In this document: one piece after another, positions 1 through 64,000 of the stretch
Layout: the number at the start of each line of letters is the position of its first letter
Position numbering within the stretch: the first letter of the stretch is position 1
Program-made: the position numbers and the translations under genes
Notes under the pieces: model-generated
Databases searched by the model: none
The model's input: only the letters and a program-made list of their open reading frames with translations
What the model was told of the DNA's origin: nothing
Source: Flagellimonas oceani
GTDB lineage: Bacteria > Bacteroidota > Bacteroidia > Flavobacteriales > Flavobacteriaceae
NCBI RefSeq assembly: GCF_011068285.1
Contig: NZ_CP049616.1
Span: forward strand, 786,501-850,500
Reading direction: 5' to 3'
DNA: 64,000 nucleotides

Positions 1-2
1 TA

Positions 3-1469
3 GATAAAAAATCCAAAAATGATATTGGGGAATATCCATTGTATATAAGAATTCGTGGAAGGAATTCCAATGGGAAATACTCTGAATCCTCAATTTATAG
101 TGGAGTTGATTTATCCGAAAAACATTTTAGGAAAGGAGGGTTATCTCCAAGGACTCCAAATTATACGGACAAACAAAGGATAATCAACGGAATATTAGAT
201 GATTTACAAAGAATCATTAGTGAATCTATCGAAGATGGTTTTGAACCGAACCCGAAATTTATCAAAAGAGAATTCGAAGAAAGAAAGAAGTTCCGTGAAC
301 TGAAAACCCCTCAAATCCAATCCTTTTGGAAATCCTTTGATGAATATATTGATACAAAGAAAAATACCTCTTACGGGTATCGTAAAACCATCACCACTTT
401 AGTAAATCACTTAAAGGAATTTGAAGAATACATTGGTAGGAAAATCTCATTTGAATATGTGGTATTAAAAACCATCTTATTTCAAAGTGAGTTCAATGAT
501 TATATGTGGAATCAAAAGAACATTTCAAATTCCTACCTCAACAAACTCTATGATAATCTAAGTGGTTTTTTGTATTTCTCACATCAAATGGGATATATCA
601 ATAGGAAACCACGGTTGAAGTTGGAATCAACTATTGAGAAAGATGAAAAGGTCTATCTGAGAACAGAAGAAGTTATTAAACTCTTTAATTCAAAGAAATG
701 GGATTATGATGAAACGAAGGAACAAGAATTACGAAAGAACCCTCATATTATTATCATTGAAGAACCTTTGAAAGGAACACGGAGTAAGGAGTTCGGTGGA
801 GTTCTAAAGGTTACGAACTGGGAACTGGTAAAGTATATTTTCTTATTTCAAAACTCTATTGGTTGTAGGATTGGGGATATTCCCCATTTCAAATTGAGTA
901 ACATGGACTTTGACCCGAAAACTCAAATATTCAGTTGGGTTCAACAAAAAACAAACAAAAAGGTAAGTGTTCCCCTTAATGATATTGGGGGATTCATATT
1001 CAGAAAGTTCAGTAGTGGGAAATCAAAAACACAAACCCTTTTTCCAAAAATTTCCCAACAGAAATTCAATAAACAACTAAAATATCTCTTAAAGGATTTG
1101 GGATTCAATAGAATGATTACCAAACCAAAAATGATAGGGTCCAAAGTGGTGGATACAGAGGAAAAACCACTTTGGGAGTTAATATCATCCCATGGTGGAA
1201 GGAGAGGTTTTGTAAAGAATTCCATTGATTTGGGGAATATGGATTATCAAACGATAATGAAACTCTCTGGACATAAAACCTTCTCCGAATTTTCAAAATA
1301 CATTTCGGTAACTACTACCGATACCCTTAAAATTAGGGGGTTATATAAATCTGATAAGAAAACCCAAGAAGATAAGTTTGAACAATTCAAAAAAGAGTTT
1401 TCCAAGTTAAGTGAGGAAAACAAAGATGTCATATTGGGTGTTATGAGAGGTTTTAATAACTCGTATTGA
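3..1469 (+). CDS. Tyrosine recombinase/integrase, 5' end cut by window edge
   Basis: A site-specific tyrosine recombinase that probably integrates and excises the GpC-depleted island. The frame stays open to the window edge, and the first ATG-like codon (a TTG at 39) lies inside the N-terminal arm-binding motif (PLYIRIRGRN), so the real start is upstream. About 475 residues are visible: arm-type DNA-binding region (first 50), SAM-like core-binding region, then the catalytic domain. That domain has Arg in GCRIGDI, a Lys in QQKTNKK, HGGRR (the H-x-x-R box), SGHKTFSEF and the Tyr in SKYISV. It contains no alanine: the usual H-T-A-R-R-S-F-A-T reads HGGRRGFVK. The stop lies 2 nt from the convergent HTH gene. 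Family assignment is firm; the target site is inferred. Confidence 0.9.
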   Translation, partial: DKKSKNDIGEYPLYIRIRGRNSNGKYSESSIYSGVDLSEKHFRKGGLSPRTPNYTDKQRIINGILDDLQRIISESIEDGFEPNPKFIKREFEERKKFRELKTPQIQSFWKSFDEYIDTKKNTSYGYRKTITTLVNHLKEFEEYIGRKISFEYVVLKTILFQSEFNDYMWNQKNISNSYLNKLYDNLSGFLYFSHQMGYINRKPRLKLESTIEKDEKVYLRTEEVIKLFNSKKWDYDETKEQELRKNPHIIIIEEPLKGTRSKEFGGVLKVTNWELVKYIFLFQNSIGCRIGDIPHFKLSNMDFDPKTQIFSWVQQKTNKKVSVPLNDIGGFIFRKFSSGKSKTQTLFPKISQQKFNKQLKYLLKDLGFNRMITKPKMIGSKVVDTEEKPLWELISSHGGRRGFVKNSIDLGNMDYQTIMKLSGHKTFSEFSKYISVTTTDTLKIRGLYKSDKKTQEDKFEQFKKEFSKLSEENKDVILGVMRGFNNSY

Positions 1470-1471
1470 AT

Positions 1472-1741
1472 CTACTCAATCAACTTTCTTTTAACCATCT
1501 TCTTCATTTCCTCACTTTTGAGTTGTTCGTATTCAATCACCCTTTTCTCCAGCAGGAAACCGATTACCGAAACTGAATCTACCAACCTTCGGTTTTTCCA
1601 TTTCACACCCCTAATCTTTCCCTCTTTAAGGTATTTGAAAACGGTTCTTTTACTCACGTTCAATTTTTCTGAACAATCATCCACCGATATCCATCGATAG
1701 AATTCCAGACCTTCAATCTGTTCTTTAAATGGATTCTCCAT
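1472..1741 (-). CDS. Small HTH DNA-binding protein, excisionase-like
   Basis: An 89-residue protein with a helix-turn-helix of the MerR/excisionase type (SVDDCSEKLNVSKRTVFKYL followed by the wing-like RGVKWKNRRLVD). I start it at the ATG at 1741 (MENPFKEQ); an upstream in-frame TTG at 1753 would overlap the preceding gene. Facing and almost touching the integrase gene, it is placed like a recombination directionality factor or a regulator of the integrase. It contains no alanine. Function beyond DNA binding is inferred from fold and position. It resembles in type, but is not a copy of, the HTH gene interrupted by the IS at 17923-19259. Confidence 0.7.
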   Translation of the reverse strand: MENPFKEQIEGLEFYRWISVDDCSEKLNVSKRTVFKYLKEGKIRGVKWKNRRLVDSVSVIGFLLEKRVIEYEQLKSEEMKKMVKRKLIE

Positions 1742-1743
1742 AA

Positions 1744-2274
1744 TCAAATCCAATTTGTCTTTTTCAAACGTGAGATTTCATCCAATATATATCTCTGTTG
1801 AGGTACTGTAAGGTTCATTGTATTTTTCCAATTTACTTCCCAACTTCCCTTTTTTATCTCACATACCTTCACCAAGAAATCTCCACTACCATCATAGACA
1901 TTGATACCACGTTCTTCGTTTACAAAACCAAGTAGTTTCTGATTATCACTTTCCCCAATCCATTGGAACGGTACAATTGAATTGTATCTCTTATTGATTG
2001 AATCCAACTTTTGGTTCAACCTCAACGAGTAGGATGGAAGAAGTTGTTTCCAATCCTTGAACCTATTCAGTAACGAGGTGATTTCCCCATAACTCATATC
2101 GGTGTTCTCACGTAGGTATCTAATCATTCCATCCCTTGAACTATCCTCACACCATCCCCTCTCCAAAATGTGATTCCAGACAATCAGATCGGAGTGTTTG
2201 AGTATTCCCTTTATTCCTGTTTCTCTAAGGATTCCAATCAACCCCTCAATTTCATATTCATTTATTTTATCCAT
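1744..2274 (-). CDS. Hypothetical protein, same operon as the HTH gene
   Basis: A 176-residue soluble protein that I do not recognise. I start it at ATG 2274 (MDKINEYEIEGLIGIL); a GTG at 2316 would add 14 residues. The N-terminal half is helical with charged segments; the C-terminal half is richer in strand-forming residues (GINVYDGSGDFLVKVCEIKKGSWEVNW). There is no signal peptide or membrane segment. It lies 2 nt upstream of the small HTH gene on the same strand, so the two are probably co-transcribed and may act together in regulating the element. It has no alanine, as with its neighbours. Confidence 0.6.
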   Translation of the reverse strand: MDKINEYEIEGLIGILRETGIKGILKHSDLIVWNHILERGWCEDSSRDGMIRYLRENTDMSYGEITSLLNRFKDWKQLLPSYSLRLNQKLDSINKRYNSIVPFQWIGESDNQKLLGFVNEERGINVYDGSGDFLVKVCEIKKGSWEVNWKNTMNLTVPQQRYILDEISRLKKTNWI

Positions 2275-2382
2275 AATTCTTTTCTTATTGGTTCTTTGGA
2301 AGTGTTGTTGATTCACACTTCATCTATAAGTATCATGTATTTTTATTTTTGAAAAAGTTCACATAGGGAAAAAACCAGTTCC

Positions 2383-2448
2383 GATATATAAAAAGGTCCT
2401 TTAAGGTTTTTAATGAAGGGGGGTGGGGGTACTTTTACGAGAAATTAT
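2383..2448 (+). repeat. Leader repeat copy 1, upstream of hsdM
   Basis: About 66 bp that recurs at 11387-11452. The last 22 bases are identical in both copies (2427-2448 and 11431-11452) and the rest is similar, including the CCTTTAAGG core and a G-rich run. Copy 1 ends 77 nt before the hsdM start and copy 2 ends 82 nt before the DUF285-type lipoprotein start. Inferred: a shared promoter or operator/leader module that co-regulates the R-M operon and the surface protein. Confidence 0.6.
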
Positions 2449-2525
2449 CCCAAGAATCAAGTAATGATGTTTCTTGTTTTTTATTCTTTAGGTAATGACT
2501 ATTTTTAAAACCTAACCAGAATTAT

Positions 2526-4247
2526 ATGTCCAACCATAACGAAATTTCCTCATTTATTTGGAACGTCTGTGATGATGTTCTCAGAGGATTGTTCAAACAA
2601 CATGAGTACGGTGATGTCATTCTTCCCTTTGTGGTTCTGAGAAGATTGGACTGTGTCCTTGAAGGAAAGAAGGATGATATCATCAGGATTCATGAGGAAT
2701 ACAAGGATAAGTTTGAGGATACCTCTCGAATCATCCATTCCAAACTCAACCTAAAGTTTTCCAATTACTCTCGATATGATTTGAATCGGTTGAAACAAGA
2801 ACCATCCAAACTCTCTGAGAACATTTACGATTACCTCAGTAGTTTCTCAACCAATGTTCAGGATATTATCCAAAACTTTGGGTTACAGAAACACATTGAC
2901 AAACTCGATTCCAATGATAAACTCTACATCCTCATTGAGAAGTTTACCGAGGTGAACCTTCATCCTAATATGGTGGATAACCACACTATGGGACAAATCT
3001 TTGAGGAACTCCTTCGTAAGTTCTCTGAGATGTCCAACGAAACAAGTGGGGAACACTATACCCCCCGTGATATTGTTCGATTGTTGGTTTCCTTGGTTCT
3101 TTCACCTGATAAGGAGAAACTTTCCCAACCGGGTAAGATTGTTTCAATCTATGACCCGTGTTGTGGTACCGGTGGTATGTTGACCATAGGGAAGGATTAT
3201 ATACAGGAAAATATAAGTTCCGATGTTGATGTGAACCTCTTTGGCCAAGAACTCAACCCCCAAACCTATTCCATCTGTAAATCCGATTTCTTGATTACCG
3301 ATGAAGAACCCAACAACATCAAATTGGGTTCTACCCTCACCAATGACCAATATAGTGATAGGGGTAGGAAGTTTGATTATATGATTACCAACCCTCCGTT
3401 CGGGGTAAGTTGGAAATCGGAGAAGAAAAAGATTGAAAACGAATCGAAACTTTCCCAAGAAGAAGGAAGTAGATTCTTTGTGGGAACACCCCGTAGTAGT
3501 GATGGTTCCCTGTTGTTTCTACAACACATGATTTCCAAAATGGAAACCCAAGGTTCACGAATTGGGGTAGTGTTCAATGGTTCTCCTTTGTTCACAGGGG
3601 ATAGTGGTAGTGGGGAATCTGAAATCCGTAGATGGATAATTGAAAACGATTGGTTGGAGGGTGTTGTTTCTCTACCTGACCAATTGTTCTTTAATACTGG
3701 AATATCAACCTACATTTGGATTGTCACCAACAAAAAGAAACCTCACCGAAAAGGAAAGGTTCAACTCATTGATGGTTCTTCTCTCTATAAAACCATGAAG
3801 AAATCCTTGGGAAGTAAGAGGAAGTTTGTGGATGAAGAACAAAAGATTCACATTGTGGAACTCTATAACCGTTTTGAAGAATCTGAAATCTCCAAGATAT
3901 ATCCCAATGAGTTCTTCGGTTACACTAAGGTAAGGATTGAACAACCCATAATTGAAAATGGGGTAGTCAAAAGGGATAGAAGTGGAAACCCCAAACCTGA
4001 TACAAAGTTGAGGGATTATGAACGAGTTCCTTTAACTGAAGATATTCAAGAATATTTTGATAGAGAGGTGAAACCTCACTTACCTAATTCATGGATTGAT
4101 TGGGATAATAATAAGGTGGGGTATGAAATCAACTTCACCAAGTATTTCTATAAATACAAACCTTTAAGGAGTTTGAAAGAGATTACCAATGATTTATTGG
4201 AATTGGAAAAGGAGACTGAGTCATTACTAAAAGAGATAGTGGATTGA
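2526..4247 (+). CDS. hsdM: Type I restriction-modification methyltransferase subunit, alanine-free
   Basis: N6-adenine methyltransferase subunit of a type I R-M complex (M2S modifies, R2M2S restricts). At 573 residues it shows the HsdM N-terminal helical domain (from FIWNVCDDVLRGLFKQHEYG), the AdoMet motif I at about 209-218 (YDPCCGTGGM) and catalytic motif IV NPPFG at about 289. The C-terminal tail is typical for the family. It opens an operon of four tightly linked genes and its TGA overlaps the next ATG by one base. Remarkably, the whole protein contains no alanine, where the family usually carries dozens, yet all motifs survive. This follows from the GpC exclusion of the island. Confidence 0.95.
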   Translation: MSNHNEISSFIWNVCDDVLRGLFKQHEYGDVILPFVVLRRLDCVLEGKKDDIIRIHEEYKDKFEDTSRIIHSKLNLKFSNYSRYDLNRLKQEPSKLSENIYDYLSSFSTNVQDIIQNFGLQKHIDKLDSNDKLYILIEKFTEVNLHPNMVDNHTMGQIFEELLRKFSEMSNETSGEHYTPRDIVRLLVSLVLSPDKEKLSQPGKIVSIYDPCCGTGGMLTIGKDYIQENISSDVDVNLFGQELNPQTYSICKSDFLITDEEPNNIKLGSTLTNDQYSDRGRKFDYMITNPPFGVSWKSEKKKIENESKLSQEEGSRFFVGTPRSSDGSLLFLQHMISKMETQGSRIGVVFNGSPLFTGDSGSGESEIRRWIIENDWLEGVVSLPDQLFFNTGISTYIWIVTNKKKPHRKGKVQLIDGSSLYKTMKKSLGSKRKFVDEEQKIHIVELYNRFEESEISKIYPNEFFGYTKVRIEQPIIENGVVKRDRSGNPKPDTKLRDYERVPLTEDIQEYFDREVKPHLPNSWIDWDNNKVGYEINFTKYFYKYKPLRSLKEITNDLLELEKETESLLKEIVD

Positions 4248-5176
4248 TGAAACTCTATAAATCAAAATCTGGAGAATTAAATAGGGTTAAAGTGAATCCG
4301 TTTAAGTTAGAGAAGGATATTCAAAATATTGTAGAGTCCAATCTTACTACATTATTTGATTTGGAGTTTATCAAGTCTGAGTTGTCCTTTGGAAGTTTCA
4401 GATTTGATACACTTTGTTTTGATAGTGAAACGAACTCCTTTGTAATCATAGAATACAAAAAAGGTTCAAGTTATTCGGTAATTGACCAAGGATATACATA
4501 CCTCTCCCTTTTGTTGAACAATAAATCTGATTTCATTCTTGAATACAATGAAACACTTGGGAAAAGTGTTAAAAGGGATGAAATAGATTGGTCACAGTCT
4601 AAAGTGATATTCATTTCCCCAAACTTTAACGATTACCAAAAGAACTCTGTGAATTTCAAGAACCTTCCATTTGAACTATGGGAGATTACACGATATACAG
4701 ATGATTCTATTGGTTTGAGTAAAATATCTACTGAATCCAACGTGGATATCAATTCTACTATCCCTGATGTTGGTAAGGGAGGTGTTGTGGATAAAGTGAG
4801 AAAGGAAGTAGTAAGATACGATGAAGATTACCATTTGAATAAAAGTAAAAATAGACCCGAATTTGTAATAGAACTTTATCGAAAAGTTAAAGAGAGAATC
4901 CTTGAATTAGGTGATAGTATTGAAGTTCGATTTGGTAAACAAACCATAGGGTTCAGACAAAATAGAGTGTTCACCGATTTGATAATTTATAACAAAGGTG
5001 TTGGTGTTGTTTTGAACCTAAAAAAGGGTGAATTGAAAGACCCACTAAATAAGACAGAGGATTTGAGTGAGAAGGGACATTGGGGTAGTGGAGATTATAG
5101 AATATGGTTGAAGAAGGAGGATGATTTGGAATACACCATTAGTTTAGTGAAACAATCCTATGAAAATCAACTTTAA
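4247..5176 (+). CDS. PD-(D/E)XK-type protein with DUF5655-like C-terminus in the hsd operon
   Basis: A 309-residue protein between hsdM and hsdS. The first 120 residues have a restriction-nuclease-like fold signature: a D in FRFDTLCFD followed by IIEYKKG (the D...E-x-K pattern). The C-terminal ~110 residues (from about PEFVIELYRKVKERI to the end) resemble the DUF5655 domain. Such proteins are frequent passengers of type I R-M operons in Bacteroidota; their role is not settled. The start is the ATG at 4247, sharing one base with the hsdM stop; its stop shares one base with the hsdS start, so translation is probably coupled. No alanine is present. Nuclease activity is inferred from the motif only. 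Confidence 0.75.
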   Translation: MKLYKSKSGELNRVKVNPFKLEKDIQNIVESNLTTLFDLEFIKSELSFGSFRFDTLCFDSETNSFVIIEYKKGSSYSVIDQGYTYLSLLLNNKSDFILEYNETLGKSVKRDEIDWSQSKVIFISPNFNDYQKNSVNFKNLPFELWEITRYTDDSIGLSKISTESNVDINSTIPDVGKGGVVDKVRKEVVRYDEDYHLNKSKNRPEFVIELYRKVKERILELGDSIEVRFGKQTIGFRQNRVFTDLIIYNKGVGVVLNLKKGELKDPLNKTEDLSEKGHWGSGDYRIWLKKEDDLEYTISLVKQSYENQL

Positions 5177-6516
5177 TGGATAGATACGATTCATATAAGG
5201 ATTCGGGGGTTGAATGGATAGATAAAATCCCATCAGAATGGGAAATTTCACGATTGAGATTCACGGGAGATTTGTATGGGGGATTATCAGGAAAATCGGG
5301 GGATGATTTCAAACAAGACAATAACCCCAACAACAAACCATATATACCCTATACTAACATTTTCAATAACACCTATATCTCAAAAGAACATTTCGACTAT
5401 GTGGTAATCGATGAAGGTGAGAATCAGAATTTAGTAAGAAAGTTTGATTTATTTTTTTTAATGAGTTCTGAAACTCATGAAGATTTGGGTAAACCTTGTA
5501 TTCTAATTGAAGATGTGGACGAACTTTATCTTAATAGTTTTTGTAAAGGATTAAGAGTTACAGATTCAAGTATAAACCCTGTATTCTTGAATTATCAGTT
5601 ATTGGGACAGGTTCATAAAGAACTTATTTCCGTGGAAGGTAGGGGATTTACAAGAATCAATCTTCGACAGGATAGATTGAAAGATACTCCAATATTCATT
5701 CCACCATTACATCAGCAAAACCAAATCGTCTCCTTCCTCGATACCAAAACCTCCCTGATTGATTCCCTGATTGAGAAAACCCAACGAAAGATTGAGTTAA
5801 TCAAAGAACAACGAACCTCTTTGATCAATGAAGTAGTTACCAAAGGATTGAATCCCAATGTGGAAATGAAAGACAGTGGGGTGGAATGGATTGGTGAGAT
5901 TCCAAGTCATTGGGTAACTACCAAACTTGGTCTTTACACAACTAAAGTTGGTTCAGGTTCTACTCCACGGGGTGGGTCAGAAATTTACGTTGAGACAGGT
6001 ATTCCATTTATAAGAAGTCAAAATGTCCATTTTGATGGTTTGAAGTTGGATAATGTTTCTTTTATTGAAAATGATGTCCATGACTCTATGAAAGGTTCTG
6101 TTGTGGTTAAGAACGATGTTTTATTAAATATTACTGGTGGTTCAATTGGAAGGTGTTGTGTTGTAAATATTGATGGGGAAATGAATGTTAACCAACATGT
6201 CAGTATTATAAGGACTAAAGAAAAACTTCTGAACTATTTTTTGAATTACATAATAAGTTGTGATGTTGGACAAAGTCAGGTTAAATATAATTTAACTGGT
6301 GGTAATAGAGAAGGTTTAACTATTGAGGGTATCAAAGATTTTCAAATTAGTTTACCACCCCTATCAGAACAAAAGGAAATCGTTGAATATCTCGATAATG
6401 AAATCCAACTCATTGATACTACTGTTTCAAATGAGGAAAAGAGAATAGAACTACTCAAAGAATACCGTCAATCCCTCATTTCAGAGGTGGTAACGGGTAA
6501 AATCAAAGTTTCATAG
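5176..6516 (+). CDS. hsdS: Type I restriction-modification specificity subunit, alanine-free
   Basis: DNA-recognition subunit that sets the bipartite target of both methylation and restriction. The 446 residues contain two target-recognition domains, each opened by the same signature (KDSGVEWIDKIPSEWE at about 8-23 and KDSGVEWIGEIPSHW at about 234-248). Each is followed by a helical spacer with LPPLSEQKEIVEYLD-type sequence. ATG overlaps the preceding stop (TAATG). There is no alanine, although this protein is normally fast-evolving and alanine-containing. The recognition sequence cannot be read from the protein. It is the natural partner of the hsdM at 2526 and the hsdR at 6519. Confidence 0.93.
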   Translation: MDRYDSYKDSGVEWIDKIPSEWEISRLRFTGDLYGGLSGKSGDDFKQDNNPNNKPYIPYTNIFNNTYISKEHFDYVVIDEGENQNLVRKFDLFFLMSSETHEDLGKPCILIEDVDELYLNSFCKGLRVTDSSINPVFLNYQLLGQVHKELISVEGRGFTRINLRQDRLKDTPIFIPPLHQQNQIVSFLDTKTSLIDSLIEKTQRKIELIKEQRTSLINEVVTKGLNPNVEMKDSGVEWIGEIPSHWVTTKLGLYTTKVGSGSTPRGGSEIYVETGIPFIRSQNVHFDGLKLDNVSFIENDVHDSMKGSVVVKNDVLLNITGGSIGRCCVVNIDGEMNVNQHVSIIRTKEKLLNYFLNYIISCDVGQSQVKYNLTGGNREGLTIEGIKDFQISLPPLSEQKEIVEYLDNEIQLIDTTVSNEEKRIELLKEYRQSLISEVVTGKIKVS

Positions 6517-6518
6517 GT

Positions 6519-9518
6519 ATGACGTGGGTCCCAACAGAAAAACGGTTTGAAGAATTTATAGAGGATTATCTCACCTCATTGGAAGATGATGGATTGAAAT
6601 ATGAATCAAAAACCCACCGTTCCACGGATACTTGGTACGATAGGGAGAAATGTATCATCGGTGGGGAATACATTCAGTTCGTAAAGGATTCCCAACCCGA
6701 TGTTTACAAAACACTACAAAAGAAGTACGGAGGGAACACGGATTCCAAAATCCTCTCCCGTCTCAACAAGGAGATTGGAAACAAAGGGTTGATTCATGTT
6801 CTGAGAAAGGGTTTCAATGAGATTCAAGGAGGTAACATTAAAACGGTCTATTTCCAACCGAGTAGTTCCCTCAACAAGAAATATAGGGAGGATAAGTACC
6901 TTAAAAACCGTTTTCTATTTGTTCGTCAACTCCATTACTCACCCCATACTGAGAAATCCATAGATGTGGTTCTTTTCATCAATGGGATTCCCATACTCAC
7001 GATTGAACTCAAAAACCAACTAACGGGTCAAACCGTTCAAGATTCCAATTACCAATATAAATTTGATAGGGACCCTAAAGGAGAACCCTTACTTCAATTC
7101 CAAAGGTGTGTCTGTCATTTTAGTATGGATAATGACAGGGTAATGATGACCACTAAATTGAGTGGAGAGGATACTTTCTTCCTACCGTTCAACAAAGGGT
7201 TGGAGAATCCAATCAATCCAAATGGGTATCGGGTATCCTATATGTGGGAAGAAATCCTAACCCCAACTTCCCTTTTGGATATCCTTGAAAACTTTGTCCT
7301 GTTTACCCAAGAATCAGATTTGATTTGGAGTGATGAAAAGAAAAAGGTCATTGAGAAAAAGAAATCCGTTCTCATATTTCCAAGATACCATCAATTGGAT
7401 GTTATACGTGAACTTCAAAAACAAGTGGTTCTCGATAATGTGGGAACAAACTACCTTGTCCAACATACCACAGGTTCAGGTAAATCCTATTCCATCGGTT
7501 GGTTATCCTTTATGTTGATAAACCTTTTCAAGAATGATGGTCAGGATAGGATGTTCGATTCCATTATCATCATTACCGATAGAAAGGTATTGGATAGACA
7601 ACTTCAGGATACGGTTAAGAGTTTGGAACAGGTTCAGGGAGTGGTACAACAGATTGATAAAGATTCAAAACAACTTGAAAAATCCCTCGGTTCAGGAAAG
7701 AACATCATCATTACCACCATTCAGAAATTCTCCGTGGTGGTAAACCGTATCAAGGAACTGAAAGGAATGAAGTTTGGGGTAATAGTGGATGAAGTCCATT
7801 CCTCACAAGGGGGTAAGGGTACAAAGAACCTCAACAAAACTCTTTCCGTAAACCTTAATCAAGATGAACCCGATGTGGATGATGATAGGGTGAACGAGGA
7901 AGTAGGGAAAATCCAAATGGAAATGAAATCCCGTCAGAAACAAAACCACATTTCCTTCTTTGGGTTCACGGGAACCCCGAAACCCCAGACGATTGAAATC
8001 TTTGGAACACCTCAACCTGATGGTTCTAAGATACCCTTCCACACCTATACCATGAGACAATCCATTGGGGAAGGGTTCACCATGGATGTTCTCAAATCAT
8101 TCACACCAGTAAAACGATGGTTCAAACTTCGTGGTAAGGGTGAAGATGTGGAACTCCCTGAAAGTAGGGGGAAGAAGGAACTTATCAAATGGGTGGATTC
8201 CAATGAAGAAACCATTAGGAGAAAGGTATCCATCATTTTGGACAATCTTCTTTCCACCACCGTTAAATCTATTGAAGGGAGAGGAAAAGGAATGGTGGTA
8301 GTCCGTTCCATAGATGATACGGTGAAGTATTTCGTGGAGATGAACAAACAACTTAAAGAACGTGGGTTGTATAATCGAATAAAACCTTTGGTAAGTTTCA
8401 CTGGGGATGTCCAGTTGGAAGGTTCAAAGGTAACTGAAGGTGACTTGAACCGTGAAAATGGTTTTGATGGTAAAGATATACCGAAGGGGTTCAAAAACCC
8501 AGTATATCGTGTTCTAATCGTTTGTAACAAGTTCCAAACAGGGTTTGATGAACCCCTTCTCCATTCGATGTTCATCGATAAACCCTTGAACGGTGTCCAA
8601 TGTGTCCAGACCCTTTCACGTCTGAACCGAAAAACAAGAGGTAAGAAAAGTACATTCGTACTCGATTTCGTCAATAGTATCGATACCATTCAGGATTCTT
8701 TCCAAAACTTCTATCAGACTACTATTCTTTCTGAGGAAACAGACCCGAACTTGGTGTATGATTTATTGGATGAAATCAGAAACTATGGATTGTTCACCAA
8801 ACAGGAGGTGGATGACTGGTGTTCCATATTTTATCAGGATAAACGTAGGGATGATGGACAACTCCAACCAACTTTGAACACGGTGATTGAGAGGTGGAGG
8901 GAACTTTCTGATGAAGATAGGGATGAATCCCGTTCCAAGGTTTCCAATTACTGCAAACTCTATGGGTATATATCCATGATACACCAATTCGATAATATCG
9001 AGTTGGAGAAACATTATGTGTTCTTTGAGTATTTGAGAAAGAAGTTCCCTGTGGATAGTTTGGAAAGGATAGATGTTTCCAACCTTGTAGATTTGGAATC
9101 CTTGACCTTGGATATCAAGGGAAAAACGGATATTTCATTGAATCCCGAGGATAATGTTTTTGACCCGAATAAGTATGGTACGGGTAGGGGTAAGGATGAA
9201 GAAGAATTTGATTTACTCTCACAAATCATTGAGGATATCAATAACATCTATGGAAATGTACCAGAAGGGACGGAGGAAAGTTCCAAGAAACTGATTCAAA
9301 ACATGGTTTCAGATACGGAGTTTGAGTATGTGGTAAATTCCAACAATACCGATTCCAACAAACGGGATAAACTGAGGAAGATATATGATGAAAAGAACAT
9401 TGGTACTTTGGATATTAGTACCAAACTCTTTGAATACTTTGATAAGAAAGAGAACAAGGAAAGGTTGATTCAATTGTTTATCTCCAAACCTGAATTGTTG
9501 AATCAGTTGAGGGGATGA
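6519..9518 (+). CDS. hsdR: Type I restriction endonuclease/translocase subunit, alanine-free
   Basis: Motor and nuclease subunit that translocates and cuts unmodified DNA. In order over 999 residues: N-terminal PD-(D/E)XK nuclease (D in SIDVVLF, then IELK at about 161); SF2 helicase motif I TTGSGKS (about 317-323); motif II written DEVH at about 423, where the family has DEAH; motif III FTGTP (about 483); motif VI-like QTLSRLNR (about 707); then the helical C-terminus that docks on HsdM. It starts 2 nt after hsdS. It contains no alanine in 999 residues. The 3' end (9449-9513) is duplicated at 13066-13130. All motifs look intact, so activity is expected. Confidence 0.95.
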   Translation: MTWVPTEKRFEEFIEDYLTSLEDDGLKYESKTHRSTDTWYDREKCIIGGEYIQFVKDSQPDVYKTLQKKYGGNTDSKILSRLNKEIGNKGLIHVLRKGFNEIQGGNIKTVYFQPSSSLNKKYREDKYLKNRFLFVRQLHYSPHTEKSIDVVLFINGIPILTIELKNQLTGQTVQDSNYQYKFDRDPKGEPLLQFQRCVCHFSMDNDRVMMTTKLSGEDTFFLPFNKGLENPINPNGYRVSYMWEEILTPTSLLDILENFVLFTQESDLIWSDEKKKVIEKKKSVLIFPRYHQLDVIRELQKQVVLDNVGTNYLVQHTTGSGKSYSIGWLSFMLINLFKNDGQDRMFDSIIIITDRKVLDRQLQDTVKSLEQVQGVVQQIDKDSKQLEKSLGSGKNIIITTIQKFSVVVNRIKELKGMKFGVIVDEVHSSQGGKGTKNLNKTLSVNLNQDEPDVDDDRVNEEVGKIQMEMKSRQKQNHISFFGFTGTPKPQTIEIFGTPQPDGSKIPFHTYTMRQSIGEGFTMDVLKSFTPVKRWFKLRGKGEDVELPESRGKKELIKWVDSNEETIRRKVSIILDNLLSTTVKSIEGRGKGMVVVRSIDDTVKYFVEMNKQLKERGLYNRIKPLVSFTGDVQLEGSKVTEGDLNRENGFDGKDIPKGFKNPVYRVLIVCNKFQTGFDEPLLHSMFIDKPLNGVQCVQTLSRLNRKTRGKKSTFVLDFVNSIDTIQDSFQNFYQTTILSEETDPNLVYDLLDEIRNYGLFTKQEVDDWCSIFYQDKRRDDGQLQPTLNTVIERWRELSDEDRDESRSKVSNYCKLYGYISMIHQFDNIELEKHYVFFEYLRKKFPVDSLERIDVSNLVDLESLTLDIKGKTDISLNPEDNVFDPNKYGTGRGKDEEEFDLLSQIIEDINNIYGNVPEGTEESSKKLIQNMVSDTEFEYVVNSNNTDSNKRDKLRKIYDEKNIGTLDISTKLFEYFDKKENKERLIQLFISKPELLNQLRG

Positions 9519-9563
9519 TAGAGGTTCTAAATTTTACCAAACTAATTATTGAAGTATTTGACA

Positions 9564-10259
9564 ATGGAAAAGGTGGTTCATCACTTATCGGAAATCTTTG
9601 ATTGGGATTCGAAACAACCAAAAGAACCAAGAACATTGATTTTAGGTTCTTTTAACCCTTATAACCCAACGGACGAAAACCCAACTGATTTCTATTACAG
9701 TAGATTACCTAAAAGGGGGAGTGGAAACAGATTTTGGACAACCATAGGGAAATTGAAATACAATAACCCTAAATACTTCAGAGAAAACCTTGAAAGGAGA
9801 TTTGAGGAGTTAGTTGAATCAGAATTTATGTTTCTTGATTTGATAAAAAGTATAGTGTTCAAATCAGAGGATGAAATGATTTTGGACCAGTTTCTCAACA
9901 AAAAGGTTTATGGAAATTTTGGGGATAATGATATATGGACAACAAAAACAAAGTATGAATCCATTCCCATCAATATCAAGAGAAACTATAATGAAAAAGT
10001 CTTGGAAACCTTATCCAATTCTAAATCCATAAAGAAGGTTATCAATACTCTTGGTGGTGAAAATGGTAATCTTGAATTCAATAAAAGAGAGAAGGAATGG
10101 TCAGAATTCAAGAATCAATTATTTCAAATTTGTGAGTCAAGAGAAATTGAACTTGTTCTTGAATCGGTTAGTCCATCTCCACAGGGTGGTTCATCTGAAA
10201 AACTAGAGAAATGGGTGAATAATCACATCTTAAAAAAATATGTAGAGACTTTTGGTTAG
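9564..10259 (+). CDS. Uracil-DNA-glycosylase-superfamily protein
   Basis: A 231-residue protein resembling the uracil/hypoxanthine-DNA glycosylase fold. LILGSFNP near the N-terminus, then FYYSRLP and GNRFWTTIG, match the family pattern (ILGS-F-P ... FYY ... NRFW). Near the C-terminus LESVSPSPQGGSSEKLEKW matches the conserved L-P-S-x-S-P loop. Such enzymes flip out and excise damaged or modified bases. The start is ATG 9564; a TTG at 9549 is a poorer choice. It lies 45 nt after hsdR and may be part of that operon. No alanine. The substrate is unknown; a link to GpC avoidance is only a hypothesis. Fold confidence is moderate. Confidence 0.65.
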   Translation: MEKVVHHLSEIFDWDSKQPKEPRTLILGSFNPYNPTDENPTDFYYSRLPKRGSGNRFWTTIGKLKYNNPKYFRENLERRFEELVESEFMFLDLIKSIVFKSEDEMILDQFLNKKVYGNFGDNDIWTTKTKYESIPINIKRNYNEKVLETLSNSKSIKKVINTLGGENGNLEFNKREKEWSEFKNQLFQICESREIELVLESVSPSPQGGSSEKLEKWVNNHILKKYVETFG

Positions 10260-10272
10260 AAATATTGTGAAA

Positions 10273-11154
10273 TTATGTTTTTGGAAGGATATTCACTACA
10301 CCACTTCCTTTAACCTGACCACCTTCGTAATACTCTACATAAGGACCAACCAAATCACCTTTAGAAAAAGTTCCTTTCAATTTTAATTGACCATTTTCAT
10401 AGTAACTTTCAAATGGTCCTTCTCGATTCCCATTTTTGTGAGAACCACTTTCACTCAATTGACCATTTTTTTGGTGATATTTAAAAAATGGTCCATCCTT
10501 TCTACCATCTTTGTAATTAATCAACTCCTCTAGTTTTCCAGTTTCAAAGAACTTTCTGAATTGTCCATCTAGTTGACCCAATTTATAATTACCCGATTCC
10601 ATTGTATTACCATTATAATGATACTTTTCAAATGGTCCGTCCAGTTCTCCCATCTTATAATTACCTTTCTCCAATAATTGACCATTCTCATAATAACTTT
10701 CAAAAGGTCCATCCAACTTACCCTCGATATAATTAGATACAACCTTTAGTGTACCATTTTCAAAATAACCTTTATACAATCCATCTCTATCCCCAAGTTT
10801 ATAACCTCCACTTAACTTTAACTGACCATTGTCATAATAACCCTCAAATGGTCCATCTTTTTCACCTTGTTTGTAATTCCCCTTATACTTCAACTCACCA
10901 TCATCATAATACTTTACAACTGGTCCATCCATAAAACCCTCTTTAAAATTTATTTCAAAAAGAACTTGGTTTTCATCATTTTCGTCAAAAATGATACCTG
11001 TAAAGGGGTCTCCATTTAAAAAAAACTTTTCATTTACTGGGAAACCAGTATTGTCTAATCCAAGATTGGTTTCAGAGATATGAATCCGTTTTCCATTACA
11101 ACTAGAAATAAGAACTGAACCTCCAATTAAGATTAATGTTAAGAGTTTTTTCAT
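10273..11154 (-). CDS. MORN-repeat lipoprotein
   Basis: A 293-residue exported lipoprotein: signal peptide MKKLLTLILIGGSVLISSC with lipobox Cys19. It then has about eight tandem repeats of roughly 24 residues of the MORN_2 type (pattern G-N-Y-K-x-G-x-x-D-G-P-F-x-x-Y-Y-x-N-G-Q-L). Such repeats form a beta-hairpin solenoid and are common in Bacteroidota surface or toxin-associated proteins of unknown role. It is convergent with the glycosylase gene, with 13 nt between the stops. A TAnnTTTG-like sequence (TAGGTTTG on the minus strand, 11174-11181) upstream of the start could be the promoter -7 box. It contains no alanine, even in the signal peptide, which is unusual. Confidence 0.85.
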   Translation of the reverse strand: MKKLLTLILIGGSVLISSCNGKRIHISETNLGLDNTGFPVNEKFFLNGDPFTGIIFDENDENQVLFEINFKEGFMDGPVVKYYDDGELKYKGNYKQGEKDGPFEGYYDNGQLKLSGGYKLGDRDGLYKGYFENGTLKVVSNYIEGKLDGPFESYYENGQLLEKGNYKMGELDGPFEKYHYNGNTMESGNYKLGQLDGQFRKFFETGKLEELINYKDGRKDGPFFKYHQKNGQLSESGSHKNGNREGPFESYYENGQLKLKGTFSKGDLVGPYVEYYEGGQVKGSGVVNILPKT

Positions 11155-11534
11155 GATTAGGTTGATTTGTTATCAAACCTAAGAATTAGTAAGAATATAC
11201 ATCTAGTTTTTGTTGTCAACTTTAGTTTTTAGTATTTAAAATGGGATAGGTTATCAGTTAGTCCTATTATATGAGAAAAATCAAGTTCTTAAAGATTTGG
11301 TCAGATTAAACAATCTTGTCCCATTTTAATTCACTTCCCTTTTAATCTTGACATTATTTACAACACTACTATCAAAAAGTCATCCTGTATATAAAAACCC
11401 ATCCTTTAAGGGTTTTAATAAGGGGGGGAGGGGTACTTTTACGAGAAATTATAAGTATGTTCCCAACAAGGTTAACAAGAAACAGTATATTTAATTGTAA
11501 TCTATTACATTACCCATTTTTATTAAAATTTTGA
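11155..11534. promoter_or_regulatory. Divergent intergenic region with repeats
   Basis: A 380-bp AT-rich spacer between the divergent MORN lipoprotein and DUF285-type lipoprotein genes. It holds an 18-bp repeat (TGTCCCATTTTAATTCAC, 11317-11334, again at 14559-14576) and leader repeat copy 2 (11387-11452). Promoters for both flanking genes must lie here. No gene is seen. Confidence 0.5.
11387..11452 (+). repeat. Leader repeat copy 2, upstream of DUF285-type gene
   Basis: Second copy of the 66-bp repeat found before hsdM (2383-2448). In this copy the arms around CCTTTAAG can pair (AAAACCC and GGGTTTT), which would form a small stem in RNA. The distance to the next start codon (82 nt) nearly equals that of copy 1, supporting a regulatory role. 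Confidence 0.6.
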
Positions 11535-12977
11535 ATGATGTTCAAAGACAAAGTTATAATCATGAATCATTGGATTCGAATTTCAATGTTGGTGTCAACT
11601 CTTTTGGTTTTTAGTTGTTCTAATAATGGGGTTAATGAAGATCCTTCAAGGTTTGATTCTGAACCGGAACCAGAAAATCAAGAAACTAATAACCCCGAAC
11701 CAAATGATTCTAACCAAGGAAATCCAATTTATTTGGATGAAAATGGGGTGACTATTAAATCCTATGATTGGGGTGAGGTTGGTGATACAGGAGATGTTAA
11801 CGGGGTAACCTATACTATTGTTGATGAAACATCTTTAAGGGAAATGGTTGAAAACGGTGATTATTATCCAGTATGTACTACCAAAGTTACGAACATGAGT
11901 GAGTTATTAAGGAATTTGTCAAACAATCTAGATATTAGTTCCTGGGATGTTAGTAACGTAATCGAAATGAGTGGAATGTTTTCATACAATGGTTATATTA
12001 ATTCAGATATTACTTTATGGGATGTAAGTGGTGTTACTGATATGTCACTTATGTTTCAGGGTACAAACTTTGACCAAGATATCAGTTCATGGGATGTTAG
12101 TAATGTTGCTAATATGAATGGTATGTTTAGTTTTTCAAGTTTTAATCAACCAATAGATGATTGGGATGTCAGTGGGGTAATTACTATGATAGGTTTATTC
12201 AATTATTCAAATTTTAATCAACCCATAGGTGATTGGGATGTTAGTGGAGTAGTTGATATGAGACAGATGTTTCGAAATTCTAATTTTAACCAAGATATCA
12301 GTTCATGGGATGTAAGTGGTGTCATTGATATGAGTGAAATGTTTAAGGATTCTCCTTTTAATGGTGAAATAGGTTCTTGGAATGTTGGATTGGTTACAAA
12401 TATGAGTGAAATGTTTAAAGGTTCAGGATTTAACCAAGATATCAGTTCTTGGGATGTTAGTAGTGTGAATGATATGAGTCAGATGTTTCAAGTAACCATA
12501 TTTAACCAACCCATAGGTGATTGGGATGTAAGTAGTGTTACCAATATGGTTGAAATTTTTAATCAATCAAGTTTTGACCAACCCATAGGTAATTGGAATG
12601 TTGGTAATGTTACTGATATGAGAGAAATGTTTGGAGATTCCAATTTTAATCAACCCATAGGTAATTGGGATGTAAGTAATGTTACCAATATGTTGGGTAT
12701 GTTTGGATTCTCTAGTTTTGACCAACCCATAGGTGATTGGGATGTTGGTAATGTTACTGATATGAGTACAATGTTTTCAAACTCAGTTTTCAACCAAGAC
12801 ATAAGTGATTGGGATGTTAGTAATGTTACTGATATGTATGGAATGTTTCAAGACTCAAGTGTATTCAATCAAGATTTAAGTGGTTGGAATGTACAATCTG
12901 TTTCTAATTGTACATATTTTGATTCTAACACTTTACAATGGGAACTTCCTAAACCAAACCTCACAAATTGTTGGTAA
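11535..12977 (+). CDS. BspA/DUF285-type repeat surface lipoprotein
   Basis: A 480-residue exported lipoprotein. The signal peptide is MNHWIRISMLVSTLLVFSC, with lipobox Cys followed by an acidic, Pro/Asn-rich tether. The true start may be the ATG at 11562, which gives a more typical signal peptide than 11535. From about residue 115 there are some 14 tandem repeats of about 24 residues with the core W-D-V-S-x-V-x-x-M-x-x-M-F. This is the DUF285 'Mycoplasma/BspA surface' repeat, thought to form a leucine-rich-repeat-like solenoid. Repeats at DNA level are conserved enough for slippage. It contains one alanine (GCT near 12108). Role inferred: adhesion or surface recognition. Confidence 0.85.
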   Translation: MMFKDKVIIMNHWIRISMLVSTLLVFSCSNNGVNEDPSRFDSEPEPENQETNNPEPNDSNQGNPIYLDENGVTIKSYDWGEVGDTGDVNGVTYTIVDETSLREMVENGDYYPVCTTKVTNMSELLRNLSNNLDISSWDVSNVIEMSGMFSYNGYINSDITLWDVSGVTDMSLMFQGTNFDQDISSWDVSNVANMNGMFSFSSFNQPIDDWDVSGVITMIGLFNYSNFNQPIGDWDVSGVVDMRQMFRNSNFNQDISSWDVSGVIDMSEMFKDSPFNGEIGSWNVGLVTNMSEMFKGSGFNQDISSWDVSSVNDMSQMFQVTIFNQPIGDWDVSSVTNMVEIFNQSSFDQPIGNWNVGNVTDMREMFGDSNFNQPIGNWDVSNVTNMLGMFGFSSFDQPIGDWDVGNVTDMSTMFSNSVFNQDISDWDVSNVTDMYGMFQDSSVFNQDLSGWNVQSVSNCTYFDSNTLQWELPKPNLTNCW

Positions 12978-13065
12978 TTTTTCAAAATAGTATTTTCAGC
13001 AATCCATTTAATCGGTAATTTTTTTGTTACCATTTAATTCACCTCCTTTTTAATCTTAATATAAA

Positions 13066-13130
13066 AGAAAACAAGGAAAGATTGATTCAATTGTTTATCC
13101 CTAAACCTGAATTGTTGAATCAGTTGAGGG
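13066..13130 (+). pseudogene. Duplicated 3' tail of hsdR
   Basis: This 65-bp piece matches the end of hsdR (9449-9513) with about five mismatches and encodes the same C-terminal residues (ERLIQLFIPKPELLNQLR against ERLIQLFISKPELLNQLR). It runs on past the place where hsdR stops and is not part of any convincing gene. Inferred: the scar of a second hsdR end, left when the glycosylase-to-DUF285 block (about 9.5-13.06 kb) was inserted or exchanged next to the R-M operon. Confidence 0.75.
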
Positions 13131-13145
13131 ATTTAAGGAAGTATT

Positions 13146-14456
13146 TTAAAAATCGAAATCCGGACCCTGTTGGTCTATATCCATGTCCGAATCATAGTTT
13201 GGATACGTACTTATATCATTGTGATCGAAATTTGAATATCCCTGATAATTTTGTTCTTCCAAGAAATCATCATTCCTATTGTTTTCATTTAATTTATCAC
13301 TTCCGTCTATACATGGTAAAAATTTATCGGAATTTGAATTCCTATTGGATTCTAAAAGTTGTTCAATGTCATGTTCTGAAATGAATTCTAAGTATAGAGA
13401 ATAGATTGTCTTGTTTTCAACTAAAGAAGATAAATAATTTGCGAACGGGTAAAGTACATCCTCCCCAAAACATGACCATTTGGAAATATATTTTGAAAAA
13501 AAACTATAAGACCACGGTAACTTTGGATTTCCAGAAAGATTTGACCAAAACCATTTATCCTTGTACTTTTCAATAAGATATTCTGACCAAGGAACCGAAG
13601 TATTTAGAGATAAATTTACCCAATCGAGTTTTTCCTTATATTTTTCAATCATTGAACTCGTCCATATAATTTGGTTGTTATAAGATAATTCACTCCAATC
13701 CCAAAAATCCACAAATTCCTCAATCAGTTCTTCAGTCCAAAGAATATTAGTGTTAGATGAAATTCCATGGGTTGTTAAAACATCATCTTTCATCTTCTGA
13801 ATAGATTCTTTTGTCCATGGGATTTTATTTGTGACGAAGAATCTTGAACCTATATTACCAAACTTCTTTTTGAGTAATTCTTTTGAAAGGAAATTAACTA
13901 ATCGTGGGTTGTTATATAATCCCTGTAAATCCCATTCATCTTCATATTTAAGAAATAATTCATCATCCAACCTTAAGGAGGAATTAAATGAAATATTATC
14001 CCAATAAAAACCTATTCTATTCTCAAATTTGACCAACATATTTTTATTAAAAGGGATACTTTCATTTTGGGATATATTTTCCCAATTCCAGTAATCTTCA
14101 TATTTACCAATAAATGATATGGACCAGGGTAAAGACCTGTTTGATGAAAGTTCATCCCAATTCCAGAAATCTATATATTCATCAATTATTGATTCACTCC
14201 ATGGAATATTAATACTACCTGATAATAACCCTAGTTCCTCCTTCAAATTTTCTAATAGTGAATCCGTGAACGTTATGTTCTTATTTGTACCAAGATAATC
14301 TGATGATAACTTATTAAAATATTCCAAAATGAACTTTTCTGACATAGGATAATATTTAGAAACCATAGTCAGAAGTAAACTTTTATTATTTGAGAAAAGT
14401 TTTTCGAATTCCTCCCTGTATTCTCCACTTTCAATATAAGAGTTGAGATTTTTCAT
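13146..14456 (-). CDS. Repeat protein with LSxN...PWS motifs, function unknown
   Basis: A 436-residue cytoplasmic-looking protein with no signal peptide. Residues from about 75 to 345 consist of roughly ten degenerate repeats of about 25 residues. The consensus is P-W-S-x-x-x-I-x-x-Y-x-D-x-W-x-W-x-x-L-S-x-N, as in IPWSESIIDEYIDFWNW and VPWSEYLIEKYKDKWFW. These are likely helical hairpins with buried tryptophans. The C-terminal 60 residues are Asn/Asp-rich and probably disordered. I know such repeats only from uncharacterised Bacteroidota proteins. It has one alanine (GCG near 13441). It lies near two recombinase-flanked repeats but no operon partner is apparent. Confidence 0.7.
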   Translation of the reverse strand: MKNLNSYIESGEYREEFEKLFSNNKSLLLTMVSKYYPMSEKFILEYFNKLSSDYLGTNKNITFTDSLLENLKEELGLLSGSINIPWSESIIDEYIDFWNWDELSSNRSLPWSISFIGKYEDYWNWENISQNESIPFNKNMLVKFENRIGFYWDNISFNSSLRLDDELFLKYEDEWDLQGLYNNPRLVNFLSKELLKKKFGNIGSRFFVTNKIPWTKESIQKMKDDVLTTHGISSNTNILWTEELIEEFVDFWDWSELSYNNQIIWTSSMIEKYKEKLDWVNLSLNTSVPWSEYLIEKYKDKWFWSNLSGNPKLPWSYSFFSKYISKWSCFGEDVLYPFANYLSSLVENKTIYSLYLEFISEHDIEQLLESNRNSNSDKFLPCIDGSDKLNENNRNDDFLEEQNYQGYSNFDHNDISTYPNYDSDMDIDQQGPDFDF

Positions 14457-14558
14457 TGAAAAGTTTTTTGTAAGACAATCAAACTTAAAAATAATTAATT
14501 CTAATCGAGAAGTCTTTGTTTTATTCTAATTCTGAGGAACTAAGTAGTTTGATAATAC

Positions 14559-14576
14559 TGTCCCATTTTAATTCAC
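14559..14576. repeat. 18-bp repeat shared with 11317-11334
   Basis: TGTCCCATTTTAATTCAC occurs identically here and at 11317-11334. A partial relative (CATTTAATTCACCTCC, then TTTTTAATCTTAA) lies at about 13031-13058, just before the hsdR-tail scar. The copies bracket accessory modules of the island. They may be recombination footprints or operator sites. Confidence 0.5.
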
Positions 14577-14676
14577 AATAAAAAATAATACACCCGTTTC
14601 ATCTAATAATAACGTAAATACTTGTAAGTCAGTCATTTGTGTTGTATTTTTATTTTGAGATTAAAAATGTAACACC

Positions 14677-15282
14677 ATGAAGGTCAAATACAACAGAACC
14701 TCAACTCTACAACAAGAAGGTGAAAGATTCAAGTTGGACAAAGAGGAATACGATTTAACCATTTTTGATAAGGGAGTATCGGGTAAGATACCATTTTCCA
14801 AAAGAGAAGGTGGTAGGAAACTCACCCATTTAGTTGAGAACGGTGAGGTCAATGAGGTTGTGGTAGAGGAACTCTCACGTTTGGGTAGAAATACCATCGA
14901 TGTCCTAACCACTCTTAAAACCTTTGAGGATAACGGGGTAAATGTAGTTGTCCGGGGGATGGGTAATCTCCAAAGTAAGGTGAACGGTAAAAAGAACCCT
15001 ATTTGGAACTTGATTACATCCGTTATGAGTTCCCTTTATGAACTGGAGAGGGAAAACATCTTGGAGAGAACCGAGATGGGAAGAAAGGTATATGTGATGA
15101 ACGGTGGTAAGTTGGGTAGGAAGGTTGGTTCGATTGAAACAAGAAAGGATTTTTTGAAGAAGGACAAGACCCAAAAAATAATCTCTCTATTGGAAAAGGG
15201 TAAATCCGTCAGGGATATCAGTAGTAGGTTGAGTGTCTCCACCACAACGGTGGTCAAGGTTCGTAAATATGTTGAGGTATGA
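14677..15282 (+). CDS. Serine recombinase (resolvase/invertase type), alanine-free
   Basis: A 201-residue small serine recombinase. Catalytic Ser9 is in YNRTST (family: Y-x-R-V-S-T); the active-site arginine region is ELSRLGRN (about 66-73); ELERENILERTEMGR matches the E-R...I-x-E-R-x-x-x-G helix. The C-terminal HTH (KSVRDISSRLSVSTTTVVKV) binds DNA. It cuts and rejoins DNA at resolution or inversion sites, and on this island may resolve dimers or move modules. The 18-bp repeat lies 100 bp upstream. No alanine: Y-A-R is YNR. Its TGA overlaps the ATG of a 46-residue ORF. Confidence 0.88.
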   Translation: MKVKYNRTSTLQQEGERFKLDKEEYDLTIFDKGVSGKIPFSKREGGRKLTHLVENGEVNEVVVEELSRLGRNTIDVLTTLKTFEDNGVNVVVRGMGNLQSKVNGKKNPIWNLITSVMSSLYELERENILERTEMGRKVYVMNGGKLGRKVGSIETRKDFLKKDKTQKIISLLEKGKSVRDISSRLSVSTTTVVKVRKYVEV

Positions 15283-15419
15283 AAACTATATCCAAGAAAC
15301 GGAAGAAGGAACTTCGTGAAGAATATGAAAGGATAAATGGGTTGAGGTATGTGAGAGGGTTGAAAAAAGAACCCTCTGTAAGTTGGTTTGAATGGGTTGG
15401 ATATAGGGACAATCAATGA
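15279..15419 (+). CDS. Small basic ORF coupled to the serine recombinase
   Basis: A 46-codon ORF beginning in an ATGA overlap with the recombinase stop, a layout typical of translational coupling. The product is strongly basic at the N-terminus (MKTISKKRKKELREEYERI) and ends in an aromatic stretch (SVSWFEWVGY). I recognise no family. Possible roles are an accessory DNA-binding peptide or a non-functional leftover. It has no alanine. Confidence 0.45.
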   Translation: MKTISKKRKKELREEYERINGLRYVRGLKKEPSVSWFEWVGYRDNQ

Positions 15420-15649
15420 ACCATCTCCAACATATCTTGCAGGGTGGTTATGTACCGATCCCAAACAGAGTATATCAATCTTTCATTCCTTTTCATTTTT
15501 GTACTCACATACTCCCTAAAAGGAAAAAACCCCACAATCGATAGTGAGGGACTTTCCTTGTAAACCATAAAATTATTTCAACCCAATTGAGAGGGATGGG
15601 TTCAACCTATTCTCTCCATATACTTTGACTGTAATAATTAAACATCATT

Positions 15650-15790
15650 TTAATCCATTGGAAATTGAGAGAATGTTTCTAACTCTTTCTCTTTAATCTC
15701 ATTCAGTTCCTTCTTTATTTCATCTGAAAGAAGTTTTACAACCTTTTGAATTATTTGATTTCTTTTAGATTTTAGGATTAAGTCTCTCAT
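15650..15790 (-). CDS. Small charged ORF downstream of the 424-residue protein
   Basis: A 46-codon ORF (ATG 15790) overlapping the last 26 bases of the preceding minus-strand gene. It is rich in Lys, Glu and Leu (IIQKVVKLLSDEIKKELNEI), so probably a single long helix or coiled coil. Such overlapping small partners can be antitoxin-like or structural. No family is recognised. The assignment rests on overlap and on the absence of alanine, as elsewhere in the island. Confidence 0.4.
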   Translation of the reverse strand: MRDLILKSKRNQIIQKVVKLLSDEIKKELNEIKEKELETFSQFPMD

Positions 15791-17039
15791 AAATTTCCTC
15801 CAATCTTGATTCGGAACTCCACGAAAACTTGTCAAATTCCTCTTTTTCTTTACTCAATTGTTGTTCTGTAATATCAGGATTAAAATAGAGTATATCGGTC
15901 TTTTTGTTCCACCACCATATATCAACGATATCTTGTTTTGTAACATTTTCTTTTAGGTAGTATTTCTTAATCCATAATCCGTTTTCTAATGTTATCCAAT
16001 TTTGTCCTCTCTTTGATAACAATATATCCCTCATTCTCTCTCTGTTTAATGTGTCATATCCGATACATCCATCATTACCTTCTTCTTCAACTATGATTGG
16101 AACAAATATATTTTCGTAAGTTTCTCTACACTCATCCCATGTTATCGGTTCATAATTTTTGAAGAAATCCCAAAATCCATATGGTGAGTAGTTATACATG
16201 AGAGAATCTGTAAAATCATTAGGGTTGTATTGTTTAAGATATTCATCGTACAAATCCTTAATGTGTTTAATAGTTGTAATCTCAACATCATTTGAAAATC
16301 CATCATAGGAATAACCGTTAGATAAACTGAACTCTCCGTTGATTTCATATAGGTGAATTCTCATTTCTCCATAACCACCCAACTTACTCCATTTTGTAAG
16401 TAAACGATAACAATCTTGATATTTCTCAAACACCTCTTTACTAATCTCTTTTTGTTTATTCCATTTATATGATTCATAATCAATGTTTGAATGATCTATC
16501 GTATATGAGAAATCAATCACATATCCTTTATAGAAGATGTAATTAAAGAAATTACTTAACTCCCCTAAACACCGTTGATACCCATCTGTATTGTAGATTA
16601 GTTTTCCGAGTTTGGTGTTTCCATTGATATAGTTGTTATTTCGTGTTGGTTTCTTTCTAATGTTTTTATCCTTACCAACAACCTCAACACAATCCAGAAG
16701 TCCACTTTCTAATTCTATTTTATATTTTTTAGAAAGGTCCCAATCCATTCTTCTTGGATAGTTAGAGTTTATCTCTTGAAGTTTATTTGATAGGGAATCT
16801 TCATCAACCTTAACAAGGATATCTATGTTGTTGTCCATCAGAGTTTGGTATTCCGAACCACCTACTGAAAAGAACATTAGTTTCTTCCCTTGTTCAGTTT
16901 TTTTAATTCCTTTTTTCATGACAGAAGTTCTCAACTTCTTGGATAATCCTTCATTCAAATGATAGATATCACGATTTAAGATGTTTTGAAATTTACTTCG
17001 TGGTTCTCTTGTTCCCACATACAAATTTTGATTTTCCAT
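15765..17039 (-). CDS. Hypothetical 424-residue protein
   Basis: A large soluble protein with ATG start at 17039 (MENQNLYVGTREPRSKFQN). The N-terminal third contains LMFFSVGGSEYQTLMDNNIDILVKV, whose 'GGSEY ... NNDIDILV' layout is loosely like a nucleotidyltransferase G-S...D-x-D core (D in NIDILVKV). That resemblance is weak. The rest is rich in aromatic and Asn residues, with no signal peptide or membrane span. No alanine in 424 residues. It is probably co-transcribed with the 46-residue ORF that overlaps its 3' end. Function unknown; a toxin or defence role is possible only by context. Confidence 0.65.
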   Translation of the reverse strand: MENQNLYVGTREPRSKFQNILNRDIYHLNEGLSKKLRTSVMKKGIKKTEQGKKLMFFSVGGSEYQTLMDNNIDILVKVDEDSLSNKLQEINSNYPRRMDWDLSKKYKIELESGLLDCVEVVGKDKNIRKKPTRNNNYINGNTKLGKLIYNTDGYQRCLGELSNFFNYIFYKGYVIDFSYTIDHSNIDYESYKWNKQKEISKEVFEKYQDCYRLLTKWSKLGGYGEMRIHLYEINGEFSLSNGYSYDGFSNDVEITTIKHIKDLYDEYLKQYNPNDFTDSLMYNYSPYGFWDFFKNYEPITWDECRETYENIFVPIIVEEEGNDGCIGYDTLNRERMRDILLSKRGQNWITLENGLWIKKYYLKENVTKQDIVDIWWWNKKTDILYFNPDITEQQLSKEKEEFDKFSWSSESRLEEIYERLNPKI

Positions 17040-17210
17040 AATACTTTGTTTTAAATTTTAATATTGATTCTCACTTCTTTAACCAGGGGGAGAACCTCTC
17101 CCCCAATCACAATACTAAAATACGGGATGTGGGTGGGGTGCTAATTAGATGATAAATTGTTTCCCACCCAAATAGATTGGAATCCATATCTTTGTGAAAA
17201 AGGTTTGGGT

Positions 17211-17888
17211 ATGGAGTATCAGAGTAAGGGAAGGAAGTTCTTTATAGATTATCTCCCGAAGGTGGTTTTCAATGGGTTCACAAAGGAGGAACGAAGTACT
17301 TACAGTAAGTATCGTCACCATCATCTGAAATACCACAGACAAATACAAGAAGTTGAGGAATTGGAATCTCAATTGGAGGAATTGAAATCTTTGATCGGTG
17401 AAAAGAAATCATCCATTAAAAGATATCAAAAGGAGTTGTTCAAACACTTTGATAAGGTGAAACATCTTGGTAAGGAACTGGATTTCAATTCATGGGTTGA
17501 GGTAGAGTGGAGAAACAAAAAGAAATGTAAAGAGAATCCCAACCTTGAACCGAACAAAAGGGTGGTTGTGATGATTCAATATAAACTTGGAACTGATTAT
17601 AAGAAGAAGAAAATTTCTTGTGGTCCTTGGGAAGAAATACCTGAAATACTCAATCAATACAAAAACAGGAACAAGGATTACTCCACGGTGGGTGAAGATG
17701 ATTTAAGATTGGATATACAATGGGGTTTCGTTGATGGTTATACCAAATACCATTTGTACAAAAACGGGTATCTTGAATTTCATAATACACCCCATAACCT
17801 GAAAGGTGTGATTGAGTGGTTTAATCAGTATGATGAAGAATATGGGAAAAGAAAGAGTATGGAGTGGTCTTACATGGATTACAATTGA
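17211..17888 (+). CDS. Hypothetical coiled-coil protein
   Basis: A 225-residue protein; I use ATG 17211 (MEYQSKGRKFFIDYLPKV) rather than the TTG at 17157. Residues about 35-85 are a coiled coil (EVEELESQLEELKSLIGEKK then KKSSIKRYQKELFKHF). The C-terminal half is probably an alpha/beta domain (GTDYKKKKISCGPWEEIPEI ... YHLYKNGYLEFHNTP). No known family, no signal peptide, no alanine. Its last 10 bases overlap, convergently, the end of the HTH gene split by the neighbouring IS. Confidence 0.6.
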   Translation: MEYQSKGRKFFIDYLPKVVFNGFTKEERSTYSKYRHHHLKYHRQIQEVEELESQLEELKSLIGEKKSSIKRYQKELFKHFDKVKHLGKELDFNSWVEVEWRNKKKCKENPNLEPNKRVVVMIQYKLGTDYKKKKISCGPWEEIPEILNQYKNRNKDYSTVGEDDLRLDIQWGFVDGYTKYHLYKNGYLEFHNTPHNLKGVIEWFNQYDEEYGKRKSMEWSYMDYN

Positions 17889-17922
17889 TTACCCATCTTT
17901 GATTCTTCCCATTCCATCAAAT

Positions 17923-19259
17923 GGGTCTGTAAATTAAACTCTGTCCTTTGATTCAATTCCTTTGGGGCTAGCCCCAAAGGAATTGGTGTTTAATATCAAG
18001 GGTATCCTCTCCCCAAATTTAATATAAAGTTGTTGAACCGTTAGGCTCCAATTGTGCAAAGGGCTGGTCCATTTTTTTTCGATGTTCTTTGTGGCCAGGT
18101 ATACCAGTTTGAGCAGGGCCATGTCATTGGTGAACGCCCCTTTGGTTTTGGTGACCTTACGCACCTGACGGTGGAACCCTTCTACTGCATTGGTGGTATA
18201 GATTATTTTTCTGATGGGTTCCGTATATTGGAAGTACTGTGATAGCTGCTCCCAATTACGCTGCCAGCTTTCGATGACCACGGGGTATTTGTCGCCCCAT
18301 TTCTCTTCCAAATCGATAAGGGCATCCTCCGCAACTTCCTTGCTGGTGGCACGATAAACAAGTTTTAGGTCTCGCATGAACTCTTTTTGATCCTTAGAGG
18401 CAATGTACTTCAGCGAGTTGCGTATTTGATGTACGATGCAGAGCTGCACCTGTGCTTTCGGGAATACGCTCAATATCGCATCGGTAAAGCCTCTGAGGTT
18501 GTCCGTACAGGCGATCAGGATATCTTTAAGTCCACGGTTGTTCAGGTCTGTAAGTACTTGCAACCAAAAATTGGCTCCTTCGCTCTCGGAAATGTACATG
18601 CCCAATATTTCTTTGCGACCTTCCTTGTTGATGCCCAGAATATTGTAAAGGGCCTTATGGGTTATCCTACCATCCTCTTTGACCTTGTAATGCATCGCAT
18701 CGAGCCACACGATACAATAGAGCGGCTCTAATGGGCGGTTCTGCCAGGCTTTCACGTCAGGTATGATCTTATCGGTTATTTGGCTCAGAACGGTATGGGA
18801 GATATCGGTATCGTACATTTCTTTGATATGGGAGGAAATGTCTCGGTAACTCATCCCAAGGCCGTAAAGGCCAATGATCTTGTCCGATAGATTGTCGGCC
18901 AGAATAGTTTGCCGCTTTTTTACCAGTTCGGGCTCAAAGCTGCTTTGCCTGTCCTGTGGCGTATCGATATCAAAAGTGCCAAAGCCGCTTTTGATCGTCT
19001 TCTTACCCTTGCCATTGCGCTTGTTACCTTGGTTACGTTGAGACTCGTCCAGATGACCTTCCATCTCTGCCTCAAGGGCCTTTTCAATAACATTCTTCAG
19101 CATTGGGGCGAATGCGCCTCCTTTGCCGAAAAGATTCTTGCCGGACATAAACTGGTCAAGTACCTTTTTCTCGAATTCTGTCTGTTCTTCTTTTCTCATG
19201 ATTCTGTCTGAATAAAATTAGCACTTAAATTTATTTCAGACAGAGTTCAGTTTACACCC
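17923..19259. mobile_element. IS256-family insertion sequence with target duplication
   Basis: About 1.34 kb with imperfect terminal inverted repeats starting GGGT, then (CT)GTAAA...AACTCTGTC, at 17923-17946 and 19237-19259. It is flanked by a direct repeat TCCATCAAAT (17913-17922 and 19260-19269), so the target duplication is 9-10 bp depending on where the last base is placed. It carries one transposase. Its DNA is full of GC dinucleotides and its protein of alanine, in sharp contrast to the island, so it arrived recently. Confidence 0.9.
17934..19199 (-). CDS. IS256-family transposase
   Basis: A 421-residue DDE transposase of the IS256/Mutator-like class. The zinc/HTH-type N-terminus holds KAEMEGHLDE-like residues. 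The catalytic core shows D in VWLDAMHYKV, D in ACTDNLRGF and E in TTNAVEGFHRQVRK, with the C/D(2)H-like CIVHQIRNS. It fills the element and reads inward from the right end. Alanine is frequent (for example EKALEAEMEG), unlike in every flanking gene. Full length is typical for the family, so it is probably active. Confidence 0.95.
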   Translation of the reverse strand: MRKEEQTEFEKKVLDQFMSGKNLFGKGGAFAPMLKNVIEKALEAEMEGHLDESQRNQGNKRNGKGKKTIKSGFGTFDIDTPQDRQSSFEPELVKKRQTILADNLSDKIIGLYGLGMSYRDISSHIKEMYDTDISHTVLSQITDKIIPDVKAWQNRPLEPLYCIVWLDAMHYKVKEDGRITHKALYNILGINKEGRKEILGMYISESEGANFWLQVLTDLNNRGLKDILIACTDNLRGFTDAILSVFPKAQVQLCIVHQIRNSLKYIASKDQKEFMRDLKLVYRATSKEVAEDALIDLEEKWGDKYPVVIESWQRNWEQLSQYFQYTEPIRKIIYTTNAVEGFHRQVRKVTKTKGAFTNDMALLKLVYLATKNIEKKWTSPLHNWSLTVQQLYIKFGERIPLILNTNSFGASPKGIESKDRV

Positions 19260-19416
19260 TCCATCAAATCACTCTTTCTGATATACTTCTTATTGGGTGA
19301 TACCCTAATCAAAGGTAAATCATATTTTTTTACCCAATTCTCAATGGTCTTTCTACCCACACCGTACATTTTTTCAAGTTCTTGTTTTGTAATTCTTTTT
19401 TCCATTTCCATCTTTA

Positions 19417-19917
19417 TTAAATAAACGAGTTCATATCCACCTCGACACCGTATCCTTGACCATCATAATCAAATGATGGGTTGAAATCCAATCCTTTGAA
19501 TTTCTTCTTCAAATGGGTGATGATATTTTTGATGGTATCCATTTCACCCCACCCCTTGTCCTCAATCCCCATGATATCCTTCATGGTGGATGGTATGAAC
19601 GATAAAATGTTATCTGAGGTAATAACGGAAATGAACTTTATACCATCCACGTTCACCTTTCCCTCATTGAGTTCCAAACTGGAAAGTTTCTTGTAAATAT
19701 CTTCCTCTGAATCCTCTATATCAAATTCATCTTCATCATCATATCCCATTTCTCTGAGGATTTCATCCAAATCAAAGAGTTCATCTTCATCCTCTGAAGG
19801 GATTTCCACTTCTTTTTTTTCCCATTCATACAATGGGACACCACTAAGTTCTTTTAATCGGATTTTCATTTGTTGAGGTGTTATACCCTCTGTTGTCAGT
19901 TTTATTCCATCTATCAT
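19417..19917 (-). CDS. Acidic hypothetical protein
   Basis: A 166-residue, very acidic protein (a run of Glu/Asp around EIPSEDEDELFDLDEI and DDEDEFDIEDSEEDIY) with a C-terminal alpha/beta part. It sits between the interrupted HTH gene (11 nt downstream) and the HUH-like gene upstream, all on the minus strand, so it was probably in one transcript with them. Acidic proteins on mobile elements are sometimes DNA mimics; that is speculation here. No alanine. Confidence 0.6.
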   Translation of the reverse strand: MIDGIKLTTEGITPQQMKIRLKELSGVPLYEWEKKEVEIPSEDEDELFDLDEILREMGYDDEDEFDIEDSEEDIYKKLSSLELNEGKVNVDGIKFISVITSDNILSFIPSTMKDIMGIEDKGWGEMDTIKNIITHLKKKFKGLDFNPSFDYDGQGYGVEVDMNSFI

Positions 19918-19962
19918 AATTAGTTCCTCTTTTTGTATAAATACCCTTGTTCCAATATTTCT

Positions 19963-20415
19963 TTAAATCAAGGGTTTTTCAATCATTTCCTTTTTGTCCA
20001 TGTACCTCATGAACTCAACTTCATCATGGATGGGGTGTACATCAACCTCACCAAACGTTCCCTTGCAAGTTTTAAGGGTGTCCAATCCCCAATCTTTTTC
20101 TTCCCATGTTGTTCCACCTATGAACCGAGATAACCCGTTGTAGAGGTTCTCCTGATTGTTGTACTTGATAAGGAGGTGGGTATGGTACTTACCTCCTTTG
20201 TTGGTGTCACTTTCAATGACGTAGTAAGTGGTTATATCATCCTTCTTCTTCAATTTTCTGTGAAGGGTTTTTACTTGTTTTTTCAATAGTTCCCTGTTTG
20301 GATTGGTGATTCTGTTGTTAGCAGATTTATCAATCTTTCTGAACATTACTCCCATTGATTTCATAATTGTTATTTGAGTTATTGGTAATGGAATAATGGA
20401 ATACCATTTACCCAT
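19963..20415 (-). CDS. HUH-type replication/mobilization-like protein
   Basis: A 150-residue protein with an HUH-like signature: KYHTHLLIKY (H-x-H after a hydrophobic strand) and downstream Tyr in FMRYMDKKE. Small rolling-circle Rep and transposase-type HUH nucleases share this order, in which the two His bind metal and Tyr attacks DNA. The N-terminus is basic (KLHRKLKKKDD). ATG 20415 is used; an internal ATG (MKSMGVMFRK, 20364) is possible. One alanine (GCT near 20331). If real, it could nick an origin for replication or transfer of the island. Moderate confidence from motifs alone. Confidence 0.5.
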   Translation of the reverse strand: MGKWYSIIPLPITQITIMKSMGVMFRKIDKSANNRITNPNRELLKKQVKTLHRKLKKKDDITTYYVIESDTNKGGKYHTHLLIKYNNQENLYNGLSRFIGGTTWEEKDWGLDTLKTCKGTFGEVDVHPIHDEVEFMRYMDKKEMIEKPLI

Positions 20416-20620
20416 TACCGGTATTGATGTTCGTTAAACTTAGAAATCGTTAGTACACTTTCAACCACTCTCATGGTACTGTATTACAGTATTTACCTCT
20501 TTCTTACAATAAATATTGGAGAGAAGGGGAAAACGTAAATGTTTTCGGTAAAAAGTGGAAACTTTAACGGTTTTATAAAAAAAAGGGAATTTGGTACCAG
20601 GATGATTAAAAGGGATTTAA

Positions 20621-20848
20621 TCAAGGAAGGTTGTCAAAAAAATAGAATGCAAAATATATTAGTAATATCATAGCAATGACTCCTAATATTCCAAGAATTC
20701 CAAAACCGAGTAAATCAGAGAAATCACCAATAAATGAAACCCAAACTATAACGTAAATTATGACGAAGAGGATGATATATATTAAATTTTTATAACACCC
20801 CTTGTTTTCATTTTCCTTCTGGTTTCTATTTTTCTCCGTGTCTTCCAA
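20621..20848 (-). CDS. Small two-span membrane protein
   Basis: A 75-codon ORF with a charged N-terminus (EDTEKNRNQKENENKG) and two hydrophobic segments (NLIYIILFVIIYVIVWVSFI and a second rich in Gly, Leu and Ile). No ATG is available; TTG 20848 is the likeliest start. The two alanines in the second span come from two of the island's rare GCs. Family unknown; could be a phage- or plasmid-type accessory membrane protein. Confidence 0.4.
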   Translation of the reverse strand: MEDTEKNRNQKENENKGCYKNLIYIILFVIIYVIVWVSFIGDFSDLLGFGILGILGVIAMILLIYFAFYFFDNLP

Positions 20849-20988
20849 GTGATTTGTTATCAGTATTTTTACAAGTGTTAGATATGGTTAATCAAGTTTT
20901 TGAGATAAATGAGGGTTTATCCTTTGGATATTGAATTTACGAATTATTATAATTAACTTTTCTCCACCATAACTTAAAGAATCAGTTG

Positions 20989-21723
20989 ATGAAACAAATT
21001 CTATTAATCATACCATTTATCATTTTAGGGTGCAAGGAAAAAGGGATAACGGATGAAGAATTTAATTCAATTTTAAATCAAAATAAGGACAATTTTGTTT
21101 TTATGTCCTTCTACCCAAATATGGGATTTGAAATGGGAGAAAGATTAGTGCAGAAAGAGTTGGAAAGAGGAAATTTAACACAAAAAGGTAATGATATCAT
21201 ATACACGTTGGAGTACAATAATTCTAGTTATGATTTGATATTAATGGAATCAAGTTTTAATGAGGATTATATAGGGTTGTACTACAGTAAGAAAAATCCA
21301 GGAGATTTTAGAATCTGGTATGATGGTGATTTAAACGGAATTCTTTCAATTTATGGTGAGAAATATGATGATGTTACTGATTTGAATGGAAACACTCCAA
21401 TAGGTACACCTCAATCATATAGGGAGGATTCTTATGTTTTAAAGAAAAAATATAATATCACAGGAGAAAAGAATAACGTGATTTATATAGATACTTGGAC
21501 CAATCGTGACAATGGAATGATTTACCAACAGGATAAGAATGGTAATATCATAAAATCTTCATACACGATTTCAATCTATCACTTCACGGAGGATAGTTTT
21601 GAAAAGTATTTGAAGGAATTAAGTAGAGAGAAAGACAACAAAGAGGTTCAAGAATTAGAGAAAAAACAGGAGTTGGATAAAGAAAGGAAAATAAGGAATG
21701 AGAAAACCATTGATGATATTTAA
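20989..21723 (+). CDS. Hypothetical lipoprotein
   Basis: A 244-residue exported lipoprotein, start ATG 20989 with signal MKQILLIIPFIILGC (lipobox Cys15). The mature part looks mostly beta (DLILMESSFNEDYIGLYYSK, GKNNVIYIDTWTNRDNGMIY) and ends in a strongly charged helix (ELEKKQELDKERKIRNEK). No known domain. It is the last gene of the GpC-depleted island and has no alanine. A perfect palindrome (TGGGGAGTA-T-TACTCCCCA, 21761-21779) follows the stop and may act as a terminator stem, though it lacks a following T run. Confidence 0.65.
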   Translation: MKQILLIIPFIILGCKEKGITDEEFNSILNQNKDNFVFMSFYPNMGFEMGERLVQKELERGNLTQKGNDIIYTLEYNNSSYDLILMESSFNEDYIGLYYSKKNPGDFRIWYDGDLNGILSIYGEKYDDVTDLNGNTPIGTPQSYREDSYVLKKKYNITGEKNNVIYIDTWTNRDNGMIYQQDKNGNIIKSSYTISIYHFTEDSFEKYLKELSREKDNKEVQELEKKQELDKERKIRNEKTIDDI

Positions 21724-21852
21724 TCTGATAAATGAAGATTCCGTTTTGAATAAATAACTATGGGGAGTATTACTCCCCAAAAAAGGTAATATCTTAAGGA
21801 TTATTGTTGTGCATACCCTATAAAATAAGGGGTTTTACAGGGGAGTGTGAAT

Positions 21853-21866
21853 CCTGCCACCCCGAC
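21853..21866 (+). other. Attachment-site core, left end of ICE1 (tRNA-Pro 3'-like)
   Basis: CCTGCCACCCCGAC occurs here and at 58858-58871, each time about 220 bp upstream of an integrase gene. With the preceding GAAT it reads like the T-arm/acceptor 3' end of a Bacteroidota tRNA-Pro (acceptor strand CACCCCG plus discriminator). No complete tRNA can be folded here, so this is an element junction. It also marks the sharp right edge of the GpC-depleted region. Confidence 0.7.
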
Positions 21867-21965
21867 GAATGGGGTTTTTGTTGCAACAAACAAAACCTTA
21901 ATTAATTGAAAACCAGAAAATTAATTTTTTCTGGTTTTTTTTGTACCCAATTGAAACCATCGGTG

Positions 21966-21990
21966 ACGATGTCCTATACGATGTCCTATT
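21966..21990 (+). repeat. Arm-type tandem repeat, left end of ICE1
   Basis: Two tandem copies of CGATGTCCTAT(A/T), 100 bp inside the left att core. A nearly identical pair lies at 58777-58801, 57 bp inside the right att core (23 of 25 bases equal). Position and symmetry suggest binding sites for the integrase N-terminal arm domain or a directionality factor. Confidence 0.6.
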
Positions 21991-22086
21991 TTTATCAAAA
22001 AGGATTACGTAAATTGCATATCCTGATTCGATTTTTCGTGTGATTTGGCTTTCGCTTAACGGATTGTTCCACTTAAAGCGAAGCAT

Positions 22087-23370
22087 ATGAAAACTTCCAA
22101 CTCATTCAGTATCAGCTTTTGGCTGAAAAAAACGGCCAAAAAGAAAGACGGACAGATTCCAATCTACGTCCGTATTAGATTTAAAGGTAGATATTCGGAC
22201 ATCAGCGTCCATAGATCGACCTTAGAAGAATGTTGGTGTCCTATTTCGGGTAAAATCGACCATCGGGTCAAAGGGGCCAGCAGTATCAATAAATACCTCG
22301 ATGATATCCACGCCAATTTATTGGAGTGTCACAGACAACTATATTCGGAGGGAACACTGATTACCTCAAGGGCCATAAAACTACGGTATCTCGGTAAGGA
22401 CAAGGTCTTTGTTACCCTTGAAGACCTTATCCGATATCATCGGACCCATGAAATTTCCAGACTTGAAAAAGGCACGGTCAAGAACTATTCGGCCACTGAA
22501 AAGTACCTGAAGAGTTTCATCAAGAAAAAATTCAGAACCCCCGACATCGGTCTTTCCTTTATCGATTACACTTTCGTGATGGAATTTGAGAACTTTTTAA
22601 GGAAATGTGACCCGATCAACAAATCCCAACCATTGAACAACAATGGTATCATGAAACATATGGAACGGTTTAAAAAACTGGTGAACATTGCCCATAAGTT
22701 CGGGTGCATTTCACAGAATCCCTTCAATTTCTATAAAATGAAGTTCGAAGAGTACGACAGTGATTTTCTGGAAGAGCACGAATTGAAAAAAATTGCAGGA
22801 ATCGAGATTCCGGAAGCGGGAATTGGATTGGTCAGGGACGTTTTTCTCTTCGCGTGTTATACCGGACTGAGTTATATAGAGGTCAAGATGTTGGGGCAAA
22901 AAGACATAGTAAGGGGAATCGATGGAGAGCAGTGGATCAATGTCAGGCGGAAAAAGACCAAGACCCCTGTAAGAGTGCCACTTCTTATCCAGGCGAAAGA
23001 GATATTGGGCAAATATTCGAGCTATCGGGACAAGGACAATGGGAAGTGTCTTTTGCCTGTCTATTCCAATCAAAGGTCGAACAAACATTTAAAGACCATC
23101 GCAAAACGGGCACATATAAACAAACATCTGACATTCCATGTGGCCAGGCACACTTTTGCAACGACCATAACATTGATGAACAATGTTCCTTTGGAAACCG
23201 TTTCAAAACTATTGGGGCATACCAAGTTATCCACTACACAACGTTACGCCAGGGTAGTGGAGAAAAAGATCAGTAAGGATATGGGCAGACTCAAAGAACT
23301 GATGAAACTGAAATCGGATAATGAATCTACCCATGACCACAGTAATGTTCAACTACGTGTGGTGAGATGA
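22087..23370 (+). CDS. Tyrosine integrase of ICE1
   Basis: A 427-residue Bacteroidota conjugative-transposon integrase that recombines the tRNA-Pro-like att core. The N-terminal arm-binding domain is at about 1-90 (PIYVRIRFKGRYSDISVHR); the core-binding domain follows; the catalytic residues are Arg in SCYTGLSYIE-like ACYTGLSYIEVK (replaced R region), Lys in RRKKTKTP, H-x-A-R-H in FHVARHTFAT, and GHTKLSTTQRYARV with the nucleophile Tyr. In this subfamily the first catalytic Arg is replaced (GLSYIE), as in the second ICE integrase here. It sits 220 bp from the att core. A hairpin (ACGGC-ATAAA-GCCGT, 23470-23484) lies about 100 bp after the stop. Confidence 0.93.
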   Translation: MKTSNSFSISFWLKKTAKKKDGQIPIYVRIRFKGRYSDISVHRSTLEECWCPISGKIDHRVKGASSINKYLDDIHANLLECHRQLYSEGTLITSRAIKLRYLGKDKVFVTLEDLIRYHRTHEISRLEKGTVKNYSATEKYLKSFIKKKFRTPDIGLSFIDYTFVMEFENFLRKCDPINKSQPLNNNGIMKHMERFKKLVNIAHKFGCISQNPFNFYKMKFEEYDSDFLEEHELKKIAGIEIPEAGIGLVRDVFLFACYTGLSYIEVKMLGQKDIVRGIDGEQWINVRRKKTKTPVRVPLLIQAKEILGKYSSYRDKDNGKCLLPVYSNQRSNKHLKTIAKRAHINKHLTFHVARHTFATTITLMNNVPLETVSKLLGHTKLSTTQRYARVVEKKISKDMGRLKELMKLKSDNESTHDHSNVQLRVVR

Positions 23371-23581
23371 ATTTGGAAGGTATTGCCCGATGCCAATTCA
23401 GTTTATATCCGAAATTACCTTAACCAATATTATCGAAAGGTAAGCTCGCAAAATTTTCTCGGAAAAGGGACGGCATAAAGCCGTTCCTCCGTCACTTTTT
23501 ATATACGTTTCCTTTCCACTCCAAAATTTTGTCTTCCGCTTGGTCCATGCTCAAATATTGTTTAACTAAAATTTCATTATC

Positions 23582-23995
23582 ATGGAAACAAAGACAAAAA
23601 GAAGTTCGACCAATGGGAAGACCGTAAAGCAAAATGCAACCGTTAAAACGGTAAAGGACAAATTGACCCAAGAGGCCATGGCCAGTACTGTAAACGGAAA
23701 AGATGTCCCAGACAGGGAAAAGCCCACCATCAATCTGGATGACCGCATCCAACGGTTCGAGAAGCTCAGGGGCCTTGCCACCAACCGGGAACGGTTAACC
23801 AGTACCTTGAACGAACTGACCAAGTTCAACTACAACCAAGGGGATTCATGTTCCTTCTTTATAAGGGATTCCCATGGATTGGAGTTCAAGACCACCAATT
23901 CAAACCTTATCAAGTTGGTGACCGAGCATCTACAGTTGACCCTACAGGCAAGAAAGACGGAACTTGAAAAAGAGATAATCGAGTTTCAGCTCTAG
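23582..23995 (+). CDS. Conserved hypothetical ICE protein
   Basis: A 137-residue soluble protein. The N-terminal 50 residues are polar and probably disordered (Lys/Thr-rich); the C-terminal 85 form a compact domain (RIQRFEKLRGLATNRERLTS, then GDSCSFFIRDSHGLEFKT and a final helix). I know this type as a conserved passenger near the integrase of flavobacterial conjugative elements, without assigned function. It is transcribed alone and closed by a strong terminator at 24017-24045. Confidence 0.6.
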   Translation: METKTKRSSTNGKTVKQNATVKTVKDKLTQEAMASTVNGKDVPDREKPTINLDDRIQRFEKLRGLATNRERLTSTLNELTKFNYNQGDSCSFFIRDSHGLEFKTTNSNLIKLVTEHLQLTLQARKTELEKEIIEFQL

Positions 23996-24016
23996 CAATG
24001 CAAATCAGTCATGATA

Positions 24017-24053
24017 CGGCACATCCCGATAACCGGGATGTGCCGTTATTTTT
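24017..24053 (+). terminator. Rho-independent terminator
   Basis: A 12-bp perfect stem CGGCACATCCCG / CGGGATGTGCCG with loop ATAAC (24017-24045), followed by TTATTTTTTT. It lies 22 bp after the stop of the hypothetical ICE protein. Confidence 0.9.
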
Positions 24054-24595
24054 TTGGTACGGACAGAATCCAAATAGGAAGGGCGTTATCCCCACCTTTA
24101 AAAATGGCCGTCCCTTGCAAATGATCCCTGGCATTTGCTGCCGGCCGTCCAAGGTGGGATACCGCCCCTGAAATTTTAAGGGGTTTATAATGTATGGAGC
24201 CCTTATCGTTTTCCGGGATAGCGGAAAACGGGGCAGTGCATAAACAATTCTAATATAAATCCATTTGCTTTTCTCGCTTAACTGCCTGTACGCTCAGGTC
24301 GCAAATGGATTTAAAAGAATTGCTAATGCCCTTATGGAACTTGTCAAGACCGTACAGGGTTTTGGAAAAAAATAAGGTTTCCACTGCCTTGTTTTTAGCC
24401 CGTGGGTAAAAACTACGTTGCAGACCCTCCTGATTTGTTTTCCAAAAGTCTTGACAAAACCCACTCCATCCATTGTGCCGTGCACGAAGGAAATCAAACA
24501 AACACCCCTTAAAATTCATTCCAATCGAGTTGAAAAGGGAATTATTAATCCGCCTGTCCAAAAAGACATACGGACAGGCCTTAAAATCTTTAGTT
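24054..24595. promoter_or_regulatory. Intergenic region before ssb with hairpins
   Basis: About 540 bp without a convincing gene. It contains a stem CGTTTTCCG/CGGAAAACG (24207-24230) and an 8-bp stem GCCTGTCC/GGACAGGC (24552-24579), which ends 17 bp before the ssb start and could regulate it. A minus-strand ORF (24250-24561, TTG start) is open but unsupported. Confidence 0.45.
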
Positions 24596-24940
24596 ATGAG
24601 TACAATTAAGAATCATGTGCAGTTGATCGGAAATGTTGGGCAAGACCCGACCATTACAAATCTTGAAAGCGGTAAGAAAGTTGCCCGCTTGTCATTGGCC
24701 ACCAATGAGAACTACAAGAACGGCAAGGGCGAAAAACAGACGGACACCAATTGGCATACCGTTGTCGCTTGGGGAAAGGTTGCCGACATCATCGAAAAGT
24801 TCGTAGGCAAGGGCAAGGAAATTGGCATTGTGGGCAAGTTAAAGACCCGAACCTATACCATGGACGATGGCAACCAACGCTATGTGACCGAAGTGGTGGC
24901 AAACGAAATTCTCTTGCTCAACGGAAGACCCAACAAATAA
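24596..24940 (+). CDS. ssb: Single-stranded DNA-binding protein
   Basis: A 114-residue OB-fold SSB; the start is ATG 24596 (MSTIKNHVQLIGNVGQDP), not the longer open frame upstream. Family features: LIGNVGQDPTI, LSLATNENY, WHTVVAWGKVADII, GKEIGIVGKLKTRTY and VVANEILLL. It lacks the long acidic C-terminal tail (D-D-D-I-P-F) of housekeeping SSBs, as is usual for mobile-element versions. It probably coats the transferred single strand during conjugation. A terminator follows at 24953-24991. Confidence 0.93.
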   Translation: MSTIKNHVQLIGNVGQDPTITNLESGKKVARLSLATNENYKNGKGEKQTDTNWHTVVAWGKVADIIEKFVGKGKEIGIVGKLKTRTYTMDDGNQRYVTEVVANEILLLNGRPNK

Positions 24941-24952
24941 TACTTAAAAATT

Positions 24953-24991
24953 AAAGAGGGCATCACCCGCAAAAGTTCTGCCCTCTTTTTT
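24953..24991 (+). terminator. Rho-independent terminator after ssb
   Basis: A 10-bp stem AAAGAGGGCA / TGCCCTCTTT (24953-24962 and 24979-24988) followed by a T run, 12 bp after the ssb stop. Confidence 0.85.
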
Positions 24992-25018
24992 CATTATTAA
25001 TCTGTAAAGAAAATAACA

Positions 25019-25468
25019 ATGAAGGACAAAGTTAACGAAATAAGAATCAGCTACAAAGAACGCATCCCCGCTTCCTTTTGGTACAGGATACAATCGTCCC
25101 AAGATGCTGCCGAACTCCTTTTCGAGCATTGGGACAAGGATACCATAGGATTACAGGAAACCTTTAAGGTACTGCTATTGAACAATGCCAATAAGGTCAA
25201 GGGCATCTATGAACTTTCAAAAGGGGGCATATCGGGAACATTGGTAGATCTGCGCATCCTTTTCGCAGTGGTGTTAAAATCCTTGAGTGTCGGGATCGTA
25301 TTATCCCACTGCCATCCCTCAGGTCAATTAAAGCCAAGTGAATCGGATAGAAGCATCACCAAAAGGATCAGGAAGGCCGCCGAGCTTTTCGATATCAGGG
25401 TACTCGACCATTTGATCATAACGCCCAATGGCGACTATTACAGTTTTGCAGACAATGAGATCCTATAA
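25019..25468 (+). CDS. RadC-like JAB-domain protein
   Basis: A 149-residue protein of the RadC family (JAB1/MPN metalloprotease-like fold). Metal ligands are visible as SHCHPSGQLKPSESD (family: H-x-H-P-S-G...S-x-x-D) at about 95-110, with E in the N-terminal half and DHLIITPNGDYYSF at the end. Short RadC copies are a hallmark of integrative elements in Bacteroidota; their biochemical role is not settled. It is followed 11 bp later by a 65-residue ORF and then a terminator. Confidence 0.9.
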   Translation: MKDKVNEIRISYKERIPASFWYRIQSSQDAAELLFEHWDKDTIGLQETFKVLLLNNANKVKGIYELSKGGISGTLVDLRILFAVVLKSLSVGIVLSHCHPSGQLKPSESDRSITKRIRKAAELFDIRVLDHLIITPNGDYYSFADNEIL

Positions 25469-25479
25469 GTCCCCTTGCC

Positions 25480-25677
25480 ATGATAGAACCCGATTATAAC
25501 AATCTGGACAAGGAGACCCAATCCTATCTCCATTCCCTTTCCAAAAAGGACGTGGAACGGCGATTTGGGAGGCAACTTTGGGAATATGCCCTGAAGCATC
25601 GATTGGACTATGACGAACTGGTCGAAGAGGAAACCATACGAAATCTATACAATTACAAGTATGTTTTCAATATCTAA
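25480..25677 (+). CDS. Small hypothetical protein downstream of radC-like gene
   Basis: A 65-residue, mostly helical acidic protein (MIEPDYNNLDKETQSYLHSL), starting 11 nt after the radC-like gene and ended by a terminator at 25694-25724, so the two form one transcript. No family recognised; no signal or membrane segment. Confidence 0.6.
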   Translation: MIEPDYNNLDKETQSYLHSLSKKDVERRFGRQLWEYALKHRLDYDELVEEETIRNLYNYKYVFNI

Positions 25678-25693
25678 AACATCAAAACACACC

Positions 25694-25724
25694 AAAAAGG
25701 CCCATTGATTATGATGGGCTTTTT
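25694..25724 (+). terminator. Terminator after the radC-like operon
   Basis: A-rich stem AAAAAGGCCCAT ... ATGGGCTTTTT with a short loop, 16 bp after the stop of the 65-residue ORF. It may act on both strands. Confidence 0.8.
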
Positions 25725-25883
25725 CTATGTGAAAATCCTTTATTTGTATACCTTTATATGGCTGTAGAACAGTAATTTAAATACGGTCGGTTCCTTATTC
25801 GGATTTGACTTTCCACTTGACCGTAACATCAGTTTTTAAATAAAAAGCAACTGGTACATAAACCAGGTTGTTCGGAAATTTTG

Positions 25884-25938
25884 GTCCCTGCGGGACGAAA
25901 ATCGAAAAGCAAGAGGGTAACACGTTTCACGGTGTTAC
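25884..25938 (+). other. Candidate oriT of ICE1
   Basis: Upstream of the mobilization genes lie a stem GTCCC-TGC-GGGAC (25884-25896), the motif AGCAAGAGGGT (25908-25918) and an inverted repeat GTAACAC/GTGTTAC (25917-25938). The second ICE has the same order at the same place (62857-62913) with different stem sequences but an identical AGCAAGAGGGT. Conserved motif plus covarying stems next to relaxase genes fits an origin of transfer. Confidence 0.65.
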
Positions 25939-26067
25939 GGATTTGATTTGTTTGCGCAATACCTTGTTGCACAAGGGATTGAAAGGTTTTGGGAAAGACA
26001 GGCCGATAGTGGTTTTTATGAAAAAAGGCCCAAAGGCCAATAAAACAGGTGGATTTTTTATGAAAAA

Positions 26068-26667
26068 ATGGACAGAGGATATGAAAAAGAGGGATTTGCG
26101 GGATTTCGGATAAAGACATCCGTGGCAAAGCGTTTCAGGAGGTTCTGTAAGCGGTTCGGAAGGTCACAATCGATGACCCTGTTGGCCATGCTGGATTTTT
26201 TCGAGGTGAACGAGCTGTCCCCCACCGACCGATTGGGCGAGACGGTATCAAGTCTGAAACATCAGATCAAGCGACGTTTCAATGCTGTCATCGCGATCAT
26301 CCGTGACATAGAAAAGAACCAGACCAAGCCCACAACGGCCATGCTCCAACGATTGTTCGAGGAAGCTGCCGAAGAAGAAAGGGAAGAAGACTATGGTTTT
26401 GGTACCCCGCAGTTGATGGACGAGAACGAGGAACTGGCCCATTATAGGGAGTCCTATTCCATCATCTTAAGGGAACATGGGATACTGAAGGGCGAACTGG
26501 AGCAAGTATTGGAAAGGGCCACCTATATAAAAAGCACTTTTGGCAACGGCCATGTAAGGCTGGATATGACCAAGGAGGAGTTTCAACAATTTAAACAACG
26601 ATTAGATCATGTACATCACGATAACCCCACAGAAATTGGGCGGGAGCTACCTTCAAAGCGCTTCTGA
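26068..26667 (+). CDS. Mobilization accessory protein (MobA-like)
   Basis: A 199-residue protein with an N-terminal ribbon-helix-helix-like segment (RIKTSVAKRFRRFCKRFGRS) and a long helical middle (QIKRRFNAVIAIIRDIEKNQ). It is homologous along its length to the protein at 63101-63685. In Bacteroidota elements this gene precedes the relaxase and helps form the relaxosome at oriT, which lies 130 bp upstream. Its end overlaps the relaxase start by 59 bp, so expression is coupled. Confidence 0.82.
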   Translation: MDRGYEKEGFAGFRIKTSVAKRFRRFCKRFGRSQSMTLLAMLDFFEVNELSPTDRLGETVSSLKHQIKRRFNAVIAIIRDIEKNQTKPTTAMLQRLFEEAAEEEREEDYGFGTPQLMDENEELAHYRESYSIILREHGILKGELEQVLERATYIKSTFGNGHVRLDMTKEEFQQFKQRLDHVHHDNPTEIGRELPSKRF

Positions 26668-27643
26668 TTTTGTGGCCTATCTGGAAAAGGAGAACAAGGG
26701 CAAGGAACTGGAGGAGCAGGAACATTTCTTCGACCAATACGGAGAGGGAATATCCCCAAGAGAGGTCATAAGGGATATTGATGGAAATACCGCAAAGCTC
26801 AAGAAGAAAGAGCCCAGGTTCTATTCCATCACGGTCAATCCGAGCCGAAGGGAGCTAAAGCATTTACAAGATCACCCGAGGGATTTGAAGACATACACCA
26901 GGAAACTCATGAAGGAGTATGCCAAATCCTTCCACCGTGAAATCGATGGGAGAAAGGTAAACGTCAACGATATTGTCTACTATGCCAAGATAGAGCACCA
27001 ACGCACCTACAAGGGCAATGACAGGGCCATCAGGGAAAACGCCCCCTATTCCGCCAAGATCGCCCGATTGAGAAACGAAATCCAACAAATCGAGCAAGGG
27101 AAATTGAACGGGAGCGTCAAAAGGAAACGGGAAGAGATCGAACGGTTGGAAGCAACGGCCCCGCACCGATTGAACGGCAGGCGCATAACCCAGGGCATGG
27201 CCAAGGAGGGTTCCCAGGCCCACATCCATATCATCGTGAGCCGTAAGGACAGGTCGAACCGGTACAGCCTTTCCCCGGGCAGCAAGTACAAAGCCTCTGA
27301 AGTTAAGATGAACGGCAAGACCGTGAAACGGGGCTTTGACCGGAACCGTTTCTTTGAAAGCTCCGAAAGACTGTTCGATGCACAATTCCGATATAAGCGC
27401 AACTATGTCGAGACCTATAGGGCCAGAAAAACATTGGTCAAACATCCCCCGACCTATTTTGCCAACCTTATGGGACTGCCCGCCAATGAAAGGTCGGCCG
27501 CATTCAAGCTATTGGCAAAAACAGGGATAAATATCCCCTTGGCCAATATTCCGACCAACAAGGCACAACTGGCCTACAAACTTTTCAAGCAACTGAAAAA
27601 GGGCATCGATAGGGGAATCCGATCCGGTTCCATAGGCATATGA
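26609..27643 (+). CDS. Relaxase (MobB/DUF5712 type)
   Basis: A 344-residue relaxase that would nick oriT and pilot the transferred strand. The N-terminus YITITPQKLGGSYLQSASDF is typical of the Bacteroidota relaxases annotated as DUF5712/MobB. The metal-binding strand QAHIHIIVSRKD (about 202-212, H-x-H) and several Tyr that could be nucleophiles (VYYAKIEHQRTY) are present. It lies between the accessory protein and the coupling protein, whose ATG overlaps its stop (ATGA). A homologue begins at 63691. Confidence 0.88.
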   Translation: MYITITPQKLGGSYLQSASDFVAYLEKENKGKELEEQEHFFDQYGEGISPREVIRDIDGNTAKLKKKEPRFYSITVNPSRRELKHLQDHPRDLKTYTRKLMKEYAKSFHREIDGRKVNVNDIVYYAKIEHQRTYKGNDRAIRENAPYSAKIARLRNEIQQIEQGKLNGSVKRKREEIERLEATAPHRLNGRRITQGMAKEGSQAHIHIIVSRKDRSNRYSLSPGSKYKASEVKMNGKTVKRGFDRNRFFESSERLFDAQFRYKRNYVETYRARKTLVKHPPTYFANLMGLPANERSAAFKLLAKTGINIPLANIPTNKAQLAYKLFKQLKKGIDRGIRSGSIGI

Positions 27644-29082
27644 ACTGGGAATGGCCACATATCATCCTTTACATCATCGTTCCAATGTTGGCATTGGCCG
27701 TCGTCATTTTCGTTTATTTGGTTCCCGAGACGGGGAACAGAATCCCAAAACGGTACCAGGTCCGTTTCAGGTTAAGTAACGGCAGGTTCAAGATCGACAA
27801 TCTGAGAAGGGGGATTTCCATCATAGGGAGTGCCGGAAGTGGTAAGACCGAGAGTGTGGTCTATAATCTGTTACAGCATTTTTCCCAATATGGTTTCTGT
27901 GGTGTCATCCATGACTACAAGGATTTTGAACTGACCGAGATGGCATATCCACTTTTCAGGGGGAAAACCGTCAAGTTCCATACCATCGCCTTTGATGAGA
28001 TCCATTGTCGGGTCAATCCCATAGCCCCACGATATTTGCCGAATGAGGAAAGTGTCAATGAGATTTCAAGGGTGTTGATGGATAACCTCCTGGAGCGGAA
28101 CCTTTCGGAAAATTCGGGAAGCTCCAGGTTCTTTGCCGATGCGGTAGAGGGCTTGTTGAGCGGGTTGATCTGGAAAATGAAAACGGCCTACCGTGAACAA
28201 TGTACCCTCCCCCATATCATTGCCCTGTACCAGCTCATGGATACCAAAAAGCTGGTGGCCTTCCTAAAGTCGGATCGTACCTCCCATGCCATGGCCAGTG
28301 CCTTTATCAATGGCATCGGGTCTGAAAAGCAGACCGCCGGGGTCAAGAGTACCCTGGCCAATGCCTTTAAAAAGATAAGCTCCAAAAAGCTGTTCTATGT
28401 ACTGTCCCGGGACGAAGTGCCATTGGACATCAATAACCCCGATGATCCATCGGTCATTTCCCTTGTGAACGATCCACAATATGAAACGGTCTATTCCCCC
28501 ATTATAGCGACCATCATACATACGGTCATCAAGCAAATGAGCATTAGGGACCGGAACCATTCCTTTTTGCTGATGGAAGAGGCCCCGACCCTTAAACTGC
28601 CCAATATGCACCGTATTCCCGCAACGTTGAGGAGCTATGACATTGCCACGGTCTATGTGATGCAGGACAAGGTACAGAACGATATGCTCTATGGGGACAG
28701 GGCGAGCAAGGCCATTTTGAGCAATCTTTCCTATCAGTTTTTCGGGAAGGTCAACGACCCGGATACCGCCAAATACTATGAACGGTTCTTTGAGATCGTG
28801 AAGGACCCGACCCGGAGTGTGAGCAAAGGGACCGGGCTTTCATGGGAGGCACGCATTACCAAAGGGGAAAGGGAAGTGCCCAAACGTAGGGCCGAGACTT
28901 TCTTTCGGTTAAAACAGGGGGAGTTTATTGCCTTTGCGGATGGGAAGGACAGGAGAACACAATTTAGATTGCAGGCTATTGAAAAGGAACTCCCCAAAAA
29001 GCCAGGACGGTATTCAAAGATGGAATTAAAAATGAATTTTGAAAGAGTTTATAGGGAAGTGGAATTAATTTTTAAGAAATAA
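27640..29082 (+). CDS. Type IV coupling protein (TraG/VirD4-like ATPase)
   Basis: A 480-residue ATPase that delivers the relaxase-DNA complex to the secretion channel. An N-terminal membrane anchor (HIILYIIVPMLALAVVIFVY) is followed by Walker A GSAGSGKT at about 63-70 and Walker B SFLLMEEAPTL at about 308-317. Near the C-terminus lies the conserved FGKVNDPDTAKYYERFF. It is shorter than plasmid VirD4/TraG proteins but usual for Bacteroidota MobC/TraG-type. It is translationally coupled to the relaxase. Confidence 0.9.
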   Translation: MNWEWPHIILYIIVPMLALAVVIFVYLVPETGNRIPKRYQVRFRLSNGRFKIDNLRRGISIIGSAGSGKTESVVYNLLQHFSQYGFCGVIHDYKDFELTEMAYPLFRGKTVKFHTIAFDEIHCRVNPIAPRYLPNEESVNEISRVLMDNLLERNLSENSGSSRFFADAVEGLLSGLIWKMKTAYREQCTLPHIIALYQLMDTKKLVAFLKSDRTSHAMASAFINGIGSEKQTAGVKSTLANAFKKISSKKLFYVLSRDEVPLDINNPDDPSVISLVNDPQYETVYSPIIATIIHTVIKQMSIRDRNHSFLLMEEAPTLKLPNMHRIPATLRSYDIATVYVMQDKVQNDMLYGDRASKAILSNLSYQFFGKVNDPDTAKYYERFFEIVKDPTRSVSKGTGLSWEARITKGEREVPKRRAETFFRLKQGEFIAFADGKDRRTQFRLQAIEKELPKKPGRYSKMELKMNFERVYREVELIFKK

Positions 29083-29100
29083 AATACAAATACAGGGAAA

Positions 29101-29700
29101 CTATTCCGCCCTGAGGTTTTGCCGAAATCCGAACAATAAAAAAAGGATTATATCTGTCTTGTTCCCTACATTTTCACGAATTTTTGAAAAAGCGATGTTG
29201 ATATGCCGTTCGATGGTATTTTTGGAAATATTCAAATATTCCGCAATTTCAATATTGGTCAACCCCTCTTTTTTGCTCAAAAGAAAAACCTCTTTACACT
29301 TAGGAGGCAATTCTTGTATAGCTTCCCTGACCAAACCAATCAATTTTTCTAAAGCATCTTCATCTTTATCCTCAACGATTCGCCCCAATTCTTCAATGTA
29401 TTTTTTCTCAAGAGCAGTAACTGATTGGTTCCTCTTGTATTCATTTATACAAGCATTATAAACCGATTTGTACAAATAGCTTTTAATAGAAAAATTGGTT
29501 TTCAAATTGTCGCGTCTTTCCCAGACCTTTATGAAGACGTTTTGTACAATATCTTCTGAAGCAGGGATATCGTTCATCAAACTGTTGGCGTACAAGCACA
29601 GCTTATGGTTATAAGTATCTACTAAATATGCATAAGCATTGGTATCCCCATTTTTTAAATAGCGAATTAAATCAGAATTATTGTTACAGTTATCTTTCAT
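29101..29700 (-). CDS. ECF-type RNA polymerase sigma factor
   Basis: A 199-residue sigma-70-family factor, start ATG 29700 (MKDNCNNNSDLIRYL). Region 2 includes AYLVDTYNHKLCLYANSLM and SEDIVQNVFIKVWE; region 4 includes LPPKCKEVFLLSKKEGLTNI and EIAEYLNISKNTIERHI. It would direct transcription of the divergent FecR-SusC-SusD genes when the anti-sigma factor releases it. A hydrophobic C-terminal segment (DIILFLLFGF) is common in Bacteroidota SusCD-linked ECF factors. It lies convergent to the coupling-protein gene. Confidence 0.92.
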   Translation of the reverse strand: MKDNCNNNSDLIRYLKNGDTNAYAYLVDTYNHKLCLYANSLMNDIPASEDIVQNVFIKVWERRDNLKTNFSIKSYLYKSVYNACINEYKRNQSVTALEKKYIEELGRIVEDKDEDALEKLIGLVREAIQELPPKCKEVFLLSKKEGLTNIEIAEYLNISKNTIERHINIAFSKIRENVGNKTDIILFLLFGFRQNLRAE

Positions 29701-29923
29701 GGTCAAGACCGGATAATTCTATCTAGTTTGGTTAACTAACTCATAAAAAATGGTATACCCATAAATGTAATACTTAATCAATAATGCATTGTTAACCTTC
29801 CAAATGTAGGAATTTGAACCAAATGTGAAAAAAATACTGCCAAAATATTAAAAAAAATGTCTAAAACTTGGTGGTATGATAAAATGACTTTGTACTAAGT
29901 ATAGTGATTTTGTTTAATCCAAG

Positions 29924-31069
29924 ATGAAGAGCGCAGAAAAACTCATTATAAAATATCTGAATAATTCCATTTCAAAAAAAGAGTGGGATAAACTGAACTC
30001 GTGGTTTGAGAAATCTGGAGACAAAAAACTTTTTAACGAGTATATAAAGATCAATTACGTAATCGAAGATATAATGAGTGAATTCAATACAGAGAAAACC
30101 AAAAAAACTTTATTGGAAATAATAAAAAAGGATAAACGCTCCTTGATCGTCATGAAGATTACCAAATATTTAAAGTATGCAGCTGTTGTAGTGATACTTT
30201 TGGGTAGCGGATATTTTTTTCAACGAGATTTTTTTTCGAACAAAACTGAAAATATAGCTTTCCCCAGTGAAGACGTAATTACCTTAGAGCTTGAGAATGG
30301 AAATCTTGAGGTGCTTTCTGAAGGTGGGGCCACGGAGATAATAAATGCTCAAGGTGAGGTAATAGGAACACAAAAAGGTAATCGACTGACTTACAATAAA
30401 GCTCCTATTGAATCAGAAGAATTGGTTTATAATCAATTGACGGTTCCATTTGGAAAACGATTTGAACTTGAGTTGTCAGATGGATCTATTGTTCATCTCA
30501 ATGCGGGAACATCTTTAAAATATCCAATCAGTTTTTTAAAAGAAGGTGAAAGAGAGGTTTTCTTGGTAGGGGAAGCTTTTTTGCATGTGGCCAAAGATTC
30601 AAAACGTCCTTTCACGGTCAGCACTTCCGATAACTTTGAGATTCAGGTTTTGGGTACCAGGTTCAATGTTTCTAATTATCCTGAAGATATAACAACAGAA
30701 GTTGTTTTGGTTGAAGGTTCGGTGGGTCTGCAAACAGACAAGAAAAGTGAAGGCATTATTCTTGAGCCGGGTTTTAAAGGAAGTTTTGATAGGCAACAAG
30801 GAAATATTGTCACAAAACCTGTAATAACCGATGTGTATACCTCATGGATGAAGGGAGAGCTGGTTTTCAGGAGAATGAGTTTAGAGAATATCTTAAAGAA
30901 ATTGGAAAGGCATTACAATATTACCATTGTAAATCAAAATTTAAAATATTCCAAAAAAAAATTCAATGCCAATTTTGGTGATGAACCCTTAGAGGTGGTA
31001 TTGAACTATTTTAAGAATACCTACGGTATAAACTACACCATTAATGCCGATAAAGTCATACTTAAATAA
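29924..31069 (+). CDS. FecR-type anti-sigma factor
   Basis: A 381-residue inner-membrane regulator. The cytoplasmic N-terminus (about 1-80) would bind the sigma factor; one membrane span follows (YAAVVVILLGSGYFF, about 86-100); then the periplasmic FecR domain (LTVPFGKRFELELSDGSIVH ... FTVSTSDNFEIQVLGTRFNV) and the C-terminal DUF4974 domain (LENILKKLERHYNITI). It senses substrate-loaded SusC through that receptor's N-terminal signalling domain. It is divergent from the sigma gene and directly upstream of susC. Confidence 0.93.
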   Translation: MKSAEKLIIKYLNNSISKKEWDKLNSWFEKSGDKKLFNEYIKINYVIEDIMSEFNTEKTKKTLLEIIKKDKRSLIVMKITKYLKYAAVVVILLGSGYFFQRDFFSNKTENIAFPSEDVITLELENGNLEVLSEGGATEIINAQGEVIGTQKGNRLTYNKAPIESEELVYNQLTVPFGKRFELELSDGSIVHLNAGTSLKYPISFLKEGEREVFLVGEAFLHVAKDSKRPFTVSTSDNFEIQVLGTRFNVSNYPEDITTEVVLVEGSVGLQTDKKSEGIILEPGFKGSFDRQQGNIVTKPVITDVYTSWMKGELVFRRMSLENILKKLERHYNITIVNQNLKYSKKKFNANFGDEPLEVVLNYFKNTYGINYTINADKVILK

Positions 31070-31228
31070 CCAAACTAAACCAAAGCGCCAATGAAATAAA
31101 CAACTGAATTATGAAATAAGGTCTATTGTTCATTTTTTCAAAAGAAAAATCGGAAAATGCGCGAACATTTCCCGATTTGGATAAAGTGATTAGACCAAAG
31201 TTTAACCACATTAATACACTATAAAATT

Positions 31229-34200
31229 ATGAAAAATCTTCTGAAACGAACGAAGGGTCAAACTTCGTTGTTCAATTTTGATTTAAAGATGAAACTTAGT
31301 GCCCTCTTATTGTTGACAGGTCTTTTTGCATTGCATGCAAATGAAGGTTATTCTCAAAGAACCAAGGTCACTCTTGACATGAACAATATTACCATCGAGC
31401 GGTTTATTGATGAAATTGAAGATAAAACAGAATTTAGGTTTTTTTATCTTCTTGAAGATGTCGATTTAAAAAGAACTGTATCGGTAAAAGCAAAAAGGGA
31501 AAAAGTAAATTCTGTATTGGATCGGGTATTTGCGGGAACAAAGACAACATACCAAATTGACGACCGGCAAATATCGCTTGTAAAACGGATACAATCAGAA
31601 ACGAAAGTCAAGGAACAGGCTCAAAAAGCTGTTCAGGGAAAAGTCAATGATGAAAATGGAACACCCCTACCCGGTGCGAATATTTTAGAGAAAGGTACGA
31701 CCAATGGAACCCAAACAGATTTTGACGGAAATTTTACTATAAATGTAGCGGATGAAAACGCGACTTTGGTGGTGTCTTATCTGGGCTTTACCACGAAAGA
31801 GATTGCCCTTAATGGCCAAACCTCTGTTGAAGTTAGTTTGGCGGAGGATTCCGCCAAATTGGATGAAGTGGTAATAATAGGTTATGGGAGTGTTAAGAAA
31901 AGTGATCTGACCGGTGCGGTGAGTTCCATACGTGGAGATAAATTAAATACCGACTCACAGGCATCGGTTGATCAAATAATTCAAGGAAGAATCCCTGGTG
32001 TGCAGGTTACACAATCCAGTGCTGAACCGGGAGGGAATTTTTCCATTCGGATAAGGGGAACCAATTCCATTACCGCGGGAAATGAACCCCTGTATGTTAT
32101 AGACGGACTTCCAGGTGCCAACCCGGGAAATTCTTTGAACCCCTCTGATATTCAATCAATAGAAGTATTAAAAGATGCTTCAGCAACAGCTATTTATGGG
32201 GCCAGAGGCTCAAATGGGGTTATTTTGATTACTACCAAAAAAGGCCGGAAAGATACCAAACTGGAAATTAATTACAATACTTCTATAGCCTTTCAGTCAG
32301 CTGCAAAGAAACTGGATTTAATGAATGCGCAAGAGTACATGTCTTTTTACAATGATGTACATGTAGACAGGGGCAATGAGCCTCCATTTAGTCAAGAAGA
32401 TATTGTGGCAATAGGTCGGGGAACGAACTGGCAGGATGAGATATTGCGATCGGCCCCGATTTATGAGCACCGCCTTTCACTATCCGGAGGTTCCAGTGAT
32501 ACCCAATATTATTTATCATTGAATTATTTTGATCAAGATGGAATTGTCATCAATTCAGGGTTCAAAAGATTATCAGGAAGGCTAAACCTTACACATTCCA
32601 TTGGAGAAAAATTAAAGGTAGGTTTTAACTTGAACACCAGTTCTGAGCAAGAAAATTTGATTCCATTGGGACTTGGGGTCAATGCCGAGGCAGGAACCAT
32701 TGCCACTTCTTTGCAATTGCCACCGACCTTACCGGTATTCGATGAGAATGGAAATTTTTCCATCAGTTTGCAGGATTTAAGTAATTCCGTTGCCCAGGCC
32801 AAGACCATTGATGAACTTGTAAAAACTACACGCGTCTATGGAAATGCCTTTGTCGAATACGAATTGATCAAAGATTTAAAAACAAAGATCAATGTTGGAT
32901 ACGATCAAAGTTTATTGCGCGGTGATTTATTTATGGACACCCAAACCCAAAGAGGAGTACTCGATGAAGGTAGGGCTACCCGGAATTTTGAGGAGAGCAG
33001 TAGTTATTTGTTTGAATTTACCGCCGATTATAATTTGGCATTTGATGATGGGAAACACAAAGTGAATCTTCTTGGGGGATATTCTTTTCAAGAATTTGAA
33101 AACTCTGATTTTTTTGCCGCAGCTCAAAACTTTCCAACAAACTCATTTGGTTCAAATAATTTGGGAGCAGGGGATCCCACTAAATTTGATGTAGGCTCTT
33201 TTAAAAGTGAAAATACCATTGTTTCCGGTTTCGGAAGGATAAACTACAATTTCGACGATAGATATTTGTTGTCCGGTTCATTTAGGGCAGATGGATCATC
33301 AAGGTTTGGAGAGAACAACAAGTTTGCCTATTTCCCATCTGGGGCCATAGCGTGGAATATTTCCAATGAATCGTTCTATCCCGAAACCAGCCTTATATCC
33401 AATCTAAAGCTTAGGGCAAGTTATGGGGAAAGTGGTAACCAGGAAATTGCGAATGGAAGATCGTTGACCCTTTTGGGGTCTGGTCCAATTGCCGTATTGG
33501 ATGGTACTGAATTCCAGTCCATTGCTCCAATTCAATTGGCTAACCCAAATCTTAAATGGGAAACAACACAATCATTTAATGCTGGAATCGATTTTGGGCT
33601 TTTTGATGGACGAATATCCGGTACGATAGAATATTTTCGTAATAACACCAGAGATTTATTGCTTTTGTTGCCAATTCCAACAACATCAGGTTTTTCCAAT
33701 TCATTGCAGAATGTTGGAGATACAAGAAATAGTGGTTTTGAATTTAATATCACATCCCGGAACTTTCAAGGAGAAAATTTTAGCTGGACAACGGATTTGA
33801 ATTTTGCGACTTTAAAGAACGAAGTCACAAACCTAGGTGAACTACCCAGAATACTTCAAGGAGAAGAAAGGTTTATGACAGAATTTACACTGTTGGAAGT
33901 GGGCAAGCCTATTAATTCATATTATGGTTATGTATTTGATGGTGTATTTCAGAACCAACAAGAAGTAGACACCTCACCAAGTCAAGCGAATGCAGCACCG
34001 GGATCCAGAAAGTTTAGGGACATTAATGGTGACGGGGCAATAGATGTTGAAGACAGAACTGTCTTGGGCGACCCATTTCCCGATATAACATTGGGATTGA
34101 ACAATTCGCTCAACTATAAAGGATTTACCTTTGACTTCTTCCTGGAAGGGAAATTTGGTTTTGAATTGGCCAATTTTACCAATTTGGATTCTGAAAATCC

Positions 34201-34564
34201 TATTGATGACCTAAGGAACAGACAGCGTTATGTGCTAAACAGGTGGACACCTGAAAACCCCACCAATGAACACCCTTCTTTTGTAAACCCTTCACGCACC
34301 TTTGATTTTAATAGTAGGGTGGTAGAGGATGCCTCATTCTTAAGGCTGAGATCCGCAAAACTGGCTTATTCGTTCCCCAATTTGAACATTAAGGGGGTCA
34401 AGGCACTTTCAATTTATACATCTGGTCAAAATCTATTTACCATAACTGACTATAGGGGCTACAATCCAGATGTAAACTCTTTGGGTTCGTCAAATGTAAG
34501 AATTGATTATAGCGCATATCCACTTGCAAGGATTTATTCACTCGGTATTAATGTAACATTTTAA
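31229..34564 (+). CDS. SusC/RagA TonB-dependent transporter with STN signalling domain
   Basis: A 1111-residue outer-membrane importer. In order: signal peptide (LSALLLLTGLFALHANEGYS), STN domain at about 45-125 that contacts FecR, carboxypeptidase-regulatory-like beta-sandwich (VQGKVNDENGTPLPGAN), plug domain (LDEVVIIGYGSVKKSDLTGA), then the 22-strand barrel ending in the typical aromatic strand. It takes up an oligosaccharide or glycopeptide bound by SusD. The gene is 2 nt from susD. Substrate: inferred to be sulfated from the neighbouring sulfatase. Confidence 0.96.
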   Translation: MKNLLKRTKGQTSLFNFDLKMKLSALLLLTGLFALHANEGYSQRTKVTLDMNNITIERFIDEIEDKTEFRFFYLLEDVDLKRTVSVKAKREKVNSVLDRVFAGTKTTYQIDDRQISLVKRIQSETKVKEQAQKAVQGKVNDENGTPLPGANILEKGTTNGTQTDFDGNFTINVADENATLVVSYLGFTTKEIALNGQTSVEVSLAEDSAKLDEVVIIGYGSVKKSDLTGAVSSIRGDKLNTDSQASVDQIIQGRIPGVQVTQSSAEPGGNFSIRIRGTNSITAGNEPLYVIDGLPGANPGNSLNPSDIQSIEVLKDASATAIYGARGSNGVILITTKKGRKDTKLEINYNTSIAFQSAAKKLDLMNAQEYMSFYNDVHVDRGNEPPFSQEDIVAIGRGTNWQDEILRSAPIYEHRLSLSGGSSDTQYYLSLNYFDQDGIVINSGFKRLSGRLNLTHSIGEKLKVGFNLNTSSEQENLIPLGLGVNAEAGTIATSLQLPPTLPVFDENGNFSISLQDLSNSVAQAKTIDELVKTTRVYGNAFVEYELIKDLKTKINVGYDQSLLRGDLFMDTQTQRGVLDEGRATRNFEESSSYLFEFTADYNLAFDDGKHKVNLLGGYSFQEFENSDFFAAAQNFPTNSFGSNNLGAGDPTKFDVGSFKSENTIVSGFGRINYNFDDRYLLSGSFRADGSSRFGENNKFAYFPSGAIAWNISNESFYPETSLISNLKLRASYGESGNQEIANGRSLTLLGSGPIAVLDGTEFQSIAPIQLANPNLKWETTQSFNAGIDFGLFDGRISGTIEYFRNNTRDLLLLLPIPTTSGFSNSLQNVGDTRNSGFEFNITSRNFQGENFSWTTDLNFATLKNEVTNLGELPRILQGEERFMTEFTLLEVGKPINSYYGYVFDGVFQNQQEVDTSPSQANAAPGSRKFRDINGDGAIDVEDRTVLGDPFPDITLGLNNSLNYKGFTFDFFLEGKFGFELANFTNLDSENPIDDLRNRQRYVLNRWTPENPTNEHPSFVNPSRTFDFNSRVVEDASFLRLRSAKLAYSFPNLNIKGVKALSIYTSGQNLFTITDYRGYNPDVNSLGSSNVRIDYSAYPLARIYSLGINVTF

Positions 34565-34566
34565 CC

Positions 34567-36024
34567 ATGGAAAAGATTAAAAAATATTGTGCACTTATAA
34601 TAGTAGTAATTTGTGTATTGGCTCTGTCCGTTGGATGCGAAGATCAATTGGACGAGAAGACCTATACAGCATTGAGCCCTCAGGATTTCTTTAAAACAGC
34701 GGAAGATATCGAAGTAGTACTTAACTCCGTTTACGGTGAACTGAGATATAGTGATATAACCCGTGACGCCGTAACCTTACAAGAAGTAAACACAGATATT
34801 CATTTTGAGCGAAGTGGAGGTATTTTTACCCATAATCAACCCATTGAAGAATTTGTATGGACCTCTTCCCACCAATGGATAAAAAGCTCGTGGGAACGGA
34901 GATATAGAGGTATCTATAAGGCCAATACTGTGATAGACAATATCTCTTTGCCTGAAATGGATGAAAATAGAAGACAAGAAATATTGGCAGAGGCCAGATT
35001 CCTAAGAGCCTTTAATTATTATTTGCTATTTGACTTTTTTGGTCCGGTACCCCTAATCACTTCCAGTGAAACGGATGTAACGGATCGTCCAGAGCGTGCT
35101 TCCGAGACCGAGATGATTTCATTTATTGAATCCGAGTTATCGGAAATAAGTAATATCCTCCCGATAAATCCGCCTAAAGACCAGTACGGCCGCCCGACAA
35201 AAGGGGCTGCTTTAGCGGCATTGACCAAATTTTATATGATGAACAAAAAATGGCAGGAAGCTGCCAATACTGCAAAACAAGTAATGGACCTTGAGGTATA
35301 TGACCTGTTCACTGAAGGTGAAAGGACAGCGTTGTTCAGCCCGGAAAATCAACGGGACAATGAGTTCATATTTGTTTCAGTAATGTCGGATACGCCCGAT
35401 GACATAACTGGAGACGGATGGCTGAGCCATGTGGTTCCAAGAGGGTATCAATGGCAATACCCGCCACGACAGATATTCGCTGCAGAATATAAGATATGGT
35501 CAGATTTTTTAGAGCTTTTTGATGCCGAAGATGAACGATTGGATGCCTTCTTGCTTGAATTCGTAAATGAAGATGGCGAAACCATTGTATTGGGTGAGGA
35601 TAACGCAAGAAGTTTGAAATTTCCAGAATACCCGAATCAAGGTATAAGTAGATCTTCCGATGATTTTCCGTTTATAAGATATGCCGATATTATTTTATCG
35701 CGAGCAGAAGCTTTGAATGAAATCAATGGATTAAACCAAGAATCTGTTGATCTTTTGAACATGATAAGGGAAGCAGCTGGAGTTAGCACTTTGGTTATAA
35801 GTGACTTTAACGGCCCAACAGCTTTCAAGGATTTCATTTTGGATGAAAGGGGAAGGGAATTCCATACCGAAGCATTAAGAAGACAAGATTTGATAAGACA
35901 TGGCAAATTTATTGAAATGGCCATTGATCGGGGCAAACCGGCCCAAGCTTTTCATGTTAGATACCCAATTCCTCAAACGGAAATTGAACGTAATCCTAAC
36001 TTAACGCAAAATGAGGGGTATTAG
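34567..36024 (+). CDS. SusD/RagB substrate-binding lipoprotein
   Basis: A 485-residue outer-membrane lipoprotein that lids the SusC barrel. Signal peptide with lipobox Cys (VLALSVGCEDQ, Cys at 24). SusD features include LSPQDFFKTAEDIEVVLNSV, the RAFNYYLLFDFFGPVPLI helix pair of the TPR region, and the C-terminal PFIRYADIILSRAEALNEIN with RGREFHTEALRRQDLIRHG. It starts 2 nt after susC. A terminator at 36153-36188 closes the susCD transcript before the sulfatase. Confidence 0.95.
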   Translation: MEKIKKYCALIIVVICVLALSVGCEDQLDEKTYTALSPQDFFKTAEDIEVVLNSVYGELRYSDITRDAVTLQEVNTDIHFERSGGIFTHNQPIEEFVWTSSHQWIKSSWERRYRGIYKANTVIDNISLPEMDENRRQEILAEARFLRAFNYYLLFDFFGPVPLITSSETDVTDRPERASETEMISFIESELSEISNILPINPPKDQYGRPTKGAALAALTKFYMMNKKWQEAANTAKQVMDLEVYDLFTEGERTALFSPENQRDNEFIFVSVMSDTPDDITGDGWLSHVVPRGYQWQYPPRQIFAAEYKIWSDFLELFDAEDERLDAFLLEFVNEDGETIVLGEDNARSLKFPEYPNQGISRSSDDFPFIRYADIILSRAEALNEINGLNQESVDLLNMIREAAGVSTLVISDFNGPTAFKDFILDERGREFHTEALRRQDLIRHGKFIEMAIDRGKPAQAFHVRYPIPQTEIERNPNLTQNEGY

Positions 36025-36152
36025 GGAAATGGGAAATTCGGAAACATAAGAAAACCTACATACCCTTATATGGGTTCGGGCCTGAACACTGTAAAAAGTT
36101 GTTCCAAAACAATGAATCAGTTTGACTATTTAAGTTGAATTAGTTTGAATCG

Positions 36153-36188
36153 CACCCCGTTAAACCAATAAGTAATGGGGTGTTTTTT
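36153..36188 (+). terminator. Terminator after susD
   Basis: Stem CACCCCGTT / AATGGGGTG (36153-36161 and 36174-36182) followed by TTTTTT. It separates susCD from the sulfatase gene, which must have its own promoter or depend on read-through. Confidence 0.85.
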
Positions 36189-36279
36189 GATTCGAAGTCA
36201 ATTAAATGTAGGGAAAAGCATGGTTGGTTAACATACCGCCAACTAGACAGAATGAACTATTCAAAAACTATAAATTAAA

Positions 36280-37965
36280 ATGCTAAAAACTAATTTCTAT
36301 AAGATTATGAAAAAATGCATTTGTTTTCTTTTGGTGTCAAATCTCATAATTGTGACAATATCTTGCAAAGGTATTAACGAAGATTTAAATAAAATGAAGG
36401 AGGACAGTATAAAGGAGAGGCCCAACATTCTTTTTATTATGTCCGATGACCATGCTTATCAAGCATTGAGTGCATATAGTGACAAACTCATAAGCACCCC
36501 GAATATAGATAGAATAGCCAAAGAAGGTATGCTCTTTACCAATGCAAGTGTCACCAATTCCATCTGTGCGCCGTCAAGAGCAACCATTCTGACTGGTAAG
36601 CATACACATATCAATGGAAAAATTGATAACAGGACCCCTTTCGACACCACACAAGTAACTTTTCCACAATTATTTCAAAAGGCAGGTTACCAAACTGCAA
36701 TGTTTGGAAAATTGCATTTTGGAAACAACCCTAAGGGAGTTGATGAGTTCATGATACTTCCGGGTCAAGGTTTTTACATCAACCCTGATTTTATCAACAA
36801 AAAAGGAGATACTGTTAGAATTGATGGTTATGTAACGGATATAATTACGGATTTAACCTTAAACTGGTTGCAAACCGAAAGAGATTCTACAAGACCATTT
36901 ATGATGATGTACCTGCACAAAGCCCCTCACCGTCCTTGGTGGCCCAGCCCTGAAAAGTTTGCAGAGTTCTCCAAGAAAAAATTCCCGGAACCGGAATCTT
37001 TGTTCGATGATTACGAAAATAGGGGTACTGCAGCGAAAACAGCCGAAATGAATTTGCTCACCCATATGATGTATGGCCACGATAGTAAAGTTTTTCCTGA
37101 AACTCTGGCTTTAATGGGAAAAGTGATGCCCGAGGTTCCTGAATATGAGAACAGTTTTTATGGTCCTTATGGTCGTGCCAATGCAGAGCAAAAGGCCAAA
37201 TATGGTCCTGTGCTGGATTCGATCAATGTAGATTTCAAGAAAAATTGGCCCAGCATGACCGATAGGGAAAAAATGCAATGGAAATATCAAAGATATATGC
37301 AAGACTATTTGGGAACCCTAGCCACTGTTGATGAAAATGTAGGGAGAGTCTTAAATTATTTAGACGAAAGCGGTCTCACGGATAATACAATTGTAGTGTA
37401 CACTTCGGACCAAGGGTTCTATCTTGGCGAACATGGTTGGTTCGACAAACGTTTTGCCTATAATGAGTCTTTTAAGACTCCATTGTTGATACGATGGCCA
37501 AATGTCATAAAACCCGGGACCACGGAAGAAGAAATGGTTCAAAACCTTGATTTTGCCCAAACCCTTTTGGAAGCAGCAGGAATTGGGGCACCCAAAGATA
37601 TGCAGGGTGAAAGCTTGATTCCATTGTTGAAAGGCAATAAAGAAAGCTGGACAAGGAATGGCGTGTATTATCATTATTATGAATATCCGGCAGTACACAT
37701 GGTCAAACGGCATTACGCCATTGTTACCAAAGAGTATAAACTCATCCATTTCTATTATGATGTTGATGAATGGGAACTATATGATCGGAAAAAGGATCCC
37801 AATGAAATGAACAATGTATATGATGACCCTGAATATAGCGATGAAATTGCTTTGTTGAAGAAGGAACTGGAAGAACTGAGAAAAAAATATAAGGATTCAG
37901 ATGAACTGAACGAAAAATTCATTCAGCAATACAAGGATAATAATTGGATTGATAGGGGGTATTGA
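36280..37965 (+). CDS. Sulfatase (S1 family) lipoprotein
   Basis: A 561-residue type I sulfatase that hydrolyses sulfate esters from a glycan. The signal peptide MKKCICFLLVSNLIIVTISC carries a lipobox Cys; ATG 36307 gives this more typical N-terminus than 36280. Metal site: PNILFIMSDDHAY. The maturation motif C-x-P-S-R is CAPSRATILTG at about 97, whose Cys must become formylglycine. Also GKLHFG and TSDQGFYLGEHGWFDKR. The C-terminal YHYYEYPAVHMVKRHYAIVT resembles sulfatases acting on GlcNAc-6-sulfate-type substrates, but the exact substrate is not certain. Its natural maturase may be the FGE-like gene downstream. Confidence 0.95.
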   Translation: MLKTNFYKIMKKCICFLLVSNLIIVTISCKGINEDLNKMKEDSIKERPNILFIMSDDHAYQALSAYSDKLISTPNIDRIAKEGMLFTNASVTNSICAPSRATILTGKHTHINGKIDNRTPFDTTQVTFPQLFQKAGYQTAMFGKLHFGNNPKGVDEFMILPGQGFYINPDFINKKGDTVRIDGYVTDIITDLTLNWLQTERDSTRPFMMMYLHKAPHRPWWPSPEKFAEFSKKKFPEPESLFDDYENRGTAAKTAEMNLLTHMMYGHDSKVFPETLALMGKVMPEVPEYENSFYGPYGRANAEQKAKYGPVLDSINVDFKKNWPSMTDREKMQWKYQRYMQDYLGTLATVDENVGRVLNYLDESGLTDNTIVVYTSDQGFYLGEHGWFDKRFAYNESFKTPLLIRWPNVIKPGTTEEEMVQNLDFAQTLLEAAGIGAPKDMQGESLIPLLKGNKESWTRNGVYYHYYEYPAVHMVKRHYAIVTKEYKLIHFYYDVDEWELYDRKKDPNEMNNVYDDPEYSDEIALLKKELEELRKKYKDSDELNEKFIQQYKDNNWIDRGY

Positions 37966-38070
37966 CACATGGTAACCATTAACACTCACAAGATTGTTGA
38001 CAAAATGATAGGTCAAAGATAAAATGATTAAAAATAGAAAATCAAGTAATAACTGGTTGTATACAAAAAT

Positions 38071-39102
38071 ATGATTAGACTAGTTTCTATCCCGGTTTTA
38101 TTCGCTGTAATTAGCTCTTGTTCACCAAAAAAGGAGACCCAAGAGAATTTTCATTTGAAAAGTCCGGACAATATGGTCCTAATACCTGCCGGAACATTTT
38201 ATATGGGTGGTAAAAGCGAACAAGCTGCTTTTGATGAATTTCCAAGGCACAAAGTTTCAGTGTCCCGGTTCCACATGGACATTACTGAGGTCACCAATAG
38301 AGCCTTTAAGGAATTCACCGATCAAACGGGTTACATTACTGTAGCCGAACGCAATATCAGTTGGGAAGATTTGAAACAACAACTGCCGGTAGGGACACCA
38401 GAACCGGCAGATTCACTTTTAAGGGCCGGTTCACTGGTGTTTACGATGACAGAGGGGCCTGTTGACCCAAGAGACTATTCACAATGGTGGAGATGGACTG
38501 TGGGAGCCTCTTGGAGAAACCCCGAAGGCCCTGGATCTACCATAATCCAACGTATGGATCATCCGGTGGTGCATATCGCTTTTGAAGATGCCCAAACATA
38601 TTGCAAATGGGCCGGCAAAAGATTGCCAACGGAAGCAGAATGGGAATGGGCCTCCATGGGAGGTTTGGATGACCCTGTATATCCATGGGGAAACGAACCA
38701 GCTGAAAAATCCTCCAAGAAGGCCAATTTTTGGCAAGGATTTTTTCCATTTAAAAATTCCTTGTTGGATGGTTATCTGACCACGGCACCCGTGAAATCGT
38801 ACCCTCCCAACAAATATGGCCTGTTTGACATGGCCGGCAATGTTTGGGAGTGGTGTGCCGATAAATACCATTTTCGGGCATACCTTGAGGATAAGAAAAA
38901 AGGGGTAGTTGAAAACCCCAAAGGACCAAAGGAATCTTTGGATCCCGATGAACCCAAAATACCTAAATATGTTATCCGCGGAGGTTCGTTCCTGTGCAAT
39001 GATGACTACTGTAGTGGCTATAGGGTTTCAAGGAGAATGAAATCCAGTATGGATTCGGGTTTTCCCCATACCGGGTTCAGATGTGTAAAAGATTATAACT
39101 AA
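38071..39102 (+). CDS. Formylglycine-generating-enzyme-family lipoprotein
   Basis: A 343-residue FGE-sulfatase-domain protein with its own lipoprotein signal (MIRLVSIPVLFAVISSC). Typical features: MVLIPAGTFYMGG, EVTNRAFKEFTDQTGY, KRLPTEAEWEWAS, YGLFDMAGNVWEWC and IRGGSF. The Cys pair of the oxidase active site is kept as FLCNDDYCSGYR (about 309 and 314), matching the human SUMF1 spacing, so it may be a genuine copper-dependent sulfatase-activating enzyme. Being anchored outside the cytoplasm, it would modify the sulfatase during or after export. Ended by a terminator at 39151. Confidence 0.9.
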   Translation: MIRLVSIPVLFAVISSCSPKKETQENFHLKSPDNMVLIPAGTFYMGGKSEQAAFDEFPRHKVSVSRFHMDITEVTNRAFKEFTDQTGYITVAERNISWEDLKQQLPVGTPEPADSLLRAGSLVFTMTEGPVDPRDYSQWWRWTVGASWRNPEGPGSTIIQRMDHPVVHIAFEDAQTYCKWAGKRLPTEAEWEWASMGGLDDPVYPWGNEPAEKSSKKANFWQGFFPFKNSLLDGYLTTAPVKSYPPNKYGLFDMAGNVWEWCADKYHFRAYLEDKKKGVVENPKGPKESLDPDEPKIPKYVIRGGSFLCNDDYCSGYRVSRRMKSSMDSGFPHTGFRCVKDYN

Positions 39103-39506
39103 ATATTGCGGCATTGAGTTAGTTTTTTTGAGTTAGTTTAGTTTAATCGGGGGTGGTTTGTAACGAACCACCCTTTTTTTAGGAATTGTACGTATCTCCG
39201 TAAAGGTTAATAAAGGGGGCAACGAGATTTCATATTCTACCGCCCAAGATTTGGGGATCTTTTGGCTAGTATTTTAAGAGCGTTGTTTCCTTTACTGGAA
39301 AGACAAATAGCCCAAGTTTATTGTTTTATAGCATAAAAAGAAAGATATAGAATGTTGACATCGAAAAATTTATATTGGAGTTTTTTTTATGTATTAAACA
39401 TATAAGAAGGGGGAAATTAAAAAATACTGTGGGCAACGACTATGTAGATAAGATATAGTATAACTGACCAACCTATCACCAAATCAATTTGTAATAAGGT
39501 CGGCAC
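39103..39506. other. Intergenic region after the cargo locus
   Basis: About 400 AT-rich bases between the cargo and RteC. Apart from the terminator at 39151-39180 I see no gene or RNA. The promoter of rteC should lie in the right half. Confidence 0.4.
39151..39180 (+). terminator. Rho-independent terminator of the cargo locus
   Basis: Perfect 8-bp stem GGGTGGTT / AACCACCC with loop TGTAACG, followed by TTTTTTT, about 50 bp after the FGE-like stop. Confidence 0.92.
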
Positions 39507-40331
39507 ATGTTCTATGCATCAATCATAAATAAATTCAATGATAAAATAGCGAAACTAGAGAATAGCGCACAAGAGCAACTTAAAAAAGCTGATATAGGTA
39601 TTGGTATTGCGGCTTGGGCTCTGGATATCTTCAAAGAAAGTGTTTCCAAAACCGGTTTTGAATCTATCGAAGAGGAGATTGCGTTTTTCAAGGCTATAAA
39701 ATGTCAGCCCATGAAATATTTGATTCTCTATACCGAAATCCGATCCTGCGAAGCCCGAATGCCTAAATTAGACCTTAAGCTCCAATTATCCTTTCTAGAT
39801 AAGCAAACTAAAAAGGTTAACCAGTTTTTTACCAAACATACCGAGTTCATTATATATATGAATCAGGGATATACCCATCTTGATGAATACTATTTCACTA
39901 GGAAGAACCAGAATAAAAATGCTATTGTTAAGAGCTATCCATATTATAAAGATTCTATATTCAATACATCCCATGATGAGTTATGGGCAAGAATAAAAGG
40001 ATTTAATATGTACGCGAACTATATAAAGAAAAAGAAAGAATTTCTTAAAAATTGCGAGGGTGGTAAATCCAGCAAACTCATTTGGACCGGCAGCTATGCT
40101 GCATTTGTAGAACTGATATATGGCCTTCAAGAAATGGGAACGATTAATAATGGGAATGAGAAAATCAAGAAAGTTATTGAAGTATTAGGGGATTATTTGC
40201 AGGTACCGCGGGGAAACCATTCCAGAACCTATAGCGAGCTCAAAGCTAGAAAGGGTACTCAGGTAAAATTCCTTGAAGAAGCCACAAAAAAATTAAGGCA
40301 AAAAATGGCGGATGAAGATGATGTAAAATAG
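39507..40331 (+). CDS. rteC: RteC-family regulator of ICE excision/transfer
   Basis: A 274-residue protein of the RteC family, known in CTnDOT as the activator of excision genes. Diagnostic segments: EEEIAFFKAIKCQPMKYLIL, NQFFTKHTEFIIYMNQGYTH followed by LDEYYFTRK, and the C-terminal KLIWTGSYAAFVELIYGLQE with RGNHSRTYSELKARKGTQ. The C-terminal half is thought to hold a winged helix. It lies just upstream of an excisionase-type HTH gene and replication-type genes, the expected targets. No RteA/RteB two-component genes are seen. Confidence 0.85.
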   Translation: MFYASIINKFNDKIAKLENSAQEQLKKADIGIGIAAWALDIFKESVSKTGFESIEEEIAFFKAIKCQPMKYLILYTEIRSCEARMPKLDLKLQLSFLDKQTKKVNQFFTKHTEFIIYMNQGYTHLDEYYFTRKNQNKNAIVKSYPYYKDSIFNTSHDELWARIKGFNMYANYIKKKKEFLKNCEGGKSSKLIWTGSYAAFVELIYGLQEMGTINNGNEKIKKVIEVLGDYLQVPRGNHSRTYSELKARKGTQVKFLEEATKKLRQKMADEDDVK

Positions 40332-40343
40332 TTGATTTACAGT

Positions 40344-40582
40344 CCGAACTCGGTTGCGACTCGGTTTTTTTGTCTTCCATAAATTTCATGGCCATTTAGT
40401 GACCTGGATAAGCTTGATTCAACACCAAATCACGTCAAATACCATCAAAAGAAACAATTGTTAAAATTTGACCGAACTCGGTTCCGACTCTGATGAATTC
40501 TCATCAAAGCCTATCAATTTTGTAGAACGAAAGTCAAATCAATGCAAAGCCGCCATTAAAAAAGCGAAACCTTGGCGGCTTT
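40344..40582. promoter_or_regulatory. Regulatory spacer with direct repeats and hairpin
   Basis: A 20-bp direct repeat (CCGAACTCGGTTGCGACTC at about 40345 and CCGAACTCGGTTCCGACTC at about 40474, one mismatch) is spaced about 129 bp. A 10-bp stem AAAGCCGCCA / TGGCGGCTTT (40546-40582) ends 18 bp before the HTH gene. The repeats are good candidates for RteC binding; the hairpin may be an attenuator or terminator. Confidence 0.5.
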
Positions 40583-40600
40583 GTTATTAAAACAAGATCA

Positions 40601-40879
40601 ATGGGCGCAACAATCATTACCACCGAAGACCTTTATGAGTTCAAGATGGAACTCCTGGACGAGATCAAACAACTGATACAGGCACATCATGGCCAGCCTT
40701 CAAAAAAATGGCTGAAATCCCCGGAAGTCAGGGAGCTATTGGGAATTTCCCCTGGTACCTTACAAAATCTAAGGATCAATGGAACGATACCCTATACGAA
40801 AGTGGGGGGTGTGTTGTACTACGAGTATACTGAGATTATGGAAGTGTTGGAAAAGAACCGGATACACAATAAGTTTTGA
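40601..40879 (+). CDS. Excisionase-type HTH protein
   Basis: A 92-residue DNA-binding protein. An N-terminal helix (YEFKMELLDEIKQLIQAHHG) is followed by a MerR/excisionase HTH (KSPEVRELLGISPGTLQNLR) and wing (NGTIPYTKVGGVLYYEYTEI). This form is standard for conjugative-transposon excisionases (Xis2c/Xis2d-like) in Bacteroidota. It probably binds att arms or regulates downstream genes. Its TGA overlaps the TTG start of the next ORF. Confidence 0.85.
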   Translation: MGATIITTEDLYEFKMELLDEIKQLIQAHHGQPSKKWLKSPEVRELLGISPGTLQNLRINGTIPYTKVGGVLYYEYTEIMEVLEKNRIHNKF

Positions 40880-41415
40880 AAGAGATCAATTATATCCGGC
40901 ACTTCAATGCGGTATTGGAGCAATTCTCAAAGGACGGTCGATTGAACCCGACCCATATCAGTTTGTACGTGGCTTTGTTCCAGATTTGGAACAACAACTT
41001 TTTTAAAGCGGAATTCTATATCAATCGGGACGAAGTTATGGACTTTTCAAAAATCGGTTCCAAATCCACCTATCACAGGTGTATCAAGCAACTCAGTCAT
41101 TGGAAATACATTCTCTATACCCCATCCCACAATCCGTTCAAGGGCAGCCGGATCAAGATGTTCGATTTTGGGACAAGTACCGGACAGGTGCTGTACCCAA
41201 GCCGTACCAAAAACGGGACAAGTTCCGGACAAGCATCGGTACCTATAAACAAACATATACAAACTATAGAAAACAATAAAAACAGGATCGAACGGCAAAA
41301 TTTTAAAAATTCAATTTTTCAGGAATTTGAAAGCAACGGCAAACAACCCGGCGGTGTCCCATATACGGACAACCTTAAAACGACCAGGGACAAGGATTAC
41401 AATGAGCCGTTATGA
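40876..41415 (+). CDS. Replication-initiator-like protein with TTG start
   Basis: A 179-residue protein with no early ATG; translation most likely begins at a TTG that overlaps the upstream stop (TTGA), supported by conserved-looking N-terminal sequence (EINYIRHFNAVLEQFSKDGR). The middle is winged-helix-like (THISLYVALFQIWNNNFFKA, SKIGSKSTYHRCIKQLSHW), as in small replication or transcription initiators of Bacteroidota elements. The C-terminal half is Ser/Asn-rich and probably flexible. It is followed by a coupled AAA ATPase, which suggests an initiator plus helicase-loader pair. Confidence 0.65.
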   Translation: MKEINYIRHFNAVLEQFSKDGRLNPTHISLYVALFQIWNNNFFKAEFYINRDEVMDFSKIGSKSTYHRCIKQLSHWKYILYTPSHNPFKGSRIKMFDFGTSTGQVLYPSRTKNGTSSGQASVPINKHIQTIENNKNRIERQNFKNSIFQEFESNGKQPGGVPYTDNLKTTRDKDYNEPL

Positions 41416-42074
41416 GACACCCCGCACCGCATATCATTACCGAGGGTGGTTCACAGTACAGATTGGGCACACTTGAAGGTCGTTGCATACAATATGATTT
41501 TGAGAAGATACTTGCCTATCTGGATGTCAAGGGAAGGCTGCTCTTCGGCAAAAAGTTCAGGATTTACAAAGAGGACCATGAAATCCTGTATAAACTCTGC
41601 AACTATCAGGTCAAAAATTGGGGCACCTGTAAAAAGCTGGGCATTGATCCTAAAAAAGGGATTCTGCTTTCCGGTCCGGTAGGTTGTGGCAAGACCAGTT
41701 TGATGAGATTGATACGCTATATTACACCGCACTTTACACCCTACGATTTGATTCCTGCCCGGAATATCTCCTTTGCCTTTAATCATATCGGGTATTCCAT
41801 CATCGAGCAGTACGGCGATCATCGGTTTTACTGTTTTGATGATTTGGGAGTGGAGCCTATGGGTAGACACTACGGTAAAGACTGCAATGTGATGGGGGAA
41901 ATTTTGCTCTCACGCCATGAGTTGTATCTCAACCATAGAGTCAAGACCCATGCCACTACCAACCTCAATGCCCAGGAATTGGAGGAGCGCTATGGAAACC
42001 GAGTTAGATCGCGGATGCGGGAACTGTTTAATTTAATAGGATTTGATAAAGGGAGTAGGGATAAGAGAAAATAA
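41412..42074 (+). CDS. DnaC/IstB-like AAA ATPase
   Basis: A 220-residue ATPase with Walker A GPVGCGKTS at about 88-96, Walker B FYCFDDLGVEP at about 139-149, sensor-like HATTNLNAQEL and an arginine-finger region (RYGNRVRSRMREL). This is the helicase-loader/IstB layout. ATG overlaps the previous stop (ATGA). With the initiator-like protein it may load a host helicase to replicate the excised element. Confidence 0.85.
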   Translation: MRHPAPHIITEGGSQYRLGTLEGRCIQYDFEKILAYLDVKGRLLFGKKFRIYKEDHEILYKLCNYQVKNWGTCKKLGIDPKKGILLSGPVGCGKTSLMRLIRYITPHFTPYDLIPARNISFAFNHIGYSIIEQYGDHRFYCFDDLGVEPMGRHYGKDCNVMGEILLSRHELYLNHRVKTHATTNLNAQELEERYGNRVRSRMRELFNLIGFDKGSRDKRK

Positions 42075-42144
42075 TGATTTTAGAAAATCTAAATATTGCT
42101 CCTAAAAAACTATATTAGCTTCTAGTTTGTAAAAAATTAACGTT

Positions 42145-42363
42145 ATGACTTTGCTAGGAGAATATTTAGCCAAAAAATCTATAAAAAAGGCAGAGGTTTC
42201 TAGAAAAACAGGATTGAGTCAATCACGTTTGAGTGAACTTACATTAAACAAATCATCCAAATTAAGAGTAGATGAATTATATCTTATTGCTCTGGCAATA
42301 GATACAAACCCCTGTGAAGTTATGAATGAGATATGTAAAAATTTAACCTTAAAAAATAATTGA
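42145..42363 (+). CDS. XRE-family HTH regulator of the defence operon
   Basis: A 72-residue Cro/C1-type repressor (LLGEYLAKKSIKKAEVSRKT, then GLSQSRLSELTLNKSSKLRV). It starts 9 bp before the hsdM fragment on the same strand, the usual position of a small controller for R-M or defence operons. It probably binds its own promoter at about 42080-42140. Confidence 0.85.
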   Translation: MTLLGEYLAKKSIKKAEVSRKTGLSQSRLSELTLNKSSKLRVDELYLIALAIDTNPCEVMNEICKNLTLKNN

Positions 42364-43274
42364 TAAGTTGATATGTCCAATATTGTAAATAAGCTTTGGG
42401 GTTTTTGCCATACTCTAAGACATGAAGGTGTCGATTATGCTGATTATATAGAAGAATTAACCTATCTACTTTTTCTAAAGATAGCGGAAGAAAGGAGTAT
42501 TGAAATTCCTGAAAAGCTCAATTGGGTGTCATTAACAACTTCTTCCGATAAAAATTTATTAGAAAATTATAATGTAATCCTTAAAGGGTTGAGTGAGCAA
42601 CAGGGTATACTTAGAGAGATTTTTAGTGAACCAATTGCTAAGATTCATAATTCGAGTAGCCTCCGAAAACTTTTAAATCTTATAGATGAAGTAAATTGGT
42701 CTAATTATGATTTAGATGTCCTTGGTGCTACATTTGAAGGACTGTTGGAAAAAGCAGCTAGCGAGAGCAAAAAGGGGGCAGGGCAGTACTTCACACCGAG
42801 ACCTCTAATAAGGTCAATTGTTAACGTAATGAAACCTAATCCCTTTGAAACACCAACTTTTAAAGTTTCTGATGTTGCCTGTGGAACCGCAGGGTTCATT
42901 ACAGAAAGTTATGAGTGGTTTAAGAAAAAACATGATTATCAAGAATTATCAAAAAAACAAAAACAAAAACTACTTAATGAAACCTATTACGGTCAGGAAT
43001 TAGTAATTAGACCACGCAGGTTAGCAATGATGAATCTATATCTTCACGGATTGAGCCCAAATATTGAATTAGGGGATACCATTTATGAACCAAGACCAGT
43101 TGAACTGGTTTCATGTATCCTTACAAACCCTCCTTTTGGTACAAGAGGAGCTGACAATATCCCTGATCGTGATTTTAAAGTTAAGACTACCAATAAACAA
43201 TTGAATTTGTAGCCTTCCCTAAAAATAGGACAGTTTAAAATTCAGATTTTCTAACTTTAAATTTTAACTGTCAC

Positions 43275-43541
43275 ATGAAAAAAAGCAAGTTTACCGAGAG
43301 CCAGATCATCAAGGCACTGAAAGAGAACGAACAGGGCCGCAAGGTGGGTGATATATCCCGTGAGATGGGCATTGACACCAGCACATTTTATTATTGGAGG
43401 AAGAAGTACGGGGGGATGGAAGTGGCCCATATGAAGCGCTTGAAGGAACTCGAGGAGGAGAACCGCAAGCTCAAGCAGATGTACGCCGATGCCAGCCTTG
43501 ACATCCGCATGCTCAAGGACGTACTGTCAAAAAAGTTCTAG
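43275..43541 (+). CDS. IS3-family transposase OrfA
   Basis: An 88-residue DNA-binding protein: HTH (SQIIKALKENEQGRKVGDIS-type segment, then GIDTSTFYYWRKKYGGM) and a leucine-zipper-like helix (LKELEEENRKLKQMYADASL). Just before its stop is the slippery sequence A-AAA-AAG (43529-43535), where a -1 shift fuses it to OrfB. Confidence 0.93.
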   Translation: MKKSKFTESQIIKALKENEQGRKVGDISREMGIDTSTFYYWRKKYGGMEVAHMKRLKELEEENRKLKQMYADASLDIRMLKDVLSKKF

Positions 43542-44413
43542 GGCCTTCCGACAAGAAGCAGCGCGCCAAATACCTCCAGGAGGCCTATTCGGTATGTGTA
43601 TCGCGTTCCTGTGGGGTACTGGACCTTGCACGGTCGATGTGGTACTACCATGGCAAAAGGGACGACACCGAGGTGGTCGACGCCCTTTCCAGGCTGGCCG
43701 AAGAGCTGCCGACAAGGGGATTCGAGGTATATTACAAGCGTTTGCGTCGCGAAGGCCACTACTGGAACAGGAAACGGGTGTTGAGGGTCTACAGGTCCAT
43801 GAACCTAAAGCTCAGGAGGAAGCACAAGAAGAGGCTTCCCGCAAGGACAAAGAACCCATTGGAGGCCCCGATGGAGCTCAACGAGGTGTGGAGCATGGAC
43901 TTTATGGCCGATGTCCTGTCCGATGGAAGGAAGATAAGGGTGTTCAATGTCATGGACGATTGCAACCGGGAGGCACTGGCCATGGATGTGGGGCTTAACT
44001 ATCCGGCGATAAGGGTCGTGGAGACCTTATCACAATTGGAGCAAGAGATAGGCCTGCCAAAGACCATACGCTGCGATAACGGTCCGGAGTTCATATCCAA
44101 GGCCCTATCGCAATGGTGCAAGAGCAGACGGGTGGAGCTGCAGTTCATCCAGCCCGGCAAGCCCATGCAGAACGGATATATGGAACGCCTCAACAGGTTT
44201 TACAGGGAAGATGTGCTAGATGCCTATTGGTTCAACGACCTGCACCAAGTAAGGACACTGACCCAAAAATGGATGGAGGATTACAATACAAGGCATCCCC
44301 ATTCATCAATCGGGGATATGCCGCCCAGGGAATACAAGAACCGTTTCGGGGAAGAATTCTTCCCCGAAACGGACAACATTAATGATAATTTTATGAATTT
44401 AGCGATGTCCTAA
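43535..44413 (+). CDS. IS3-family transposase OrfB (integrase catalytic domain)
   Basis: The frame is open from the frameshift site at 43535 (reading VLGPSDKKQRAKYLQEAYSV after the slip) through to 44413; if initiated alone, ATG 43637 gives 258 residues. The DDE retroviral-type core is complete: D in WSMDFMADVL, D in RCDNGPEF, E in NGYMERLNRFYRED. The main product is expected to be the OrfAB fusion of about 380 residues. No inactivating changes are seen. Confidence 0.9.
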   Translation, partial: VLGPSDKKQRAKYLQEAYSVCVSRSCGVLDLARSMWYYHGKRDDTEVVDALSRLAEELPTRGFEVYYKRLRREGHYWNRKRVLRVYRSMNLKLRRKHKKRLPARTKNPLEAPMELNEVWSMDFMADVLSDGRKIRVFNVMDDCNREALAMDVGLNYPAIRVVETLSQLEQEIGLPKTIRCDNGPEFISKALSQWCKSRRVELQFIQPGKPMQNGYMERLNRFYREDVLDAYWFNDLHQVRTLTQKWMEDYNTRHPHSSIGDMPPREYKNRFGEEFFPETDNINDNFMNLAMS

Positions 44414-44806
44414 AAGGGGGAAGGCTACATGCGAATGTAAAAGCAATAGTTATTTTTCTTGAAACGGGAATTCCAACGGATGAAGTTTGGATATACGATG
44501 GTAGAACAAATATCAAAAGTGTAACTAAAAAAAATAGACCATTAAATAGTTCGCACTTCGAAGAATTCGAAAAGGTTTATGGTACTAACCCCAATGGTAA
44601 AGATAGTCGAAAAGAATCTTTGCGTTTTAAGCGGTTTTCAAAAGAAGAAATAATAAAACAAAATTACAGGTTAGATTTCACATGGTTAAAAGAAGAATTA
44701 AGTTCTGAAATAACAGAAATTTCAGACCCTCATGAGTTAGCCTTGAATTTGATTGATGAATTGGAAATTATTACAGATAACTTTAAAGAAGTAATTCAAC
44801 TACTTG

Positions 44807-46309
44807 ATGAAAATGAATAAAAAAATACCTGAGAGTTGGATTTACGTAAAACTTGATGAAGTTATAATATACGGTAAAGGTAAAAAACCAAAGGTTCTCA
44901 GAAACAAAAATTTCAAAGATTCAATTCCCTATCTAGATATAAAAGCTATTGAGACTGGTAATATAGATAGATGGGCGGATAAATTCTCATCAAGAATAAC
45001 ATCAAGTGAAGAGTTGGTTTTAGTATGGGATGGATCTAGAAGTGGTTGGGTAGGTCTTAGTAAAGATGGTGCATTAGGTTCAACTTTGGTGGCCATAAAA
45101 CCAGTTGTCATCAATAAAACCTACTTATTCTATTTTCTTAAGAGTAAGTTTAAATATCTAAATCAAAACACAAAAGGAGTTGGCATACCGCATGTCGATT
45201 CTATAGTTTTCTCGAATTTAAAGTTCCCGCTTGCTCCTCTAATTATTCAGAAAAAAATCGCAAAGAGGATAGATTTGCTTTTTACCAAACTAGATAAAAG
45301 CAAATCATCTCTTTTAAAAATTACTAATCTAATAGAGGATTTCAAAAATATTGTATTAAACGGCACCTTATCGGGTTCATTAATTTCAGAGGAAGTCGCA
45401 TATAGCGAATATCATGTTGAGGATTTAATTCATGGTTTGAAATATGGTACTTCTAAAAAATCAGATTATGATAATAAAGGTACTCCAGTTTTAAGAATAC
45501 CTAACCTGGTAAACTTCGCATTAGATCAATCAGATTTAAAATTTTCCAGTTTGACAGATACTGAGATTAAAAATTATTACTTAAAAGAAGGTGATTTATT
45601 ATTAATCAGATCTAACGGGAGTTTGAATCTTTTGGGAAGGACCTCTATTGTTTCAAAGGAATTTGAAGGTATGTGTTATGCTGGTTATCTAATCCGAATC
45701 AGACCAAAAGCTGATATTATAGATTCAAAATTTTTGAATTATGCCTTCCATTCTAAGTTTGTTAGAGACCAAATAGTTGGAACATCAAGATCCACAAGTG
45801 GCGTAAATAATATTAATAGCAAAGAGATTAACAGAATAAAGATTTTAATCCCTCCAATGGGAATTCAGAAAAAATTGGTGACAAAAATTGAAACTTTATT
45901 GAAGTCTATAGATAGAGCTTATTCGGAAAGCCTAAAAATTAAGGACAAAGTAGAGCTCTTATATCAGTCAATATTAGATAAGGCATTTTCTGGAGATTTG
46001 ATAAAAACAAAAGATGTTGAAGGCTTTTCCAAAGATTTGTTAAAACAAATAAAAAGAGAGAAAGAACTTGTTTTAAGTAAAGAAAAAGAGAGAAAAAGAC
46101 TTATAAATCGTACAAAAAAAGAAAAAAGAAAACTTATGGATATACTAGAAATTTTGCAAGCACATAATTCACGTATGAAAACTAAAGAATTATGGGAAAA
46201 ATCAAAATATAAGGATGATATTGATGCCTTTTACGCAGCACTTAAGCAAGAAGTCAATCAAAACAAAATAAAAGAAAGTAAAGACAAAGAATATTTGGAA
46301 ATTGTTTAA
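44807..46309 (+). CDS. hsdS: Type I specificity subunit of the hybrid operon
   Basis: A 500-residue HsdS, start ATG 44807 (MKMNKKIPESWIYVKLDEVI), overlapping the end of the hsdM remnant by 14 bp. Two target-recognition domains are each followed by a helical spacer (PLIIQKKIAKRIDLLFTKLD and PPMGIQKKLVTKIETLLKSI). The C-terminal ~80 residues form an unusually long Lys/Glu-rich helix and a small winged-helix-like tail (LMDILEILQAHNSRMKTKEL), beyond a standard HsdS. This tail may dock the downstream ATPase. With hsdM broken, modification is probably lost. Confidence 0.92.
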   Translation: MKMNKKIPESWIYVKLDEVIIYGKGKKPKVLRNKNFKDSIPYLDIKAIETGNIDRWADKFSSRITSSEELVLVWDGSRSGWVGLSKDGALGSTLVAIKPVVINKTYLFYFLKSKFKYLNQNTKGVGIPHVDSIVFSNLKFPLAPLIIQKKIAKRIDLLFTKLDKSKSSLLKITNLIEDFKNIVLNGTLSGSLISEEVAYSEYHVEDLIHGLKYGTSKKSDYDNKGTPVLRIPNLVNFALDQSDLKFSSLTDTEIKNYYLKEGDLLLIRSNGSLNLLGRTSIVSKEFEGMCYAGYLIRIRPKADIIDSKFLNYAFHSKFVRDQIVGTSRSTSGVNNINSKEINRIKILIPPMGIQKKLVTKIETLLKSIDRAYSESLKIKDKVELLYQSILDKAFSGDLIKTKDVEGFSKDLLKQIKREKELVLSKEKERKRLINRTKKEKRKLMDILEILQAHNSRMKTKELWEKSKYKDDIDAFYAALKQEVNQNKIKESKDKEYLEIV

Positions 46310-47910
46310 TGCGTATAGATAGGGTAAAAATAATAGATTATAAGAATCTAAAGGATTTCACAATTAATCTTGATAAATCCAAGATGGAAACGATACTTCT
46401 TGGTCAAAATGCTACAGGAAAGTCAAATTTCATTGAAGCTCTTGTCTTGATTTTTAAGCATTTGGATTTAGAATCGAAACCACCTTTTGAATACAAGATA
46501 GAGTATGAACTTAGAAATTTCCAGATTAAAGTTGAATGTATTAATAGTAGATATAAATTCCAAGCTAACACAATTTTAAAAGCCAATATACACGGAGAAA
46601 AAAAGAAATTGGTTAGCTTAAATTCAATAACTAACAAAGAGTTTTTTGTAAATAAGAACATTTATCTTCCTAAATATGTTTTTACCTATTATTCTGGTGT
46701 CAGTAATAAATTAAAGGATCATTTTGATGATCATCAAAAAAGGTTTTACGAAAAATCTATTAAGAAAGGTGTTACAAAAGATGATGTAGAGGATTTAAGA
46801 CGATTATTTTATGTCCAACTTGTCCATTCCTACTTTGTATTACTTGCTTATTTTTCTTTCGACGACGAAGAAAAATCATCTTCGAAATTCCTTAGTGAGA
46901 TACTTAATATTAAAGATTTAGAGTCCATTCTGTTTGTTTTAAATAAGCCTCACTGGGGGAAAAAGGGAACTTTTTGGGGAGCAAAAGGACTCGTAAATGA
47001 ATTTCTTCAGAAGGTATGGGAATACAGTTTAGCTCCAATTTACAACGAAGAGAATATTCCGTTAGACTTTAGAAGAAGCGCTAAAAGAGAATTGTTGTAT
47101 CTTTTTATAAAAGGAAAAGATGAGCTTAGGGAGATAGCATCGTTTTATAATTCAAATACCGATTTTTTTAAAGCACTTGAAAGCACTTATATTTCGGATT
47201 TAATATTTGAAGTAAGAGTTAAAGTAAAGAAACAAGGTGTTAAAGGTGATATAACTTTTAAGGAATTAAGTGAAGGAGAACAACAATTATTAACTGTTCT
47301 TGGGCTTTTAAAATTTACAAGAGATGAAGAATCACTAATTCTATTGGATGAACCCGATACTCACTTAAATCCCATCTGGAAATGGAAATATAGAGAATTT
47401 TTAAAAGATGTTGTAAATAAGCCAGAAACAACACAAATAATAATGAATACACATGATCCGCTGGTAATTGGAAGTCTGGTAAAAGAAGAGGTTCGTGTAT
47501 TTAAACGGGATATGGAACTTAAGAAGGTTGTAGCGGCGGAGCCAGAAGTTGACCCAAAAGGGTTGGGTGTTGCTGGTATTTTAACAAGCGAATTATTTGG
47601 ACTTTCCTCAACATTGGACAAAGAAACTTTAGGGCTACTTAAGCGACGTAATGAACTTATTTCCAAACAAGATACAGAAGAACTATCCGATAACGAAAGA
47701 GCTGAATTAAGGGCTTTATTTGAGCATTTAAGCTCTTTGGGAATAAATACTACTGATAGGGATCCACTATACCAAAAATTTATTGTGGCGGTTGGTAAAA
47801 GAGAGGAGTTTTTCATCGAAAATCCTACAGAGGAAAATATAAAACGCCAGAATGAAATAGCCATGGATATTCTCAATGAAATAATCTCAGAGGAAGGGGG
47901 TAGCGAATGA
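46309..47910 (+). CDS. AAA/ABC-type ATPase, PtuA/RecF-like
   Basis: A 533-residue SMC/RecF-like ATPase. Walker A is GQNATGKSN at about 32-40, the ABC signature LSEGEQQLL at about 320, Walker B SLILLDEPDTHLNP at about 342-355, and the H-loop MNTHDPLV. There is no C-terminal TOPRIM. ATG overlaps the hsdS stop (TAATG) and its TGA overlaps the HNH gene start (ATGA). An ATPase of this kind followed by an HNH nuclease is the layout of Septu (PtuA-PtuB) defence. Here it occupies the place of hsdR in an hsdM-hsdS operon. Confidence 0.85.
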   Translation: MRIDRVKIIDYKNLKDFTINLDKSKMETILLGQNATGKSNFIEALVLIFKHLDLESKPPFEYKIEYELRNFQIKVECINSRYKFQANTILKANIHGEKKKLVSLNSITNKEFFVNKNIYLPKYVFTYYSGVSNKLKDHFDDHQKRFYEKSIKKGVTKDDVEDLRRLFYVQLVHSYFVLLAYFSFDDEEKSSSKFLSEILNIKDLESILFVLNKPHWGKKGTFWGAKGLVNEFLQKVWEYSLAPIYNEENIPLDFRRSAKRELLYLFIKGKDELREIASFYNSNTDFFKALESTYISDLIFEVRVKVKKQGVKGDITFKELSEGEQQLLTVLGLLKFTRDEESLILLDEPDTHLNPIWKWKYREFLKDVVNKPETTQIIMNTHDPLVIGSLVKEEVRVFKRDMELKKVVAAEPEVDPKGLGVAGILTSELFGLSSTLDKETLGLLKRRNELISKQDTEELSDNERAELRALFEHLSSLGINTTDRDPLYQKFIVAVGKREEFFIENPTEENIKRQNEIAMDILNEIISEEGGSE

Positions 47911-48707
47911 TTCATATCGATTTATTAAATAACCCGCCACCTCAAGATTGGATTGATCGGGCGGATGCAGTAACTCAGCAATTGCTAGAAGCCGAGGATA
48001 TAGAAACGAGGAATCAAATTATTGATGACAACCAAGCATTATGGGCTGAATTGCGAGAGCATCTTAGTAATATAAGTTACAGAAAATGCTGGTACTCCGA
48101 ATCTATTAATGACGGAGCCTATTGTCATGTGGACCATTTTCGTCCAAAGAAAAAGGCGATTAATGAAGCTGGAGGAGATGAAGGCGGATATTGGTGGTTA
48201 GCTTTTGATTGGAGAAATTATAGGTTTTCAGCCCCTGCTAACAATGTGCCTAAAAGGGACTACTTTCATGTTAACGCTAACAGAGCTCAGAGTATTATCG
48301 ACCCTATTGAAGCGGAAGATATACTTTTTCTTGACCCAACAGAGATTGATGATCCCCCAAAGTTATCCTACGATATTGAAGGAAAGGTTAACCCTAAATC
48401 TGCAGATGAAAATTCAAGAGATTATCTTCAAGCAGAATATACCATAAGGAGACTTAAATTAAACGAAAAATTTATCGAAGCAAGAAAAGATAGATTTCGA
48501 AGAGCTTCTTATTTAATTCAAGATATTTCAAGATTGCTAATACTTCAAAATCAGCAATTTGATTTGTTTAGGAGACAAACGATTAAAAATAACATGCAAG
48601 AATTAAAACAACTTGCAAATCCAAGTTCTGAATATTCTGCTGCAGTTAAATATTGTTTAAAAAGTAGTGGATTTGAGTGGGCTCTTGAGATAGCAATAGC
48701 TGCTTAA
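47907..48707 (+). CDS. HNH endonuclease, PtuB/TIGR02646-like
   Basis: A 266-residue nuclease. The signature KCWYSESINDGAYCHVDHFR followed by PKK, then GYWWLAFDWRNYRFSAPANN, matches the TIGR02646/PtuB group (C-x-Y-C ... D-H-F-R-P-K ... Y-W-W-L-A-x-x-W-x-N). The second Cys of the usual C-x-x-C pair is Ser. It is the last gene of the hsdM-hsdS-ATPase operon and is translationally coupled to the ATPase. It would be the DNA- or RNA-cutting effector. Pairing with a type I specificity subunit is the unusual point. Confidence 0.85.
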   Translation: MIHIDLLNNPPPQDWIDRADAVTQQLLEAEDIETRNQIIDDNQALWAELREHLSNISYRKCWYSESINDGAYCHVDHFRPKKKAINEAGGDEGGYWWLAFDWRNYRFSAPANNVPKRDYFHVNANRAQSIIDPIEAEDILFLDPTEIDDPPKLSYDIEGKVNPKSADENSRDYLQAEYTIRRLKLNEKFIEARKDRFRRASYLIQDISRLLILQNQQFDLFRRQTIKNNMQELKQLANPSSEYSAAVKYCLKSSGFEWALEIAIAA

Positions 48708-49128
48708 AGAGTCAAAGCCTAACAGTATTTTTTGAAGTTTGTATTGACTTAACAAAAAGTCCCTTCATAATCCAGTATTTAATTAATTGAATTCCCATCA
48801 AGAACAGTTAATTGTGTAAGTGTCCCTAAAAATATAGCCTTACACCTTACCCATTCTAGGGAAGGCTACAAAGCCTTCAAAAACAGGGAAGCCTTCACAT
48901 TAAAATCCCAAAACTGGCGTTTTTGAGCATCGGGCGATTCGAAAGTTTTGGAGTTATCAACATAGGCGTTTCAAATTCCCATACCATTTGATGCTAATTT
49001 GCATCAATAAAACACATTCATAATCAAATAATATTTTATTTTCAAACATCTGAATGTCAATAATTTATATTGATTTAAACTCTACTTTTCATACAGCAAA
49101 ATTGCTCTAAAACCAAAAGCAAAACTGT
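48708..49128. other. Intergenic region before tra genes, with IS3-end-like hairpin
   Basis: About 420 AT-rich bases without a gene. At 48857-48872 TAGGGAAGGCTACAAA is the reverse complement of the left end plus flank of the IS3 element. The same bases form a hairpin GAAGGCT-ACAA-AGCCTTC (48861-48878). It could be a relic IS end or a coincidental terminator-like stem. Promoters for the tra operon should lie near 49000-49110. Confidence 0.4.
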
Positions 49129-49416
49129 ATGAAAAAAACGACACAACTTACCGCTTTTTTAACCCTGATTTCCACCCCATCATTTGCCCAGATCGGGGGC
49201 ATTGAGGATTCCGTCAACGATGTTTCCGATACCATCAGGGCCATCTTCCCCATCATCCTAGGGGTCATCTTTTTGATCGGCTTCCTCTTTAATGCCGGAC
49301 ATTTTTTTGGTGAGAACGCCGATTTAAAAAAGGGCATTACAAGAGTGCTCGTCTTTGTACTGATTGCAGGAGCCGTAGTAGGCATTTTTACTTACCTCAT
49401 TGGCATCGTAGTTTAA
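49129..49416 (+). CDS. traE: Conjugal transfer protein TraE (DUF4134)
   Basis: A 95-residue membrane protein: cleavable signal (LTAFLTLISTPSFAQ), then two spans (AIFPIILGVIFLIGFLF and VLVFVLIAGAVVGIFTYLIG). This is the DUF4134/TraE protein of Bacteroides conjugative transposons, comparable to a VirB2-type pilin-like subunit. First gene of the tra operon; traF follows after 1 nt. Confidence 0.9.
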   Translation: MKKTTQLTAFLTLISTPSFAQIGGIEDSVNDVSDTIRAIFPIILGVIFLIGFLFNAGHFFGENADLKKGITRVLVFVLIAGAVVGIFTYLIGIVV

Positions 49417-49417
49417 T

Positions 49418-49696
49418 ATGAAAAAGTACGAGGTCTACAGGAACATCCGTAAACGGGCCATCATCATGGGACTGCCCATCTCGCTCTTTGCCCTGATGAT
49501 GGTCTCGATCATCGGTTCGCTGCTCATCATCATTTTTTCCTTTAGCCTAGCGATTATCCTGTCCGTGTCGGTATTCAACATAACCCTATACGGGGCACTC
49601 ACCTATATGACCCGACGGCCTCACTTGGTACAGGTACAAAAAACATTCCCAAAGACCATCAGCAATAAAAGACTCAGCTCCATTTATTATGAATAA
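49418..49696 (+). CDS. traF: Conjugal transfer protein TraF (DUF4133, VirB3-like)
   Basis: A 92-residue inner-membrane protein with a basic N-terminus (KKYEVYRNIRKRAI) and two hydrophobic spans, ending in a cytoplasmic tail. It matches the DUF4133/TraF family, which occupies the VirB3 position. Its end overlaps traG by 8 bp. Confidence 0.88.
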   Translation: MKKYEVYRNIRKRAIIMGLPISLFALMMVSIIGSLLIIIFSFSLAIILSVSVFNITLYGALTYMTRRPHLVQVQKTFPKTISNKRLSSIYYE

Positions 49697-52097
49697 GATC
49701 AATCTTAGAACATATCATCCCATATTGGACATTCAGAACCATACGGTCTTTGCCAGCAACGGCAATGTGGTCTTATGCTACAAGGCGGAACTACCGGAAA
49801 TCTATTCCCTTTCCGAAGTCGATTTCGCAGAGCTGCACGGAATCTGGTTTCAGGCTTTCAAGTCCCTTCCTACGGGTACTGTCATCCATAAACAGGATGT
49901 CTATCAAAAATTGGGATATAATGCCGAGCAGTTCCCTAGCAAAACCTTTTTGGGAAAGGCGACCCATGATTACTTTAAGGGACGGGAACATTTGAACCAT
50001 CAGAGCTATCTCTTTTTTGTATTGCCTTTGGACAAAACGCTGAAGGCTGCTAAATATATCAACCCCTTTAGAAAGACCGAAAAAGGGCTACATCGCAAAC
50101 TAGATGTTCAAGTGGCGGGGTTCATCACCGCGGTGAACGATGCCGTTTCCTTTATCAACAACAGTCGCAGGGTGTCCCTGAGACCATTAAAGGAGAATGA
50201 AATTCTGGAGCATGCCCATGCCTACTTTAACGGCTTTAACCAAGGTTTCGATACCGATATCCAATTGGACAGAAAACAAATCGAGATCGGTGACCATTTT
50301 TTCGATGCCATTGCGGTCAACAACGAGGGCTGTTTCGGTGGTGGGGTACAGAGCAGCAAGACCAATGAAAGGTTCACCTCTGACGATTTCACCTTTCACC
50401 AGGGCTTTATTGATGGATTGGGGCTCGATCTGGACGAGAACCATATCGTCAACCAAATCCTCTATCTGGACGACAAACATAAATGGCGAAAACTGTTGGA
50501 CAAGAAAATAGAGGAGCTCAGTAAGAGTACCAATTTTGGCACCCAGAACAAAGTGGTGCTCAAAAAAATCCAGCATATCGTTGACCGTATCAACGAGGAT
50601 GACACCTCACGCATAATCAGAGGTCATCTGAACATTATTTTTTGGCATTCGGAAGTCGGCCAATTAAAACGGATAGCCTCACGGATCAATGCGGAGTTCA
50701 AGGAACTGGACATCGTTCCCTATTATCCCAGGGGCGAGGAGCGCAAGCATTACTTTCTGAACTCTTATCCCTGTCACGCCACCAATTTTTCCAATGAGGA
50801 CCTGTACGTGACCGATCTCAAGCATGCCCTTTGTCTCTATATCAACAACTCCAATTATAGGTCGGATACCTCCGGCATCATCTTTAATGACAGGCAGTAC
50901 AACATCCCTGTGTTGAAGGATGTCTGGGACAAACAAAAAAAACGTATCAAGGCACGGAACTTTGCCATTTTTGCCCCCACGGGCGAGGGGAAATCATTTT
51001 TGGCCAATAATATCCTGCGCCAATACTTCGAGATGGATGTCCGGTTGGTCATCATCGACCTGGGTGGTTCCTATGCCAAGTTCGCCAAGCTGTATCCCGA
51101 CCAACATATCATCCTTCGGTACGAACAGGGGAAGAACCTTGGCATCAATCCCTTTTACATCTCCAAAGAGGCCGACCTGACCCCGGAACGTTTGGAGGAT
51201 TTGGCTGTTTTCCTTTTGGAACTCCTTGCAGAGAGCAATGTGTCCAAGGCCCGGGAAGTGGCCATGAAAAAGGTGCTGCTGTACTACTATGAAAATATAC
51301 GCAAGGGACATTCCCTGGCCTCCCTCTATCGATTCGTGGATGACAACAAGGATACCCTTATCAGGGAACTGCGGATCAAGGAAACGCATTTTGGCGTCTA
51401 CGACTTTTTGCACATCCTCTCGGAATATGTGGAGGGTGGACTCTACAGTTTCCTGTTCAACGTGGGCGAGGACCAGAGCTATAAGATCGAGGACAAACGG
51501 CTCATCGTGTTTGAACTGGACGAGGTAAGGGACAACAAGGAAATCCTTTCCGTGATGCTAAAGCTCATCAAATCGGCCATCCAACGTACCATCTGGAGGA
51601 ACCGTTCGGAAAGGGGCATCATCCTCTTTGATGAGTTCGCCAAGCAATTGAAGTTCGATAATGTGCTGGAAAGTGTGGAGTTCTATTACCAGGCCATTAG
51701 AAAGCAGAACGGGGCCATTGGCATCATTTTGCAATCCATCAACCAATTACCCCAGAATTCCACCTCGGCCAGCATCCTTGAAAATACGCAGGTCATCTAC
51801 AGTCTGCGGAGCGAAAAAGGCTATGACGAACTGCAAAGGCGGTTGAACTTGTCCAGCCATGACCTGGACCAGCTCAAATCCATCCGCAACAACCTGACAG
51901 GGGAACGCAAGTACACCGAGATCTTTATCAAGATCGGCAAAGAAAGCAACATCTTCCGTTTGGAAGTGCCCCCAGAGGTCTATGCTGCCTACCTCACCGA
52001 CGGCCACGAATCCGACCGCATAATGCGGATTTATGAAAGGACGAATGATATGGAGCGGGCCATAAAGGAATTTTTAAACACCCAAAAAAATCAGTAA
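49689..52097 (+). CDS. traG: Conjugation ATPase TraG (VirB4-like)
   Basis: An 802-residue secretion ATPase that powers assembly of the mating channel. The N-terminal half is a VirB4-type domain (LRTYHPILDIQNHTVFASNG, GCFGGGVQSSKTNERFTSDD); Walker A FAPTGEGKS is at about 427-435, Walker B RGIILFDEFAKQL at about 643-655, then the Q-motif-like GIILQSINQL. It is the largest gene of the operon and full length for the family. Confidence 0.94.
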   Translation: MNKINLRTYHPILDIQNHTVFASNGNVVLCYKAELPEIYSLSEVDFAELHGIWFQAFKSLPTGTVIHKQDVYQKLGYNAEQFPSKTFLGKATHDYFKGREHLNHQSYLFFVLPLDKTLKAAKYINPFRKTEKGLHRKLDVQVAGFITAVNDAVSFINNSRRVSLRPLKENEILEHAHAYFNGFNQGFDTDIQLDRKQIEIGDHFFDAIAVNNEGCFGGGVQSSKTNERFTSDDFTFHQGFIDGLGLDLDENHIVNQILYLDDKHKWRKLLDKKIEELSKSTNFGTQNKVVLKKIQHIVDRINEDDTSRIIRGHLNIIFWHSEVGQLKRIASRINAEFKELDIVPYYPRGEERKHYFLNSYPCHATNFSNEDLYVTDLKHALCLYINNSNYRSDTSGIIFNDRQYNIPVLKDVWDKQKKRIKARNFAIFAPTGEGKSFLANNILRQYFEMDVRLVIIDLGGSYAKFAKLYPDQHIILRYEQGKNLGINPFYISKEADLTPERLEDLAVFLLELLAESNVSKAREVAMKKVLLYYYENIRKGHSLASLYRFVDDNKDTLIRELRIKETHFGVYDFLHILSEYVEGGLYSFLFNVGEDQSYKIEDKRLIVFELDEVRDNKEILSVMLKLIKSAIQRTIWRNRSERGIILFDEFAKQLKFDNVLESVEFYYQAIRKQNGAIGIILQSINQLPQNSTSASILENTQVIYSLRSEKGYDELQRRLNLSSHDLDQLKSIRNNLTGERKYTEIFIKIGKESNIFRLEVPPEVYAAYLTDGHESDRIMRIYERTNDMERAIKEFLNTQKNQ

Positions 52098-52115
52098 CCC
52101 ATAAATCCATATACA

Positions 52116-52715
52116 ATGAAAACGAACATCAAAAAGAGAATCAAGAGAACGACCCTAGGGCTTGCATTGGTCTTTGCCCTATCAATGCCCGGCCGTGCCA
52201 CGGCCCAGGGGATGCCCGTGTACGACAACGTGAACTTTATCAGCTTTATCAAATCGCTGTTGGAATCCGGCAAGCAGACCTCCAACCTGATGAAGACCGT
52301 CAAATTTATGAAACAGCAAAAGGAGAACATCGATAAGGTGAACAATGTCATCAAACAGTTAAAAGCGGTAAAGGAACTGGCCAGGAACAACCAACTGCTC
52401 TACGAAACGGTACAGAACGATCTTCGGGAGATATTGAACTCTCCCTATATCAAGCCCGAAGAAGTGACCCGCATCTCCGATTCCTTCAATGCCATCATCG
52501 AGAACTCCACAGCAGGTCTGGAATATATCGACCAGGTCCTATCCAACAACAACCTAAAGATGACCGATGGGGAACGTGCCGCCATCCTGAAGAGCAAGGA
52601 ACTGGAATCAAGGGAAATGGTGGCCGAGATCGAGGCCAAGACCCGAAGGTACCGGGAGATTATCGCTTTTAGAAGGATGCAGGATGTCATCAATGAACGG
52701 GAAGCAAAATTCTAA
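52116..52715 (+). CDS. traI: Conjugal transfer protein TraI (DUF4141, VirB5-like)
   Basis: A 199-residue periplasmic protein with a signal peptide (TLGLALVFALSMPGRATAQ) and then long helices (NLMKTVKFMKQQKENIDKVN; ELESREMVAEIEAKTRRYRE). It fits the DUF4141/TraI family found between traG and traJ in Bacteroides CTns. VirB5-like placement is inferred from gene order. Confidence 0.82.
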   Translation: MKTNIKKRIKRTTLGLALVFALSMPGRATAQGMPVYDNVNFISFIKSLLESGKQTSNLMKTVKFMKQQKENIDKVNNVIKQLKAVKELARNNQLLYETVQNDLREILNSPYIKPEEVTRISDSFNAIIENSTAGLEYIDQVLSNNNLKMTDGERAAILKSKELESREMVAEIEAKTRRYREIIAFRRMQDVINEREAKF

Positions 52716-52718
52716 TAG

Positions 52719-53561
52719 ATGTTGGGGATTGCATTGGGCATAGGATTGGAGTATGTGGACACGGTCTTCCGGACGATAAAGGACAGTGATTTCTCCCGAT
52801 ATACCCTTACGGGGATGAAAGCCCTGGCCGTACTCTTTTTTTTGATCAATATCCTGAAGAAGTACAACGAGGGCGTGGCCACCAACGAAGGTTATACCTG
52901 GGGGCTGAAACCCGCAGATCTGGCCCGTAACTTTGCCGTGGTCATTGTGGTCATTTTCTCCACTCAGGTACTCGAAGTCTTCGACGGCATATTGGTGGCC
53001 ATTGAATCGAGTTATCGAGACACGGCCCCGGCACTCCTCCCGTTACAGCTACAGGACGTGGACCTGGAACGGGAAGTGGGTGCCCTGGAGGCCGCCAAAA
53101 AGGCCATGGCACTGTTATACGAGGCTTTGGTGACCCCACTCTATGGATTAAAGATACTGGCCTTTATCATCGGGATGTTCCTGTGGCTGTTGGACATTTT
53201 TATCTATCCCCTGTTCCTTGCCGAACGTTTTTTCCTTTTGGGGATCATGCAGGCCTTCTTTCCTTTGGTCATCAGCTTGGCGGTATTCGAACGATTTCGG
53301 TCATTGGCCTATACCTTCTTTAAGCTATATGCCGGGGTTTATATGATCGTACCGGCCTTTTTTCTGGTCAATGTGTTCATCAACAATCTGTACACGGAGA
53401 TCAATACCAACTTTTGGGGCAACCTGTTCGGAACGGATTGGGGCAGCGCATTTTTTGCGCCCGTGCTGCAATTGGGATCCATCGGGTTTATCGTCCTGTT
53501 GAAATTCAAGCTATATCGGAAATCCATCTCGTTCACGTTACGCCTCTTTAACGGTGGATAG
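52719..53561 (+). CDS. traJ: Conjugal transfer protein TraJ (VirB6-like)
   Basis: A 280-residue polytopic inner-membrane protein with about six hydrophobic spans (LAVLFFLINILKKY, FAVVIVVIFSTQVLEVF, ILAFIIGMFLWLLDIFIY and others). It fits the TraJ family, equivalent to VirB6. It starts 3 bp after traI. Confidence 0.88.
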   Translation: MLGIALGIGLEYVDTVFRTIKDSDFSRYTLTGMKALAVLFFLINILKKYNEGVATNEGYTWGLKPADLARNFAVVIVVIFSTQVLEVFDGILVAIESSYRDTAPALLPLQLQDVDLEREVGALEAAKKAMALLYEALVTPLYGLKILAFIIGMFLWLLDIFIYPLFLAERFFLLGIMQAFFPLVISLAVFERFRSLAYTFFKLYAGVYMIVPAFFLVNVFINNLYTEINTNFWGNLFGTDWGSAFFAPVLQLGSIGFIVLLKFKLYRKSISFTLRLFNGG

Positions 53562-53585
53562 ACCATCATAAAAAACAATCAACTA

Positions 53586-54206
53586 ATGAAGACACCCTTT
53601 AAGAACATTTACCAGGTATTGAAACAGAACCGTTTTGTCGTACTGTCCGTGGTGACCGGGGCCACTTTGACGAGCATCACCGCCATAGTTATGATGGTAA
53701 AACTATACCGACAGGCGGTTGACTCTGCCTTTGCCATCAGTACCGAAGGCCAAGTGATTCCCTTGAAATTGGTATCGCAGCGCGAAAACCTTATGGTGGA
53801 GGCCCAGGCCCATCTGGAACTTTTCCATACCCATTTCTATCATATTGATGCTAGTAATTATGAACGAAACCTCGAAAAGGCCCTGTGGCTGGGCAACTCC
53901 TCAGTGGATGCCCTCTATCGGCAGAAAAAGGCCGATGGGGTTTACAATCGGTTGTTGCAATATTCCTTGGTGCAACGTGTATTGTCTATCGATACCAAGA
54001 TTGATATAAAAAAAGAACCCTATGCGTTTGAGACCAGGACGGTCTTTGAGATCAATCGGGGGCAGGTGACCGATACCTATGAATTGGTGACCACGGGGAA
54101 ACTGGTCCATGTAGACCGGAACTTTCCCCATAATACCCATGGGTTGTTGATAACGGATTTTTTTGAGAACACCTTACGAAAAATGGAACCAAATGAAGGC
54201 CCATAA
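53586..54206 (+). CDS. traK: Conjugal transfer protein TraK (VirB8-like)
   Basis: A 206-residue bitopic protein: a short cytoplasmic N-terminus, one span (FVVLSVVTGATLTSITAIVM) and a periplasmic NTF2-like domain. LVSQRENLMVEAQAHLELFH and FETRTVFEINRGQVTDTYEL are typical of Bacteroidota TraK. Channel scaffold protein. Confidence 0.9.
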   Translation: MKTPFKNIYQVLKQNRFVVLSVVTGATLTSITAIVMMVKLYRQAVDSAFAISTEGQVIPLKLVSQRENLMVEAQAHLELFHTHFYHIDASNYERNLEKALWLGNSSVDALYRQKKADGVYNRLLQYSLVQRVLSIDTKIDIKKEPYAFETRTVFEINRGQVTDTYELVTTGKLVHVDRNFPHNTHGLLITDFFENTLRKMEPNEGP

Positions 54207-54250
54207 CCTGCCCGACCACAGGCGGGTGGGCATTTTGAAAACATAGATCG

Positions 54251-55279
54251 ATGAAAATAGAAAAGAACAAAATCGTATTCTCGGCCGTGCTGCTCTGCAC
54301 CCTCCTTTTTCTGATAGGCTATTCGGTAATGGTACTAGGCGATGACGATGTGCCTGCAATGGACGCCAACCAGATTCCCGTACCGGAACTAGAGGGTGGT
54401 CAAAAGGAGTACGAGACCAAACTGGAGGCCCTGGACGATATCAAAAAGGAACGGGAGGTTACGGCCCCGTCGATTTATCCGGACCATATGGTGGACGAAA
54501 AAGGGTATTTCAATCCCGATTACATGGAATATGAAAAACAACGCATTATTGACAGCATCTACCAAATGGGCCAGTTACGGTATGAGGACCAGCGGTATCA
54601 GCATATCGGAAATAGAGCCCAAAGACCTGAACCCTCTCTAGAAAGGGAAAAGGACACCTTAAATGAAATCGATAAAAAGGATAGGGAGGTAGCGGCAAAG
54701 GAATTGGAATTGGAACACCAATTGTTCTTCGCTTCTTATCCCATTAAGAATGCAACCCTTGAATCTGGAAATACGGATGCATTTATTTACGTCCGGGTCG
54801 ATGGTACCCAGACCGTGCGAAAAGATTACCGCTTAAAAATGCGGTTAACAAAGGATGCCATCATTTATGGAAAGTTCTATCCAAGAAATACCCAACTATA
54901 CGGCTTTGTCAGTTTTAAGCCCCATAGGACCATGGTGGAGATTTCCAACATCGGACACATTCCCGTAAAACTCACGGCCCATGATATGCAGGATGGGGAA
55001 GAAGGCATCTATATCGTGAACACCTTTAGGTCGGAGGTCGCCCATGAGGTCATTGGGGATATGGTGGGGGATGTCAATGTTCCGGGCATGCCCGATATAT
55101 CCGGTATTACCAATACTGGGGCCAAAGGCATCAAAAAGATTTTCCAAAAGAACCACCGAAGTGTCAAGGTCACCATATTGGACAATTACCGGCTCATATT
55201 AAAACTGCCAAAATCCACTCCAGCCCAAGTCTTTGGAAAACCAATTGACATCGAAAAAGTATTAAAAGAAAATCTATGA
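54251..55279 (+). CDS. traM: Conjugal transfer protein TraM (VirB10-like)
   Basis: A 342-residue protein with one N-terminal span (IVFSAVLLCTLLFLIGYSVM), a charged periplasmic linker and a C-terminal domain (ATLESGNTDAFIYVRVDGTQ, GKFYPRNTQLYGFVSFKPHR, EGIYIVNTFRSEVAHE) of the TraM family. It links the inner membrane to the outer-membrane complex. Its TGA overlaps the ATG of traN. Confidence 0.9.
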   Translation: MKIEKNKIVFSAVLLCTLLFLIGYSVMVLGDDDVPAMDANQIPVPELEGGQKEYETKLEALDDIKKEREVTAPSIYPDHMVDEKGYFNPDYMEYEKQRIIDSIYQMGQLRYEDQRYQHIGNRAQRPEPSLEREKDTLNEIDKKDREVAAKELELEHQLFFASYPIKNATLESGNTDAFIYVRVDGTQTVRKDYRLKMRLTKDAIIYGKFYPRNTQLYGFVSFKPHRTMVEISNIGHIPVKLTAHDMQDGEEGIYIVNTFRSEVAHEVIGDMVGDVNVPGMPDISGITNTGAKGIKKIFQKNHRSVKVTILDNYRLILKLPKSTPAQVFGKPIDIEKVLKENL

Positions 55280-56097
55280 CCATGCGAATCTTCATTATAA
55301 CCCTTGCTATAACATTCAACTCCTTCGCCCTCCAGGCACAGCAATCCATTGACACCCTATATGCCAACGACCAAAAAAATGTGGCCCTGTTTTTTCCCAA
55401 ACCTATTCGACAAGGAATCACTGGGGCATCCCATTTTGTATTTACTTATAACCGGGAAAAGGAACAGCACTTTGGGCTGTTACAGGCCAAGCCCGGAACG
55501 GAGAGTAATCTTCTGGTAGTTACTAATGACGGAAAGGTGTATTCCTATATCCTCAAATATGCCAGGGAACTGCCCATCTTGAACCGTTTCATATGGGAGC
55601 ATGAAAGTATCGGAAATGGAGTGCCGAACCCGGACCCTACAATGGAAGTCCCAAGGATTGATACTCTTGGTATGCAAAAGAAGGCCTATTTTAAAAGGGC
55701 CAGTGAGTACTTATTGAAGTCCGATTACCCACCCTTGGCCACCACAATCAAAAAGAGGATGAAACTGCAATTGGAGAAAATGGCCTATGATGGCAACGAG
55801 ACCTATTTGGTGGTCAAGGTAAGGAACGCTTCGGGCATCAATTTTGACATCGATTATTGCCATATCTATGTCGTAAACGGCAACAGGACCAAAAAGGCCT
55901 CCCATCAAAGGACTGGATTAAGACCTTTGTATGTCCATGATATGCCCGAGAGCATCATGGATGGGCTTTACAAGAGGTTCGTGTTCGTTATGCCCAAGTT
56001 TGTTCTGGGCGATAGGGAGCATCTTGAAATCGAGTCGAGGGAACGGAACGGGAGTAGGGTAGTAGTTCTGAGTTCAGATATCCAATCCAATAAATAA
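55276..56097 (+). CDS. traN: Conjugal transfer protein TraN (DUF4138, VirB9-like)
   Basis: A 273-residue exported protein, signal MRIFIITLAITFNSFALQAQ. Mature domains: NVALFFPKPIRQGITGASHF, TNDGKVYSYILKYARELP and NASGINFDIDYCHIYVVNGN. This is the DUF4138/TraN family, the outer-membrane-proximal component. It is the last recognisable tra gene; traO-Q are not seen, so the channel may be minimal or completed elsewhere. Confidence 0.9.
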   Translation: MTMRIFIITLAITFNSFALQAQQSIDTLYANDQKNVALFFPKPIRQGITGASHFVFTYNREKEQHFGLLQAKPGTESNLLVVTNDGKVYSYILKYARELPILNRFIWEHESIGNGVPNPDPTMEVPRIDTLGMQKKAYFKRASEYLLKSDYPPLATTIKKRMKLQLEKMAYDGNETYLVVKVRNASGINFDIDYCHIYVVNGNRTKKASHQRTGLRPLYVHDMPESIMDGLYKRFVFVMPKFVLGDREHLEIESRERNGSRVVVLSSDIQSNK

Positions 56098-56150
56098 AGG
56101 TCTAAACAACCTACCTATCACTGAATTTTCCATCATACCGTATCAGGCAA

Positions 56151-57272
56151 CTATTCGTGATTTTGAAATCGCATATTGTCAACCCCCATTTTACGGTCGT
56201 AAGTCGTAGTATCGACTTCCATAAAACTTTTGTGAACCCATTTTTTCCATTCCAAATCCGTGGTCGTAAAAACAAGATGTCCAGCTTTATTTTCAAGAGT
56301 CTCAAAATTGGTAAGCCGATTAAGTTTCTTGACTGTTTTTTTATCGTTTGACTTTCCTGCTTTCATAAAGTCCAAAACATCTTTTTTGGTTTTTGGTGTA
56401 CTGCTTTCCTCCCCCTCTTTGCCAATAGCTTCCACGACAACGGACTCCAGTATTTTGTCCCATAAATCCTTAAAAAGTCGGGTGTTATTGTAGATTTCCA
56501 CGCCGTGTATTTCCCCATTGATGGCGTAGGCATAGCCGAGGGCATCCGGGGTGTCGATCAAATCTTTTAACGCATCGTGATAGGCCTCCTTGGCCTTGCT
56601 CAACTCTTCATTTTCCAAAGCCAACTGCAAACTGGTCTCGGAGACTTCATCGGCTACGTTTATGGCATATCCGTTTTTAACGGAAAGCTTTTCATTTAAA
56701 TGGGTCTTTTGTTCGGAGACCTTGCTCCATACCCTACCTTGGTTTTTGTCGTGTTTGGCCGCTAACTTTAGGTCTTTGGATGACAGCATTTTTGAATTGG
56801 AACTAAAGGCTACCACCTCTTCATCGGCCCGTTGTTCCCATCTGCCCTGTTCCACACAAAAGCTTTCCAAAGGAATATTTTGGGCCCTTGGCGGTATAAT
56901 TACATCGTACGCAATGGTTCTGTCCTGTTTTCCCCCTTTTAAGATATCCCCGGAATGTATGAACACATGATCATCACCGTTGTTGTCTATGGTGAGTTGA
57001 TTGACGGACCCGGTCTCTTTTACGTCAACTTGCTTTTGGGACATGGCTTCCGACAGCACCTTGTATGGTTTCCCTAAAATGTTCTCCCTTCCCGTTAGGA
57101 TAAACAAACGCAGGTTTTCAACAGTATGCGGATCGTTGATGGTAATTCCGTCCAAAACAAAAGTTTCATTGGGAATTTCCATAGAAACCAATGGTTTGGG
57201 CTCCTTGTTCTTACATGCAAGAATCGACAAAGAAAAGAATAGAGGAAATATTGTTTTTTTCATAGTTTCCAT
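56151..57272 (-). CDS. ARPP-1/DUF6569-like lipoprotein
   Basis: A 373-residue lipoprotein (signal KKTIFPLFFSLSILAC; the second ATG at 57263 is equally possible). The middle matches the ARPP-1 (DUF6569) domain: NLRLFILTGRE, DHVFIHSGDILKGGKQDRTI, IIPPRAQNIPLESFCVEQGR. The family is of unknown function, repeatedly found in varied bacterial contexts. It is transcribed against the tra operon and is ICE cargo or an accessory gene. Confidence 0.75.
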   Translation of the reverse strand: METMKKTIFPLFFSLSILACKNKEPKPLVSMEIPNETFVLDGITINDPHTVENLRLFILTGRENILGKPYKVLSEAMSQKQVDVKETGSVNQLTIDNNGDDHVFIHSGDILKGGKQDRTIAYDVIIPPRAQNIPLESFCVEQGRWEQRADEEVVAFSSNSKMLSSKDLKLAAKHDKNQGRVWSKVSEQKTHLNEKLSVKNGYAINVADEVSETSLQLALENEELSKAKEAYHDALKDLIDTPDALGYAYAINGEIHGVEIYNNTRLFKDLWDKILESVVVEAIGKEGEESSTPKTKKDVLDFMKAGKSNDKKTVKKLNRLTNFETLENKAGHLVFTTTDLEWKKWVHKSFMEVDTTTYDRKMGVDNMRFQNHE

Positions 57273-57507
57273 GGTCTTGTTTTTTCCAAATATATGGATG
57301 GAAATACCTGGAAATCCAGTTACAATTAGGGAACAATACCCGTCGGGAAGTGAACCGACCTTTTCAATTAGGACAAAGTTGTGGATGCTTTTATCTCGAA
57401 ACGAATGTTTGGAAGAATGGTCAACAAGGGTTATAAGGTTCCATAGTACTTAAATTCCATGGGCTATAATGGCATACATATTGCATTAAAATGTAAACAA
57501 TTTTGTT

Positions 57508-57515
57508 TATATTTG
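57508..57515 (+). promoter_or_regulatory. Candidate Bacteroidota -7 box of the toxin-antitoxin operon
   Basis: TATATTTG fits the consensus TAnnTTTG and lies only 5 bp before the antitoxin ATG (57521), so the transcript could be leaderless. A TTG lies about 25 bp upstream as a weak -33 element. Confidence 0.4.
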
Positions 57516-57520
57516 TATAT

Positions 57521-57997
57521 ATGACTTCTTATACAGAAAAATATAGGGGGATACACCCTGGTAGGGTCCTTGAAAGGGAATTTAAAAAGCGCTCGCTCAA
57601 ACAGCGTCCTTTTGCCCTGTCCATAGATGAACACCCCCAGACCCTGAACGCCATTACCAAGGGAAGACGAGGCCTTAATACTGCTCTTGCCCTTAAAATA
57701 GAGGAGAAATTAGGGTTGGAGGAGGGGAGCCTTGTTCTTTTACAGGCTTTTTATGATATCAAAAAAGAGAAAGAAGGACAAAGGTCAAGAACACCAAATT
57801 TTAAGATTTTACGAAAATCCCTTTTCTGGGATACCGATATCGAAAGTATTGATTGGGACGGGCAATACAAGGCCGTTATCCGTCGTGTCCTTGAGCGGGG
57901 CAATGTGGAAGAGCGGGAAGAGATTTCCCGTTTCTATGGAGACGGAAAAGTTACTTTGATCGCCAAATCCATAAATAAAATAGCAACTTCACTTTAA
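57521..57997 (+). CDS. HigA-like HTH antitoxin partner of AbiEii-type toxin
   Basis: A 158-residue protein, ATG 57521 (MTSYTEKYRGIHPGRVLERE). The N-terminus is an XRE/HigA-type HTH (HPGRVLEREFKKRSLKQRPF ... TLNAITKGRRGLNTALALKI). The C-terminal half (about 90-158) is a separate domain whose last residues may bind the toxin. It starts 10 bp upstream of the nucleotidyltransferase gene. The pair would stabilise the ICE. Confidence 0.8.
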   Translation: MTSYTEKYRGIHPGRVLEREFKKRSLKQRPFALSIDEHPQTLNAITKGRRGLNTALALKIEEKLGLEEGSLVLLQAFYDIKKEKEGQRSRTPNFKILRKSLFWDTDIESIDWDGQYKAVIRRVLERGNVEEREEISRFYGDGKVTLIAKSINKIATSL

Positions 57998-58007
57998 ACT
58001 GTCCAAT

Positions 58008-58664
58008 GTGCTACATTACAATACGGTAAGCGATTTGCTAAAAGAGAGCCTTGTCAAACTGATGGGCACCAAGGAATTTGAAGGCTTTAGGTTGGTTGGG
58101 GGAACCTCCCTGAGCCTGCATTTAGGGCATCGCGAATCGGTGGATATAGACCTTTTTAGTGACAAGCCCTACGGTTCCATTGATTTTAAGGCCATAGATA
58201 AGTATCTGGACGGGCAATTCCCTTACGTGGGCGATATTCGGGATTTGTTCCCTGGGATGGGAAAATCCTATCTAATTGGTAACGACAAGGACAATGCCGT
58301 AAAGCTGGATGTGTTCCACACGGATGATTTTATAACTCCTGAAATAATCGAGGATGGAATCCGTTTGGCCTCTGTTGAAGAAATCATTGCCATGAAGTTG
58401 GATGTGGTACAGCGTGAGGGAAGGAAAAAGGATTTTTGGGACCTGCATGAACTGCTTAATGATTATGGGATAGGGGAGATGTTACAATTGCACAAACAGC
58501 GATACCCTTATGGCCATGACAGGGCATTGATTATACATAATTTCACCAATTTTGAAAGGGCAAACGATGACTTTGACCCTGTTTGCCTCTGTGGAAAATA
58601 CTGGGAGTTTATAAAGGAGGATATCAAAGAGGCCGTTGAAGCATTTGGCAGTGGAAATTCCTGA
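58008..58664 (+). CDS. AbiEii/AbiGii-type nucleotidyltransferase toxin
   Basis: A 218-residue nucleotidyltransferase of the AbiEii/AbiGii (COG2253/DUF1814) group. Core FRLVGGTSLSLHLGHRESVD followed by IDLFSD gives G-G-T...D-x-D; then DNAVKLDVFHTD and IIAMKLDVVQREGRKKDFWD. Such toxins add nucleotides to tRNA or other substrates in the AbiE and MenT systems. It uses a GTG start (58008), since the nearby ATG is out of frame. It lies at the right end of ICE1. Confidence 0.85.
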   Translation: MLHYNTVSDLLKESLVKLMGTKEFEGFRLVGGTSLSLHLGHRESVDIDLFSDKPYGSIDFKAIDKYLDGQFPYVGDIRDLFPGMGKSYLIGNDKDNAVKLDVFHTDDFITPEIIEDGIRLASVEEIIAMKLDVVQREGRKKDFWDLHELLNDYGIGEMLQLHKQRYPYGHDRALIIHNFTNFERANDDFDPVCLCGKYWEFIKEDIKEAVEAFGSGNS

Positions 58665-58776
58665 TATGTGGGCCAAGGATCCATCATTTCATGAAGTATT
58701 CTTTTCCCTAATAATCATTGCGCCGAATTGAAACCAATTCACTACATTTATAATGTGAAAGCCCATTTTTCACACG

Positions 58777-58801
58777 ACGATGTCCTATAGGATGTCCTGT
58801 T
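58777..58801 (+). repeat. Arm-type tandem repeat, right end of ICE1
   Basis: CGATGTCCTATA followed by GGATGTCCTGTT; 23 of 25 bases equal the left-end pair at 21966-21990. It lies 57 bp inside the right att core, in the same orientation as at the left. Confidence 0.6.
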
Positions 58802-58857
58802 GGAGAAATTGAAAATTAAGATTCTGGCATATAGTGGGTTATGATGGGGATTCCATC

Positions 58858-58871
58858 CCTGCCACCCCGAC
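58858..58871 (+). other. Attachment-site core between ICE1 and ICE2
   Basis: CCTGCCACCCCGAC, identical to 21853-21866. The integrase of the next element begins 225 bp to the right. No complete tRNA is present, so this is a junction between two elements stacked in the same orientation. Confidence 0.7.
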
Positions 58872-59096
58872 TTAACTTATTTAAGTAAAATTAAAACACT
58901 GTTAATCTTATGATTTTCAGTGTTTTGTGTTTTTAGACATATCGTTTGAATTCATTTAAAACCATATAAAATCATATCAAGCGTGTTCCCATCGGGAGCA
59001 AACACTTACAGTTCTTGTTGTAACTTTAAATGACTTTTAGAGCCATTTTTCTTGTGTTTTGACTTTCACAGTATTCACACTCTAAAAGGTTACAAC

Positions 59097-60344
59097 ATGC
59101 AGAAAAACAATCGTTTAACAATCAATTTCTTTACAAGAAAGCACAAGATGCAATCCGAGAACCGGATTGTCTATTGTAGGATTACCATCGACGGTGAGCG
59201 CACCGATTTTAGCATAAATCGGGAAATCAAATCTAATTTATGGGACAATAGCCGTAAAAGGGGCAAGGGATTTTCCAGTTATGTGATTTCCCTTAACAAG
59301 TACCTGGACCATATTTATACAGGCCTACATGAGGCCCATAGGCTATTGATGGTGGAAGAGAAGGTAATAACTCCATTAGCCATAAAAGCAAGGTTCTTTG
59401 GGGAAGATGATGGAGGCAAAACTTTGAAACAATTGATTGCCTACCACAATGGAACCATGCACACCTCATTGCGCCCCGGAACCAGAAAGAACTACCATAT
59501 TACCGAACGGTGCATAAATCTCTTTTTAAAGGAGGAATATGGTGTGGAGGATATTAAGCTCAAAAAATTGAATTACCGTTTTATATCCGACTTTGAACAG
59601 TATCTAAGAAAGTACAGGCCATCGACAAGAACCAAGTGTACCAATAATGGGGCCATGAAGCACATGGAACGCCTAAAGAAAATGTCAAGGTTGGCGGTAA
59701 GAATGGAATGGGTATCAAAGGATCCCTTTGAGAACTATAAACTGCATTTTGTCAAAGCCCAAAGGGAGCATTTGACAAAAAGGGAACTTGGACTCATAGA
59801 AGAAACCAGTTTTACAAAACAAGGCGTTGAAAAGACAAAGGATGTATTCCTGTTCTCCTGCTATACAGGCCTATCCTATATAGATGTAAAAGCACTTAGT
59901 CCCGACAATGTTATCAAAGGAATAGACGGCAATGATTGGTTGTTTACCACAAGGACGAAGACCGATGAAAGACTCAAAATACCATTGCTACCTCAGGCAA
60001 GGGATATCATCAAGAAATATGAAGGATCTTCTGAAAGGAAAATCAACAATATCCTTTTACCTGTTTTCAGCAACCAGAAAGTGAATTTTTATTTGAAGGA
60101 GATCAGTAAAGCCTGTGGAATCCATAAAAGGGTCACATTCCATACGGCAAGGCACACTTTTGCAACAACGGTAACCCTATCTAATGGAGTCCCGATAGAA
60201 ACAGTCTCCAAACTGCTCGGCCATACCAAACTGTCCACTACCCAGATTTATGCAAAGGTATTGGAACATAAAATAGGAGAGGATATGCAGAACCTTATCG
60301 GCCAAATGGAACTGCAAAATGATAAGCAAACAACCGGGAAGTAA
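59097..60344 (+). CDS. Tyrosine integrase of ICE2
   Basis: A 415-residue integrase, ATG 59097 (MQKNNRLTINFFTRKHKMQS; the upstream TTG at 59052 is not needed). Arm-binding domain RIVYCRITIDGERTDFSINR; catalytic part FLFSCYTGLSYIDVK (first Arg replaced as in the ICE1 enzyme), RTKTDERLKIP, FHTARHTFATTVTLS and LLGHTKLSTTQIYAKV with the nucleophile Tyr. It is clearly homologous to the 22087 integrase but diverged. It probably uses the same tRNA-Pro-type core, which would explain the tandem array. Confidence 0.93.
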   Translation: MQKNNRLTINFFTRKHKMQSENRIVYCRITIDGERTDFSINREIKSNLWDNSRKRGKGFSSYVISLNKYLDHIYTGLHEAHRLLMVEEKVITPLAIKARFFGEDDGGKTLKQLIAYHNGTMHTSLRPGTRKNYHITERCINLFLKEEYGVEDIKLKKLNYRFISDFEQYLRKYRPSTRTKCTNNGAMKHMERLKKMSRLAVRMEWVSKDPFENYKLHFVKAQREHLTKRELGLIEETSFTKQGVEKTKDVFLFSCYTGLSYIDVKALSPDNVIKGIDGNDWLFTTRTKTDERLKIPLLPQARDIIKKYEGSSERKINNILLPVFSNQKVNFYLKEISKACGIHKRVTFHTARHTFATTVTLSNGVPIETVSKLLGHTKLSTTQIYAKVLEHKIGEDMQNLIGQMELQNDKQTTGK

Positions 60345-60695
60345 TAAAAATTTCTGCTTAGTGTTAAATTGACGACTGTAATACATTCACATTTACTTCG
60401 AGTTAGCAAAAAAAGCCAACATTTTTCAGACAAATGTTTTCTTCCGTTTGATTCCAATTGAAATCAAAATGAATTTAAAAACAATAAAGGTGTTTTAATT
60501 TTTGAAGGTTTGGCCATAAAACGGTTTTTAGTGTATATTTTTTACTCATATATACTTTCTTTTTACATAAAACGTTGAAAAAAGGAGAATAACATTACAT
60601 TTTAAAGATTTATAAACTATACCATTGGATTGATATGCCCTATTCTTTTGATGTGATATGTTGAGCTATTGGGCAGGCTCATAATAACTAAGCTT
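60345..60695. other. AT-rich intergenic region of ICE2
   Basis: About 350 bp between the integrase and the WG-repeat gene, with long A/T tracts and no ORF, RNA or clear repeat. It presumably holds the promoter of the WG-repeat gene. Confidence 0.35.
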
Positions 60696-61973
60696 ATGAA
60701 GTATTTTATTAAGACCATTATGTTATTGTCATTATCAATATTCCATGGATATGGCCAAGAGATGTTTACAACTAAATTAGTTACAGAATTAAATACTCAG
60801 GAAAAATGTCTCTACGAGAATTTTGTCAAGATTATTAAAGCAAACATTGTATTTCCAGAAAAAACTAAATTTTTTCATAAAGTACGTTTCAGTTATGTAG
60901 GTCAAAAGGTGATGATAAGATCACATGCTCACGGTAAATCTAAATTAAACGGTGACTATTATTCAGATGTCATTTTGGATTATGGGATTGATATTGAACT
61001 TTCAAATGCCCCATTCAGTTGTGAGGAGAAAACATGGAAAGTTGCAAAGACCTATTTTGGTGGAAATATGACCCGTACTGTTGATTCAAATTTTATATTA
61101 GAAAACGAAACTGATTTTGAAGAAGTAAACTATGTATTGGAGGAATATGCCGCAGTAAAAGAAAATGGTCTCTGGGGGTTGGTCGATAAAAATGGAAAGT
61201 ATATTGTTGCGCCGAAATATGAGTACATGAAACGTCATTATCTCGGTGTAATGGTAAAGGAAGATGGGATGTTCTTTTTCTTAAACGGAATTGGTGGAAA
61301 GATTACTTATTCAAACAAGTATGCTAAAATATCCAACTCTATGGAGATAGGCAGGGACACATTTGACATCGTTGCAATGAGAGATGGTAATTACGGGTTG
61401 CTCAACTATAAACAGGAAGAAATAACCCCATTTATCTATACTAGAATTTATTCTATTGGAAAAGGAATTGTTATAGGGGACAAGAAGGGAAAGGTTACTT
61501 TGTTGGATGGGAAGAGTGGCTATGAAGCTTCTAAAATGTATGACAAAATAGAGAATAGATCGTTGTCGTCTTCAATTTTAGTAACAACAAACGAGGGACT
61601 TTTAGGATTGATTGCCAAAAGTGGTGAAGAGATTCAATCTCCAAAATATCGAACTATTCGAACCGATGTAAGCGATGATTATTGTGTCTTAGAGTCAACA
61701 GGATTAAGTTCAATCTTTATATATGAAACTGGCAGAAAGTCACAGGTCAAAAACAGTTATGATGAAATATCATATTTAAACGGGGTTCTCAGTAAGGTAA
61801 CAAAAGATGGTTTGGTTGGGGCCATAAATAAAAAGGGAAAATTGATTATTCCGTACTATTATGATGCACTTTCAACTGATCTCCAAAAGAAAGGAGAACC
61901 TATTTACGCTTTTAAAAATGATAAGAAGATTGTCTTGGACAATAATGGTAAGTGTGTGGGTAACTGTCCCTAA
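60696..61973 (+). CDS. WG-repeat protein, exported
   Basis: A 425-residue protein with a signal peptide (MKYFIKTIMLLSLSIFHGYG), start ATG 60696. After a cystatin/TonB-like N-terminal part of about 130 residues it carries WG beta-hairpin repeats, clearest at ENGLWGLVDKNGKYIVAPKY, GNYGLLNYKQEEITPFIY, EGLLGLIAKSGEEIQSPKYR and DGLVGAINKKGKLIIPYYYD. WG repeats are common in Bacteroidota proteins of unknown role. It is followed 33 bp later by an RDD membrane protein and may be co-transcribed with it. Confidence 0.82.
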   Translation: MKYFIKTIMLLSLSIFHGYGQEMFTTKLVTELNTQEKCLYENFVKIIKANIVFPEKTKFFHKVRFSYVGQKVMIRSHAHGKSKLNGDYYSDVILDYGIDIELSNAPFSCEEKTWKVAKTYFGGNMTRTVDSNFILENETDFEEVNYVLEEYAAVKENGLWGLVDKNGKYIVAPKYEYMKRHYLGVMVKEDGMFFFLNGIGGKITYSNKYAKISNSMEIGRDTFDIVAMRDGNYGLLNYKQEEITPFIYTRIYSIGKGIVIGDKKGKVTLLDGKSGYEASKMYDKIENRSLSSSILVTTNEGLLGLIAKSGEEIQSPKYRTIRTDVSDDYCVLESTGLSSIFIYETGRKSQVKNSYDEISYLNGVLSKVTKDGLVGAINKKGKLIIPYYYDALSTDLQKKGEPIYAFKNDKKIVLDNNGKCVGNCP

Positions 61974-62006
61974 TTTAATCTAAACGCGGTTATATAAAAG
62001 CCTAAT

Positions 62007-62597
62007 ATGGAAAACGAATTTGCAAGAGTAATGTCTGAACGTACAGATGATGAGTTGATTAAGATAGTGACTAGTGAACGCGAAAACTACCAATCACTAG
62101 CTGTTGAAGCCGCTGAAAAAGAAATTGAATTGCGGAACATCAATGAAGAATATTTTCAGCGAATAAAGTCCGAATTAATGACAAATAAAGTCGAATTGGA
62201 AAGAGTCGATGTCTACACCGCCTCAAAAACGAAACGATTTATCAACTTTTTGATTGACACATTGATTATTTTTTCGATTGTTTCTTTGTCGGCAATTTTT
62301 CTTGGAGATATGATGGAGAATAAGTTTAGATTGATTTTCCGTCTTAGCTTATTTTTTTACTTAGGATATTATGTCCTTATGGAGACCAGGATTCAAAAAA
62401 CTTTTGGAAAAATGATTACAAACACAAAGGTTGTTGATTTATATGGTCATAAGCCGAATGGCAAACAGATTTTTATTAGGACATTAATTAGGTTATTCCC
62501 ATTTGATCCAATATCCTTTTTCTTTGAAAGAAAAGGATATAAATTTCATGATTCTCTTTCCAAGACAAAAGTTATTACCGAGACTAAATTAGATTAG
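62007..62597 (+). CDS. RDD-family membrane protein
   Basis: A 196-residue protein. The N-terminal 70 residues are soluble and helical (RTDDELIKIVTSERENYQSL); then comes an RDD domain with RFINFLIDTLIIFSIVSLSA, LFFYLGYYVLMETRIQKTFG and KMITNTKVVD, about three membrane spans. RDD proteins are suspected transporters or ion-handling proteins; the role on the ICE is unknown. Confidence 0.85.
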   Translation: MENEFARVMSERTDDELIKIVTSERENYQSLAVEAAEKEIELRNINEEYFQRIKSELMTNKVELERVDVYTASKTKRFINFLIDTLIIFSIVSLSAIFLGDMMENKFRLIFRLSLFFYLGYYVLMETRIQKTFGKMITNTKVVDLYGHKPNGKQIFIRTLIRLFPFDPISFFFERKGYKFHDSLSKTKVITETKLD

Positions 62598-62856
62598 GAG
62601 AACAAAGCTTCCGTTTTATAATTGTCTTTTCCGTTATGTTCCCATTTCTGTCACAGAGGATACCAAGCCTCATTCATATGTAAAATCTACCTTGGTTGTT
62701 GGACAACAAGAAAATGAATAAAATTGAATATATTTATAAAGTGTCTTGGAACACAAATAGTACGGCATTGATTATTTGATTTGACTTTCCAAAAGTCCGT
62801 ACAAACCAAAGAATATTTATGTGGCAGCTGATTTTCAATCAAGCTGTATTTATTCG

Positions 62857-62913
62857 GTCCCGCTCGCGGGACAAATGAATAGCAAGAGGGTGATGCGCAA
62901 ATTGCGCCATCAC
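62857..62913 (+). other. Candidate oriT of ICE2
   Basis: In the 500-bp spacer between the RDD gene and the mobilization gene: stem GTCCCG-CTCG-CGGGAC (62857-62872), the motif AGCAAGAGGGT (62881-62891) and an inverted repeat GTGATGCGCAA / TTGCGCCATCAC (62890-62913). Same order and same motif as at 25884-25938. The rest of the spacer shows no gene. Confidence 0.65.
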
Positions 62914-63100
62914 GGTTGTTTTCGGGTCTTCAACAAGTTGAAAACCAGTCAATTGAAGTGATTTTGGAATACTGTACAAAATCAGGGGCTACAGTAGACT
63001 TTTCCAAAATCTACAGTAAACCCTTTGGGAAGCCCTATAAACACTGGAAATTTTTGACGAAAAAATTGACGCAATTTCACTAAAAAACAAAATCGCACCT

Positions 63101-63685
63101 ATGGAAAAGCAAAAAACCAATAATAGAACAAAGAAAGGAAGCGGTGGTTATTCCAATATCACCGTAAAGAAGGAAACGGCCACACGTTTTCGCAGTTATT
63201 CCAAAAGGTTCAACAAGTCCCATAGCGAAGTGTTGGATGGAATGATGCAATACTTCAAGGAGAACAACCTTGACCCTTTTGGTGAGGGAACAAAGATCAT
63301 CCTTGACAGTATCAAAAAATTGGAGCGTCAGATGATGAAGAAATTTGATAGGCTCATCGCCATTATCAAGAACATGGAAAAGACCAGTATCCGGCCCACC
63401 TATGAAATGGTGCTCATCCTTTATGAGGCCTATGTAAAGGATGGGAAGAGACCCAAACCTGAACCCGTCAAGATACAGAAAGAGCGAAAGGATTTTTTGG
63501 AGCCAAGGAATACCGTTCCAAAAGTTGAGCACAATAGAATGCTGCAAGAATTCAATGAATATAAAAAACGCTGCAATGAAATCCTCAACAACGTTGAAAA
63601 GGTGGAGCCGATGATGGGAAAGCCCTATCTAAAAATCAATATGAGCATCGGGGATTTTGAAAGTATTAAACATCAATTAAGATAA
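63101..63685 (+). CDS. Mobilization accessory protein of ICE2
   Basis: A 194-residue homologue of the protein at 26068: ribbon-helix-helix-like VKKETATRFRSYSKRFNKSH, helical KKLERQMMKKFDRLIAIIKN and a similar C-terminus (KPYLKINMSIGDFESIKHQL). It probably binds the oriT about 190 bp upstream. The relaxase follows 5 bp later. Confidence 0.82.
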   Translation: MEKQKTNNRTKKGSGGYSNITVKKETATRFRSYSKRFNKSHSEVLDGMMQYFKENNLDPFGEGTKIILDSIKKLERQMMKKFDRLIAIIKNMEKTSIRPTYEMVLILYEAYVKDGKRPKPEPVKIQKERKDFLEPRNTVPKVEHNRMLQEFNEYKKRCNEILNNVEKVEPMMGKPYLKINMSIGDFESIKHQLR

Positions 63686-63690
63686 CAGTC

Positions 63691-64000
63691 ATGTACCTCA
63701 CCATCTCAGCACAGAAAATGGGCAGTACCTATAACTCCAGTGTGGGGAACTATGTGGACTATCTGGAAAAGGAAAACGAGGACAGATTGCCCGAACAAAG
63801 GGAGGAATTCTTTGACCAAGAGAACGACAGCGTAAGCCCTCAAACGGTCATCGATGAAATAGATGCCAATACGGCCAAACTGAGGCAGAAAGACCCCAAG
63901 TTCTATTCCTTAGTGGTAAGTCCCAACCAAAGGGAACTCAAGGCCATTGGCAATGACCCAAACCTGCTAAGGGAATACACAAGGAAGCTCATGGAGGACT
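63691..64000 (+). CDS. Relaxase of ICE2, cut by the window end
   Basis: ATG 63691; 103 residues are visible before the window ends. MYLTISAQKMGSTYNSSVGN and SLVVSPNQRELKAIGN align with the ICE1 relaxase at 26609 (MYITITPQKLGGSYLQSASD, SITVNPSRRELKHL). The H-x-H region lies outside the window. A relaxase of the same MobB/DUF5712 type. Confidence 0.88.
   Translation, partial: MYLTISAQKMGSTYNSSVGNYVDYLEKENEDRLPEQREEFFDQENDSVSPQTVIDEIDANTAKLRQKDPKFYSLVVSPNQRELKAIGNDPNLLREYTRKLMED

What the first reader, a model, noticed from the sequence alone, without database searches (positions are those of the whole stretch)
1..21852. A 21.9-kb island that excludes the dinucleotide GpC and, as a result, alanine
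Seen: outside the IS, about 16 GC dinucleotides in some 20.5 kb. With G and C each near 18 %, several hundred would be expected. Depletion holds in spacers, on both strands, across codon junctions, and for GGC, AGC, TGC and CGC as well as GCN. CG, GG and CC are common. About 6,150 residues contain about five alanines. Frames are intact and motifs rewritten, so this looks like long selection or a sustained process on DNA, not decay. Because GC is its own reverse complement, the rule fits a double-stranded palindromic target. Ideas: (a) escape from a host enzyme that recognises or modifies GpC; (b) the element itself, or a partner, attacks GpC DNA and tells self from non-self by lacking the target; (c) GpC-specific modification followed by deamination over long residence. 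I know of no described element of this kind.
Basis: partly seen in the sequence, partly recalled or inferred. Interest (0 to 1): 0.98.

Follow-up and report, generated by a model that had tools for sequence, protein, structure and literature searches.

The report
Mobile DNA element purged of GC
A 22-kb mobile element in a bacterium, likely of the marine genus Flagellimonas, has lost almost every GC dinucleotide and with it almost every alanine in its proteins, as have its relatives in several other Bacteroidota, most likely because an unidentified GC-attacking DNA defence would destroy copies that still carry it.

Summary
The element keeps 16 GpC where shuffles give about 606, and 3 alanines in 5961 residues; the IS inside it, the flanking DNA and sampled host DNA are normal. 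It lies between repeats of a tRNA-Pro end.

It is not alone. Of 120 listed integrase homologs 85 have no alanine; 13 of 13 close integrase loci lie in GpC-depleted DNA; a second integrase lineage with the same small serine recombinase is also GpC-free. Homologs diverge without creating GpC (0 in L087's hsdM and hsdR, about 62 expected), so the constraint is ongoing. Replacements show no general transition excess, against deamination. GATC and other Type II words are depleted too, unevenly; 7 of 18 GpC-normal serine-recombinase loci nearly lack GATC.

Best reading: restriction-like selection during transfer, with GpC itself a main target. The GpC enzyme and the transfer route are unidentified, and stretches of 11 flavophage records are GpC-normal, which counts against a community-wide GpC restriction.

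The parts
1..21866 (.). GpC-purged integrative element (left end just outside the window, at the 3' end of tRNA-Pro)
39..1469 (+). tyrosine recombinase (integrase), 0 Ala; true start just left of the window
   Evidence: PF00589 E 4.1e-7; 141 homologs, 120 listed
1472..1753 (-). excisionase-like small HTH protein
   Evidence: HTH_17 and TIGR01764, both below their cut-offs
1744..2316 (-). 190-aa protein of unknown function paired with the excisionase-like gene; homologs in L024, L029, L032, L088, L107
2526..4247 (+). HsdM, Type I methyltransferase (cargo)
   Evidence: N6_Mtase 1.6e-64; 90% identical in L087's genome
4244..5176 (+). DUF5655 protein, defence candidate PDC-S18 (cargo)
   Evidence: 94 of 120 listed homologs have no Ala
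5176..6516 (+). HsdS (cargo)
   Evidence: Methylase_S
6519..9518 (+). HsdR (cargo)
   Evidence: HSDR_N, SWI2_SNF2
9549..10259 (+). unknown protein; GSFNP motif recalls the uracil-DNA-glycosylase superfamily (recalled, not tested)
   Evidence: no Pfam, PHROGs or PADLOC match, no meaningful NCBIfam or PDB match
10273..11154 (-). MORN-repeat protein (cargo)
   Evidence: MORN_2
11535..12977 (+). DUF285 repeat protein (cargo), flanked by repeated motifs
   Evidence: repeats
13146..14456 (-). 436-aa protein of unknown function
   Evidence: no Pfam match; phrog_3532, unknown function
14677..15282 (+). small serine recombinase, 0 Ala
   Evidence: Resolvase 3.8e-19; 2606 homologs, of the 120 listed 119 have 0 Ala
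15765..17039 (-). 424-aa protein of unknown function
17157..17888 (+). 243-aa protein of unknown function; weak PHROGs matches to virion structural (E 0.0018) and tape measure (E 0.0059) families over 45-55 residues
17923..19259 (-). insertion sequence (Mutator-type transposase 17934-19199), GpC 1.075: likely a recent insert
19417..19917 (-). 166-aa protein of unknown function
19963..20415 (-). Rep-like protein (predicted)
   Evidence: REP_ORF2-G2P 22.4 bits, below its cut-off of 27.8; homolog in L027
20986..21723 (+). 245-aa protein of unknown function
21849..21866 (+). right att core, identical to the 3' end of tRNA-Pro at genome 786360-786377

Best explanation
This is a 22-kb integrated mobile element that has lost nearly every GpC (16 left where about 606 are expected) and hence alanine, most likely because an unidentified enzyme, predicted to attack unmodified GpC in DNA, would destroy copies that carry it when they enter new cells. 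Shown: the island is bounded by att repeats at a tRNA; a family of Bacteroidota elements shares the trait; new GpC does not appear between diverged copies; cargo or an IS with normal GpC is found inside some such elements; other Type II words (GATC, CCNGG, GGNCC, CTAG, CATG) are depleted along with GpC or, in sibling elements, without it. Inferred: the elements pass between hosts as DNA exposed to restriction, and losing the targets is their protection; GpC is the target of one such activity. The enzyme, its host and the transfer route are not identified.
For: Depth and breadth: 85 of 120 listed integrase homologs have no Ala; on a tree of 122 integrases the state 'at most one Ala' needs 13 changes against a shuffled mean of 27.2, 0 of 500 as low. 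13 of 13 close integrase loci (12 contigs) are GpC-depleted; the 21 distant ones have no comparable island, the longest low segment being 1.8 kb at 0.38. A second integrase lineage, L087 (3 GpC against 492) and L086 (0 against 187), is GpC-free too. Ongoing: hsdM+hsdR of window and L087 differ at 828 sites; L087 has 0 GpC, the window 2, null means 23.2+39.1. All six single-step replacements occur, Ts fraction 57 of 146 against background 0.41 (C) and 0.58 (G). GpC is lost at alanine, synonymous, junction and spacer positions. Restriction signature: pooled islands GATC 0.08, CTAG 0.26, CATG 0.39; GpC-normal siblings lack GATC, for example 0 of about 52 in L102. L106 has GpC depleted but GATC normal, so the two pressures are separable. 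Cargo with near-normal GpC in L024 and the IS show that fresh DNA enters.
Against: No GpC-cutting enzyme was found; apart from CviJI/M.CviPI-type enzymes (recalled) I know of none with so short a target. Stretches of 11 marine flavophage records have GpC 0.80-1.74 and the flank of the element is normal, so a community-wide GpC restriction should have marked them unless they are protected. The transfer route is unknown: pattern scans of IMG/VR found no member, and the phage records gave only matches of 24-30% identity. The integrase family is rare in sampled genomes: 1 of 395 in the order, the own one. The purge of other words is uneven: GATC is not below 0.3 in L023 and is 0.23 in L087, and the own host is itself mildly low in GATC (0.62), CATG (0.69) and CTAG (0.53). 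Regions of the sibling loci were chosen after seeing GATC gaps.
Confidence: 0.45

Rival explanations
1. A partner weapon: a helper phage or a rival mobile element destroys DNA at GpC, and this element survives and spreads with it because it lacks the target, as a phage satellite might.
For: The element looks satellite-like: tRNA integrase, excisionase-like gene, Rep-like protein, defence cargo, no transfer or capsid gene recognised. Sampled flavophages and the flank do not avoid GpC, so the pressure is peculiar to this guild. PLE satellites encode the sequence-specific nickase NixI against their phage (PMC12409358, passages read). One island protein has a weak virion-protein match (E 0.0018).
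Against: No helper is known, pattern scans of viral contigs found no member, and the loss of standard Type II words points to ordinary restriction.
Confidence: 0.22
2. No 2-bp enzyme exists: many ordinary Type II enzymes whose sites contain GC (GGCC, GCGC, GCNGC, AGCT and others) together purge GpC.
For: GGCC, GCNGC, GCGC and CGCG are scarcer among residual GpC than in hosts; many Type II words are depleted.
Against: Non-palindromic NGCN contexts are gone as well, and AGCT and TGCA are not scarcer than the rest among residual GpC. L102 and L095 lack GATC and are short of GGCC, CCNGG or GCNGC, yet their GpC stays at 0.60-1.23 per 2 kb.
Confidence: 0.15
3. The element's own recombinase acts at GC dinucleotides, so GpC inside the element would cause damaging self-rearrangement.
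For: Among 12 GpC-depleted loci not chosen by the serine recombinase (the window and 11 found by the integrase), 9 carry it; of the three others L028 is cut by its contig end and L032 overlaps L034. Serine recombinases cut at a central dinucleotide (recalled).
Against: Relatives of the same recombinase sit in 18 loci with normal GpC; the trait spans recombinases only 31-34% identical to the window's; it does not explain GATC and the other words.
Confidence: 0.1
4. GpC methylation in a host followed by deamination removed GpC by mutation.
For: CpG is low as well (0.50). Against relative L143, AC is the commonest replacement (27 of 103).
Against: Overall no excess of GT and AC (57 of 146 with L141, 36 of 72 with L143, 9 of 16 with L106); edges coincide with att sites while the host is normal; new GpC fails to appear in diverging copies.
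Confidence: 0.05

Closest known systems
Restriction-site avoidance in plasmids (Shaw et al. 2023, PMC10359461; abstract and passages read)
   Same: Loss of Type II targets under selection, stronger in small broad-range elements
   Different: Their targets are 4-6 bp, with no extra avoidance of 4-bp palindromes in plasmid genes; the word dinucleotide does not occur in that text. Here a 2-bp word is nearly absent and alanine is lost from the proteins
tRNA-borne genomic islands and integrative elements with a tyrosine integrase (recalled kind)
   Same: Integrase next to a tRNA 3' end, att repeats, excisionase-like gene, variable defence cargo
   Different: GpC, GATC and other words depleted; small serine recombinase and Rep-like protein; no transfer gene recognised
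PLE phage satellites of Vibrio (PMC12409358, passages read)
   Same: Small integrated element with integrase and replication gene; one PLE protein (NixI) nicks phage DNA at specific sequences
   Different: No helper phage, no NixI-like gene and no packaging shown here
CviJI / M.CviPI, short GC-centred recognition in chlorella viruses (recalled)
   Same: Enzymes whose target is RGCY or GC
   Different: No homolog was sought in these hosts

Membership tests
Restriction-site avoidance by a mobile element | Known Type II words rarer than expected in the element and less so in the host | tested here: met
   GATC 0.07-0.09 in islands against 0.62-0.85 in hosts; CCNGG and GGNCC low in many islands. 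Four host controls show no GATC or CCNGG value below 0.3, though CTAG, GGWCC or other words are low in some
Restriction-site avoidance by a mobile element | The avoided word is the target of a known restriction enzyme of its hosts | not tested
   Enzymes for GATC and others are recalled; none was sought in the hosts, and no GpC enzyme is identified
tRNA integrative element | Integrase at one end, tRNA gene and direct att repeats | tested here: met
   repeats of 23, 23, 18 and 16 bp also in L024, L025, L023, L027
tRNA integrative element | Excision as a circle | not testable with these tools
   needs reads or PCR
Phage satellite | Packaging or induction by a helper phage | not testable with these tools
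   pattern scans of viral contigs found no member
Phage satellite | Encodes capsid, terminase or packaging-redirecting genes (only some satellites do; recalled) | tested here: inconclusive
   none by Pfam on the island ORFs; PHROGs, run on nine of them, gave a weak virion structural match for 17157-17888 (E 0.0018)
Conjugative element | Relaxase and transfer genes | tested here: not met
   none among island ORFs by Pfam; the Rep-like protein was not tested as a relaxase
Deamination signature | GC replaced mainly by GT and AC | tested here: not met
   57 of 146, 36 of 72 and 9 of 16 single-step replacements

The most novel reading that the evidence does not exclude
An undescribed DNA-destroying system in Bacteroidota recognises the bare dinucleotide GpC, the shortest palindrome possible, and has driven a whole family of mobile elements to give up GpC and the amino acid alanine.
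Probability: 0.4. Interest if true: 0.96.

Novelty: new variant of a known kind. Interest (0 to 1): 0.92.

Why it matters
It shows natural proteins (integrases, Type I restriction subunits, serine recombinases) kept almost free of alanine across deep divergence, and it points to a strong, unidentified selective force on DNA. Proteins of 300-500 residues with no alanine at all are a simple way to find such elements in metagenomes; a low content alone is not enough, since two outgroup integrases from GpC-normal DNA have only 6 and 7 alanines. The GpC-free DNA itself is the natural probe for the missing enzyme. My literature searches (open PMC papers only, listings seen) showed no description of such an element.

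Tried and rejected
Rejected or disfavoured: deamination; AT-rich decay (frames intact; constraint ongoing); a host-wide bias; the serine recombinase as sole cause; RGCY as the true target (RGCY is 98 of 437 residual GpC against 1402 of 5250 in hosts, only slightly scarcer); the marine Charybdis elements (PMC12324425: abstract, outline and searched passages) as the same thing, since their described gene content and hosts differ. Partial islands were first read as purges in progress; argues for regain in L106 and L088: relative to the neighbouring host the alanine position is more reduced (L106 3.8 against 59.1 per kb, L088 14.2 against 45.7) than the other codon positions (L106 3.3 against 23.5 and 3.6 against 33.0; L088 5.5 against 10.5 and 6.9 against 12.8), though spacers are as reduced as alanine positions in L106 (2.8 against 45.1). 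L034 and L108 were not compared with their own hosts. Led nowhere: viral-contig scans, PDB search of the 236-aa protein (one match at E 0.99), literature on GpC enzymes (passages of PMC5487053). Structure prediction was not used.
Full report
Observation. The island holds 9 GpC against 536.6 expected in 1-17922 and 7 against 69.1 in 19260-21852, while the IS at 17923-19259 (74 against 68.8) and the rest of the window (0.875) are normal. Shuffling gives a mean of 606 with a minimum of 535 in 1000 shuffles, against 16 seen; redrawing synonymous codons with the flank's usage for the same alanine-poor proteins gives a mean of 345 (minimum of 200 redraws 306) against 10 seen, so synonymous sites are purged as well as alanine codons. 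Seventeen ORFs hold 3 alanines in 5961 residues; 30 ORFs of the flank hold 4.9% alanine. Eight 20-kb samples of the same genome and 304 kb around and including the window show no second region of this kind, apart from a run of N; most of the 4.6-Mb genome was not scanned.

What it is. The island lies between a tRNA-Pro gene and a copy of its 3' end (att core at genome 786360-786377 and window 21849-21866). It has a tyrosine integrase, an excisionase-like protein, a small serine recombinase, a weak match to a Rep protein and cargo: a Type I restriction set with a DUF5655 defence candidate between hsdM and hsdS, MORN and DUF285 proteins and several unknowns. Pfam recognised no transfer or capsid gene; PHROGs gave one weak virion-protein match (17157-17888, E 0.0018). 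The closest named integrase is from Flagellimonas baculiformis, 99% identical, so the host is likely of that genus; the genome itself is unnamed.

A family. Of the 141 integrase homologs 120 were listed; 85 have no alanine, 7 have one and 28 have 2-18. Of 2606 serine recombinase homologs 120 were listed, all at least 84% identical; 119 have no alanine and one has one. Of 5709 DUF5655 homologs 120 were listed; 94 have none, the rest 1-8. As a yardstick, two outgroup integrases from GpC-normal DNA have 6 and 7 alanines in about 390 residues, so this protein type is alanine-poor to begin with. On a FastTree of 117 of the integrases (three short ones left out) and five others the state 'at most one alanine' needs 13 changes against a shuffled mean of 27.2; rows rich in alanine such as P0020 sit among alanine-free ones, so the trait looks old with repeated losses, though the place of long branches is unsure. 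A scan of genome contigs gave 34 loci: the 13 with at least 45% identity (12 contigs; L032 and L034 overlap) all lie in GpC-depleted DNA (best segments 0.00-0.31), the 21 with at most 33% have no comparable island (longest low segment 1.8 kb at 0.38). Record titles name Roseivirga, Polaribacter, Crocinitomicaceae, Belliella buryatensis, Flammeovirgaceae and others; one MAG is labelled Sphingomonadales and may be misbinned. In 395 genomes of the order only the own genome has this integrase at E 1e-70.

Other integrases, same trait. A search of 397 genomes of the family with the serine recombinase gave 32 with matches at E 1e-20. I took longer stretches from 18 of these besides the own genome: mostly the best matches, and three (L106-L108) because their short loci looked low in GpC. 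Two loci with a different tyrosine integrase are GpC-free: L087 (1784-18670; 3 against 492), with the same Type I cargo, and L086 (0 against 187, cut by the contig end). So the trait is not tied to one integrase.

Other words are depleted too. In pooled islands GATC is 0.08 of expectation (host pool 0.78), CTAG 0.26 (0.63), CATG 0.39 (0.72), CCAG/CTGG 0.36 (0.91) and GAC/GTC 0.47 (0.91), while AATT, TTAA and TCGA are near normal. It is uneven: GATC is not low in L023 and L106 and is 0.23 in L087. Of 18 serine-recombinase loci with normal GpC (five from one genome, two from another), 7 have a region almost without GATC: single-strand values about 0 of 32 (L095), 0 of 22 (L096), 0 of 30 (L097), 1 of 38 (L099), 0 of 18 (L101), 0 of 52 (L102) and 5 of 34 (L107); the other 11 show no such region (one search counts both strands, and its limits were set). 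Some also lack CCNGG, GGNCC, GGCC or CATG, on small expectations. L101 has no flank to compare. L106 shows the reverse: GpC depleted, GATC normal. These are words of common Type II enzymes (recalled), so restriction is the natural cause of that part.

Selection, not mutation. Where relative L141 (its hsdM locus has GpC 0.74) has GC, the GpC-free copies have GT 30, GG 28, AC 27, TC 26, GA 20, CC 15; transitions are 57 of 146, no more than among other changed C (0.41) and G (0.58). With a second relative (L143, 0.60) it is 36 of 72, with AC the commonest; with L106 9 of 16; with L088 2 of 5. The window and L087 are both counted and are related, and relatives are 45-71% identical, so multiple changes blur this. 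Diverged GpC-free homologs create almost none: hsdM and hsdR of the window and L087 differ at 828 sites; L087 has 0 GpC (the window 2) where random placement gives 23.2 and 39.1; integrase window/L022 418 differences, 0 against 28.8. In six of seven comparisons the observed count lies below all 1000 simulations; in the seventh (L023/L025 serine-recombinase region, 0 against a mean of 6.7) it equals the minimum.

Partial islands. In L106 residual GpC is spread evenly over codon positions (3.8, 3.3, 3.6 per kb) although its host has most at alanine positions (59.1 against 23.5 and 33.0); in L088 too the alanine position is the most reduced relative to its host. This looks like GpC coming back after release, not a purge under way, though in L106 spacers are as reduced as alanine positions. 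Near-normal GpC cargo inside L024 and an alanine-rich gene in L026 show that fresh DNA enters.

What causes it. BLAST clustering of ORFs from 17 GpC-depleted and 12 other loci found only the integrase group (15 of 17, 2 of 12) and the serine recombinase (14 of 17, 10 of 12) near-universal. These loci were found by one or the other gene, so part of this is by construction; of the 12 depleted loci not chosen by the recombinase 9 carry it. Several loci are cut by contig ends. No common nuclease is visible. The best reading is restriction-like killing of unmodified copies during transfer, with one activity that recognises GpC itself. Against it: stretches of 11 marine flavophage records have GpC 0.80-1.74 (some are near-copies, and only 8-40 kb of each was read) and the flank of the element is normal, so the pressure is peculiar to this guild or the others are protected. 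A helper phage or rival element with a GpC nuclease is therefore the main rival.

Novelty. Target avoidance in plasmids is known (PMC10359461, abstract and passages read) but for words of 4-6 bp. I found no report of a GpC-free or alanine-free element in the searches; subscription papers and most preprints are not covered.

Noticed in passing
window 17923-19259: An insertion sequence with normal GpC sits inside the purged element: likely a recent arrival.
   Followed up: partly
window 11317-11334, 14559-14576, variant near 13026; 2426-2448 and 11430-11452; 9439-9513 and 13056-13130: Repeated motifs flank cargo genes, and a copy of the hsdR 3' end lies behind the DUF285 gene: cargo looks like exchangeable cassettes, perhaps moved by the serine recombinase or by homologous recombination.
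   Followed up: partly
Its GpC is normal.
   Followed up: no
L095 8000-20000, L097 6000-20000, L099 8000-20000, L102 2000-20000: GpC-normal elements with a related serine recombinase that lack GATC almost completely.
   Followed up: partly
L097 7058, L107 6788, L108 16963: Large serine recombinases next to pieces of a ComM-like gene (names recalled): relatives that seem to insert in comM instead of a tRNA.
   Followed up: no
window 9549-10259; L087 12933-13721: Two cargo proteins with motifs that recall uracil-DNA glycosylases (recalled).
   Followed up: partly
window 1-21840; L087 1784-18670: The non-palindromic word CGAC/GTCG is also nearly absent (3 of 39 and 0 of 37, and 3 of 21 in L108); in the pooled other islands it is not (32 against 26 expected).
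   Followed up: no
genome 657481-662516: A run of N in the host contig.
   Followed up: no
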